Both the position numbers and the translations under genes were made by a program. Under the pieces are notes generated by a model. The model ran no database searches, was not told the DNA's origin, and was given only the letters and a program-made list of their open reading frames with translations. DNA of 38,906 nt, taken from assembly GCF_003050865.1 (NCBI RefSeq), contig NZ_QAOK01000028.1, positions 1 to 38,906 of the forward strand. The letters run 5' to 3'. Origin of the DNA: Nitrosospira multiformis. GTDB lineage: Bacteria > Pseudomonadota > Gammaproteobacteria > Burkholderiales > Nitrosomonadaceae. Numbering within the stretch: the stretch's first letter is position 1; every line of letters starts with the position of its first letter. This document shows, piece after piece, positions 1-38,906 of the stretch.

Positions 1-444
1 GCCCTTGAGACTGGCTGCCTTTTGAGCCTCGGCATAAAGCTGCTTATCAGCCAGCCGCAGATCTTTGTCATACTGTGTGTAATGCCATGCCAGTCCCACC
101 TTGATCTGCTTAAGGTTGACGTCCTGTCCATCCAACAGCACTTTTCCCAAAACACGCTGATAGCGGTCTTGCTTGTGCCACTCCACTGCAACGGTTCTGC
201 CAAATACCAGCGTGGCCAGGTTCTGCCGGGATACGGTGCCAAAGGGCTGCTTGCGCTCGGGCGCATCGATGCCTATAAGTCTTACCTTGTGCTGTTGTTT
301 TGATCTGTCAAGGAGGGTCAGGGTATCGCCATCCGCGATCTTGACGACTTTGCCCCTCAGGATTTCTGCCTGGGCCAGGCAGGCGCATAAGGTATAGACA
401 GCCAAGCCGATTATTAATCGGCTCGATCGGGTATAGGGGATCAT
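1..444 (-). CDS. Thermonuclease-like (SNase) secreted nuclease, 3' end cut by window
   Basis: Reading leftward from the ATG at 444, 148 codons stay open to base 1, so the C-terminus lies outside the window. The first ~26 residues look like a signal peptide (hydrophobic stretch ending AQA). The mature part carries the staphylococcal-nuclease fold signature: DGDT at 38-41, then VRLIGIDAPE, giving the catalytic Arg55, Asp60 and Glu63, and a later DRYQR with Arg97. In this family these residues bind Ca2+ and cleave DNA/RNA phosphodiester bonds, usually in the periplasm or outside the cell. A GGAG lies 5 bases before the ATG and an in-frame stop lies just upstream, which fixes the start. Such nucleases are common plasmid cargo. 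The family call is firm; its role here is not shown. Confidence 0.88.
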   Translation of the reverse strand, partial: MIPYTRSSRLIIGLAVYTLCACLAQAEILRGKVVKIADGDTLTLLDRSKQQHKVRLIGIDAPERKQPFGTVSRQNLATLVFGRTVAVEWHKQDRYQRVLGKVLLDGQDVNLKQIKVGLAWHYTQYDKDLRLADKQLYAEAQKAASLKG

Positions 445-570
445 GGCTCCGGCTTTCCGAACTTAATTTTCACAGTTTGACGGGTGGTTAGAACCCTGAG
501 TGGACTGATATGTAATATGAAAATAGATCATATGCGTCTAACATAACGGTGATAAGCTGGGCGGATATGA

Positions 571-680
571 TCACAGACCGAAGCGGCCTGTGAGCTCGGT
601 AAAGGCCGCGGTCAGCAGGTCAATGTAATGGTTCACCTGCTCCTCGCTCCACTGGCGACATAAGTTGATAAATTGTAGTT
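571..680 (-). pseudogene. C-terminal coding scrap, unidentified
   Basis: Leftward reading gives about 35 residues ending RQWSEEQVNHYIDLLTAAF... and a TGA at 571-573. The composition looks protein-like (amphipathic helix, no low complexity). There is no start codon in frame before a stop at about 683. I read it as the tail of a lost gene. I do not recognise the family. Confidence 0.3.
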
Positions 681-1002
681 GTCACGACCTCATCTGGCAG
701 TAAGAAGAACAATAACTACGCCAAATATAACTCCACTTCAGAATCAGTACTGGTCTAAAGTGAAAAACTTCGCCTTCTTTTATCTGCCAGGTAAAGCGTT
801 TTTCTTACCCGGCAGGCAAATTAATTTCTATGCCTCACTTCCTGAACCTACCTCAACCGAAACCTCCTGTTTTTTTGTTCATGAGTGCCAGGAGCAGGAA
901 ACTGGGTTACGCGATCTTCAGGGCATCTCACGTTCCCGTTTTTCTGCGTTTTTTGGTCATTTATTCCCCCGTTTCGTAATTTTGCGTCGCATAAGGAGCT
1001 AT

Positions 1003-1085
1003 GGGGAGGAAAGAGGGGGAAAGAAGCAGGAGAAAAGGAAGGGAAGAAAGGAGAAAAGAAAGGAAGGAAGGAACAAGGAAAGAAC
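1003..1085. repeat. Polypurine tract
   Basis: 83 bases of A and G on the + strand with only two pyrimidines (C at 1027 and 1074), made of irregular GGAA/GAAA/GGGA units. It creates Lys/Glu/Arg-rich spurious ORFs. Confidence 0.8.
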
Positions 1086-1131
1086 AGCAGCAGGAGGTAA
1101 CAGCTCGCAAAAAGGACTTGTAAAAACGGCT

Positions 1132-1156
1132 CAAACCTACTCCTTGTCTAGGTTTG
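1132..1156 (+). other. Hairpin, possible weak terminator
   Basis: CAAACCTA (1132-1139) pairs perfectly with TAGGTTTG (1149-1156) across a 9-base loop. T-rich but not uninterrupted sequence follows. No gene is clearly served by it. Confidence 0.35.
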
Positions 1157-1437
1157 CGGCTGCTTTGTGTTTTGGTTTTATAGCTTCGTTTCATTGAGGT
1201 CTGGCGGTATGTCGATCCGGTTTTCCTCCAGTCTCATCCGATAGCTCGTCCTCTGGTGGATGATCTGTTCCAGGAGGATGATATCGAGCTGGGTCCTGCT
1301 TGCAAAGCCATCATGCTGCAAAAGCACGAGTTCTCCCCCTGGAACTCCATTGCCACTTTCAGGAGGCTCCCCTGGATGAGATGCTTACTATTTACGTCTA
1401 TCTCACGCCCAACTTTATGAATCCCGACAGATTAGGG

Positions 1438-1575
1438 AATTCTGTGTCCAAAATCAAAACTCTCCTGGGTAAAGCCGCCGAACGATCCTTCAATGCTCTC
1501 TGGGCCGCCCTCGGCTGCATCATTGAAACCCTCCGGCCCCCGGAGTGCCGCAACTACTTCGCCAATTCCGGTATG
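1438..1575 (+). pseudogene. IS630-family transposase C-terminal remnant
   Basis: The + strand encodes a stretch running through KAAERSFNALWAALG and PPECRNYFANSG. This resembles the C-terminal end of IS630-type DDE transposases, where an AAER..ALW helix is followed by an EC.NYF segment. The catalytic core is missing, the preceding ~75 codons are in another frame, and no inverted terminal repeats were found. A dead insertion-sequence fragment is the best reading. The family is recognised from memory of these C-termini, without an alignment. Confidence 0.55.
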
Positions 1576-1686
1576 TATCCAATTAAACGAGAAACACTCG
1601 AGCGGCAACGACCTTTTCGCCCGTGTAAACCGCTACTTTTTGGCTTCTGGATGGGTGATCTGGACATCAGGCGCACCTAAGACCAT

Positions 1687-1716
1687 AATGATCATATTGG
1701 TTATTACTATAAGAGG
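1687..1716 (+). promoter_or_regulatory. Operator-like palindrome and RBS upstream of the Phd/PIN pair
   Basis: The 8-bp palindrome ATGATCAT lies at 1688-1695 in an AT-rich leader, and AAGAGG at 1711-1716 is the ribosome site, 7 bases from the ATG at 1724. Phd/YefM antitoxins typically bind such palindromes to autoregulate; that role is inferred here. Confidence 0.4.
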
Positions 1717-1723
1717 TTGATGA

Positions 1724-1996
1724 ATGATCACTGAAGTCAATGCCGTGAACTTCCGGCAGAATCTGGGGGAAATGCTCAATCAGGTCCAATACCGCAATGA
1801 CAGCATCGTCATCAGCAAGGATGGCAAACCGGTGGCGGCTCTGGTGGATGCGGAACTGTTCGCTCGTATCCGCCGCATGTATGACCGCTTCGATGAGCTC
1901 AGCAATCGTCTGGCTGAAAGATACAGGAATGTGCCCGAGGAAGAAGGTTTGACCGAGATCGATACTCTGGTTGCAGAAGAACGAAAGCGTCGCTGA
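1724..1996 (+). CDS. Phd/YefM-family antitoxin
   Basis: A 90-residue protein with the typical Phd/YefM layout. The N-terminal DNA-binding fold begins MITEVNAVNFRQNLGEML, then comes the strand pair IVISKDGKPVAALV (about 28-41). The charged C-terminal tail (about residues 55-90, rich in Glu and Arg) would wrap around and block the toxin. The start is set by AAGAGG 7 bases upstream. Its TGA overlaps the ATG of the next gene by one base, a layout that couples translation of antitoxin and toxin. It is expected to repress its own promoter, helped by the toxin. Confidence 0.88.
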   Translation: MITEVNAVNFRQNLGEMLNQVQYRNDSIVISKDGKPVAALVDAELFARIRRMYDRFDELSNRLAERYRNVPEEEGLTEIDTLVAEERKRR

Positions 1997-2409
1997 TGCC
2001 GGCATTGCGCGTCGTGCTGGATACCAATGTGCTGGTATCGGGCCTCGCATATCCGGGCAGCATACCGGGCCATATCGTAGGGGCCTGGCGACATGGAGGC
2101 CTGGATGTTGTGCTGTCTCACTACATCCTGGATGAAGTGGCTCGCATTCTTCCACGGCTGTCCAGGGCAAAGTTGAGTCCGGCGGAAATCAGGGATCTGA
2201 TTGACAGCTTCATGTTTCTGGCAGATGTGGTCGAGCCTGGCAATGAGCAAGACCTCAACCTACGTGATCCCGCCGACCAGCCGGTGCTGGCTACTCTAAA
2301 AACCGCCCAGGCACGCTACCTCATTACGGGTGACAAGGATCTGCTGGCCCTGGCTGAGCAGTATCCTATTGTTTCGCCGGCCGACTTCTGGGCGCGCCAC
2401 GGCAGTTGA
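1996..2409 (+). CDS. PIN-domain ribonuclease toxin (COG1569 type)
   Basis: A 137-residue PIN-domain protein. The acidic metal-binding residues expected of the fold are visible: Asp9 in VVLDTNVLVSG, Glu47 in YILDEVAR, Asp91/Asp94 in RDPADQPVL, and Asp113/Asp115 in TGDKDLL. It belongs to the subgroup annotated as 'putative toxin of a TA system, PIN family'. These act as Mg2+-dependent RNases on tRNA or mRNA; the target here is unknown. It starts inside the stop codon of the Phd-type antitoxin, so the two form one operon. Pairing a PIN toxin with a Phd/YefM antitoxin is a common chimera among TA modules. The pair probably stabilises the plasmid. Confidence 0.88.
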   Translation: MPALRVVLDTNVLVSGLAYPGSIPGHIVGAWRHGGLDVVLSHYILDEVARILPRLSRAKLSPAEIRDLIDSFMFLADVVEPGNEQDLNLRDPADQPVLATLKTAQARYLITGDKDLLALAEQYPIVSPADFWARHGS

Positions 2410-2491
2410 CCGCCAGCCTGAAAACTATTTTGTCCTGCCCTTTTGGCGAAAATCACAACGCGACTGACGCTCCCCGGAGGATCTACAGTAT

Positions 2492-2790
2492 TTAACTGGA
2501 TGCTTGTGAGACTGAGAGTTCTTCATCACGCTTTTTGTCTAAAATACCGAAGAAATCCTGGAAGACAATCAGGGGCTTAATCACGCCCCTCACCTGACCC
2601 ACGTCCACTGGCCCGAAGTAGCGGCCATCGAAGGATGACCAGCTCACGTCCGACATGAGCAGCAATTCGGACTCCTTCAGCGTGTAATCGGAAAACGTAT
2701 AGCGGGGCAGAACCCTGCCTGCGTTGTCCGCTTCCCGGGGCACGGGCGAAGGGGAGAAGGTCCTCTACCAATCGCACCGTATAAGCGTGA
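2492..2790 (-). pseudogene. traF 3'-end fragment, copy 1
   Basis: The leftward reading NAGRVLPRYTFSDYTLKESE and onward through SELLLMSD, SFDGRYFGPVD and GQVRGVI matches the C-terminal half of the intact TraF at 9814-10341. The N-terminal half with the catalytic Ser and Lys is gone. Homology continues upstream to about 2790 in another frame (LLPFARAP against LLPLSKP), so there is also a frameshift. The natural stop after the VTF end is lost and the frame runs on about 22 codons to 2492. A ParE-like toxin gene begins directly at its broken end. Confidence 0.8.
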
Positions 2791-3086
2791 ATGCCAGCCA
2801 TCTACAAGCGCCCGCTTGCTCAGGAAAACCTGATTGAGATTTGGGAATATATTGCCGATGACAGCATCGATCGTGCTGATGCCTTCATCGATATCGTTGA
2901 TGGTAAGCTGAGAACGCTTGCAGTCCAACCCATGATGGGACGTGCCCGTGATAACTGATGACTGGGCTTCGTAGCTTTCCTGTCAGCCGTTACATACTGT
3001 TTTACGAACTGGTTACGGATGGCATTGCTTTAGTGCCCGTATTGCATAATGCCCGCGACATTCCCTCTCAATTCGAAAGCGAGTGA
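2791..3086 (+). pseudogene. ParE-type toxin gene with a frameshift
   Basis: The ATG at 2791 opens a RelE/ParE-superfamily toxin: MPAIYKRPLAQENLIEIWEY, then a helical middle to MMGRARDN, where a TGA falls at 2956. The rest of the family pattern continues in another frame from about 2955: GLRSFPVSRYILFYELVTDG, then VLHNARDI, ending at the TGA 3084-3086. Adding one base near 2954 restores a normal ~98-residue ParE. So it is either a real one-base deletion or a sequencing error. No ParD-type antitoxin is visible upstream, where the traF fragment ends. Loss of the antitoxin would fit an inactivated toxin. Confidence 0.8.
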
Positions 3087-3210
3087 TACAGCAGGAGAGC
3101 TTGTAACCTCTTGTTCCCCTCGCATTGGACTCCCATATCGTTTTTTTATTGGCTTCTCTGCGCCTACATGATAGGAATCGCGATAGACTTTCTGTTTATC
3201 CCATCCCATC

Positions 3211-3954
3211 ATGGCTTCCGCTAATATCTATTACGACAATACGTCGCTTGAACGTTTGTTGGAGAAATCCAGGCAGGACTTCCCCATTGCAGGGGTGGCA
3301 ATTAAACTGGAGCGAGATTCTTCAGAAACACGAGCCGACAGTGCTCATGAAGTTATCCGGATTGTTCTTGATCCACAACAACTTGCTTCATTGCTCGGGA
3401 TAGCAAAGGTTGGGTGCGCGAGTGGCATTGCCGAAGTTGAGAGAAAACCTGCCGAACTGATAACTGAAGACTTATATGAATGGATAAGGCGATTTTTAAA
3501 AAGGCTCGCCGAGGATTTCATAAAGGACCCCCTTCGCGTTCGTTACGGAAAAGGCATTCGCGGCATTCACCTTGCTATTACCTCCGGTAACGATACAGAG
3601 CTGAAATGTGGATTTCATCTGGTTTACTCTGACAACAACAAGAGATTCAGTTATGACAGGCTGTCGGCTTGCCTGGACATCTTTCCCATCATCATTCGGC
3701 CCATCATCAGGTCTCTCGCAGAAACTGCAAAGGTAAGGGCAGTAACAATTCAGGGCTGTCCTGGGTTCGACAACCCGGCAAGCTGGCTATTTTCGATAGA
3801 AACCGGGGAGAATCTTTATAGTTTTCCTGAGATATTTCTGGAGAACGTTATTGATTCTGACACGGCCAGGAAAACCGTCAGCGACTGGACCAGACGCTCC
3901 AATGAAATAAAGAAAACCCCCTTAAGAACCATGAGAGCTTTCGATAGGAACTGA
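3211..3954 (+). CDS. Hypothetical protein, 247 aa
   Basis: A single open frame of 247 codons from the only in-frame ATG after a stop at 3184. No Shine-Dalgarno sequence is apparent. The protein is soluble-looking, with no signal peptide or membrane segment and mixed alpha/beta character. The N-terminus begins MASANIYYDNTSLERLLEKS, and a central LRVRYGKGIRGIHLAI segment precedes a Cys-containing strand. I do not recognise a family. It lies between the broken ParE gene and the HU gene, same strand, 49 bases before HU. Codon use is like its neighbours. Calling it a real gene rests on length and composition only. Confidence 0.6.
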   Translation: MASANIYYDNTSLERLLEKSRQDFPIAGVAIKLERDSSETRADSAHEVIRIVLDPQQLASLLGIAKVGCASGIAEVERKPAELITEDLYEWIRRFLKRLAEDFIKDPLRVRYGKGIRGIHLAITSGNDTELKCGFHLVYSDNNKRFSYDRLSACLDIFPIIIRPIIRSLAETAKVRAVTIQGCPGFDNPASWLFSIETGENLYSFPEIFLENVIDSDTARKTVSDWTRRSNEIKKTPLRTMRAFDRN

Positions 3955-4003
3955 CCTTTTCCTTGCAATAAGTGCAGCAACATAAAAAACGGAGACTCAA
4001 ACC

Positions 4004-4288
4004 ATGAATAAAAATGAACTCATCCAGGCAGTCGCCGCAAAAACCGGGTCGAGCAAGGCAGAGGCTGAACGCTGCGTTCGCGCCCTGCTTGAGACAATCT
4101 CGGAAACGCTACAAAAAGGGGAGCCTATAACACTCCCTGGTTTTGGCACTTTTGAAGTGCGCGCCCGGGGCGAGCGCACAGGGCGTAATCCTCAAACCGG
4201 GGAAGAATTGAAGATAGCCGCATCGAAGGTTGCCGCATTCAAGCCGGGGGCAACGCTAAAGGCCGCCGTGAACGGCAGCGGTAAATAA
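4004..4288 (+). CDS. HU-family histone-like DNA-binding protein
   Basis: 94 residues, the normal HU length. The N-terminus MNKNELIQAVAAKTGSSKAE is the helix-turn-helix dimerisation half. The signature GFGTFEVRARGERTGRNPQT (about 46-65) is the DNA-clamping beta-arm, followed by the conserved FKPG..LK C-terminus. GGAG lies 9 bases before the ATG. HU proteins bend and compact DNA as dimers and assist replication and recombination. RK2 carries its own histone-like proteins (KorF/KorG) beside korB. This gene is instead in the accessory region, so it may substitute for them or simply be cargo. Confidence 0.93.
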   Translation: MNKNELIQAVAAKTGSSKAEAERCVRALLETISETLQKGEPITLPGFGTFEVRARGERTGRNPQTGEELKIAASKVAAFKPGATLKAAVNGSGK

Positions 4289-4305
4289 AAACCGGCAAAG
4301 CAGCT

Positions 4306-4338
4306 GATAGGATATTTCACGCGCGCGAAAAACCTATC
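4306..4338. terminator. Hairpin between convergent genes
   Basis: GATAGG (4306-4311) pairs with CCTATC (4333-4338), enclosing TTC/GAA and a self-complementary CGCGCG. It sits between the end of the HU gene (+) and the end of the next leftward gene, where a bidirectional terminator would be expected. There is no strong T-run. Confidence 0.4.
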
Positions 4339-4342
4339 GCAT

Positions 4343-4576
4343 TCAAACGCGCTCAAAATTTCCTTCCAACCAGAGCGCCATTACTTCGTCGACAAGTTCG
4401 TCCGGATCCCAGCGTGACCAATCCACATTAGCCATATTTTCAAGCAAGATACCGTCTTTCCTTGGATCATCTGGTGAGGGTACCACTCTGGCCGTGATAC
4501 CGGATTGATGCACGGCGACTCGGGAAATCATTTCAAGCGTCCAGAGTGAACGCCAGTTCTCGTTATCCCAGTTCAT
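4343..4576 (-). CDS. Small hypothetical protein, 77 aa
   Basis: Leftward ORF with the likely start at the ATG at 4576, giving an acidic, Trp-rich protein (MNWDNENWRSLWTLEMISRV ... WSRWDPDELVDEVMALWLEG). The frame stays open to an ATG at 4663, but the extra N-terminus is Cys-rich and atypical. AAGGA lies 15 bases before the ATG at 4576, rather far. No family is recognised. It lies convergent to the HU gene and in line behind the Kazal-domain gene. Confidence 0.45.
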   Translation of the reverse strand: MNWDNENWRSLWTLEMISRVAVHQSGITARVVPSPDDPRKDGILLENMANVDWSRWDPDELVDEVMALWLEGNFERV

Positions 4577-4682
4577 GATGTTTGCTCGATCCTTGGCCAG
4601 GAACGCGGGAGCGTTCCCGGCATTATCAACAGATGTACAGTCGGCTAAACAATAGCAAGTCACAGATTGCTATTTCAGGCAT

Positions 4683-5468
4683 TTACTTCACGCAAATGCC
4701 GCTACAGTCAGCCCCGCCCCTTGCCGGGTCGCAATCGTCCGACGGATCATCCACACACTTCTTGCCTTCAGGGCATCGAATCCCTGCGATTCCCCCGCAC
4801 GCTTGCTGCTCAGTCTTGCATTCACCCTCGTGGTCGATTGATACTCCTGCAGCTGCCGCTGTACAGGCGTTCCCGTACGTTTTTCCGTCGCAGCCGCAAA
4901 CAGGCCGGAATTCGCGCGTGCAATTTCTTGGTTTTGTCTTGCAGGTGCCTTGCGCGTCCGCGATCTTGCATTGACCGACCCCAAAATCACAGTACTGTTT
5001 TTCATCGGGACAACGTTTTCCAGCAATGCCGCCACAAACGTTCCTCTCCCCTGTCCCGGAACCAACAGGTTTACACTGGTCTGTAAGCTCAACATTCAGG
5101 AAGGTACCTGTCCGTGGACGAATCTCGCGCAACTTGTGTACAAACTCCCTGAACTGGTTAGGTTTCGCGCTGAACCCTTCTTCCGCGCAGGCACTGATGC
5201 CACCTTCACGTGGTATAGGGCCTCCGATTCTTGGGCTGTAGACGATGAAAGTATCGACAGCCTCTGAGGAAATGGCCTTGCCGACCTCCCGGCGAACTCT
5301 CACCAGGGCGGAATTATCCAGCGCCCCTCCGGTGCTGCCGAGGTTAATGTTTACAGCACGGTTTGCCGGGTCACCGTTCGTTTCGCCAGCTTCACGTTGC
5401 TGGGCAATAACAGCGGTGGAGCCCAGCAGTACTGCTCCCAATAGAAAAGCATGAGTTAATTTCTTCAT
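4683..5468 (-). CDS. Secreted Cys-rich protein with Kazal-type protease-inhibitor domain
   Basis: 261 residues. Residues 1-22 are a clear signal peptide (MKKLTHAFLLGAVLLGSTAV..A), with GAGAGG 5 bases before the ATG. After a ~120-residue unassigned region comes a Cys-rich half. It has a CGGIAG..CP module (145-153), a Kazal-like domain around 176-217 with the hallmark PVCGCDGKTYGNAC, and a second CGGIAG..CP module (224-232). Kazal domains inhibit serine proteases by inserting a reactive loop in the active site. In bacteria they may guard against host or competitor proteases. The duplicated CGGIAG modules flank the inhibitor symmetrically. About 20 Cys imply an oxidising, extracytoplasmic location. 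A truncated subtilisin gene lies ~1.5 kb away. Confidence 0.85.
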   Translation of the reverse strand: MKKLTHAFLLGAVLLGSTAVIAQQREAGETNGDPANRAVNINLGSTGGALDNSALVRVRREVGKAISSEAVDTFIVYSPRIGGPIPREGGISACAEEGFSAKPNQFREFVHKLREIRPRTGTFLNVELTDQCKPVGSGTGERNVCGGIAGKRCPDEKQYCDFGVGQCKIADAQGTCKTKPRNCTREFRPVCGCDGKTYGNACTAAAAGVSIDHEGECKTEQQACGGIAGIRCPEGKKCVDDPSDDCDPARGGADCSGICVK

Positions 5469-5958
5469 TTTTTCCTCTCACCAATAGTTAAGTTAACAAG
5501 ATCACGTAACCGACCCTTTCTTCCCTCCTGGTGGAGTTACTCCTGGAGCAGGCGACCACAGCTCTTTTTCAACACCCGGCAATTAGCATCCCCCTTGAGT
5601 GGAAGTGCCTATTCTCATGCCGATGATTCTTTTCATGCTCGCCTGTATTTCCTTGCCGATCGGGAAAATTCTGCCATTTACCATTTTTCCGTCAGGGGTA
5701 AGGAAACACTATTAAAAATAGATCACACTTTCCAAAAAACAAGGGGGAATAACGCACGGAGATGCTAAAGCTGACCGGCTAAAGCCGGTGGTTTAAACCT
5801 GGGGATGGAAAATTAATCATGTTTGGACGCCGCTTTCGAACCAGCGGGAAGGACGACTTGGAAAACGGGTGCGGTAGCGTACATATAAAGGATTGTATCG
5901 AGCGTAGGTTATCGCGAGACCACATCAATGCTTTCTGACGATTTAGGAGGAGAGAATT
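5469..5958. other. Intergenic region between divergent secreted-protein genes
   Basis: About 490 bases that must hold promoters for both the leftward Kazal gene and the rightward gene at 5959. It contains the ACCGGCTAAAGCCGGT hairpin and, just before 5959, a strong AGGAGGAG ribosome site. No other gene was seen on either strand. Confidence 0.6.
5774..5789. repeat. ACCGGCT-aa-AGCCGGT hairpin, dispersed copy 1
   Basis: A 7-bp perfect stem with a 2-base centre. A closely similar element (TCGGCT-aa-AGCCGA) lies at 35648-35661 after trbN. It resembles REP-like or IS200/IS605-end hairpins. Confidence 0.55.
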
Positions 5959-6867
5959 ATGGGCTGCCAACGGATTACGATAATTTGGATGGGGATTCTG
6001 CTGCTCGCCAGCAGCGCGGGAAGCGTGACAGCGGGACAGACGAAAAAGGTTGTTGAGATAGCGGCGCTGGATAGCCCAAGCGGTCCACCTCCTTGCGGCC
6101 AGGATGGCGTATGCAATGCGGTGGCATGCGCGCAAGACCCTGACTGCCCAAAGAAACTGCCAGGCAAATCCAGTTCCACGAGTCCGACACCCGACCGCGG
6201 TGTTCAGCATTTGTTAAATAAGCCGGTTCCCACTTCTACATCCGGCAAGACGCCGACAAACAAGACTTTGGCTAAGGCAGCCTCGGCGAATGGCGCGATC
6301 TATGGCGTGACGATCGGTGAGGATTCTGACGATCCATGTTATATGGAAATCAAATATCGGGACGTGGCAACCCGGGAAGCCCAATCATCGTTAAAGTTTT
6401 CGGAATGCGCGGGGCATAAAGTCGGGGATCAGCTCACCCCCTCGCTCCCGAGTGGCGCCTTCGTGACTGGCGTCCAGATTTGCATGAACTCGGCCAGGAA
6501 CAAAATGAAAGGTATAGCGTTGATTGGCAACTATGATGCCTGCATTCTTGGCGCGGAGACCGTTACTGTAGCCGTGCCTCCTTGCACGCAAGGTTCTTCT
6601 GGTGGCAGTGAGTTCAATATTTGTGATCCGGACGCTCCTGCCTTCAAAACCGTCTCCTGTGACCGGTCTTTGACCTCCTTCGTCAAACGCCCGCATTGCC
6701 CGGGTTCCAAACGTGAGCCGCCGGATGAAGACTGGGAGAAGGAGATATCGTGTCCTGCTGGGATGCTGGCAACCGGCATGACGCTCAGAACCATCGACGG
6801 CAGCGGCGATCGCAAGATGATAGACGGCGTAGCCCTGGTATGTGACACCCTGGTTCCGGCCCGTTGA
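5959..6867 (+). CDS. Secreted Cys-rich hypothetical protein, 302 aa
   Basis: AGGAGGAG sits 7 bases before the ATG. Residues 1-26 form a signal peptide (ILLLASSAGSVTAG). A short Cys cluster follows (PPPCGQDGVCNAVACAQDPD), with an Asp/Cys pattern that could be a small metal-binding loop. Then comes a low-complexity Pro/Thr/Ser linker (about 70-105) and two related C-terminal units. Each unit ends in a similar strand pattern (MKGIALIG..D and MIDGVALVCDTL), suggesting an internal duplication of a beta-rich module. I do not recognise the family; it could be an adhesin or lectin-like surface protein. It is followed by a truncated subtilisin gene on the same strand. Confidence 0.7.
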   Translation: MGCQRITIIWMGILLLASSAGSVTAGQTKKVVEIAALDSPSGPPPCGQDGVCNAVACAQDPDCPKKLPGKSSSTSPTPDRGVQHLLNKPVPTSTSGKTPTNKTLAKAASANGAIYGVTIGEDSDDPCYMEIKYRDVATREAQSSLKFSECAGHKVGDQLTPSLPSGAFVTGVQICMNSARNKMKGIALIGNYDACILGAETVTVAVPPCTQGSSGGSEFNICDPDAPAFKTVSCDRSLTSFVKRPHCPGSKREPPDEDWEKEISCPAGMLATGMTLRTIDGSGDRKMIDGVALVCDTLVPAR

Positions 6868-6970
6868 AGGCCCCAATCAAAATCCACTTTGACCGCTTGA
6901 ATTCCATCACCTAAATTGAAGCAATTAACCCTTCGTCGGAGGGTTATAACTTCGAGTCAGGAGAACGCTT

Positions 6971-7159
6971 TTGCTCCCTACCGAACTCGTGAAACTTACG
7001 GCCTTGATGCAACGCACCAGTGGCAGCCCAGAAGTCAGGATTGGACTCATCGATGGCCCCGTTCTCACCCGGCACCCCGATCTGGCGGGAGGGCAACTCA
7101 ACGAGATTGCGGGGCCTAATAGAAACCGATGGGGCTTACTTGAGGATGGAAGACACTGA
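6971..7159 (+). pseudogene. Subtilisin-like (S8) protease, N-terminal stub
   Basis: A TTG start with AGGAGA 9 bases upstream opens 62 codons. The segment VRIGLIDGPVLTRHPDLAGG carries the catalytic-Asp motif of S8 proteases. The Asp-Gly-Pro-Val variant resembles the PatA/PatG subtilisins of cyanobactin maturation. The frame ends abruptly at 7159, where traF debris begins, so the catalytic His and Ser are lost. The family call is good; the PatA/PatG comparison is from memory of the motif. No precursor-peptide gene was found. Confidence 0.65.
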
Positions 7160-7191
7160 GAGTTCTTCATCACATTTTTAAAAATGGGAAC

Positions 7192-7368
7192 TCAAAAAGT
7201 GACCAAGGGCTTAATCACACCCCTCACCTGTCCCACGTCCACCAGCCCGAAGTAACGGCTATCGAAGGATGCCCAGCTTACATCCGACATGAGCAGCAAT
7301 TCGAACTCCTTCAAAGTGTAATCATAAAACGTATAGCGGGGCAGAACCTACCTGCACTGTCACGGGGT
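7192..7368 (-). pseudogene. traF 3'-end fragment, copy 2
   Basis: Leftward reading LPRYTFYDYTLKEFELLLMS and on through SFDSRYFGLVD and GQVRGVIKPLVTF to a TGA at 7192-7194. It matches the C-terminus of the intact TraF at 9814-10341 and ends at the equivalent stop. One base is missing before LPRY, so upstream codons (DSAGR) are in another frame. It is closer to copy 1 (2492-2790) than to the intact gene. Both fragments also share the non-coding tail CTGAGAGTTCTTCATCAC beyond their 3' ends. Confidence 0.8.
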
Positions 7369-7370
7369 TG

Positions 7371-7419
7371 AGCAGTTATCAACAGACCTATCTACGCCAA
7401 TTGGGGAAAACTGAATTAG
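7371..7419 (+). repeat. 49-bp direct repeat, left copy
   Basis: Begins AGCAGTTATCAACAGAC and matches 9554-9602 at about 40 of 49 positions in the same orientation. The two copies bracket the RES/Xre cassette. Both contain TTATCAACA, a DnaA-box-like word. Confidence 0.65.
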
Positions 7420-7530
7420 AGGGAATTCCCCTGACTAGTGCTCCTGTGTTTGGATGTGATATGTAACGAACGCAGGCCTTTCATTGCCAAAAATGCCGTA
7501 CCGAAAATGCTCCCAATAACGCTTAACATC

Positions 7531-7574
7531 TGGTCCACTGATCAACAAGCTATTTGGTCCCCTGATCAACAGCT
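7531..7574 (+). repeat. Two 24-bp tandem units
   Basis: TGGTCCACTGATCAACA (from 7531) is repeated as TGGTCCCCTGATCAACA (from 7555). No gene spans it. Confidence 0.6.
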
Positions 7575-7607
7575 GAGTTCGCTTTGCGTCTGCCGACCTG
7601 GAGCATA

Positions 7608-7718
7608 ATGCGCATCATCTTTGCCCATAACCATCTCTCGGGAATGAATCCAACCTCGGCTGACCACTGGTGCAGCTGTCTCCAGTCCAATCAGGGGCTA
7701 GTCCATTTTCCTGCTTGA
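7608..7718 (+). pseudogene. RadC/JAB-like remnant
   Basis: The 36-codon frame reads MRIIFAHNHLSGMNPTSADH, which fits the HNH.SG....S.AD metal-binding signature of RadC-family (JAB/MPN) proteins common on mobile elements. The frame stops after about 16 more residues. No N-terminal helix-hairpin-helix part was found upstream. Confidence 0.45.
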
Positions 7719-7806
7719 ATTGTTTCTCCTTGCATTCCCTTGAATCTCCACTATTTTTTAATCATGAGGCATCAGGTTAAGCTGGAACTGACAGGAGACG
7801 GGGACT

Positions 7807-8043
7807 ATGCAAACTCGACACATATACCTAAAAATCGAGGAAATACCCAATTACAGTCCCGTTGCACCGGACGATGCGGAGCATCACAAGCACCGTCTCG
7901 ACTGCATGAGGAACATGGGGCATGAGGATGCCACTATTCCCCAGGCAGAAGTGGATCGGCGCACGCTCAACGCCCTGGTCTACCGGGAATACCTGGATGG
8001 AGCCTATACCATCCTCAAGAACGATCCCCTCATTGCGCTTTAA
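7807..8043 (+). CDS. Small hypothetical protein, 78 aa
   Basis: Starts at an ATG with GGAG 9 bases upstream. It is charged and soluble (MQTRHIYLKIEEIPNYSPVA, later DDAEHHKHRLDCMRNMGHED), with a His/Cys/Asp-rich centre that could bind metal. No signal peptide or membrane segment. No family is recognised. It ends 17 bases before the 3' end of the convergent RES toxin gene. Confidence 0.5.
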   Translation: MQTRHIYLKIEEIPNYSPVAPDDAEHHKHRLDCMRNMGHEDATIPQAEVDRRTLNALVYREYLDGAYTILKNDPLIAL

Positions 8044-8059
8044 AGCTCGAATCGTGTCT

Positions 8060-8683
8060 TTACCTCTTTCTGGCACGCGGACCAGGATCGAATTCCACGC
8101 CGATCCGGTATTTCTCGACGAAGCCTGGCCACTCTACATGTTCGGGCAGATCGATGTCGTCGACCACCTTGACCTTGCCCTGTGCCCGCTCGAACAATGC
8201 GATGCTGGTAGAGGGAAAATTGTTGCGCGACGGATAAAGTACTCCGTCGAACAGCGGCACGTGATCGGCATCCAACATCGCATGCAGCCGAGCGGAAACC
8301 CGCTGCGTGTGCGTGTAGTCACGGCTGGCCAATTGCTCTAAGGTCAAACCAAAGTAGCCTGCCATGACGCCTGCGGCTGTGAGGTCCGCCAATTGCAGAG
8401 CGTCCACTACACCGACCGCGCGTACCAGCCGGCTCTGGACTTCAATCAACGTAATCGAGCGTTTGGTGTCCTGGCCCCACTGGTGTTTGTGAAATACCGA
8501 CTCCATCAATGCCGTGGGCAGATCGCGGCCAAGGTAGAGCACACCATAGTTCTTGGCCGGGTCGTCATAGCGGTTCGTGCCATCGCGGCCGTAGTACAGC
8601 GGCGTACCACGGTAGGCAACTCGGCTCACATGCTGAAGTAACTCACGTGAGTCGATGCGCAGCGTGGGAAGCTCGATGCCCAT
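8060..8683 (-). CDS. RES-domain NAD+-degrading toxin
   Basis: 207 residues with the RES-domain pattern: VAYRGTPLYYGRDGTNRYDD with conserved Arg25, YGVLYLGRDLPTALMESVFH with Glu61, and a later Ser-containing stretch (PSRNNFPSTSIALFE). RES toxins fold like ADP-ribosyltransferases and deplete cellular NAD+, causing growth arrest. It is the second gene of a leftward pair. The antitoxin stop and this ATG are 12 bases apart, with AAGGGTGG as ribosome site. The order antitoxin-toxin and the Xre-type partner match the known RES/Xre type II family. Confidence 0.9.
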   Translation of the reverse strand: MGIELPTLRIDSRELLQHVSRVAYRGTPLYYGRDGTNRYDDPAKNYGVLYLGRDLPTALMESVFHKHQWGQDTKRSITLIEVQSRLVRAVGVVDALQLADLTAAGVMAGYFGLTLEQLASRDYTHTQRVSARLHAMLDADHVPLFDGVLYPSRNNFPSTSIALFERAQGKVKVVDDIDLPEHVEWPGFVEKYRIGVEFDPGPRARKR

Positions 8684-8695
8684 GCCACCCTTCCG

Positions 8696-9322
8696 TCAAT
8701 GCACGCCAAGCACATTGAAGACCGCTTTTGCCACTGCATCGACCGAATCGGCAGTCACCACCTCCACCGGCGAACGCCCGGCCAATCCTTCGAGCGGTTC
8801 GGACAGGGCGCGGTACAGCGTCCAGGCATCAACCTCGAGCGCAGCCTGTAGCACGGTCTGGGTCAGTTGCTGTTTCACCGGATCGAGCTGCCAGTCGGGC
8901 AGCCTCTGGCCGCGCGGCCCCACGTTCAGCGCCAACAACCGGCGCGCTTCGATGTCCTTGTAGATCTGCTGGCGCGACTTGTTCGCCAGCCGGGCAAAGT
9001 CAGGTAGCGGCAGGTTATGCGACTGCTCAAAAGCCTCCAACAACAGGGCACGACCCCGCTGGATGTCGGTCTGGGTCGGTACCCAGCTGATGTCGGCACG
9101 CAACGCTGCAGCCTTCCTGGCCAAGGTCTGCTCCACCGTCTCCACTTCGATTTCCATGGACGATGGGAGTTCGATCGACTCAAGGCGTTCCTGCATGAAC
9201 GCTTCCAGTTCGGCTGCAAAGGCCTGAGCATTCCGAATCTCGACGGTATTGGAGAAACGGCGTACTTCATCCAAAGTCACCCTTGGCAGGTGGTTAGCAA
9301 TGAATTCCAAGGTCTTGGGCAT
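8696..9322 (-). CDS. Xre/MbcA/ParS-type antitoxin of the RES pair
   Basis: 208 residues. A helical N-terminal region is followed by a DNA-binding-like segment around 113-140 (LARLANKSRQQIYKDIEARR). The C-terminal toxin-binding domain (about 165-206, TLYRALSEPLEGLAGRSPVE and VVTADSVDAVAKAVFNVLG) is of the DUF2384/MbcA-ParS type. It is longer than the ~150-residue classical Xre antitoxins because of the N-terminal extension. GGGAG lies 6-7 bases before the ATG. The promoter upstream overlaps a perfect inverted repeat, as expected for an autorepressed TA operon. Confidence 0.82.
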   Translation of the reverse strand: MPKTLEFIANHLPRVTLDEVRRFSNTVEIRNAQAFAAELEAFMQERLESIELPSSMEIEVETVEQTLARKAAALRADISWVPTQTDIQRGRALLLEAFEQSHNLPLPDFARLANKSRQQIYKDIEARRLLALNVGPRGQRLPDWQLDPVKQQLTQTVLQAALEVDAWTLYRALSEPLEGLAGRSPVEVVTADSVDAVAKAVFNVLGVH

Positions 9323-9343
9323 GGATAGCTCCCGTTAACAGAT

Positions 9344-9378
9344 GGAGACAATCTAGTCTCCTTTGTCTCTTTTGTCAA
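9344..9378 (-). promoter_or_regulatory. Promoter and operator of the RES/Xre operon
   Basis: On the minus strand a perfect -35 TTGACA (9378-9373) is followed after 17 bases by TAGATT (9355-9350) as -10. The -10 is the spacer of a perfect inverted repeat GGAGAC-6-GTCTCC (9344-9361). Binding there would block RNA polymerase. The antitoxin ATG is at 9322. Confidence 0.7.
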
Positions 9379-9813
9379 TTATGACAACGCACACCGTCAA
9401 ATGGGAACGGACCAGCATCCGATTGGTTCTGGTCGCGCTGCTCGGCTTGCCTTACAGGTGTAGCGACCTGCAATTAACAGTGGCCCGATCTCTTATCTTA
9501 TAGATGCCGCAATCTTAATCAGGGCAGATAACTCTCTCTGAAACAGAAGCTTAAGCAGTTATCAACAGACGTATCCCCGCTAATCTTGGAAAACTCGATT
9601 AGCCCGGGATAGTCTGACAGGACGCGAGCCACATCAGGAGCAAGTCGTAACACGAAGCGGCTGAACATAATTGTCGCCGTATGCCCAGCATTCCAGGAGT
9701 GGTAGGGATACTGCTCTGGTTCACGTGGCTTGCCAGTGGCCGCCAGTTCTTGATGAGATGGCCCATTGCATGACCTCAAACTGCTTCTCTACAGAATGGC
9801 ACCCATTGCAGGA
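9379..9813. other. Intergenic debris left of traF
   Basis: No convincing gene. A leftward open frame (9779-9519, 86 codons) has protein-like segments (GHTATIMFSRFVLRLAPDVA) but no recognisable family or clear ribosome site. Its 3' part overlaps the 49-bp repeat. It may be another gene scrap. Confidence 0.45.
9554..9602 (+). repeat. 49-bp direct repeat, right copy
   Basis: Partner of 7371-7419, same orientation, about 82% identical by hand count. Confidence 0.65.
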
Positions 9814-10341
9814 TCAGAATGTCACTACTGGCCGGATCACTCCCCTCACCTGCCCCGCATCCACCGGCCCAAAATAGCGGCCGTCGAATGACGTCCCGCT
9901 CACATCCGACATGAGCAGTAATTCCGATTTGCCAAGCCGGTAGTGATTAAACGAATAGCGCGGCATTATCCTTCCTGCCTTGTCGGTTTCAAGCGGCTTG
10001 CTTAAGGGCAACAGGCTGCCATTGATTCTCAGGCCCTCATCCGTCGAAACAATCCTGTCATTCTCCGTCGCCAGAACCCGTTTCATCATGTATCCGTAAC
10101 CGCCCGGACAGAAGCCGGCGCCGATGTATCCGCGCTCACGCGCCTCATCGAACAGCGCTGTCTGTGGCGGACAGAAAATCACATATTCACCCTTCCCCAC
10201 GGGTGCGTCTGTCAACCGGTAAATTCCGACTGGAATACTCTTCGTCGTATTGACCCGCAGGCCGGCGGCAAAGCAAACCAGGCACACAACCAGGAAACCG
10301 AGTACCCCTCCGATGAATGTGCGGCTAATCCAGAGCACCAT
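9814..10341 (-). CDS. traF: TraF, S26-type conjugal pilin-processing peptidase
   Basis: 175 residues, against ~178 for RP4 TraF. A membrane segment (about 8-27) is followed by TTKSIPVGIY with the catalytic Ser35 and by YMMKRVLA with the general-base Lys87. Box E-like SELLLMSDVSGTSFDGRYFG lies near the C-terminus. In RP4, TraF cyclises the TrbC pilin in the periplasmic membrane face, removing its C-terminal residues. It follows traG leftward with a 10-base gap; the ribosome site is weak, so it may rely on coupling. Two broken copies of its 3' half lie at 2492 and 7192. This copy is intact. Confidence 0.93.
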   Translation of the reverse strand: MVLWISRTFIGGVLGFLVVCLVCFAAGLRVNTTKSIPVGIYRLTDAPVGKGEYVIFCPPQTALFDEARERGYIGAGFCPGGYGYMMKRVLATENDRIVSTDEGLRINGSLLPLSKPLETDKAGRIMPRYSFNHYRLGKSELLLMSDVSGTSFDGRYFGPVDAGQVRGVIRPVVTF

Positions 10342-10351
10342 GAGGTGTTAT

Positions 10352-12226
10352 TCAAACCAGATCTGATAGCCGATCGCTTGTCGTGGGTGCCGGCACTTCC
10401 GCCCTCTTCTGGAAGATGGCATCCTGGAAATAGAGCGGCTGGCGCCCATAGATCGCGGGAAATCCCGCAACATAAATGATCATGTCGCCCGCGCGCTCGA
10501 TCACATCATTCCCGTCTTTCACCCCCTTGACGGGTCCTGGCATGCGCAGGCACTCATCCACGGTCAACAGGGAGCGTTGCACCTCCTGCAGGGTGCGCGA
10601 GGTGTGTTTATCCCCCTTTGTCACCTGCTCTTTGACGATGGTGGTTTGCCCGGTGAGCTTGGAAAGGTGTTCCGCTGTCTCCACCCGGTTGGGGGGGAAG
10701 GCGTTCTGGATGTGGCAGTTGGAGGTGATGGACTCATCCTGCCCATAGCCGGTCCTCGACGACTTGAGCTGGTTGATGTCCTGGCAGATGAGATAACACT
10801 TGATGCCGTAGCCCGCGAGGAAAGCCAGGGATTCCTGCAGGATTTCGAGCCGTCCTAAGCTCGGAAATTCATCCAGCATCATCAGCAATCTATGTTTGTA
10901 CACGGGCTTCGGCCTTCCTCCCTCGAATTCGATGCGGTCCGCAAGCAGGCGCACGATCATGTTGAGCAGGATGCGGATCAAGGGTCGCAGCCTTGCCTTG
11001 TCCGTGGGGCGCGTGACAATAAAGAGACTGACCGGATCATCGTGGTGCATGAGGTCGCGTATCCGGAAATGGGAGTCGCTGACGTTCCCGCGCACCACAG
11101 GATCGCGGTAGAGCGAAAGATAGGATTTGGCGGTAGACAGGACCGAGCCTGCCTCCTCCTCTGGCCGATCCATCATGTCACGCCCACTTGCATTCACGAT
11201 CCGGTAGTTCGCCCCAGCAGAAGACGGTGTGGTAAACATTTCCATCCACAATTCTGAAATGTCGCGATTCGGATCGGAGAGCAGGGAATCGATGTCCGAC
11301 AAAGATGGCGTTGTCCCGCCGCCACTTTGGGCCTGGTAGAGCGCGTGCAGGATAAGCCCCACCAGCAGCGCCTGGGCGGACTTCTGCCAATGGCTCTCCA
11401 ATCCTTTTCCATCCGGATCGACGATCAGAGTGGCAAGGTTCTGCACGTCGCCCACCTCGAATTCGGAACCCACCCGGATTTCCTCCAGCGGATTCCAGTG
11501 GGCGCTACCATTTATCGAGGCAGGCTCGAAACGCAACACCCGGTTGCCCGCATATTGCTTCCTCCATCCGGCAGTCAGCTCCCACAGCTCGCCCTTCAGA
11601 TCCGTGATGACGGCACTCTCGCCCCAGGACAGAAGGGTCGGCACGATAAGGCCCACACCCTTGCCTGAGCGCGTGGGCGCATAGCAGAGCACATGCTCAG
11701 GCCCCTCATGCCGCAGGTAGTACTGCCGCCCCCTTTTGTCGATCCAGGCGCCCACATAGACGCCAGTGGAACGCGATGAAGCATCACCCTGCCCTTTCAG
11801 CATCTCAAGAAATGAGCGGTTGCGAGGCAAGAGCCCTGCGGCAACGATGTCCTTTTTCTCGGCCCAGCGCGCGGAGCCATGCAGCCAGGAGTTCTTTCCG
11901 CTGTCAGTGAGATGCCGCTTCAAGGCCAGAAGCAGGATCAGCCCCAGGGATGCGCTCATCAAAGCCACGCTTCCCGCCATGGAAAACTCGTTCCCATAAC
12001 GGTCCGGCCACAGCTTTGCCCACTCCAGGATTTTCCAGGGAGGGTAGAGAAAGTTCTGATGGGCACCCAGGGCAGCGTGATACTGGAATGCGTGCGCGAA
12101 GTACTGCGTGGCCGCACCCAGGCTCAATGCCAGCACCAGGAGAAAGAGTGCCGCCATCAGGAAGGGGCGGTTTGCGGTGTCTGCCCGGATTTGCGGGCCG
12201 CTGCCATTGTTGCCTCCCGGTTTCAT
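10352..12226 (-). CDS. traG: TraG, type IV coupling protein (VirD4 family)
   Basis: 624 residues (RP4 TraG 635). Two N-terminal membrane segments (about 22-45 and 82-102) anchor it. Walker A is APTRSGKGVG (183-192) and Walker B is LLMMLDEFPSLG (from 447). The family's conserved DLKGELW is at 209-215. It is a hexameric inner-membrane ATPase that links the relaxosome to the Trb channel and pumps the TraI-DNA complex. Its ATG overlaps the end of traI by 4 bases, so the two are translationally coupled. The C-terminal ~30 residues are the variable tail. Confidence 0.96.
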   Translation of the reverse strand: MKPGGNNGSGPQIRADTANRPFLMAALFLLVLALSLGAATQYFAHAFQYHAALGAHQNFLYPPWKILEWAKLWPDRYGNEFSMAGSVALMSASLGLILLLALKRHLTDSGKNSWLHGSARWAEKKDIVAAGLLPRNRSFLEMLKGQGDASSRSTGVYVGAWIDKRGRQYYLRHEGPEHVLCYAPTRSGKGVGLIVPTLLSWGESAVITDLKGELWELTAGWRKQYAGNRVLRFEPASINGSAHWNPLEEIRVGSEFEVGDVQNLATLIVDPDGKGLESHWQKSAQALLVGLILHALYQAQSGGGTTPSLSDIDSLLSDPNRDISELWMEMFTTPSSAGANYRIVNASGRDMMDRPEEEAGSVLSTAKSYLSLYRDPVVRGNVSDSHFRIRDLMHHDDPVSLFIVTRPTDKARLRPLIRILLNMIVRLLADRIEFEGGRPKPVYKHRLLMMLDEFPSLGRLEILQESLAFLAGYGIKCYLICQDINQLKSSRTGYGQDESITSNCHIQNAFPPNRVETAEHLSKLTGQTTIVKEQVTKGDKHTSRTLQEVQRSLLTVDECLRMPGPVKGVKDGNDVIERAGDMIIYVAGFPAIYGRQPLYFQDAIFQKRAEVPAPTTSDRLSDLV

Positions 12227-14289
12227 CGCCGCATTCCTTTCGTCTCCAGCTCCCCGAGCCCCTGAATCCTCCTGATCGAGGCATTCCCGTTGTCGAGGGC
12301 GATGGCCTCACCCCGCTTGCACCCCGACATGCGCGCAATCACATCCGCCCCCACCGGGATCACGGCTATTTCCTCCGTGCTCATTTGTGCCAACAGCAGG
12401 AACTGCCCGTCCACCCGGCGCCAGCCGGCGTAGCGCATGTTAAGGCTCGGTTTCATTTCCCCGAGGACATGGTTTGGGATATCGGGGATTTTCTGCCGCT
12501 TCATTTCCCGCTCCGCGATATAGCGGCGTGCCGCAGTCTCGCCGGCGCTGGGGACCGTGGGGGCGCTGCCGGATGCGCCGTATGCCTCAGATGCCTGGCA
12601 CCGTACTTCCGCTGATCGTATCCCCGCTGCGCCTGCCTTTTCCGCCCTGCCCTGCTCTCCTTTCAACTCTGCCTGCCTCATCCCGTCGAACCGGATATCG
12701 AGCTTAAGCGCCTGAGCCGTGGAGAGGACGCGCTTCCTGAACGCCGCATCGCCTTCGATCTTGATGGATCGCCCGAAGCGCTTCACCGCCATGGCAAGCG
12801 CTATTTCCAGCCCGTCCTGGCGGATAGCCTCCGAGACTTCCAGGCGCTGCCCGCTGTCGCGGATGGCGGATTTGCCCTGCGCGCAGCCCTGGGTATAGAT
12901 AAGCGTGCCCTGCCTGGTGACGCTGTCGATCTTCATCCCATCCATCCCGATTCCGCCGTGGCACGCAAAATCCTTTCTCCCCTGCGGCGCCCTGTCCTGC
13001 TCCACCTCTTCCCGCACGCCCAGCAGGGCATTGGCGCGGCTATTGGCCCGACTGAGGGCAGTCCGCTGCCGCTTTCTTAAGGTCGCCAGCGCCTGTGCGT
13101 CACCCATGGCCGCGCGCTCGGCAAGCCAGTCAAACCAGGACAGGACTCTCGCATGCGAGAATTTTTCCTCATGCGCTGCCCTCTGCCGGGCATGGATGGC
13201 TCCGATATCCTCGCGCAAGGCTAAGCCTGCCTGCCGGTAGAGCATGCGTTTCATGAGCCGGTCGCAATCGAGTTGTTTGATCAGTCCGCGCTTGATCCTC
13301 GCGCGGTCCTTCGCCTGCGACACGAGGGAATGCTTCTGCGCGCGCAGCTCCTGCCGCATTTGCGCCCGCGCGCTGCGCCTGCGCGCCTGTTCTGAGAGAT
13401 AGCGCTGATAGAGCGCGTCCGTGCCGGAATCGCGCGCTATCGGCCGTGGCTGATACGCCCTGTCCACCTTCTCTACTTTCTGTACCTGGCCCTTCTGTCC
13501 CCGGTTCGCCTGCAGCCGCGCAGCAGTTGCATCAAACGGACCGAAGCGCTTTTCGAGCTGAGCCTTGGAGAGGTCACGCGCAATCGAGCTTGCCTTGACC
13601 ATTCGACCTTCCTCGTCACGCACGACCAGCCCGTTGCCCCGCTCCTGCAATGCAAGCCCGTTTCTTCCGAGCGTATCATGCAGTTCCCCCCAGCTTTGCG
13701 CCTGGCGCAGCTCTTCCAGGCACTCGCGCCGGATCCAGCCAAGCAGGCTTTCCACTCCTGCCAGATATTCCACGTCCAGGGCGCGATTACGGGCTCCAGG
13801 AGCGATCGTTTGATGATTGGTATGCATGAGGCCATGGACGTGCTCCAGACGCTCGCAGACGGCCCCCAAAGCCTTGTAATCGCAATAGGGATTGTGGATG
13901 GCAAGTGTCTTTGGATGGATCTTGTTGATGCCCACATGAATGTGCAGGTTGTCGGTGTCGGTGTGCACGGCACTCACGCGCTGGTGCTCGCCGAAACCCA
14001 AGGCAACGCAGACTTCGTCCTCGATGCTGCGCAAGGTCTCCGTCGAAGGGGATTCCCCCGCGGGAAACGAGATCAGGAGGTGATAGGTCTTGTCGCTGCA
14101 GGCGCGCTGGTTTTGCAGCTGGGTGGCAAGCACTTCCAGCACGGCGTCCTGCGCCTCCTGCTGGTGGCAGTTGGTAACCCTGACTTCCCCGATCCTCACC
14201 GCCTTGTCCTTCGCGTGCGTGATGTAGGCCACAAGCTCCTTGAAACTGCTGCGCCTGGCGGACCGCATGGGAATGTGCTTGGCAAGCAT
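12223..14289 (-). CDS. traI: TraI, MOBP relaxase
   Basis: 688 residues. The N-terminus MLAKHIPMRS...YITHAKDKA parallels RP4 TraI, with nicking Tyr22. Motif III HTDTDNLHIHVGINKIHPKT supplies the metal-binding His109, His116 and His118 plus Asp111. The enzyme cleaves oriT at nic and stays bound to the 5' end. The middle is a long Arg/Gln-rich helical region (about 290-420), followed by a segment around 450-545 that resembles the LPD7 domain found after MOBP relaxase domains. It is shorter than RP4 TraI (732). GGGGAGGG just before the ATG is a strong, closely spaced ribosome site. The gene contains one copy of the TCTCGCATGCGAGA palindrome (13147-13160). Confidence 0.95.
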   Translation of the reverse strand: MLAKHIPMRSARRSSFKELVAYITHAKDKAVRIGEVRVTNCHQQEAQDAVLEVLATQLQNQRACSDKTYHLLISFPAGESPSTETLRSIEDEVCVALGFGEHQRVSAVHTDTDNLHIHVGINKIHPKTLAIHNPYCDYKALGAVCERLEHVHGLMHTNHQTIAPGARNRALDVEYLAGVESLLGWIRRECLEELRQAQSWGELHDTLGRNGLALQERGNGLVVRDEEGRMVKASSIARDLSKAQLEKRFGPFDATAARLQANRGQKGQVQKVEKVDRAYQPRPIARDSGTDALYQRYLSEQARRRSARAQMRQELRAQKHSLVSQAKDRARIKRGLIKQLDCDRLMKRMLYRQAGLALREDIGAIHARQRAAHEEKFSHARVLSWFDWLAERAAMGDAQALATLRKRQRTALSRANSRANALLGVREEVEQDRAPQGRKDFACHGGIGMDGMKIDSVTRQGTLIYTQGCAQGKSAIRDSGQRLEVSEAIRQDGLEIALAMAVKRFGRSIKIEGDAAFRKRVLSTAQALKLDIRFDGMRQAELKGEQGRAEKAGAAGIRSAEVRCQASEAYGASGSAPTVPSAGETAARRYIAEREMKRQKIPDIPNHVLGEMKPSLNMRYAGWRRVDGQFLLLAQMSTEEIAVIPVGADVIARMSGCKRGEAIALDNGNASIRRIQGLGELETKGMRR
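13147..13160. promoter_or_regulatory. TCTCGCATGCGAGA palindrome inside traI
   Basis: A perfect 14-bp palindrome. The same word recurs twice in parB (22253-22266 and 22316-22329 within slightly longer palindromes) but there is read in a different codon phase. Candidate protein-binding site. Confidence 0.5.
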
Positions 14290-14309
14290 CCCTCCCCTCC
14301 CCTATTCCT

Positions 14310-14669
14310 CTATCGAGTGAGGACTTTCTGCATGATGGCGCGTATCGCTTCCTGGTTGCGCTCGATCCTGGAGAGGAGCGTGCGCAACTCCTCTGCCCGA
14401 ACGCCCCGCAACCGCTCGTCATTCGTGAGCCACAGCTTGAGCAATCCGCCCAGGCGCCCGAGATCACCGTTGACCCTGGCCAACTCCTCGATGCGCTGGT
14501 AGTCGAGCACGGTATGGACCTCAAAGCCTGCACCCACGCGCAGCAGGAAGGTAGACAGGCTCAAGCCTGCCGCTTTCGCGTTCTCCGCTATCTGCGCTTT
14601 TTCTTCGGGAAGGCAGTACACCTTGATCGGGGTACTGCCCTTGCGCGTGGGCTCCTGCTCCTGTTCCAT
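14310..14669 (-). CDS. traJ: TraJ, oriT-recognition relaxosome protein
   Basis: 119 residues (RP4 TraJ 123). The N-terminal STPIKVYCLPEEKAQIAENA, followed by AGLSLSTFLLRVG, is the ribbon-helix-helix pattern of TraJ/NikA/MobC proteins. The C-terminal half is helical (RLGGLLKLWLTND to the end), as expected for contacts with TraI. TraJ binds the inverted repeat beside nic and recruits the relaxase. GGGGAG lies 3-4 bases before the ATG. It is the first gene of the leftward traJ-I-G-F operon and lies directly beside the oriT it should bind. Confidence 0.92.
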   Translation of the reverse strand: MEQEQEPTRKGSTPIKVYCLPEEKAQIAENAKAAGLSLSTFLLRVGAGFEVHTVLDYQRIEELARVNGDLGRLGGLLKLWLTNDERLRGVRAEELRTLLSRIERNQEAIRAIMQKVLTR

Positions 14670-14748
14670 GCTCTCCCCTGTCGGCGGCGGCAGCCGCGCC
14701 CAATCAGTTTGCCCCGCAGGGCAAGATTCCCGTTGAGCACATCCGTGC

Positions 14749-14816
14749 GAATAAAGGGAAAAGTGAAGGGGGAATGGCCGCTTGCGGGTAGGCCCACTTC
14801 ACATATCTTGCCCTCA
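14749..14816 (+). other. oriT: oriT with nic site, IncP type
   Basis: The sequence GAATAAAGGGAAAAGTGAAG, an inner stem CCGCTTGCGG (14779-14788), then GGCCCACTTCAC and ATATCTTG|CCC follows RP4 oriT step by step. RP4 reads AGTGAAG...GCGGG..GGCC.ACTTCACCTATCCTG|CCC. By analogy nic lies on the + strand between 14810 and 14811. GTGAAG (14763-14768) and CTTCAC (14797-14802) are the outer arms bound by TraJ. The core ATCTTG|C differs from the usual ATCCTG|C by one base. Flanked by traJ and traK, as in RP4. Confidence 0.88.
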
Positions 14817-14899
14817 CTCTCTTCGGAACAAATTTCCAGTGCTCTGAATTCTTTCGGGATTCTTTCAAAGATGTATTGAAGTTAGCAAAAATACTTCGG

Positions 14900-14928
14900 T
14901 TGTGCAACATAAATGTTCGATATATTAT
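14900..14928 (+). promoter_or_regulatory. Promoter of traKLM
   Basis: TTGTGC (14900-14905), a 17-base spacer, then TATTAT (14923-14928, one mismatch to the -10 consensus). The traK ATG is at 14957. The spacer/-10 holds CGATATATT, a word also present in the AT-rich palindrome upstream of ssb. Confidence 0.6.
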
Positions 14929-14956
14929 TGTTAGTAATTCATTAAACTGAACTAAT

Positions 14957-15304
14957 ATGAGCAACCTTTCTTACAGAATATCGGTACGAGTCAGAGACAA
15001 CAGATCCAGCAGGAATGCCCGCAACCTTGCTGCGTTCCTCGCTCAGCGCGATGAGATTCGCAATGCGCTCGAAGACGGGTGGACGGTCTATCAGATTTGG
15101 GAAACTCTTCACGCGGAGCAAAAGATAACGACGAGCTATAACGCATTCTGCAGCCAAGTCAATCGGCTGATTATCAAGCGAGAGGAAACTGCATTACCTA
15201 AGACGAAGAGGGCTTATCAATCACCTTCCCCGCCTCGTCACGCAGCAAATACCGCTGGCTTCACCTTTTCTTCAACCCCTTTAAAAGACGAGGAGATACT
15301 CTGA
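14957..15304 (+). CDS. traK: TraK, oriT-binding protein
   Basis: 115 residues (RP4 TraK 134). The core FLAQRDEIRNALEDGWTVYQ, then IWETLHAEQKITTSYNAFCS and QVNRLI, matches the TraK family. In RP4 this protein binds intrinsically bent DNA in oriT on the traK side of nic and wraps it, aiding relaxosome assembly. The basic N-terminus (RVRDNRSSRNAR) and the disordered Ser/Pro-rich C-terminus fit a DNA-wrapping protein. It is first of the rightward traK-L-M operon, diverging from traJ. Its stop overlaps the traL start (TGATG). Confidence 0.85.
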   Translation: MSNLSYRISVRVRDNRSSRNARNLAAFLAQRDEIRNALEDGWTVYQIWETLHAEQKITTSYNAFCSQVNRLIIKREETALPKTKRAYQSPSPPRHAANTAGFTFSSTPLKDEEIL

Positions 15305-16032
15305 TGGCAAATGTACATATGATTCTGCAAGGAAAAGGCGGCGTGGGTAAATCTTTCATTGCCGCTGTGCTTGCGCAATACATGAATGCAATGGGGAAAA
15401 AACCCCTCTGCATTGATACAGATCCGGTAAATGCAACCTTCCACGGATATAAAGCGCTCAATGTCCATAAGCTTGAAATTATGGAAGGAGACGAGATCAA
15501 TCCTCGCCATTTCGATGCATTAGTGGAACTGCTTGCTTCGTCTAAGCAGGATGTCATCATCGACAACGGGGCAAGCTCTTTCGTCCCGTTGTCGCACTAT
15601 CTCATTACGAATCATGTGCCGGCACTTTTGTACGAAATCGGGCATCGGTTGATGGTGCATACCGTTATCACAGGCGGCCAGGCATTGCGCGATACGGTGA
15701 GTGGTTTTGCGCAAATGGCTTCCCAGTTTCCGCAAGATGTGTCGTTTGTAGTATGGCTCAACCCCTACTGGGGCTTAATTGAACATGAAGGAAAACGTTT
15801 CGTAGACCTGAAGGCCTGCAAAGACTATCGCGACCAGGTGACGGCCGTAATTGAGATTCCTGCATTGAAACGTGAAACCTATGGGCATGACCTGTCAGAG
15901 ATGTTGCGAGCGCGGCGCACGTTTGAGGAATCCTTACAGCTCGCTTCACTCCCGATCATGGTGCGCCAGCGTTTGAAGATTGTGCGCGACCAGCTTTATA
16001 GGGGGCTCAGCGGCTTGGTGACGCCCGCATGA
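15304..16032 (+). CDS. traL: TraL, ParA-like ATPase of the tra region
   Basis: 242 residues (RP4 TraL 241). The opening MANVHMILQGKGGVGKSFIA has a Walker A of the deviant ParA/MinD type (GKGGVGKS, 10-17), and KPLCIDTDPVNATF follows as the A' motif. The protein is very close in pattern to RP4 TraL. Its biochemical role is still unclear; it is not essential for transfer in all hosts. It overlaps traK at its start and traM at its end (ATGA). Confidence 0.93.
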   Translation: MANVHMILQGKGGVGKSFIAAVLAQYMNAMGKKPLCIDTDPVNATFHGYKALNVHKLEIMEGDEINPRHFDALVELLASSKQDVIIDNGASSFVPLSHYLITNHVPALLYEIGHRLMVHTVITGGQALRDTVSGFAQMASQFPQDVSFVVWLNPYWGLIEHEGKRFVDLKACKDYRDQVTAVIEIPALKRETYGHDLSEMLRARRTFEESLQLASLPIMVRQRLKIVRDQLYRGLSGLVTPA

Positions 16033-16484
16033 ATAGTAATGAAAAGAATAGCCTTTCCCAGGAGTGTGATGCGCTTGATGAAATCATCCGAGAAGTGGCT
16101 ATTCGTCATGGTATCTCCGTTGGACGCGATGATCCTATCCTGATGACTTATACCATCAACAGACAGGTGATGGAGTCCGCTATAGGTATTCAGAAGATGA
16201 TCTTGAACGACCACCTAAAGGGCTTGAGAACACTTTCAAAGGAGCTACAGGATGAAGCTGCAGGGCGGCTGGAACAAACCATGCGCGAAGCCGCCAATAG
16301 CATCTGTCTAGCCCTCGAACAGGAAGCAAAACGTCTCTTCAGTCTGCAACGAATGGAAAATGAGATGGTAGCCCGCAAGATGATGGAGGAATACAGGCAT
16401 TTGCAGCGCTCCTCCAGCATTAGCTTCCTAGTTTCGTTCCTTGGATTCGCCATAGCTCTAGCGGTGTTATGGTATACAGGGTAG
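16029..16484 (+). CDS. traM: TraM, conjugal transfer protein
   Basis: 151 residues (RP4 TraM 145). Conserved ISVGRDDPILMTYTINRQVM early in the protein, a long coiled-coil-like helix (about 60-125), and a C-terminal membrane segment (SFLVSFLGFAIALAVLWYTG) that anchors it in the inner membrane. The start codon overlaps the traL stop. In RP4 it raises transfer efficiency; the mechanism is not known. Confidence 0.9.
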   Translation: MNSNEKNSLSQECDALDEIIREVAIRHGISVGRDDPILMTYTINRQVMESAIGIQKMILNDHLKGLRTLSKELQDEAAGRLEQTMREAANSICLALEQEAKRLFSLQRMENEMVARKMMEEYRHLQRSSSISFLVSFLGFAIALAVLWYTG

Positions 16485-16491
16485 TAATGAA

Positions 16492-16851
16492 TTAGCGGGA
16501 CAATCTTCTGCTTTTGCTCAAAGCAGCGTCCGCCACAAGGGCTTTCCCCTGCTCATATGAAATGGAAACGGGCTTGCCATATTCGGGGATGGAGTCGAAT
16601 ACTTGGAATAGATGCCGAACAATATTCTGTTCTGTTTTCTGGTATACGTAGGTCTCATCTGCATGAAACACAATCCCGTTGTGCTGCACAGTGGGATCTA
16701 CATCCTTCGCGAGATAGGCATTATAGATTCCAGGCTTGAGGCGACCGGCCTTGGAAACCTTTTGCGTAATCCACTCTCCTCCCTGCTCCTGCTGGAGAAG
16801 ACGCTGCCCATTCATGACAAGGATGCGCTCTTTCTTTGCTGATACTTCCAC
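16492..16851 (-). CDS. KfrB-domain protein
   Basis: I prefer the GTG at 16851 (119 aa), directly preceded by GGGGAGGGGA, over an ATG at 16908 that would overlap korB. The core GRLKPGIYNAYLAKDVDPTV, then QHNGIVFHADETYVYQK, matches the KfrB domain found in IncP KfrB and in many long plasmid proteins. KfrA/B/C of IncP-1 plasmids help stable segregation. This copy lacks a neighbouring kfrA. It lies 19 bases after the KorB-type gene and probably shares its transcript. Confidence 0.72.
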   Translation of the reverse strand: MEVSAKKERILVMNGQRLLQQEQGGEWITQKVSKAGRLKPGIYNAYLAKDVDPTVQHNGIVFHADETYVYQKTEQNIVRHLFQVFDSIPEYGKPVSISYEQGKALVADAALSKSRRLSR

Positions 16852-16870
16852 TCCCCTCCCCTTTCGTAAA

Positions 16871-17833
16871 CTACTCACCCTCTGCCAGCCCGACAAGCTG
16901 AACGTCATTCATTGCGTGTTCTTTCTCTTCCCCGCTATCCTGATATCGAATCCATGCTCTTCCGAAGCGGGAAGGACGGCGATAGTAAAGTAAATACCCA
17001 ATCCGATCATCAATGCGTACCTGTACGAGTGGCTTTCGTAGCTTGAAAGGATTTGTCGTGCGCCGTTTGCGCTCGTGAGATGTTGTTTCTGCTTCTAAAT
17101 GAATTTCTTGAGGAGCCAGCGTGGAAGAGGATTCCTGCTTTGCGCGCCTATCCAGAAAGTCTCGTAGGCTCCTTATGGAGTGGCGCGTAACCTCTACAGT
17201 TGAATCATCGAGCCATATTTCCACATCATCAGGATACAGTTTCCATACCGTGAATAGCTGAGTGAGTGCAGAAACATCTTCGCACCGCCCCGAATTAAAT
17301 ACTTCAGCGAGCGGCTCGGGCAGCTTTAGAAGATTACTGTAGTAAGTTACAAATGGAGGGGTTTTCCCCAATTCTTTGGCAATCTGAATCCGTTGCTTTC
17401 CCTTTTTTTCTTCCTGATCTATCAGGATTGCCCATTCTCTCGGCGTAAAGTTAGCGTGATGAGCATTGACGATAATCTGATCTATTTTCGTAAAATCGGG
17501 ATCAATAAACGCAGGAATAGACTTTTTACCTGCCATCTTAGAGGCTCTATAACGCCGGGCCCCATCATTGATAATGTACCGACCTGGTTTCTCCGTATTA
17601 AGATGTACTGAGATTGGGTTTTTAACGCCCCTGTCGCGGATTGTGTCCGCCAATTCTTGAAGGAGCTGAGGATCGAAAACGGTTCGAGGCTGGTTTGGAT
17701 CTTCATCTATCAAATCCAGCGGCAATTCTATTGGACTATGTGAGGTAGATACCGATTCCTGTCGGGAATCGTTCAGAGACGGTGCGATATGTCGGCTTGA
17801 TTGATCATCTGTTTTTTTTTTGGCTTTTACCAT
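16871..17833 (-). CDS. korB: KorB-type ParB protein (repressor and partition)
   Basis: 320 residues (RP4 KorB 358). The ParB N-domain runs about 35-110, with GARRYRASK (91-99) in the place of the CTP-binding GERR motif. A helix-turn-helix spans about 147-169 (QRIQIAKELGKTPPFVTYYS). The C-terminal domain PLVQVRIDDRIGYLLYYRRP with RFGRAWIRYQDSGEE and NDVQLVGLAEGE follows the SH3-like KorB dimer domain. KorB in RK2 binds TTTAGCSGCTAAA operators, represses tra/trb/rep promoters, and acts with IncC in partition. Here it is not adjacent to a ParA gene. A related 15-bp palindrome lies 58 bases upstream of its start. Confidence 0.88.
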   Translation of the reverse strand: MVKAKKKTDDQSSRHIAPSLNDSRQESVSTSHSPIELPLDLIDEDPNQPRTVFDPQLLQELADTIRDRGVKNPISVHLNTEKPGRYIINDGARRYRASKMAGKKSIPAFIDPDFTKIDQIIVNAHHANFTPREWAILIDQEEKKGKQRIQIAKELGKTPPFVTYYSNLLKLPEPLAEVFNSGRCEDVSALTQLFTVWKLYPDDVEIWLDDSTVEVTRHSIRSLRDFLDRRAKQESSSTLAPQEIHLEAETTSHERKRRTTNPFKLRKPLVQVRIDDRIGYLLYYRRPSRFGRAWIRYQDSGEEKEHAMNDVQLVGLAEGE

Positions 17834-17837
17834 CTAG

Positions 17838-17889
17838 AAATCCCCAGCTACTTTTTAATCAAAATGAGTCTAGCAAAAACTGGGGATTT
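17838..17889. promoter_or_regulatory. 10-bp inverted repeat upstream of korB
   Basis: AAATCCCCAG (17838-17847) and CTGGGGATTT (17880-17889) are exact reverse complements 32 bases apart. They bracket the probable promoter (TAGACT -10 on the minus strand) just before the korB start. Candidate operator pair or mRNA leader structure. Confidence 0.5.
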
Positions 17890-17890
17890 A

Positions 17891-17905
17891 TTTAAGCCGC
17901 GTAAA
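17891..17905. promoter_or_regulatory. KorB-operator-like palindrome, site 1
   Basis: TTTAAGCCGCGTAAA fits TTTAnGCSGCnTAAA, which is the RK2 KorB operator TTTAGCSGCTAAA with one extra base on each side. A second match lies upstream of trbA (24039-24053). An overlapping GTAAAT-4-ATTTAC repeat follows at 17901-17916. Confidence 0.55.
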
Positions 17906-18015
17906 TGATTATTTACCTCATCTTTTTGATGTAACAAAACAGATCATGCAGGTGTAGAGGAGAAAATGAAGAAAAAAAGACCAGTCAAAGTATAAACCGG
18001 ACCGTGAAAAACCAA

Positions 18016-18192
18016 TCAGCATACGGAAAAACTGAAAAGTAACATCATAGCGAGCAACCAACGTAATACGGGCCAAAAAAATGCAACCAGAAACCACAGA
18101 ATGCTAACGAACCTTGATACTACTTTATTGCCCATATGAACTCTGGGTGGATTTGAATAGTTGAGGTTTCCCCTTATTGGAATAACATTCAT
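18016..18192 (-). CDS. kleE: KleE-like small membrane protein, 58 aa
   Basis: AAAGGA lies 7 bases before an ATG at 18192; 58 codons to a TGA at 18016-18018. The N-terminus MNVIPIRGNLNYSNPPRV is soluble. Residues ~28-58 are strongly hydrophobic and aromatic (FVSILWFLVAFFWPVLRWLL). The WPVLRW..A pattern and the NVI.I start are what I know of KleE from IncP plasmids, a small membrane protein of the kle stable-inheritance operons. It lies between ssb and korB on the same strand, where a kle gene would be expected. Below common ORF length cut-offs, so easily missed. The KleE identity is probable, not proven. Confidence 0.65.
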   Translation of the reverse strand: MNVIPIRGNLNYSNPPRVHMGNKVVSRFVSILWFLVAFFWPVLRWLLAMMLLFSFSVC

Positions 18193-18236
18193 TTCAAAAT
18201 CCTTTGTCAGCCCTTTTTAATCGGTTGTTAGCTTGC

Positions 18237-18641
18237 TCAATTTTTTTCAGAATGGAACTCCAGCACTTCTTCATCTAAAGTCGATCCATCCACTGGATGC
18301 TTGCTGGGTTGCTTGTTTAACATTCTAAGCAGGTTGCCTGCTATTTCTGTTGTAAATCGCCTTTTGCCGTCTTTGTCTTCCCAATAATGGGTTCTGAGTT
18401 TTCCCTCAAGATATACCAGTGCTCCTTTCTTCAGATAGTCCCTTGTTACATCGGCTAGTGCTTTGTAAAACACGATTCGATGCCATTCTGTTCTTTCCTG
18501 TCGATTACCTTCCCTATCTCTCCATACTTCCGTAGTAGCAAGATTAAAGGTAGCTACAGTTGTCCCATCCGGAGAAGAACGTATTTCTGGATCAGCACCA
18601 AGATTTCCCATTAAATTTACTCTATTTAGAGATGCACTCAT
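18237..18641 (-). CDS. ssb: Single-stranded DNA-binding protein
   Basis: 134 residues with an OB-fold: MSASLNRVNLMGNLGADPEI, then TEWHRIVFYKALADVTRDYL and KKGALVYLEGKLRTHYWEDK. The C-terminus is short and lacks the long Gly/Gln linker and DDIPF tip of chromosomal SSB, like plasmid-borne SSBs such as the one beside trfA in RK2. GAAAGGAG lies 7 bases before the ATG. It protects ssDNA during replication and after conjugative entry. The promoter region upstream carries an AT-rich palindrome. First of a leftward block ssb-kleE-korB-kfrB-like. Confidence 0.94.
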   Translation of the reverse strand: MSASLNRVNLMGNLGADPEIRSSPDGTTVATFNLATTEVWRDREGNRQERTEWHRIVFYKALADVTRDYLKKGALVYLEGKLRTHYWEDKDGKRRFTTEIAGNLLRMLNKQPSKHPVDGSTLDEEVLEFHSEKN

Positions 18642-18671
18642 GGTTTTCTCCTTTCACAATAAAGGCGTAAA

Positions 18672-18689
18672 TATACGATATATTGTATA
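18672..18689. promoter_or_regulatory. AT-rich palindrome upstream of ssb
   Basis: TATACGATATATTGTATA, near-symmetric. The 11-mer TATACGATATA recurs (opposite strand) at 24573-24583 before trbB, and CGATATATT recurs before traK. Candidate shared operator. Confidence 0.4.
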
Positions 18690-18775
18690 TAAAGAATATG
18701 AAATAGCAATATGTGTTTTTGATTATTGGAGAATTTTATGAATAGTTTTTTACTTTTGTTCTGTGTTCTCAACAG

Positions 18776-18798
18776 CGTGGGTAAAACCACGAGTTTTT
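18776..18798 (+). terminator. Rho-independent terminator, rightward
   Basis: CGTGG-GTAAAA-CCACG stem-loop followed by AGTTTTT. It would end a short rightward transcript starting near 18690. A 20-codon ORF (ATG 18738, GGAG upstream) ends on the same T-run. No larger gene is served. Confidence 0.6.
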
Positions 18799-18951
18799 AA
18801 GAAAAAATTATAAAAAAATGATTTAGGCAAGGCCGAAGGCCGCGTCAGAGAAGATTGGTTTTAAAGATTAGGAATCCTGTGGGCAATCCCTGTGGGAAAT
18901 CTTGTGGACGAAGGTTTATCGTCCATCAGGTTTTCCATCAGGGTTGTCCAT
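18795..18951 (+). repeat. Long inverted repeat, left arm
   Basis: Matches the reverse complement of 35687-35850 in exact blocks of 23 bp (18826-18848), 21 bp (18879-18899), 17 bp (18921-18937) and 13 bp (18939-18951), in the same order. The blocks contain TTGTGGA- and TTGTCCA-like words. Part of the origin region. Confidence 0.85.
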
Positions 18952-18993
18952 AGGGTAGATGAGGGTGTACTGAATGTTGGTGAGGCTTAAGAA

Positions 18994-19019
18994 ATTCCAA
19001 GTTGGAATATTTATCCACA
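18994..19019 (+). other. oriV: Palindrome and DnaA box of the vegetative origin
   Basis: ATTCCAA-g-TTGGAAT (18994-19008) is followed by TTATCCACA (19011-19019), a perfect DnaA box. Together with AT-rich DNA (18650-18830) and the iterons to the right this marks oriV. Confidence 0.75.
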
Positions 19020-19087
19020 AGTTTCCCTGCTCCAACTATCGGAGATATATATAGGTAAAACCTAAAGGCTAACCTATCGGTTTAGGG

Positions 19088-19183
19088 GGGGTCTAATTAG
19101 GCATGAATGAGGGGTCTAATTAGGCATATATTTGTCAATTCAGGGGTCTGATTAGGCATGGATGGGGGGGTCTGATTAGGCGT
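19088..19183 (+). repeat. oriV: Iteron array, four copies
   Basis: Direct 17-bp repeats GGGGTCTAATTAGGCAT at 19088-19104 and 19111-19127, GGGGTCTGATTAGGCAT at 19143-19159, and GGGGTCTGATTAGGCGT at 19167-19183. Spacing is 23, 32 and 24 bp. Iterons are bound by the plasmid initiator; repA lies next to the array. A fifth copy is beyond the inserted IS at 20548. Confidence 0.9.
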
Positions 19184-19269
19184 GGATAGATAACGGACCC
19201 CACTGAGTTATACACACTGTGAACCGCCCCGGGTTTTGTAGAGGCTTCAATATCTGAGAGAATGGAGCC

Positions 19270-19590
19270 ATGAAGAAACAGAACAAATTTCCCCCCGAGG
19301 TGCGTGAACGCGCCGTGCCCATGGTGCTGGAGCACCGTGGCGAGTATCCATCGTTGTGGGCCACCATCGAATCGATTGCGCCCAAGATTGGCTGTGTACC
19401 GCAAACCTTGAACGAATGGGTGCGCAAGCATAAAGTTGATATGGGAACGCATAACGGTGTTACCAGCGAGCGTGAACGGGTCAAGGAGCTTGAGCGGGAG
19501 AACCGGGAGTTGCGCCGTGCCAATGAGATCCTGAAGCTGGCCAGCGCGTTTTTCGCCCAGGCGGAGCTCGACCGTCGATTCAAGTCCTGA
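19270..19590 (+). CDS. IS3-family transposase OrfA
   Basis: 106 residues. Helix-turn-helix of the IS3/IS911 OrfA type ([20 protein letters not shown] to TLNEWVRKH), then a leucine-zipper-like coil ([20 protein letters not shown]) ending [20 protein letters not shown]. Binds the IS ends. It appears intact, whereas its OrfB partner is broken, so at most it could act as a repressor or inhibitor of related elements. Confidence 0.93.
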
Positions 19591-20495
19591 GAGATTTCGT
19601 CGACCGGCATCGAGCATCTAGGGGGTCGAGCCGATCTGCAAATTGCTGCAGATCGCCCCGTCTGGCTATCGACATTATGCCGCAGAGCAGAGGAATCCTG
19701 CATTGCGTTGCGCGCGTGCCAAGCGTGATGACATTCTGCTGCTACAGATTGAGCGGGTTTGGCAGGCCAATATGCAAGTCTACGGCGCTGACAAAGTCTG
19801 GCGTCAACTCAATCGGAAGGAGAGCGGGTGACACGCTGCACGGTCGAGCGGCTTATGAAACGCATGGAGTTGCAAGGTGCGCGACGTGGCAAGATTGTAC
19901 GTACCACGATTGCCGATACGGCAGCGCCTTGCCCATTGGACCGGATCAATCGGCAGTTCAAAGCAAATCGTCCTAATCAGCTTTGGGTCTCAGACTTTAC
20001 CTATGTTTCGACTTGGCAGGGCTGGTTGTATGTGGCCTTCGTGATTGATGTGTTTGCCAGGCGCATCGTAGGCTGGCGCGTCAGCAACTCCATGCAAACG
20101 GACTTCGTGCTCGATGCGCTCGAGCAGGCTCTCTATGCGCGTCAACCTGAGAAATCAGAAGGCCTGGTACATCACAGCGATAGAGGGTCTGAATGTCTCT
20201 CCATTCGCTACACTGAACGTCTCGCCCAGAGGCGGGTATTAAGCCTTCCGTAGGCAGCCGTGGCGACAGCTACGACAACGCATTGGCTGAGTCAATCAAC
20301 GGGTTGTACAAGGCTGAATTGATCCATCGCAAAGCGCCCTGGAAAACCAGGGCGTCGGTGGAATTAGCGACTCTGGAATGGGTATCCTGGTTTAACCACC
20401 ACCGGTTACTCGAACCTGTCGGTTATATTCCGCCAGCTGAAGCAGAGGCAAACTATTATCAGCAACTGGCCCAAAAGGCCACGGTAGAAGTTTAA
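19588..20495 (+). pseudogene. IS3-family transposase OrfB, frameshifted
   Basis: The integrase core is recognisable but split over frames. A break near 19621 precedes GVEPICKLLQIAPSGYRHYA, another near 19828 precedes TRCTVERLMKRMELQGARRG, and a third near 20227 precedes the GSRGDSYDNALAESINGLYK part. The DDE triad is still readable: Asp in LWVSDFTYV, Asp in HHSDRGSE, Glu in ALAESING. At least three shifts mean no active transposase, so the element is fixed in place unless helped in trans. Confidence 0.9.
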
Positions 20496-20547
20496 CTTAA
20501 ACCAAAAAGCCTCCACGAAAACCGGGGCGATTCACTGAATCATAAGG

Positions 20548-20564
20548 GGGGTCGGATTAGGCAT
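20548..20564 (+). repeat. oriV: Fifth iteron, separated by the IS
   Basis: GGGGTCGGATTAGGCAT, one to two bases off the other four, same orientation. Removing the IS and one CTG would put it about 55 bp from iteron four. It lies 52 bp from the repA stop. Confidence 0.85.
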
Positions 20565-20616
20565 AGTGCTGATCGCACCATGATCTAAGTTTGTTTCCAA
20601 TCAGCTTCTGTGAATA

Positions 20617-21585
20617 CTAGAATCCCTTATACGGAATTGGAGGAGGAGACGGCATAAGCATGATTCCTCCCGTAACCTGTTTTACCTTGGCTTCCGGGTA
20701 GACTGAGAGAGCAGCGCGTAATGCTGGTAAAAATTTCTTTTTAAAATCTTTGTCTGCATCTTTACCTTGGTATTCCTGCGCAAATTGATCGCGCAGATTA
20801 GCCCAATGCAGAACTATTGGTCTGCCCTGAATTCTATGTAAGCGCTGCGCAAGCCAGGTGTAAACGTCCAGAGCTAATGCTGAACTCTTCAGCGCCATAA
20901 AAGCGCGTAGATCGAGAGGTACAGCATGATCCTTCAGGGTGAGGTAATAATCCTGAGAGAATGTAACTGATCCCGGCCAAAAGGGACGTTGCTTTTCTTC
21001 GGTATTGAGCCACGCTTCAAAATGCTTGATGGGTTTGCCTTCGTAAGTGTGGGCCCGACCGTTTGCGTTAAAACCTAACGTCATGCGACATGCGGATAGT
21101 GCTTGTACTTGCTTGCGGAAAGTTGTGTAGACTCCGTTGCGGCCACCATTAATATTTTTGTGTCCAAGCATCCGTAGGAATTCGCTTGCACTGTCTCCTA
21201 CAGGAATTTCTGGTGAGTTGAAACGTACGGCATAGGTGTTCATCCAGGCTAACATTAGGCGTGGCATTGCTCCGTATGGGATTGGTTGTTGGACAAACTG
21301 CTTGCCATCCCATAACTTTCCGGCTTCTACCAATAATGCTGCGCCACCGGAATAACGTTCAAAAGAATTACCTTCTACTTTGGAGCGAGGTAAGCCTACC
21401 TGGCACATTATAGAGTGCATGTAGGCTCTATCATCATCATCTGGACGCTCGCCAGCAATCTCTGCAGCAGTCTTGACCAGGCGTTTCTGGTTTCTCGTTA
21501 GGGGTGGGGTTGCTGGCGAATTTGTCTCAGCTTGTTCAGCTTCTTTTTGACCAATGGCTTGATCCAAAGTCTTCTTTTGTATCAT
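20617..21585 (-). CDS. repA: Plasmid replication initiator, RepA_C family
   Basis: 322 residues. The C-terminal two thirds match the RepA_C initiator pattern: RLMLAWMNTYAVRFNSPEIP, DSASEFLRMLG, SSALALDVYTWLAQRL, VLHWANLRDQFAQEY, FLPALRAALSVYPEAKV and the terminal MPSPPPIPYKGF. It is not the TrfA initiator of IncP plasmids. The protein should bind the five iterons, which lie just downstream of its own gene, and load host replication proteins with DnaA. It is last in the leftward parA-parB-korA-repA series, 45 bases after the korA-like gene. Confidence 0.9.
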   Translation of the reverse strand: MIQKKTLDQAIGQKEAEQAETNSPATPPLTRNQKRLVKTAAEIAGERPDDDDRAYMHSIMCQVGLPRSKVEGNSFERYSGGAALLVEAGKLWDGKQFVQQPIPYGAMPRLMLAWMNTYAVRFNSPEIPVGDSASEFLRMLGHKNINGGRNGVYTTFRKQVQALSACRMTLGFNANGRAHTYEGKPIKHFEAWLNTEEKQRPFWPGSVTFSQDYYLTLKDHAVPLDLRAFMALKSSALALDVYTWLAQRLHRIQGRPIVLHWANLRDQFAQEYQGKDADKDFKKKFLPALRAALSVYPEAKVKQVTGGIMLMPSPPPIPYKGF

Positions 21586-21630
21586 CTTGAGAAGCCCCTG
21601 CGGTTGTTTCGCATTTACAACGCATTTGCG

Positions 21631-21957
21631 TCAACTGTTCTGAGAAAAATACTTGATCCGTTCACGTTCCACTTCGGTAAGAAATCGATTGAGCATTTCT
21701 TGAGGAGCACACACCGATGCTCTTACCCAATCCGGGGGAAACATGGAGTTTCGAAGGTATGCGGAATGAAACTTGTCGCGGATGGCCATTACGCGTTGGC
21801 GCGTGAGCTGGTATCGCGCAGCAACCTCAGACATATCTTTTCCCTCCACCAATATTTCGCGAGCAATCACTACGCTTTTCTCCTTTAGCCGTGTATTTCG
21901 AGCAACTCTCTCAAAATCAGCTGCGGGAATACGATAGCTATCTAACATTTGTTGCAT
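21631..21957 (-). CDS. korA: KorA/TrfB-like transcriptional repressor
   Basis: 108 residues. The N-terminal half has the KorA pattern: VVIAREILVEGKDMSEVAAR, then YQLTRQRVMAIRDKFHSAY, a helix-turn-helix at about 39-62. The C-terminal FPPDWVRASVCAPQEMLNRF resembles the dimerisation domain that KorA and TrbA share in RK2 (compare LPPGYQRICAV in TrbA here). KorA of RK2 represses trfA, korAB and kle promoters. Here the gene sits between parB and repA, so autorepression would directly set initiator level. Confidence 0.75.
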   Translation of the reverse strand: MQQMLDSYRIPAADFERVARNTRLKEKSVVIAREILVEGKDMSEVAARYQLTRQRVMAIRDKFHSAYLRNSMFPPDWVRASVCAPQEMLNRFLTEVERERIKYFSQNS

Positions 21958-21999
21958 GAAATCCTCTTCTAGCTAGCGGCATTCCTGCCGGTTTGTTGT

Positions 22000-23061
22000 T
22001 TACTTGCGATTTGCCAAAGTGTCGAGGGTGTGGCAGATTCTATAGAGCTCAGTTTGTGCGTGAACTACACTTTGCAATGTGTCGCCAAGCAGATCGAGTA
22101 CATCGTGGCGTTGTTGCAGAAGCGTGGAAAGGAGATTCATTTGTTCACAAATGGAGCGTGAATGCTCTGCAGCTTCGGCAATATGCGAAACTGCGTCTGG
22201 GTGAAGTTCGGGTTGATGGAAGTCATTTATTCTTCCGTCAGCAGTTTCTAATTCTCGCATGCGAGAATTTTCTTCCTGTTGCTCCTTTTCGTTCGCTTTG
22301 GTGTCTCGATGTTTTTCTCGCATGCGAGAATTTTCTTCTTGTTGTTGCTCCTTTTTATTCTTTTTGGCGCCTTGAAGCTTTTCTCGCACCATCTTGCGCA
22401 CATTGGCATTTGGATCAATTTTCGCCTGCTCGATCACGCTCTCAGCGGCAGCTGGATCGGTTTTTTCCAATCGATCAAGGTCATTGACTGCTGTAATGTC
22501 GGCCGTCACACGGTCAATCACAGCTTTGCTCGCTACGCCACCCGTCTCAACCACCTCAAGAAACTTGATTCTCTCGGCTACCCAATTAATGCCCTTGTTC
22601 CATTCAGCGGCCACTTTATCGAGAGTCTGAAGTCGCTCCTTATCGTCGCGTAGTGCTATTGCAATTTCCAGTTGTGTCAGATTCTCACGTTGAATATTTT
22701 CTGCGCGCTGAGTACGTCGCGCTTGTTCTTCGGTTATATCCCGAACGACTGCTTTAAGCTTCAGACCCTTTAGTTTACAGGCACGCCAACGCCGTTCACC
22801 TGCGACCATTAAGTATCGGCCTGCATGCTCTGGATTTTTTCGCAAGACGGCGGGTTCATGCTGCCCATCGCGTTTCAGATCATTGGCAAGCTCAGTTAAT
22901 GATTCAACTGTAAAACCGGGATTATCCTCACTGCGAAGCTGTTTTAGACAGTCGATCAATGCAGGATCGATTTCCTCAATGCGCTCACCAGGTAGTGATG
23001 CCGCTGCTCCCTGCTTCTGAATTTGGGACAGCTTGCTGATTTTTGTTCCAAATGCGCTCAT
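22000..23061 (-). CDS. parB: ParB partition protein
   Basis: 353 residues. ParB N-domain with AGERRWRACK (87-96) and the AENIQRENLTQLE box (120-132), then a helical DNA-binding region to about 200. A charged linker contains a tandem repeat: KEQQQEENSRMRE at 237-249 and KEQQEENSRMRE at 259-270. A C-terminal coiled region follows. ParB binds parS, spreads as a CTP-dependent clamp and works with ParA. The repeat-coding DNA carries two palindromes (22251-22268, 22315-22330). Its ATG overlaps the parA stop. It is a second ParB besides KorB. Confidence 0.92.
   Translation of the reverse strand: MSAFGTKISKLSQIQKQGAAASLPGERIEEIDPALIDCLKQLRSEDNPGFTVESLTELANDLKRDGQHEPAVLRKNPEHAGRYLMVAGERRWRACKLKGLKLKAVVRDITEEQARRTQRAENIQRENLTQLEIAIALRDDKERLQTLDKVAAEWNKGINWVAERIKFLEVVETGGVASKAVIDRVTADITAVNDLDRLEKTDPAAAESVIEQAKIDPNANVRKMVREKLQGAKKNKKEQQQEENSRMREKHRDTKANEKEQQEENSRMRELETADGRINDFHQPELHPDAVSHIAEAAEHSRSICEQMNLLSTLLQQRHDVLDLLGDTLQSVVHAQTELYRICHTLDTLANRK
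22251..22330. promoter_or_regulatory. Two ATTCTCGCATGCGAGAAT palindromes inside parB
   Basis: ATTCTCGCATGCGAGAAT (22251-22268, 18 bp perfect) and TTCTCGCATGCGAGAA (22315-22330, 16 bp perfect), 64 bp apart. A third copy is in traI. Possible parS-like sites. Confidence 0.5.
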
Positions 23062-23843
23062 GACAAAGGCTCCATTAATTTAAATCCAAGACGGGTTAAG
23101 ACAGCATCGCACGCTCGTCGCATTTCCTTGGCAGATGCACGCTGATTGCCGCTGCGTGCTCGATGCCAGACCGCGTGGCCTTGAGCCAGGGCCGTTGCTA
23201 CACATGCACGAGCAATGATCGCTTCATCAAAAATAAGCTTGCCATACGCTTCACGTAATTCAGGGAGTGCCTCAACCTCGTTGACAGATTTGCTGTTGAC
23301 CATGTTGGCGAGGAAACCAAGATGGTTTAGGTTAGGGTTGTATTGCGATTTTACCCCGGCAATTGTTGCTTGCAGTTTGGGCATTCGTGCAAACGAAAAC
23401 GGGGAGATGTTGAAGGGCGAAACGACTGCATGTGAGGCAACTAATGCGCCAAGCATTCGTCGCTGTAGATTTGGAGGAGTATCGATAATGCAAAAATCGT
23501 AGTTGCCGTTTAATTGAGCAAGAGATAGACGGGGTTGCTCAATCGTTTCAAGTGGCATATCGTCCACGTCAAGGACGTCTACATCGGCTTCTATCAACGC
23601 GATTTTTTCGTAAACCTGTCGTGGTTGCCGTCCCTTGATTTCTCCTGTAAATAAATGACTGGCTTTGAGATAGTCGGTGCCGTCATTTTCCTCGATTTCA
23701 GGGAATACTTCCGATAGGTCGCCCTCATCAACATCGATTAATAAAACACGGTAGCCTAGTTCAGCCGCACGGAAAGCAAGATGCACACTAAAAGTGCTTT
23801 TTCCGACTCCGCCTTTTTGATTGCCTACTGTCAAAATCTGCAT
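23058..23843 (-). CDS. parA: ParA partition ATPase
   Basis: I take the ATG at 23843 (261 aa), giving MQILTVGNQKGGVGKSTFSV at the N-terminus as in short ParA/IncC forms. The frame is open to 23921, but that ATG lies in the probable promoter. Walker A is KGGVGKST (10-17), and YRVLLIDVDEGDLSEVF follows as A'. YDFCIIDTPPNLQRR is the switch/Walker B region. ParA is a nucleoid-binding ATPase that moves ParB-bound plasmids apart. First gene of the leftward par-rep operon, coupled to parB by a 4-base overlap. Confidence 0.92.
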   Translation of the reverse strand: MQILTVGNQKGGVGKSTFSVHLAFRAAELGYRVLLIDVDEGDLSEVFPEIEENDGTDYLKASHLFTGEIKGRQPRQVYEKIALIEADVDVLDVDDMPLETIEQPRLSLAQLNGNYDFCIIDTPPNLQRRMLGALVASHAVVSPFNISPFSFARMPKLQATIAGVKSQYNPNLNHLGFLANMVNSKSVNEVEALPELREAYGKLIFDEAIIARACVATALAQGHAVWHRARSGNQRASAKEMRRACDAVLTRLGFKLMEPLS

Positions 23844-23914
23844 AGTTTTGCTCGTTGTATATGATTGGAGAAGGAAGTGTCTGATCCATTTCATTGTTTG
23901 TATTGTTAGAGTAG

Positions 23915-23937
23915 TTGACATGTAAATACTTTGTCAA
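23915..23937 (-). promoter_or_regulatory. TTGACA-11-TGTCAA inverted repeat in the parA/trbA intergenic region
   Basis: TTGACA (23915-23920) and TGTCAA (23932-23937). Read leftward the second arm is a perfect -35 box for parA, with a weak -10 near 23913. Read rightward the first arm could be a -35 toward trbA. Confidence 0.45.
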
Positions 23938-24038
23938 TATCTATTTTGCCATTTGCAAGATTATTTCTTGAAGAAAGTGTTTATAAAATTCTGTTTACTT
24001 TGCTCGTATGTCTTTCAAAATCTGGTATAAATCTAACG

Positions 24039-24053
24039 TTTACGCGGCATAAA
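24039..24053. promoter_or_regulatory. KorB-operator-like palindrome, site 2
   Basis: TTTACGCGGCATAAA, 17 bp before the trbA start. The wider 18-base context TTTACGCGGCwTAAATAA is shared with the korB upstream site (read toward korB), with a single difference. Confidence 0.55.
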
Positions 24054-24070
24054 TAACAAAGCTACTTATA

Positions 24071-24484
24071 ATGTCCCGCCATTTCATCTACCACGACATT
24101 TTTTTTACTAATGTTCTTCGGGTCCTCGATGAGCGCAAGATTTCTCAGAGAGAACTTGCGGAACGTGCAGGAATCTCTACTGCCTTCATATCGGACGTTG
24201 CTAAAGGAAGGAGCAATCCCTCCCTTCGAACAATGGAAGCAATTTCCGTGGCTCTTGATATTCCATTGCCAACTCTTCTTGAGTCCACCGATCTGGATCG
24301 CAAAACTCTTGACGAACTTGCTGGTGGAAAGGCCCCTCAGAGTTTGCCTCCCGGTTATCAGCGTATATGTGCGGTGATGACGGATTACCAAGCATTCTTG
24401 GCCCTGCAATGGGATGAAGCGAATAGGCAAAAAATAAAAGGCCCTAAGGCGCACAAAAAGCGTAATAAACCGAATTCCCTGTAA
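24071..24484 (+). CDS. trbA: TrbA, Xre-type regulator of transfer genes
   Basis: 137 residues (RP4 TrbA 121). The helix-turn-helix spans about 20-50 (ISQRELAERAGISTAFISDV, GRSNPSLRTMEAI). The next part, PLPTLLESTDLDRKTLDELA and LPPGYQRICAVMTDYQAF, closely follows RK2 TrbA and includes the C-terminal domain shared with KorA. In RK2 it represses the trb operon and tra promoters, keeping transfer low. No Shine-Dalgarno is seen at the ATG, but the HFIYHDIFF N-terminus is family-typical. It diverges from parA and precedes trbB, its expected target. Confidence 0.9.
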   Translation: MSRHFIYHDIFFTNVLRVLDERKISQRELAERAGISTAFISDVAKGRSNPSLRTMEAISVALDIPLPTLLESTDLDRKTLDELAGGKAPQSLPPGYQRICAVMTDYQAFLALQWDEANRQKIKGPKAHKKRNKPNSL

Positions 24485-24563
24485 GATTTTACAGTTTCCC
24501 TCTCAGTTTTTTCGCGCTAATCTCCCCCACACTTTAACGATAAATTGAATATTGCACAAATGC

Positions 24564-24598
24564 TATATTCGGTATATCGTATAAATCTTGAGTGTGGG
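24564..24598 (+). promoter_or_regulatory. trbB upstream operator region
   Basis: TATATTCGGTATATCGTATA (24564-24583) contains the 11-mer shared with the ssb upstream palindrome. AGTGTGGG (24591-24598) is an exact reverse complement of CCCACACT at 24526-24533. The trbB ribosome site GGGAG overlaps this arm, so the pair could fold the leader or bind a repressor. Confidence 0.45.
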
Positions 24599-24606
24599 AG
24601 CTTTGC

Positions 24607-25572
24607 ATGGATCAAAGGGAACAGCAGGACCTTATTAACAATCGGGCAAAGATAAAGCTCGAGCGCGATCTGGGCCCGGATTTCCTGTCTGCCCTCCATG
24701 ATCCGCGCACCATCGAGCTCATGCTCAATGCCGACGGCAGGCTGTGGCAGGAACGCCTGGGCGAGCCGATGCGCTGTTTCGGCACGATGGACACGGAGCT
24801 CGCGCAAAACGTCATCCGCAATGTTGCGGGAATGCATGGGCGCGAACTCACGCGCCACAGCCCCACCATCGAGTGCGAATTCCCGCTGGACAACTCGCGC
24901 TTTGCCGGTCAGATCCCGCCCGTGGTTCCGTCAGCCGTATTCGCCATCAGGAAGCGTGCAGTCGCCGTCTTCACGCTTGACGATTACGTTGCGGGCGGGA
25001 TCATGACCTCCGCGCAATGCGGGCGCATCAAATCAGCCGTCGCCTCCCGCGCCAACATCCTCGTCTCCGGCGGCACGGGTTCTGGCAAGACCACCCTCGT
25101 CAACGCCATCCTCAACCACCTGATCGAAATCGAGCCCTTGACGCGTGTCGTCATCATCGAGGACACGGGTGAAATCCAGTGCACCGCGCAAAACCATGTG
25201 CAGTACCACACCTCGGCGGAGGTGAGCATGACCCGCTTGGTGCGCGCGACACTGCGCATGCGGCCGGACCGCATCATCGTGGGGGAGGTGAGGGGGCCTG
25301 AAGCGCTGGATCTACTCATGGCCTGGAACACGGGGCATGAGGGCGGAGTAGCGACATTGCACGCCAATAGTGCTAAAGCCGCTTTGTCGAGGTTGGCACT
25401 CCTGATCAGCATGCATCCTGACTCGCCCCGGCCGATCGAGCCTCTGATCGGGGAAGCCGCGCACCTGATCGTGCATATTGCGCGCACCCCTGGCGGCCGC
25501 AGGGTCGAGGAAATCCTCGAGGTTTCAGGCTTTGAGAACGGCCATTACTTGACCACAACTTTCAGGGAGTAA
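24607..25572 (+). CDS. trbB: TrbB, VirB11-type secretion ATPase
   Basis: 321 residues from the ATG at 24607 (RP4 TrbB 320); GGGAG lies 6-7 bases upstream, favouring it over an ATG at 24592. Walker A GGTGSGKTT (155-163); VVIIEDTGEIQ is the Asp box; RMRPDRIIVGEVRGPEALDL is Walker B; GHEGGVATLHANS is the His box. It is a hexameric cytoplasmic ATPase that powers pilus assembly and DNA transfer. First gene of the mating-pair formation operon. Confidence 0.96.
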   Translation: MDQREQQDLINNRAKIKLERDLGPDFLSALHDPRTIELMLNADGRLWQERLGEPMRCFGTMDTELAQNVIRNVAGMHGRELTRHSPTIECEFPLDNSRFAGQIPPVVPSAVFAIRKRAVAVFTLDDYVAGGIMTSAQCGRIKSAVASRANILVSGGTGSGKTTLVNAILNHLIEIEPLTRVVIIEDTGEIQCTAQNHVQYHTSAEVSMTRLVRATLRMRPDRIIVGEVRGPEALDLLMAWNTGHEGGVATLHANSAKAALSRLALLISMHPDSPRPIEPLIGEAAHLIVHIARTPGGRRVEEILEVSGFENGHYLTTTFRE

Positions 25573-25575
25573 GAA

Positions 25576-26004
25576 ATGAGAAGCATTACGCTATTTTCAC
25601 GTGGAACATCCTCCATCCTGGCCTTTGCTTGTCTCTTGGCCATCTTCTTTCTTGCCATGTCAGGCCAGGCCCATGCATCCGAGGGCATTGGCGGCACGCT
25701 CCCCTACGAGAGCTGGCTCATGAACCTCAGGAATTCGGTGACAGGCCCCGTGGCCTTCACGCTGTCCATGGTCGGCATCGTGGTTGCCGGAGGTGCCTTG
25801 GTGATGGGAGGGGACTTGAGCGGATTCTTCCGAACCCTGGTGTTCATCGTGCTGGTCTTGGCGTTCCTGGTGGGCGCGCAGAACATGATGAGCAATTTCT
25901 TCGGGCGGGGCGCCGAGATCGCCATGAATGAGGCGGTTGAATCTCACGGAACTGCTATTGCGGAAACAGGAGGAACAGGGGAGGGGAGTGATGGCGTTGC
26001 GTAG
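25576..26004 (+). CDS. trbC: TrbC, conjugative pilin precursor (VirB2)
   Basis: 142 residues (RP4 TrbC 145). A long signal peptide (1-35, ending AHAS) is followed by mature sequence with two membrane segments ([20 protein letters not shown] and [18 protein letters not shown]). The C-terminal tail (about 115-142) is presumably removed before cyclisation by TraF, as in RP4. Three bases separate it from trbB. Confidence 0.92.
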
Positions 26005-26302
26005 GGTTCCCATCCGTCGCATCGGCCACCGCCACAACCTGCTCTTAGGCGGCGATCGCGTGTGCGTGGCGATGCTGGGCATCGTTTGCTCGGCACTCAT
26101 CTTCAACGCGCAGGAACTGCGCGCAGCCATCGTCGGTATTGCCTTCTGGATGGTTGGGTTGTACCTCCTGCGCCTGATGGCCAAGCATGATCCCAAAATG
26201 ATTATGGTGTGGTGGCGCAGCAGGCGCTACAAGGCCTATTATCCGCCGCGCGCCACTCCGTTCCGTGAGAACACCAACTCCCAGGAGTGGCACTACCGAT
26301 GA
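25991..26302 (+). CDS. trbD: TrbD, VirB3-like inner-membrane protein
   Basis: 103 residues from the ATG at 25991, the same length as RP4 TrbD; GAGGGGAG lies just upstream. It overlaps trbC by 14 bases. The [20 protein letters not shown] start, two adjoining membrane segments (about 28-60) and the C-terminal [11 protein letters not shown] are typical. VirB3 proteins pair with the VirB4 ATPase (TrbE). Confidence 0.9.
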
Positions 26303-28953
26303 ATGCCACATCGCTCTTGGGTTTCATCACTCTGCTCGTTGCCGCGACCGGGACCCTGTTCCTCGCCATCCTGTATGGTCGCATGCGGGATGCGGAGAAG
26401 GCTCGGCGCCTGAGCCGCCACCGTGACAGGCAAGCCGGCTTTGCCGATCTCCTGAATTACGCCGCGTGCGTGGACGATGGGGTGATTGTCGGCAAGAACG
26501 GCGCCTTCATGGCCGCCTGGATGTACCGGGGGGAGGACAACGCGAGTGCCAATGAGGAGCAGCGCAACCTCGTCTCCTTCCGCATCAACCAGGCCTTGAG
26601 CAACCTGGGAGCCGGCTGGATGATCCATGTGGATGCCGTAAGAAGGCCGGCCCCCCATTATCCCGAGCGTTCCCGCTCGCACTTTCCCGATCCCATCACC
26701 CAAGCCATCGATGAAGAGCGCCGACAGCTCTTTGAAAAGATGGGAACCATGTTCGAAGGCTATTTCGTGCTTACCGTCACTTGGTTTCCGCCGCTGCTCG
26801 TGCAGCGTAAGTTCGTCGAGCTCATGTTCGACGACGACGCCGCGCCTGCCGACCACAAGGCCGTTACCCTCAGTCTCATCGAGGACTTCAAGCGCGACTG
26901 TGCAACGATCGAGGCGCGCCTGTCCGCTGCCGTATCGCTTGAGCGCTTAAAGAGCAAGCGGGTGGTGAGCGAGGAGGGGCGGGAATTGAGGCATGACGAT
27001 TTCCTGCGCTGGCTGCAGTACTGCGTGACAGGGTTGAATCATCCCGTGCAGCTGCCGAACAATCCCATGTATCTCGACATGCTGCTGGGCGGGCAGGAAC
27101 TGTGGCCGGGCGTGGTGCCTAAGATCGGAAGCAAATTCCTGCGGGTGGTCGCAATCGAGGGATTCCCGATGGAATCCTATCCCGGGATTCTCTCAGCCTT
27201 GTCTGAGCTCTCCTGCGAGTACCGCTGGTCCACGCGCTTCATCTTCATGGACCCGCATGAAGCAGTCGCCCATCTGGACAAATACCGCCGCAAGTGGCGG
27301 CAGAAGATACGAGGCTTCTTCGACCAGGTGTTCAACACCCATACCGGCATGGTGGACCAGGATGCGATGTCGATGGTGGCCGATGCCGAGGCTGCGGTGG
27401 CCGAGATCAACAGCGGTGCTTTGGCGCAGGGGTACTACACCAGTGTCGTGGTGCTGATGGACGAGAGTCGCGACGAGCTCGAAGCCCTTGCCCTGCGTCT
27501 GGAAAAAGCGATCAACTCCTTGGGTTTCACTGCCAGGATCGAAACCCTCAACACGATGGAAGCCTATCTGGGGAGCCTTCCCGGGCATGGGGTCGAGAAC
27601 GTGCGCCGCCCGCTCATGAACACCATGAACCTCGCGGACCTGCTGCCGACCTCCGCTATCTGGACGGGCCAAGCGGAGGCCCCTTGTCCCATGTATCCGC
27701 CCCATTCGCCGGCACTCATGCAGTGCGTGACGCAAGGCTCGACCGTGTTCCGGCTCAACACCCATGTGCGCGATGTCGGCCATGCGCTCGTGTTCGGCCC
27801 GACGGGAGCGGGCAAATCAACGCTGCTTGGCGCCCTTATTGCCCAGGCGCGCCGCTACCGCGGCATGTCGATCTTCTGCTTTGACAAGGGGATGTCGCTC
27901 TACCCGCTGTGCAGCGCCACGCGCGGCGATCACTTCACCATCGCCGCGGACACGCAGCCCCACACGCACATCGGTGCGCGCAGTGGTACGCATGTGGACG
28001 CGCATTCCGGCCCGTGCCTGTCGCTATCGCTATCATTCTGTCCCCTGCAATTCCTCTCCTCCCAGGGCGACCGCGCCTGGGCCATGGAATGGATCGATGC
28101 GCTCCTGGCATTAAACGGACTGATCACCACACCCGCACAGAGGAACGAGATCGGGCTTGCGATCACGAGCATGCACGGGAGCGGCTCGAAGACGCTCTCC
28201 GAGTTCTACACCCTGATCCAGGATGAACCCATACGCGAAGCGCTCAAGGTCTACACGGTGGAAGGCAGCATGGGCCATTTGCTCGACGCGGAGGAGGATG
28301 GGTTGTCGCTCACAAGCTTCACCGTGTTCGAGATCGAGGAATTGATGAACCTGGGCGACCGCTATGCACTGCCGGTGCTCCTGTACCTCTTTCGCCGCAT
28401 CGAGCGCTCGCTCAAGGGCCAGCCTGCCATGATCGTGCTGGATGAAGCCTGGATCATGCTCGGCCACCCCGTCTTCCGCGCCAAGATCAGGGAATGGCTG
28501 AAGGTCTTGAGAAAAGCCAACTGCATGGTGTTGATGGCAACACAAAGCCTCTCGGATGCCGCCAATTCCGGCATTCTCGATGTGATCCAGGAATCGACCG
28601 CGACCAAGATCTTCCTGCCGAACGTGTATGCCAGGGACCAGGATACGGCGGCGCTCTACCGGCGCATGGGGTTGAACGACCGGCAGATCGAGATTCTGGC
28701 AACCGCCATCCCCAAGAGGCAGTACTACTACGTCTCCGAACTCGGGCGGCGGCTCTATGAGCTCGCCCTGGGGCCGCTGGCCTTGGCGTTTCTCGGGAGC
28801 ACCGACAAGGAGTCGATCGCGGCGATCCAGGCGCTGGAAGCGCGCCATGGAGAGCAGTGGGTGCGCGAGTGGCTTGCCCTGCGGGGACTCGATCTGAACG
28901 ACTATCTGGATAACCGCGTGAATGAACACGGCAGGGAGGCAATGGCGACATGA
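26299..28953 (+). CDS. trbE: TrbE, VirB4-type ATPase
   Basis: 884 residues from the ATG at 26299 (RP4 TrbE 852), overlapping the trbD stop (ATGA). N-terminal membrane segment (about 6-28), VirB4/CagE domain, Walker A GPTGAGKST (about 500-508), and Walker B MIVLDEAWIML (from about 711). It energises pilus biogenesis with TrbB. Between Walker A and FCPLQFLSSQGDRAW there is an extra ~25-residue His/Ser-rich stretch (DTQPHTHIGARSGTHVDAHS...LSLSLS) that I do not recall in RP4 TrbE. The reading frame is intact. Confidence 0.95.
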   Translation: MNATSLLGFITLLVAATGTLFLAILYGRMRDAEKARRLSRHRDRQAGFADLLNYAACVDDGVIVGKNGAFMAAWMYRGEDNASANEEQRNLVSFRINQALSNLGAGWMIHVDAVRRPAPHYPERSRSHFPDPITQAIDEERRQLFEKMGTMFEGYFVLTVTWFPPLLVQRKFVELMFDDDAAPADHKAVTLSLIEDFKRDCATIEARLSAAVSLERLKSKRVVSEEGRELRHDDFLRWLQYCVTGLNHPVQLPNNPMYLDMLLGGQELWPGVVPKIGSKFLRVVAIEGFPMESYPGILSALSELSCEYRWSTRFIFMDPHEAVAHLDKYRRKWRQKIRGFFDQVFNTHTGMVDQDAMSMVADAEAAVAEINSGALAQGYYTSVVVLMDESRDELEALALRLEKAINSLGFTARIETLNTMEAYLGSLPGHGVENVRRPLMNTMNLADLLPTSAIWTGQAEAPCPMYPPHSPALMQCVTQGSTVFRLNTHVRDVGHALVFGPTGAGKSTLLGALIAQARRYRGMSIFCFDKGMSLYPLCSATRGDHFTIAADTQPHTHIGARSGTHVDAHSGPCLSLSLSFCPLQFLSSQGDRAWAMEWIDALLALNGLITTPAQRNEIGLAITSMHGSGSKTLSEFYTLIQDEPIREALKVYTVEGSMGHLLDAEEDGLSLTSFTVFEIEELMNLGDRYALPVLLYLFRRIERSLKGQPAMIVLDEAWIMLGHPVFRAKIREWLKVLRKANCMVLMATQSLSDAANSGILDVIQESTATKIFLPNVYARDQDTAALYRRMGLNDRQIEILATAIPKRQYYYVSELGRRLYELALGPLALAFLGSTDKESIAAIQALEARHGEQWVREWLALRGLDLNDYLDNRVNEHGREAMAT

Positions 28954-29747
28954 GCACGAACGTAGGTGCGGGTGCGGGCACGGGCGTGATGCGAATGATG
29001 AAATCGCTGATTTTAAGAAAAAGCCAGGGCGAGGATGAACGCCGGACAGATGCGGCGATGGTGGACGGGAGACGGGCAGGGGAGGAGGAGAATCCTTACC
29101 TGTCGGCGCGGCGCACCTGGAACGAGCACATGGGTGATATGGCGGCCTCCCGCAGGAACTGGCAGATGCTGGGGCTATTGTCGCTCCTCATTGCCCTAGC
29201 CGCGGTGGGCGGCGTCATCCACATCGGCAGCCAGGCGAAATTCATTCCCTACGTGGTGGAAGTGGACAAGCTCGGGCAGACCCTGGCCGTCGCTCCCGTC
29301 GATCGCGCGCAGGAGGTCGATGCACGCATCGTCCACGCGGCTGTCGCTTCCTTTATCCAGCAAGCGCGCATGGTGACACCGGATGTTGCCCTGCAGAGGA
29401 AGGCGATCTTCGGAGTGTATGCCATGCTCTCGCCCGAGGACCCGGCCACCGCCAAGATGAACGAGTTCATGAACGGCAGGCCGGAAGCGAGCCCCTTCAG
29501 GCGCGCGGAGCGCGAGATGGTGAGCACCGAGATCGTCTCGGTGATTGCGCAATCCCCGCAGACCTGGCAGGCCGACTGGACGGAAACCGTGCGCGATAGG
29601 CAGGGGATCGTGAAGAACAGTTACCGCATGAGGGCACTTGTGACGGTATACGTGGCGGAACCGTCTCCCGACATCAGCGAGGCGCAGCTGCGCAACAATC
29701 CGCTTGGCATCTATGTCAGCGATTTTGCCTGGTCGAGACAACTCTAG
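28950..29747 (+). CDS. trbF: TrbF, VirB8-like protein
   Basis: 265 residues (RP4 TrbF 260). Cytoplasmic N-terminus, one membrane segment (about 73-92, MLGLLSLLIALAAVGGVIHI), then a periplasmic NTF2-like domain beginning FIPYVVEVDKLGQ, the VirB8 hallmark. A bitopic scaffold of the inner-membrane channel. ATGA overlap with trbE. Confidence 0.94.
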   Translation: MSTNVGAGAGTGVMRMMKSLILRKSQGEDERRTDAAMVDGRRAGEEENPYLSARRTWNEHMGDMAASRRNWQMLGLLSLLIALAAVGGVIHIGSQAKFIPYVVEVDKLGQTLAVAPVDRAQEVDARIVHAAVASFIQQARMVTPDVALQRKAIFGVYAMLSPEDPATAKMNEFMNGRPEASPFRRAEREMVSTEIVSVIAQSPQTWQADWTETVRDRQGIVKNSYRMRALVTVYVAEPSPDISEAQLRNNPLGIYVSDFAWSRQL

Positions 29748-29763
29748 GAACCTCAAGGCTTTC

Positions 29764-30984
29764 ATGAAAATTCCCCTGCGATATCTCCCGGCGTTTTCCC
29801 CGACCAGGCTTGCGGTGGCGCTCGCGGCAGGCCTGCCGCTGGTCGCGGTCACCGCGGCGATCGCCAACAATACCCTGCAGCAGCCCAAGTTGCCTGAGTT
29901 GCTGTTGCCGCAACAGTCAACCCAGCTGCCCCAGCCACCCCAGCTATCCAGGACGGCAGGCTACATCGCGTCCCCCCAGGACAAGGTGCCGGCGCCACAA
30001 TCCGCTCCCGGGAACCTGCTTTCCGGCACGCCGCCACTGCCACCTGGCCCGCCTGCTTCCCCTATACCTCCCACACCCCCCACGTCCTCCACACCGCCAA
30101 TGCCGCCCATACCGGTTGCCTCGGTTCGGGATTTGCCAGACCCGCCAGAGGCAGCGTCTCCCCAGGCCCTGCATTTCAGCAATCCGGAGATCAGGCTGTC
30201 GCCGCAGGAGCGCGCAGTCCTGGCTTTGGCCAAAAAATGGAAGGCGGGGGCGTCGACCCAAGGGGTGAAGCCTGTGATCGGAGGGGACGGCACCATCCGC
30301 TTCCTCTATGGGGCCACGCAACCCAGCATCATCTGCGCCGTTTTGCAGGTATGTGACGTGGAGCTGCAGCCGGGCGAGCAGGTCAATTCCCTGCACCTGG
30401 GCGACACGGCCCGCTGGACGGTGGAACCAGCCGTCACAGGTTCCGGCAGGATGGAAGTGCAACACCTCATCATCAAGCCGATGGACACGGGCTTGGAAAC
30501 CTCCTTGATCGTGACCACCGACCGGCGCACCTATCACCTGAGATTGCGCTCGCACCGCAGCGAATTCATGCCGCGGGTGGCCTTCACCTACCCGGAAGAG
30601 GCCATGGCCAAGTGGGAGAAAATCAGGCGCCAGGAGCAGGCCGCCCACGACAACCAGATCATGCCGGGCACCGGCGAGTCTCTGGAAAACCAGGACTTCG
30701 ATTACACGATCGAAGGGGAGGCCGCGCGCTGGAAACCGCTGCGGGTTTATAACAACGGAGTGAAGACCATCATCCAGATGCCGGCAACGATGAGCCAGAC
30801 TGAGGCCCCGATCCTGCTCGTGGTGCGCAAGGATGGGGGCTTCTTCACGGATGAGGAGTCGGTGCAGGTCAACTACCGCCTGCGGAACGGCCGCTTCATC
30901 GTGGACGGCATCTTCGACAAGGCCATTCTCGTGGCAGGCGTGGGCTCCAGCCAGGACCGCGTCACCATCACACGGGGGAAGTGA
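29764..30984 (+). CDS. trbG: TrbG, VirB9-like protein with proline-rich insert
   Basis: I take the ATG at 29764 (406 aa), with AAGG 6 bases upstream. A signal peptide (about 1-35) precedes a long Pro/Gln-rich linker (about 45-130, e.g. PPLPPGPPASPIPPTPPTSS). The VirB9 domain (about 150-406) includes GTIRFLYGATQPSIICAVLQ, LHLGDTARWTVEPA and the C-terminal RFIVDGIFDKAILVAGVG. At 406 residues it is about 100 longer than RP4 TrbG, because of the linker. VirB9 proteins form the outer-membrane core ring. The linker could span the periplasm or peptidoglycan. Confidence 0.93.
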   Translation: MKIPLRYLPAFSPTRLAVALAAGLPLVAVTAAIANNTLQQPKLPELLLPQQSTQLPQPPQLSRTAGYIASPQDKVPAPQSAPGNLLSGTPPLPPGPPASPIPPTPPTSSTPPMPPIPVASVRDLPDPPEAASPQALHFSNPEIRLSPQERAVLALAKKWKAGASTQGVKPVIGGDGTIRFLYGATQPSIICAVLQVCDVELQPGEQVNSLHLGDTARWTVEPAVTGSGRMEVQHLIIKPMDTGLETSLIVTTDRRTYHLRLRSHRSEFMPRVAFTYPEEAMAKWEKIRRQEQAAHDNQIMPGTGESLENQDFDYTIEGEAARWKPLRVYNNGVKTIIQMPATMSQTEAPILLVVRKDGGFFTDEESVQVNYRLRNGRFIVDGIFDKAILVAGVGSSQDRVTITRGK

Positions 30985-30985
30985 T

Positions 30986-31501
30986 ATGCGCAGCTTGATT
31001 CCATTGCTTCTCTGCCTTGTTCTTGCCGGTTGCGCCAGCCTGCAGGAAACCCGGCAGCAAAACCGCAACAGTCTGGCCGATGACAGGATTGCACAGGACG
31101 CCACCAACCAGCTGGCACAGCTCTATCCGCCGGCGAAAACGCAATTCAACTTGGGTCTATCTGAGCCCCGGGAGTTCGGGAAACTGCTGGCCGCAAAATT
31201 GCGGACCAGGGGCTATGCGGTTTCGGAAACCGTGAAGACAAAAAGAGTTTTGTTTGCGGACACCTTCGCCGGATTCCAGCAGAAACCGGGCGTTCAATCG
31301 GATGAGCCCCAAGCCCGGGGCATGGAAACTCCCACGGCAGCAGGGCAGGGCACAGAGCTTTCCTATACCCTCGATACTCCGGAGCACGCCTCACTTTATG
31401 CCATCACGTTGAAGGTGGGTAACAGTTATCTCTCGCGCGCCTATCTTCCGGATGCCAAGGGTGTCGCCGCGGCGGGCGCCTGGACTTATAGGGGGCAATG
31501 A
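30986..31501 (+). CDS. trbH: TrbH, lipoprotein (VirB7-like role)
   Basis: 171 residues from the ATG right after the trbG stop (RP4 TrbH 160). Lipobox LVLAGC with lipidated Cys16. The mature domain (AQLYPPAKTQFNLGLSEPRE..., later LYAITLKVGNSYLSRAY) is typical of TrbH. Expected in the outer membrane with TrbG and TrbI. Confidence 0.9.
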   Translation: MRSLIPLLLCLVLAGCASLQETRQQNRNSLADDRIAQDATNQLAQLYPPAKTQFNLGLSEPREFGKLLAAKLRTRGYAVSETVKTKRVLFADTFAGFQQKPGVQSDEPQARGMETPTAAGQGTELSYTLDTPEHASLYAITLKVGNSYLSRAYLPDAKGVAAAGAWTYRGQ

Positions 31502-31502
31502 T

Positions 31503-32834
31503 ATGAACGATCCCATGGCGCCTTCAGCTTCCCCGAACCGGTTGCAGACAAAATGGGGCGTGCGCCGCGCAAACGACCTGCCGCTCTATTTGCTTGGGGT
31601 GGCCGCCGCCATCTTCCTCATCGTCATTGGATTGGTTGCGATGGACCGGGCAAAGACCAAGCACAGAGAAGAAACTGCGAAGACTGCCGCAGGGAGCAAT
31701 GCAGCCATGTTCGCCAACGAGATCGCGGGCGAACACAAGGGCGGGATGATCCCGGCAGTCGAGCCGGTAATTCATGACAACAGCTATTCGGAGAATCCCA
31801 ATCTACCATCCGTGCCACCCATGCCTGCCAGTCTGCCTTCGGCAAGGCATCCTGCAACTGCTGAGACGCAGGAAATGCAGCGCATCCGGCAGCTTAAAGT
31901 GCAGCAGTTCGAGGAGGCCTTGAAGGCGAAAACCGGGGTGCAAATCGCAAGGCGTGCATCGCAGGACGCACCGAGGACGCAAGCTGTTCCGGTCTCGAAC
32001 ACCGATCCCACCGTCGTGTACAAGGAGCGCCTGGCAAGCCTCAAGGGGGCAGGGCTTATCGCGCATGAGGATTATGAGGATGCAGGACAAACACAGCAGG
32101 AGCGCTCGCCGCGCAACGATATCGGCGCATTCGACAACAGGGAAGGGAATGACCGGTGGAAACTTGATTCCAGACCCACGCCGCCGCGCTCGCCCTTTAC
32201 AGTGCTCACAACCTCCGTCATCCCGGCAACACTCATTACCGGCATCAATTCTTCCCTGCCGGGCAAGATCTTCGGACAGGTGAGCCAGGACGTGTTTGAT
32301 ACCGCCACCGGAAAATACCTCCTGATCCCGCAAGGCACCAAACTGGAAGGGGAATATTCGAGCGAAGTGGCGTACGGCCAGGCAAGTGTCCTGGTGGCGT
32401 GGCAGAGGCTGGTTTTTCCGGATGGGAAGACCATGGATATCGGAGCCATGCCCGGTTCCACCGGAGCAGGCTACGCGGGCTTCACCGACCAGGTGAACAA
32501 CCATTATGCGCGCCTGTTTGGCACGGCGATCCTGATGTCCGCCATCTCCGCGGGGGTTGCCTTGAGCCAGAGCAGGAACCAGATCGGGGGCACCTTCGGC
32601 GCGCCCACGACCAGCAGCGTGTTGAGCGCCACCCTGGGGCAGCAACTCGGGCGCGTGATCACACAGATGATCTCGAAGAACCTCAACATCTCGCCCACGC
32701 TTGAAATCCGCCCGGGCTACCGCTTCAACGTCACGGTGACGAAGGACATGGTCTTGGCTCGCCCGTACCAGGCTTTCGATTACAGGGGAGGAAGGCTGAA
32801 CGAAAATACGCCGAATGGAAATACGAATGGATAA
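31503..32834 (+). CDS. trbI: TrbI, VirB10-like channel protein
   Basis: 443 residues from the ATG 1 base after the trbH stop (RP4 TrbI 463). Cytoplasmic N-terminus, membrane segment 28-47, a Pro/Ala-rich periplasmic region, then the VirB10 domain from about 225 with VLTTSVIPATLITGINSSLP, YLLIPQGTKLEGEYSSEVAY and the C-terminal YRFNVTVTKDMVL. It bridges inner and outer membranes and senses ATP use by the channel. Confidence 0.95.
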   Translation: MNDPMAPSASPNRLQTKWGVRRANDLPLYLLGVAAAIFLIVIGLVAMDRAKTKHREETAKTAAGSNAAMFANEIAGEHKGGMIPAVEPVIHDNSYSENPNLPSVPPMPASLPSARHPATAETQEMQRIRQLKVQQFEEALKAKTGVQIARRASQDAPRTQAVPVSNTDPTVVYKERLASLKGAGLIAHEDYEDAGQTQQERSPRNDIGAFDNREGNDRWKLDSRPTPPRSPFTVLTTSVIPATLITGINSSLPGKIFGQVSQDVFDTATGKYLLIPQGTKLEGEYSSEVAYGQASVLVAWQRLVFPDGKTMDIGAMPGSTGAGYAGFTDQVNNHYARLFGTAILMSAISAGVALSQSRNQIGGTFGAPTTSSVLSATLGQQLGRVITQMISKNLNISPTLEIRPGYRFNVTVTKDMVLARPYQAFDYRGGRLNENTPNGNTNG

Positions 32835-33618
32835 AGGATTGAATAAAGGCGCACCCTACACAGCCCGGGCAATCGCTGCTGCCGCCATGATCGCAGGCCT
32901 GTCTGCTTGGCCGATCCAGGCAATTCAGGCCGGTGGAGTTCCCGTTTTTGATGCCGCGAACATGCAGCAGAACGTCATCTCGGCGATCGAGGGCGTGAAC
33001 CAGACCATGAAGATGGTCGAGCAGTACCAGCTGCAGCTTCTTCAATACGAGAACATGTTGCGCAATTCGGTGGCTCCCACCGCCTATGTCTGGAACCGGG
33101 CCCAGATGACCACCATGCGCCTGATGGGCGCAATGAACACCCTGCAGTACTACCGCAACCAGGCAGGCAGCCTCGATGGCTACCTGCTTCGCTACCAGAA
33201 CCCGTCCTACTACATGAATTCGCCCTGTTTCGGCCCCAATGGCTGTACAGTAGAAGAGCGTGCGAGCCTTGAAAATAACCGGCGCCTGAATGCCGATGGC
33301 GAGAAACTTGCAAATGATGCGATGCTTCGCAGCCTTGAGCTGCAGGAACTGGAATTGCAGGCGGATGCGGCAAGGCTCGAGCAATTGCAGCGCAATGCCG
33401 AGGATGCGCCAGGGCAGATGGCGGCAATCCAGGCAGCAAACCAGCTCGCGAGCAACCAGGCGAGCCAGCTCATGCAAATCCGGGCGCTCTTGATCGCACA
33501 GCAGAATGCCGAAGCAGCACGCCAGGCGAGGATTGCGGATATAGAGGCGCAGCAGGCGGCTGCGGCAGTACAGGCAAGGCGGGGTACCTTTCAAAAGAGT
33601 CCGCCACGTGAATGGTAA
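32827..33618 (+). CDS. trbJ: TrbJ, VirB5-like protein
   Basis: 263 residues from the ATG at 32827 (an ATG at 32815 adds four), overlapping trbI. Signal peptide to about residue 36 (MIAGLSAWPIQAIQAGG). The mature protein is mostly helical (NVISAIEGVNQTMKMVEQYQ; long Gln/Ala-rich coil 170-250), as in the minor pilus subunit VirB5. The last seven residues KSPPREW are identical to the end of TrbK encoded next. RP4 TrbJ is 258 residues. Confidence 0.92.
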   Translation: MDKGLNKGAPYTARAIAAAAMIAGLSAWPIQAIQAGGVPVFDAANMQQNVISAIEGVNQTMKMVEQYQLQLLQYENMLRNSVAPTAYVWNRAQMTTMRLMGAMNTLQYYRNQAGSLDGYLLRYQNPSYYMNSPCFGPNGCTVEERASLENNRRLNADGEKLANDAMLRSLELQELELQADAARLEQLQRNAEDAPGQMAAIQAANQLASNQASQLMQIRALLIAQQNAEAARQARIADIEAQQAAAAVQARRGTFQKSPPREW

Positions 33619-33627
33619 GGAGAGGAT

Positions 33628-33837
33628 ATGAAATTAAAAGCATTAAGCATCATTTTGATGAGTATTTTATTGTGGGCTTGTAATGGTGGTGAGCCACCGG
33701 AGAGCCCAAGAATCAAGAATCCTACTTGCGAGGATCTGGGAAAAATTACTGATGAAGCAGAGCATAAGGCCTTGCTCGCAAAATGCCCTGATTATCTTCC
33801 TGGGGGTACAAAAAAAAGCCCTCCACGTGAATGGTGA
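33628..33837 (+). CDS. trbK: TrbK, entry-exclusion lipoprotein
   Basis: 69 residues, the same length as RP4 TrbK. Lipobox LLWAC with Cys18. The short mature part has a Cys pair (CEDL...CPDY) and ends KSPPREW. GGAGAGG lies 5 bases before the ATG. TrbK in RP4 sits in the membrane and blocks uptake of the same plasmid by a cell that already has it. The codon mix is more AT-rich than in trbJ, hinting at faster evolution. Confidence 0.88.
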   Translation: MKLKALSIILMSILLWACNGGEPPESPRIKNPTCEDLGKITDEAEHKALLAKCPDYLPGGTKKSPPREW

Positions 33838-33842
33838 TCAAT

Positions 33843-35165
33843 ATGAGAACACCAAGTAGAGTAATTGGACTGCCTTTCTTGTTGTTCTTAGTGTTTACCC
33901 TATTCTCGATCCAAGCCCACGCGGAAATCGCAAATATAAGCGTGCTGGATAACATATTGGATCGCTATCATACGGCCGCATCAGCATGGCAAACGGTTAT
34001 TACGGAGCGTGCCAGCTGGCTGTTTTGGCTGTTGGTAACAATCAGCATGGTATGGACGTTCGGCCTGATGGCGCTGCGGCGGGCGGATATAGGCGAATTC
34101 TTCGCAGAGTTTCTCCGCTTCACGATCTTTACCGGCTTCTTCTGGTGGCTGCTCATCAATGGGCCTGCTTTTGCCAGCTCGATTATTGCCTCGCTTAAGC
34201 AGATCGGTTCCGAGGCCAGCGGACTACGCGGAATGGGGTCTCCGTCCAGCATTGTGGATATCGGTTTCGATATCTTTTATCGGGCGTTAGATCAATCTAC
34301 GCTTAGCTTACCTGTTGATAGCATGACCGGCATCATCATGGCGGCAATTATCCTCATCATCCTGGCGCTGATTAGCGTCAACATGGTGTTGCTTCTGGTA
34401 TCCGGCTGGATACTGGCCTACGCCGGTATTTTCTTCCTTGGCTTCGGTGGTTCGCGTTGGACTTCCGAGATTGCGATCAACTATTACCGCACGGTCCTGG
34501 GGGTTGCGATATCACTCTTTGCCATGGTGCTGCTGGTGGGCATCGGCAAGACCTTCCTGGATGATTATTACATTCAGATGAGTGGCGGTCTCAGTCTCAA
34601 GGAAATGAGTGTTCTGATGGTAATTTCCATCGTGCTGCTCGTGCTGGTCGACAAGATTCCACCCATGCTAAGCAGCATTGTGGGCGGTGGGGCAGGGGGG
34701 ATAGGTAACCTGGGTGCCGGCACAGCGATTGCCGCGGCCGCAACTGCAACAGGTGTTGCCACCGGCATGATGATGGCCTCCGCCGCCAATGCGGCAGGGG
34801 GAGCATCCGCAATCAAGGCTGCGTTCGACGCTGCTCACGCCAGCATGGAAGGCGGCATGGGAATGTTTGCCGAAACGCAACCCAGGCAGGATACGCCATT
34901 GGGCGGACTAGCCCAGGCCATGGGCACGCCATCGCGCTTTGTAGCTGAAATGGGCTCTCACCTCGCTCGAGGTGGGATGGAGGTGGTCAAGAGCGGCATT
35001 GCTTCGCAAGGCGGGCGTGTCGCCCAAACCCCCGGCGGAAAAGTTGCCTCAGCCATTCGTTCCAACATTCCTGAGCCCCAATTCAAGGGCAATGCGTTTG
35101 CCGGATCGACGGAGACGAAGCTGGATGCGGAAGCGGAAGCTGCTGCCTTCCGGGACAGCAAGTAA
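33843..35165 (+). CDS. trbL: TrbL, VirB6-like polytopic membrane protein
   Basis: 440 residues from the ATG at 33843 (an ATG at 33831 overlaps the trbK stop). Signal-like N-terminus (LPFLLFLVFTLFSIQAHAEI), then at least five membrane segments through about 290 (e.g. WLFWLLVTISMVWTFGLMAL; GIIMAAIILIILALISVNMV; MSVLMVISIVLLVLVDKIPP). A Gly/Ala-rich segment (GGGAGGIGNLGAGTAIAAAA) and a soluble C-terminal tail follow. It forms part of the inner-membrane channel path. Confidence 0.94.
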   Translation: MRTPSRVIGLPFLLFLVFTLFSIQAHAEIANISVLDNILDRYHTAASAWQTVITERASWLFWLLVTISMVWTFGLMALRRADIGEFFAEFLRFTIFTGFFWWLLINGPAFASSIIASLKQIGSEASGLRGMGSPSSIVDIGFDIFYRALDQSTLSLPVDSMTGIIMAAIILIILALISVNMVLLLVSGWILAYAGIFFLGFGGSRWTSEIAINYYRTVLGVAISLFAMVLLVGIGKTFLDDYYIQMSGGLSLKEMSVLMVISIVLLVLVDKIPPMLSSIVGGGAGGIGNLGAGTAIAAAATATGVATGMMMASAANAAGGASAIKAAFDAAHASMEGGMGMFAETQPRQDTPLGGLAQAMGTPSRFVAEMGSHLARGGMEVVKSGIASQGGRVAQTPGGKVASAIRSNIPEPQFKGNAFAGSTETKLDAEAEAAAFRDSK

Positions 35166-35182
35166 CAGGGCAGGGGAGTGTG

Positions 35183-35635
35183 ATGGATCTGCCTCCTGAT
35201 TTGCCGGAGCGCGTCGTCTGTTCGATCCAAGCTGCCGTGAAATACGAAGTCCCAGCAAACATCCTTCTCGCCGTGGCCGAGAAGGAGGGAGGCAAGCCGG
35301 GTCAATGGGTGCGAAACTCGAATGACACCTACGATATCGGCCCGATGCAGTTCAATACCGCGTATCTTTCCGACTTGGCCAAATATGGCATCAGGCCCGA
35401 GCATGTGGCGCAATCGGGATGTTACCCATACGCGCTCGCCGCCTGGCGTATCCACATGCACATCCGCAACGACCGGGGCGATCTGTGGACGAAAGTGGCC
35501 AACTACCACTCCTATACGCCGCACCTCAATGAGTCATACCGTGCAGACCTGATGCGAAGGGCGGCCAAGTGGGAAAAATGGCTCAATTCCCGCTTTGCTA
35601 CCAGGGAAGTAACCTTTCGGATTGACAAGCGGTAG
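35183..35635 (+). CDS. trbN: TrbN, lytic transglycosylase
   Basis: 150 residues (RP4 TrbN 211). AGGGGAG lies 4-5 bases before the ATG. SLT-like catalytic region ANILLAVAEKEGGKPGQWVR with candidate Glu33/Glu35, then DIGPMQFNTAYL (the GPMQ.N motif), and ANYHSYTPHLNESYRADLM near the end. It cuts peptidoglycan to make room for the channel. No signal peptide is visible, and the ~60 missing residues relative to RP4 may be N-terminal. trbM, which precedes trbN in RP4, is absent. Confidence 0.9.
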   Translation: MDLPPDLPERVVCSIQAAVKYEVPANILLAVAEKEGGKPGQWVRNSNDTYDIGPMQFNTAYLSDLAKYGIRPEHVAQSGCYPYALAAWRIHMHIRNDRGDLWTKVANYHSYTPHLNESYRADLMRRAAKWEKWLNSRFATREVTFRIDKR

Positions 35636-35647
35636 CAATGTGGATGA

Positions 35648-35661
35648 TCGGCTAAAGCCGA
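35648..35661. repeat. TCGGCT-aa-AGCCGA hairpin, dispersed copy 2
   Basis: 12 bases after the trbN stop; shares GA(T/C)CGGCTAAAGCCG with 5773-5787. May end the trb transcript, though there is no T-run. Confidence 0.5.
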
Positions 35662-35686
35662 GCGTCCGGCAGCACTAGCTTGGCCC

Positions 35687-35850
35687 ATGGACAACCCTGC
35701 TGGAAAACCTGATGGACGGATAAGGCTACGTCCACGAAGTTTCCCACAGGGATTGCCCACTGGCTTCCCGGACTTTCATCCACATAAAATACAACCTTCC
35801 TGACGCGGCCTTCGGCCTTGCCCAAGCTATTTTGATTTTTTCTTTAAAAT
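35687..35850 (-). repeat. Long inverted repeat, right arm
   Basis: Reverse complement of 18795-18951: exact blocks at 35800-35822 (23 bp), 35740-35760 (21 bp), 35701-35717 (17 bp) and 35687-35699 (13 bp). It lies just past the end of the trb operon. Confidence 0.85.
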
Positions 35851-36081
35851 CTTGTCGGCCGGCCAAAATGAGACTTGACCCCAAGTAGACGCTGAAGCCG
35901 CAGAGTGTAGCGCTATCAAGGATGAGCGCACATTGGTTCTTCTCTTCAGCTTATCTACGCGCTCCGGCTACCCCAGCTGCCCCTTGAATGAGAGGAGTAT
36001 TGCTCTGCTATATTTGAGAATAAGGAATTTAACAATCCTTGTATCCGTAGACATTTTTCCATTGGGGTAAGCGAGAACCAA
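35851..36081. other. Intergenic boundary between backbone and cargo
   Basis: No gene. Begins CGGCCGGCCAAAATGAGACT, then TGACCCC, which resembles repeats inside some IS21-type element ends, but too short to assign. Confidence 0.3.
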
Positions 36082-36459
36082 ATGACGAATAAAACTGATG
36101 CAGAGCAAATCCTGAAGTTACTTGACGACAAGGTGACGCCTCTTGACACATTATTTGCGAGTCTCGGCGAATCTCTATCAGGACATGAAGGATTTGGTAC
36201 CAACACGATTGCAAAAGGTCGTGCTGCTTTTAAGAATGCAAGAGTCTGGTTAAGCAAAGAGCTTTGTCCAAAAATTAATGAGCCAGAAATTCGTATTCTC
36301 GTAACGAGCCAGCAGAGCAGCGACATGGTTGCGGCAGTCAGTGTAATTGCCGCGCTACTGGAATCATCACCTTCGGGATTTGCACTCAACGGAACTTTGG
36401 TCGCAGTCATTATTGTTCGTATGGGCATTCGCAACCTTTGTCCAGACTTGCCACCATGA
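36082..36459 (+). CDS. Small hypothetical protein with hydrophobic C-terminal region
   Basis: 125 residues, no signal peptide. The N-terminal ~70 residues are soluble and helical (ILKLLDDKVTPLDTLFASLG). Residues ~82-115 are largely hydrophobic (MVAAVSVIAALLESSPSGFA, LVAVIIVRMGI), like a membrane hairpin or buried core. Its TGA overlaps the ATG of the HEXXH peptidase gene by 3 bases, so the two are co-translated. I do not recognise a family. The pairing suggests it is a partner, substrate or effector of the protease; that is inference. Confidence 0.65.
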   Translation: MTNKTDAEQILKLLDDKVTPLDTLFASLGESLSGHEGFGTNTIAKGRAAFKNARVWLSKELCPKINEPEIRILVTSQQSSDMVAAVSVIAALLESSPSGFALNGTLVAVIIVRMGIRNLCPDLPP

Positions 36460-37700
36460 ATCGCGCGCAAGAAATCAAGGCCGCTTGGGCCAGGATTGCA
36501 CCATTCTATGATCCGATCGCGGGCGATGAGGATGCACATCAGGTGTTGCGTAATCCTACCGAGCATGCGGGGGAGATTTCCCAAGCTCTAGAGCACATTC
36601 GCCTTATTGATCGTTCCACGCACGGCGCAGTAAGTAGATTAAATTACCAATTTTGCTTTGAGCCATGCATATGGCAACGCGGGGGCGAAGCTATACTCCA
36701 AGCTCGCGCGTTGCAGCAAATTGCAACTTGGTGTGAAACTCAACCTCAAGCCGATTCCATGCTTCGTGATGTAGTAGTACGCCACACCTTTGATCCTAGG
36801 CACAGTTTTGCGCCACCTCAGCATGTTCCTTCTGAGGGGTTCCATTTTCTTGTTATACGATTTGCATATCAGGAGCTTCTAATGCTGTCAACGAGAGCAT
36901 TGGTGGAACTGCTCACAGGTCGGCTTGATGGCAATGCTTGGGAATTACTCGCAACAGCAGATAATACTGGCCAGTTGCGGGGCGAAGCGCCTCGGCTACT
37001 CCGCCAGCTGTTGGGCCGTATGTTAACTAGTGAGGCCTTCCATCCGCTCATTTCGAAAGAAAATCCATTACGGCAGTTATGTCAACGAAGCAAATGGTTT
37101 GATAAAGCTACAGAATCTTATGGAGGTGGAATAACTTCTTTTGAAGTGGCGCTCAGTTATTCAGGCCAGGACTTTGCAATAGCTCATGAACTGGGGCACT
37201 GTCTTGCAACTCAGAGCTTTGAGTCAAGGTTCGACGAGGAATGTGCTGCTGACCTAGCGGGCTTTGGGTTATATGCGCTCAGCTGGGGATGGCGTGACGA
37301 GATTCTCGAAGAATGCCCGCTAGGCCAAGCTTCGCGTATATCGCTTGGACCTACTTGGTTTTTCTATACCGCCAAATTGCTATATACCGTTAGGACATTG
37401 CTATCGCGTCGATGGTATCGTCTAGGATTGAACCCCTGGTCTATTGGATTACTAGACGACGATATGGACGAGCTATCGTTTATTGTCGCTCGTTGGGAAA
37501 GCAGCAAGGCAGCTGTGCAGCATTACTTGGCTGAGGTACAGAGAAGAGGCGCCGTTAATAATCCTGGCGATTATTTTGTCGTACGTAATCTCGTACGATT
37601 AATGGATGCTTTTCTTTATGCCCTCGAAGGCTGGATTGAAGATATCCCTGAGGAAGATATCCTCTTCGTAGAGAAGTTGGTGAGGGACAATTCTTATTGA
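36456..37700 (+). CDS. HEXXH zinc metallopeptidase-like protein, 414 aa
   Basis: The ATG at 36456 overlaps the previous stop. Residues 240-272 read FAIAHELGHCLATQSFESRF, then DEECAADLAGFGLYAL. His244 and His248 would bind zinc, Glu245 is the catalytic base, and Glu261/Glu262 or Asp266 in the EECAAD box would be the third ligand, as in gluzincin peptidases including ImmA/IrrE-like proteins. The ~230-residue N-terminal part and ~140-residue C-terminal part match nothing I know. No signal peptide, so cytoplasmic. It lies in the cargo region beyond the trb operon and before a lipase gene. Confidence 0.72.
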   Translation: MNRAQEIKAAWARIAPFYDPIAGDEDAHQVLRNPTEHAGEISQALEHIRLIDRSTHGAVSRLNYQFCFEPCIWQRGGEAILQARALQQIATWCETQPQADSMLRDVVVRHTFDPRHSFAPPQHVPSEGFHFLVIRFAYQELLMLSTRALVELLTGRLDGNAWELLATADNTGQLRGEAPRLLRQLLGRMLTSEAFHPLISKENPLRQLCQRSKWFDKATESYGGGITSFEVALSYSGQDFAIAHELGHCLATQSFESRFDEECAADLAGFGLYALSWGWRDEILEECPLGQASRISLGPTWFFYTAKLLYTVRTLLSRRWYRLGLNPWSIGLLDDDMDELSFIVARWESSKAAVQHYLAEVQRRGAVNNPGDYFVVRNLVRLMDAFLYALEGWIEDIPEEDILFVEKLVRDNSY

Positions 37701-37755
37701 AGGCCTAGAGATCATAGGTTGGTGTTTTTACCAAGCATTGGCTAAGGATAACTCG

Positions 37756-37833
37756 ATGAAGAGTGAGTTCGGTGGCGAAACAGGCGCTATATCTGCCAGT
37801 GTTTCTGGGCTATACATATTTGCAAATATGTGA
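37756..37833 (+). CDS. Possible 25-aa leader peptide
   Basis: AAGGA lies 7 bases before an ATG; reads MKSEFGGETGAISASVSGLY and five more residues, ending inside the palindrome at 37814-37831. Too short to be sure; could be an upstream leader for the lipase gene. Confidence 0.25.
   Translation: MKSEFGGETGAISASVSGLYIFANM
37814..37831. promoter_or_regulatory. 18-bp perfect palindrome upstream of the lipase
   Basis: ACATATTTGCAAATATGT, 40 bases before the lipase ATG. Candidate operator for a dimeric regulator. Confidence 0.5.
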
Positions 37834-37871
37834 GCTAAAACAAGGCGTCATAACATCGTCAAAGGAGGAAC

Positions 37872-38804
37872 ATGGAGTTCTATCGACACTTCAACGACGC
37901 TCAGCGTCTTGCTGACAGCATTGATGATTGGGAGGTAGACTCCTTCAGTTGGGAAAAGGGCTACGTCGCCTGCGCATTTGCAGCCGTCGCATACGAGGAG
38001 CTTCCGCAATTTGAGCTTAAGAAGGCAAAGCGCGCGAAGGTTATCCCGTGTGACAGGTATCAAGCGCACGTTGCCCGATGGTTCACTGAGCAACGTCGAG
38101 CAAGCGTGCGTCAGCTGGATACGAATGCAATCATTGAGATCATCGTTCGAGAAAGAATGGTTGTCGTAATCTCCAAACTCACACCAGTAATCTTCGTCTC
38201 CCTACGAGGAACAACGTTTTCCTTTGCCGACTTTAAAGCTGACTTGGATGTACGAAGAGTGCGGTATTCGCTCGGGTTTGGGGAATCTGTCAAACTTCAT
38301 CGCGGTTTCCTTGATGCCGTCCTTGAATGCTTCGACGAGGTTGTCGAGAAGATCGCCTCCATGAATGATGACAAGCATGTTCTTCCTGTCTACATCACAG
38401 GCCACTCCCTTGGCGGTGCAATGGCAGCAATTTTTCACGCCCGTCTCGCTGAGCGCGAGTTTCACCCGTTTGTTCATCGTCGCCGGTCTCGAATTGCCCC
38501 ATCCGTCTCGTGCTACACCTTTGGCATGCCGAGGTACGGGGACCTCGCGGCCAAGTCCGTGCTTCCACAGCCCTACCACATCTTTAACGAGTTCGACGCG
38601 ATTCCTACACTTCCGCCAACATTCATTGGATTCGCTGACTCAGCAAACGAGAAATGCCTGAACGCCATCCCTGAGCAAACTGCCATTCTGAATAAAGGCA
38701 ATTTCGCACTGCGCAGTGGAAAGGGAGTCGCAACGGTTCTGGGAGTCTCGGACCATCGTATGGAGCGGTACGTTGAGCGGCTGGATGTCATGCGCAACAA
38801 GTGA
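37872..38804 (+). CDS. Class-3 lipase (alpha/beta hydrolase)
   Basis: 310 residues; AAAGGAGGA lies 2-5 bases before the ATG. VIFVSLRGTTFSFADFKADL is the oxyanion-side strand. LPVYITGHSLGGAMAAIFHA carries the nucleophile Ser179. FNEFDAIPTLPP supplies Asp242, and SDHRMERYV supplies His295, completing the triad. Lipase_3 enzymes hydrolyse acylglycerols or phospholipids. No signal peptide is visible, so it is probably cytoplasmic, unusual for a digestive lipase but seen for effector-type phospholipases. It follows the protease gene with a 171-bp gap that contains an operator-like palindrome. Confidence 0.88.
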   Translation: MEFYRHFNDAQRLADSIDDWEVDSFSWEKGYVACAFAAVAYEELPQFELKKAKRAKVIPCDRYQAHVARWFTEQRRASVRQLDTNAIIEIIVRERMVVVISKLTPVIFVSLRGTTFSFADFKADLDVRRVRYSLGFGESVKLHRGFLDAVLECFDEVVEKIASMNDDKHVLPVYITGHSLGGAMAAIFHARLAEREFHPFVHRRRSRIAPSVSCYTFGMPRYGDLAAKSVLPQPYHIFNEFDAIPTLPPTFIGFADSANEKCLNAIPEQTAILNKGNFALRSGKGVATVLGVSDHRMERYVERLDVMRNK

Positions 38805-38867
38805 GCCTAACTGTTTAGTCCCGCTGTATGCTGGTGTAGAGTATTGCCAGCTACAGAGGGAGGAATT

Positions 38868-38906
38868 ATGGGACAGGTATTACATGGCTGCGCCACAACG
38901 ACAGAG
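38868..38906 (+). CDS. IS481-type transposase, 5' end only
   Basis: GGAGG precedes an ATG; the 13 visible residues MGQVLHGCATTTE match the usual start of a group of IS481-like transposases (MGQVLHGSATTT...). The window ends here. The IS left end should lie in 38805-38867 but could not be placed exactly. Confidence 0.7.
   Translation, partial: MGQVLHGCATTTE

Follow-up and report, generated by a model that had tools for sequence, protein, structure and literature searches.

On a plasmid of Nitrosospira multiformis, each of the two arms of an inverted repeat is one member of a conserved family of folding DNA elements. The arms lie 16.7 kb apart in the window, which is the whole stretch of 38,906 nucleotides that was analysed. 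Our main reading, held at a probability of roughly one half, is that they represent two copies of a single-strand initiation (ssi) type element of mobile plasmids, which would prime the complementary strand, perhaps through degenerate DnaA boxes. The analysis shows the repeat itself, the conserved fold, its strand preference, its distribution and its synteny; that the element acts as single-stranded DNA, that it primes replication and that DnaA is the factor are inferred.

The inverted repeat and its setting

In a self-BLAST of the window, positions 18794-18954 (arm A) match 35849-35684 (arm B) on opposite strands, with 77.3% identity over 172 columns including gaps (128 bits, E 6.2e-30). The pair is the top inverted match of the window; a direct-repeat pair at 2570/7204 outscores it with 198 bits. 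The arms share exact blocks of 23, 21, 18 and 13 bp and a 10-bp A-rich block, all in the same order, which confirms the inverted copies described in the initial annotation, where the third block was put at 17 bp. Exact inverted matches more than 1 kb apart number eight at 21 bp, four at 22 bp, two at 23 bp and none at 24 bp, which is exactly the yield of the 23- and 21-bp arm blocks alone.

One arm is indeed on the origin side and the other at the end of trb, as had been claimed. Arm A is about 130 bp from the four iteron-like 21-nt repeats that adjoin it as a putative oriV (19088-19187, + strand). On its other flank, ssb (18237-18641, - strand, PF00436) starts about 150 bp away, and repA lies at 20617-21585 (- strand, PF04796). 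The BLAST match of arm B begins about 50 bp past the SLT-domain gene, the last of the trb block (35180-35635, + strand), identified by conserved synteny and by PF01464 at 20.4 bits, slightly below the curated cut-off of 21.3. Arm B reaches beyond this match, to 35628-35859, by cmsearch. An oriT nic-like motif, CATATCTTGCCC, is located at 14802-14813 (+ strand), and seven other plasmids have it in slightly varied form between traJ and traK; we take it to be akin to the nic of RP4. Judged from sequence, the motif predicts that the + strand is the transferred (T) strand, with entry toward traK, korB, ssb and arm A.

The core of the element, P2, is an imperfect hairpin of about 80 nt. Arm A spans 18785-18978 and folds on the + strand (cmsearch model R1, 160.8 bits; blastn), with a fold z of -5.2 for 18790-18960. 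It holds a mini-hairpin, GGCC-GAA-GGCC, at 18831-18841 (sequence, folds) and P2 at 18876-18955 (fold, family covariation), both on the + strand, and no P1 was seen in it. Arm B folds on the - strand and has the full branched form, matched by R1 at 35661-35859 (194.1 bits) and by R2 at 35628-35798 (135.9 bits). Its P2, at 35682-35764 (fold, covariation), is joined by an outer stem, P1 with P1b, and by a side hairpin, P3, all on the - strand. P1 pairs 35777-35786 as its 5' side with 35638-35647 (sequence, fold), P1b pairs 35768-35773 with 35664-35669 (fold, covariation), P3 occupies 35648-35661 (fold, covariation), and the same mini-hairpin stands at 35807-35817 (sequence, fold). The folding strand of arm A is the predicted transferred strand, and that of arm B the predicted non-transferred strand.

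A conserved fold with a preferred strand

Across 21 sequences, 93.8% of 693 P2 cells are paired, with both-side changes in 11 of 34 pairs (32 cells); for the branched form in 15 sequences the figures are 92.8% of 886 cells and 24 of 64 pairs (76 cells). None of 500 shuffles equalled either result. Many rows are close relatives, so the counts are not independent, and the counted structures came from single members (L039; Citrobacter), which gives these structures an advantage over the slid controls. The P2 count covers 21 of 27 cores, leaving out Citrobacter, Hydrogenophaga, L046, L051 and L053 as near kin of kept ones, and L050 as degenerate and poorly folding, an omission that favours the fold. 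The branched count covers 15 of 21 extended elements, without Hydrogenophaga (a near-duplicate) and without Aeromonas, Edwardsiella, Pasteurella, Novacetimonas and Komagataeibacter (differing stem lengths). Arm A, L040, L044, L046-L051 and pNRS527-1, in which P1 is not clear, stand outside the extended set. When all 21 of the extended elements were aligned automatically, P1 and P3 aligned poorly and only 25 pairs were recovered, all in P2. The own best folds of L050, L052 and L053 lack the full P2, which L047 and L050 also do not form in the extended fold.

Wobble cells comprise 84 G-T against 5 C-A in one count, and 86 against 8 in a second, in which all 15 rows lean the same way. This excess of G·T over C·A marks one strand as the folding strand, on which 25 of 27 cores fold better; in L049 and L050 the other strand does. 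These in silico counts show a conserved fold and a strand preference. The proposal that an origin segment was duplicated and retained under selection was right. The initial annotation had also seen diverged spacers and selection on short sites. The spacers do differ in sequence, but their changes are compensatory and the base pairs are kept; selection is likewise upheld, but covariation and wobbles identify its target as the folded strand.

Conserved pairing by itself cannot tell DNA from RNA. Covariation and G-U-type wobbles suit a structured RNA, antisense or regulatory, transcribed from the folding strand, equally with single-stranded DNA. We consider such an RNA rather unlikely, as the stretches scanned around the two arms and the copy of pBBR1 showed no sigma-70-like promoter on that strand, either within the element or upstream of it, the 4 kb upstream of the trb-end copies have no mutual BLAST match at E 1e-10, and the partner genes vary among plasmids. 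Of the Rfam families, two match the window, both outside the arms, and none reaches its cut-off in three relatives; the best match at arm A is a microRNA-precursor model at E 1.1. A trb terminator was rejected, given that the wobbles favour the strand opposite the trb transcript and that arm B has no terminator-like site.

In P1 and P2 the rungs are about one helical turn apart and resemble degenerate DnaA boxes. The 31 elements hold 23 9-mers within one mismatch of TTATNCACA, against 3.7 expected and a maximum of 9 in 60 shuffles, with no such 9-mer in 11 of them; TTRTCCACA scores better, but was picked after data inspection. One weak model hit falls on a cluster of DnaA boxes next to an ORF read, by sequence alone, as a putative dnaN. 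The enrichment and the place of arm A at the putative oriV would also be expected of double-stranded binding sites, for DnaA titration, partition or silencing, in which palindromy is incidental. Duplex sites do not need the variable stem parts to co-vary so that pairs are kept, nor one strand to be favoured, and the trb-end copies keep the fold far from rep, more than 10 kb from repA wherever repA was found; this explanation is unlikely.

Distribution and synteny of the element

Relatives of the element are found on pBBR1, on plasmids of Aeromonas, Edwardsiella, Proteus and acetic acid bacteria, and on pKPC2_CF65. Their carriers have MOBV, MOBC or MOBQ relaxases (PLSDB typing) or a MOBP-type TraI. 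The replicons include RepA_C in the window, RepL in Edwardsiella and Komagataeibacter, an HTH type in the Citrobacter cousin of pBBR1 and in Aeromonas, PF03090 in Proteus, and a ColE1-cluster type in pKPC2_CF65. This diversity of relaxases and Rep proteins speaks for a host factor. At 2.7 kb, pBBR1 and its Citrobacter cousin are annotated with one and two genes, none of them KorB or ParB. The direction of rep is a guide to the displaced strand; in Edwardsiella and Aeromonas veronii the element has the direction of the annotated rep, and in pBBR1, Citrobacter and Komagataeibacter it runs against the HTH/RepL-type gene. It points the same way as mob in the Citrobacter cousin and the other way in Aeromonas.

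Those copies that were found are few, short and non-coding, and most of them go with plasmid backbones or backbone remnants. An IS or MITE was rejected on these grounds, and the arms are not part of a common IS, a possibility raised at the outset. Kept out of membership were the model hits in G192, G291, G248, G711, G714, G486, G464, G016:C50, G000:C1, G481 and G822; G822 scores the same as the Erwinia copy, and those in G464 look by eye like tRNA genes. The core pattern had no hits in viral contigs, arm A none in 50,697 phage records, and R2 none in ColE1, in F 40-80 kb or in the searched parts of R751.

The search of related plasmids that had been suggested places the element after trb in seven of eight close trb plasmids of the genus of the window, in addition to the distant plasmids. 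Two arms are present in the window and in G003:C4, and one full copy was found in each of the other five syntenic carriers. The eighth plasmid, G011:C2, has at both window sites an unrelated branched folding repeat in two 97%-identical copies, with no further complete copy in 23 genomes of the genus, which shows that the element is replaceable. A fold scan of the gap from rep/trb to ssb/korB in five further plasmids was mixed: strong hairpins occur in some, G019:C7 has a branched fold with TTATCCAC and no R2 match, and the scan found nothing in G003:C10. pNRS527-1 has a different arrangement.

An inversion site able to flip the enclosed block was another early suggestion, and it was rejected on conserved orientation. 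The inverted arms, and the copies in G000:C3, G000:C55 and G008:C7 that are broken off inside the hairpin beside other DNA, would suit a recombination, inversion or multimer-resolution site, giving a 17-kb flip or integration ends. Such a role is very improbable. The block has the same orientation in G003:C4 as in the window (both two-arm plasmids), the relative orientation of tra and trb is constant in all eight syntenic plasmids, window included, and the arms are 77% alike with no exact block longer than 23 bp. The element has a single place in 30 of 31 records examined, the Citrobacter cousin is annotated with mobV and an HTH gene only and no recombinase, and no observation favours a flip site.

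The folding strand is the non-T strand in all seven trb-end copies and the T strand in the two arm-A copies. In pNRS527-1 it is non-T, judged from traK and traJ only, with no nic-like match. This varying orientation to the transferred strand counts against the ssi reading, as do the varying direction to mob, the distance of over 10 kb between trb-end copies and repA, the elements that lack a near DnaA box, the poorly folding members and the replacement in G011:C2. The orientation bears as well on an Frpo-type single-stranded promoter for early leading-region expression in the recipient. Arm A, on the predicted T strand in the leading region directly before ssb, would fit such a promoter, as would the leading-region copy of pNRS527-1, 44 bp ahead of a gene start; in F, ssb is among the genes behind Frpo2 (PMC9849209). 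However, arm A and its G003:C4 counterpart are on the T strand upstream of leading genes, whereas the seven trb-end copies and the pNRS527-1 copy are not, neither arm contains a -35/-10-like hexamer pair, and F 40-80 kb, a region with ssb and psiB, gave no R2 match. A promoter of this type is quite improbable.

Proposed single-strand initiation and known systems

Under the ssi reading, the strand carrying the element would become single-stranded at a melted oriV, as lagging template or as a conjugation intermediate, and would fold into the A-tract, the mini-hairpin and the branched P1/P1b/P2/P3. Host replication proteins may then load on the fold and prime the opposite strand; with two oppositely oriented copies, one per strand, priming could take place on both. 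The rung spacing and the likeness to DnaA boxes make DnaA-assisted DnaB loading, in the style of the ABC-primosome, the most concrete candidate route.

Plasmid ssi sites are folded priming sites that are read by host proteins, and F, R6K, R100 and ColE2 reportedly carry them. In RSF1010, ssiA and ssiB form an oppositely oriented pair, one per strand, that lies at oriV and is served by a plasmid primase; the window and G003:C4 similarly have two opposite copies, but those of the window are 16.7 kb apart and not both at oriV. Broad-host-range vectors in wide use descend from pBBR1, and the titles and listings of the literature searched held no account of its second-strand priming, nor any paper that joins pBBR1 to single-strand initiation. 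The element resembles the sites of F, R6K, R100, ColE2 and ColE1-like plasmids (PMC2831885) as a folded plasmid site, but ColE1 and F 40-80 kb hold no match to R2. The A-site of the ABC-primosome is a single DnaA box in one M13-A hairpin (PMC6127211). Like it, the present element would be a single-stranded DNA hairpin with DnaA-box-like sequence for which host proteins suffice, but it is branched, with several degenerate rungs, and its priming is presumptive. By description, it is also similar to the palindromic ssi-like site of the small enterobacterial plasmids pIGRK and pHW126, the loss of which raises copy number and causes multimerization (PMC6854812). The sso of rolling-circle plasmids and of ICEBs1 is orientation-specific (PMC4595007). 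The present element is likewise folding DNA that would start a second strand, but its orientation to rep and mob differs by plasmid family. An sso for the T strand was rejected on the unfixed orientation to rep and the non-T folding strand at the trb end.

We propose, tentatively and at well below even odds, that the element belongs to a class of single-strand origin not described before. Its members would be branched hairpins of a 'stepladder' type, with DnaA-like rungs one helical turn apart, common to transmissible plasmids of several relaxase and replicon families. Large conjugative plasmids would reserve two slots for them, one after trb and one between oriV and ssb, and folding elements of unrelated sequence could take their place there. 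The slot replacement in G011:C2 suggests that such elements are exchangeable parts of the plasmid backbone. If true, a host-read priming element common to relaxase classes would help to explain how plasmids, whether small or large, become established in many hosts.

Inverted arms and their gene neighbourhood

Alignment of the window to itself bore out the inverted repeat proposed in the initial annotation, with arm A at 18785..18978 (+), beside ssb and the putative oriV, and arm B at 35628..35859 (-), at the end of the trb genes. All exact inverted matches of at least 21 bp lying more than 1 kb apart in the window are explained by the two longest exact blocks. The window genes backed by Pfam are traG, traI, a nikA/traJ-type gene, traM, korB, ssb, repA (RepA_C), korA, a parB-type gene, an incC-type ATPase gene, trbB, trbL, an SLT gene and a KfrB-domain gene (16492); the names traK, traL and those of the remaining trb genes were assigned from position and comparison with the Nitrosospira plasmid pNRS527-1. 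Two genes, at 36082 and 36438, had no match in Pfam or PADLOC at E 0.001.

A nic-like sequence, CATATCTTGCCC, is present at 14802-14813 (+), and a traJ-II RNA (RF01760) at 14710-14813 (-) was found at 90 bits, adjoining oriT. With the RP4 nic taken as a presumed analogy, + is the predicted transferred strand of the window, and entry would proceed toward traK, korB, ssb and arm A. Arm A would therefore fold on the transferred strand, and arm B on the opposite one.

Other repeats and insertions were also observed. An IS3-like element (19220-20532; HTH_Tnp_1, rve and ALIL pseudoknot RF01497) lies inside the putative oriV, with four iterons on one side and a fifth copy (20548) on the other, and is absent from a near-identical two-arm plasmid, G003:C4. 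A segment of about 145 nt occurs at 2570-2714, 7204-7348 and 9826-9970; the third copy falls within an S26 peptidase gene, so the other two may be duplication-derived gene fragments.

Fold and folding strand

The core of the element, P2, forms a bulged hairpin with roughly 34 pairs. Across 21 sequences, 93.8% of 693 P2 cells are paired and in 11 pairs both sides have changed, values reached by 0 of 500 shuffles; support from further pair types is less strong (14 of 500). In many relatives, P2 is joined by an outer stem (P1, P1b) and a side hairpin (P3). In this branched form (15 sequences), both-side changes occur in all four helices, in 24 of 64 pairs and 76 cells (0 of 500 shuffles; further pair types, 32 of 500). 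The own fold of some relatives, arm A included, has no P1, and full P2 is not the own best fold of three loci (L050, L052 and L053). Wobble pairs are strongly asymmetric, with 86 G·T against 8 C·A, and the G lies on the 5' strand in 75 cases against 11; therefore one strand is the folding strand. It gives the better fold in 25 of 27 cores, the exceptions being L049 and L050. These pairing and strand counts include many related rows and are not independent. We hold, at roughly 95%, that this is a conserved folding element, and single-stranded DNA is likely its acting form. A chromosomal relic (L055, 9946-10011) keeps both flanks and is missing most of the P2 hairpin, as expected from hairpin loss during replication.

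Distribution and position on plasmids

By blastn against 72,556 plasmid records, the arms match pBBR1, small Citrobacter, Klebsiella, E. coli and Proteus plasmids, and pNRS527-1. Queries with relatives added the pKPC2_CF65 group and plasmids of Aeromonas, Edwardsiella, Pasteurella, Novacetimonas and Komagataeibacter. A hand count of match listings gives 36 distinct records, some weak, among them two Pasteurella matches of 51 nt only. The pKPC2_CF65 copy is matched by 1 of 20,395 E. coli records. With the own genome counted each time, the first covariance model (R1) matched 11 of 23 genomes from the genus; at order level it matched 7 of 399 and at class level 5 of 369, several of them weakly. 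The second (R2) matched 3 of 398 genomes sampled from the phylum. A search of an 84,980-species collection for an exact pattern gave 12 stretches, 10 from Nitrosospira or Nitrosovibrio, one from Erwinia and one from Hydrogenophaga. Edwardsiella pEP1 (4.6 kb) carries two copies in direct orientation (1227-1388 and 4016-4178) and is possibly a cointegrate.

Rfam gave no family match at the arms, and R2 gave no credible match in F 40-80 kb, R751 1-50 kb, ColE1 and parts of pT181 and pKPN2 (one match, E 3.6). A description of the element was not found in the literature searched, which scarcely covered the older subscription papers where work on single-strand initiation (ssi) sites appeared.

The element stands at the trb end, with its folding strand the predicted non-transferred one, in all 7 fetched trb plasmids (window included), which had been fetched because they bear it. 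This was corrected by a trbE search of the 23 genus genomes, where the element is present on 7 of 8 contigs at ≥76% identity. In the remaining one, G011:C2, R2 found no copy at E up to 10 (best nhmmer match, E 1.6). Instead, the window's two sites, the trb end and the repA-ssb gap, are occupied there by direct copies of an unrelated repeat, 97% identical over 185 columns. Its trb-end copy has a branched fold (z about -5.9), and the second also folds strongly. The 23 genus genomes hold no further complete copy (one 53-bp piece in G006), and one of the 72,556 plasmid records has a 59-nt match. From this one case of replacement it would seem that the sites themselves are important and can accept different folding elements. 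Two trbE contigs of lower identity (48%; 38-43%) gave no match to the element in the regions searched, which were 15 kb of G014:C54 (R2) and the G014 and G005 genomes (R1). In pNRS527-1 it is placed after traM, not at the trb end.

Further repeats and neighbours were noted. In G020:C1, a 356-column, 70% direct repeat joins the repA-ssb gap to a second place on the contig, near 38.3-38.7 kb by our own arithmetic. Beside ssb in G019:C7 (L104, 3405-3505, -) lies a third unrelated branched fold with TTATCCAC, weakly matched in Massilia and Sulfuriferula plasmids. Defence-type cargo occurs at the element's outer side: GajA/GajB (L043, L044), PDC-S25 and AbiU models (L042), and type II methyltransferase models (L046). 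In G000:C3 34.6 kb (L038), G003:C26 (L042) and G008:C9 (L043), the plasmid-matching parts of the ~20 kb read are trbL, the SLT gene and the element only, with a 955-aa ORF of similar start nearby in all three genomes; the likely explanation is a plasmid that inserted at one site and then decayed.

Probable host factors and a possible role in priming

The carriers have MOBV, MOBC and MOBQ relaxases by PLSDB typing, with a MOBP-type TraI in the window and pNRS527-1, and their Reps include RepA_C, RepL, other HTH proteins, a PF03090 replicase and the ColE1 replicon cluster. With relaxase class and Rep differing among carriers, the simplest reading is that host proteins recognise the shared element.

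A TGTGG(R)/(T)CCA motif recurs about every 12 nt in P1 and P2. In 31 extended elements, nine-mers within one mismatch of TTATNCACA number 23 against 3.7 expected, and 11 of the 31 have none; for TTRTCCACA, a variant picked after inspecting the data, the same measure gives 61 against 2.9. A weak model match in G486 falls on DnaA boxes adjoining an ORF taken for dnaN by its sequence. DnaA is a tentative, rather doubtful candidate for the factor.

Scans around arm A, arm B and the pBBR1 copy gave no promoter-like site that would drive the folding strand. Across plasmid families the element has no fixed orientation with respect to mob, rep or the transferred strand, which argues against a strict rolling-circle single-strand origin or a single-stranded (Frpo) promoter. 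A general ssi, able to work on either strand, is consistent with this variation. We place even odds on the element acting in priming. The ssi of pIGRK offers a precedent: it is dispensable, yet without it the copy number rises and multimers form (PMC6854812).
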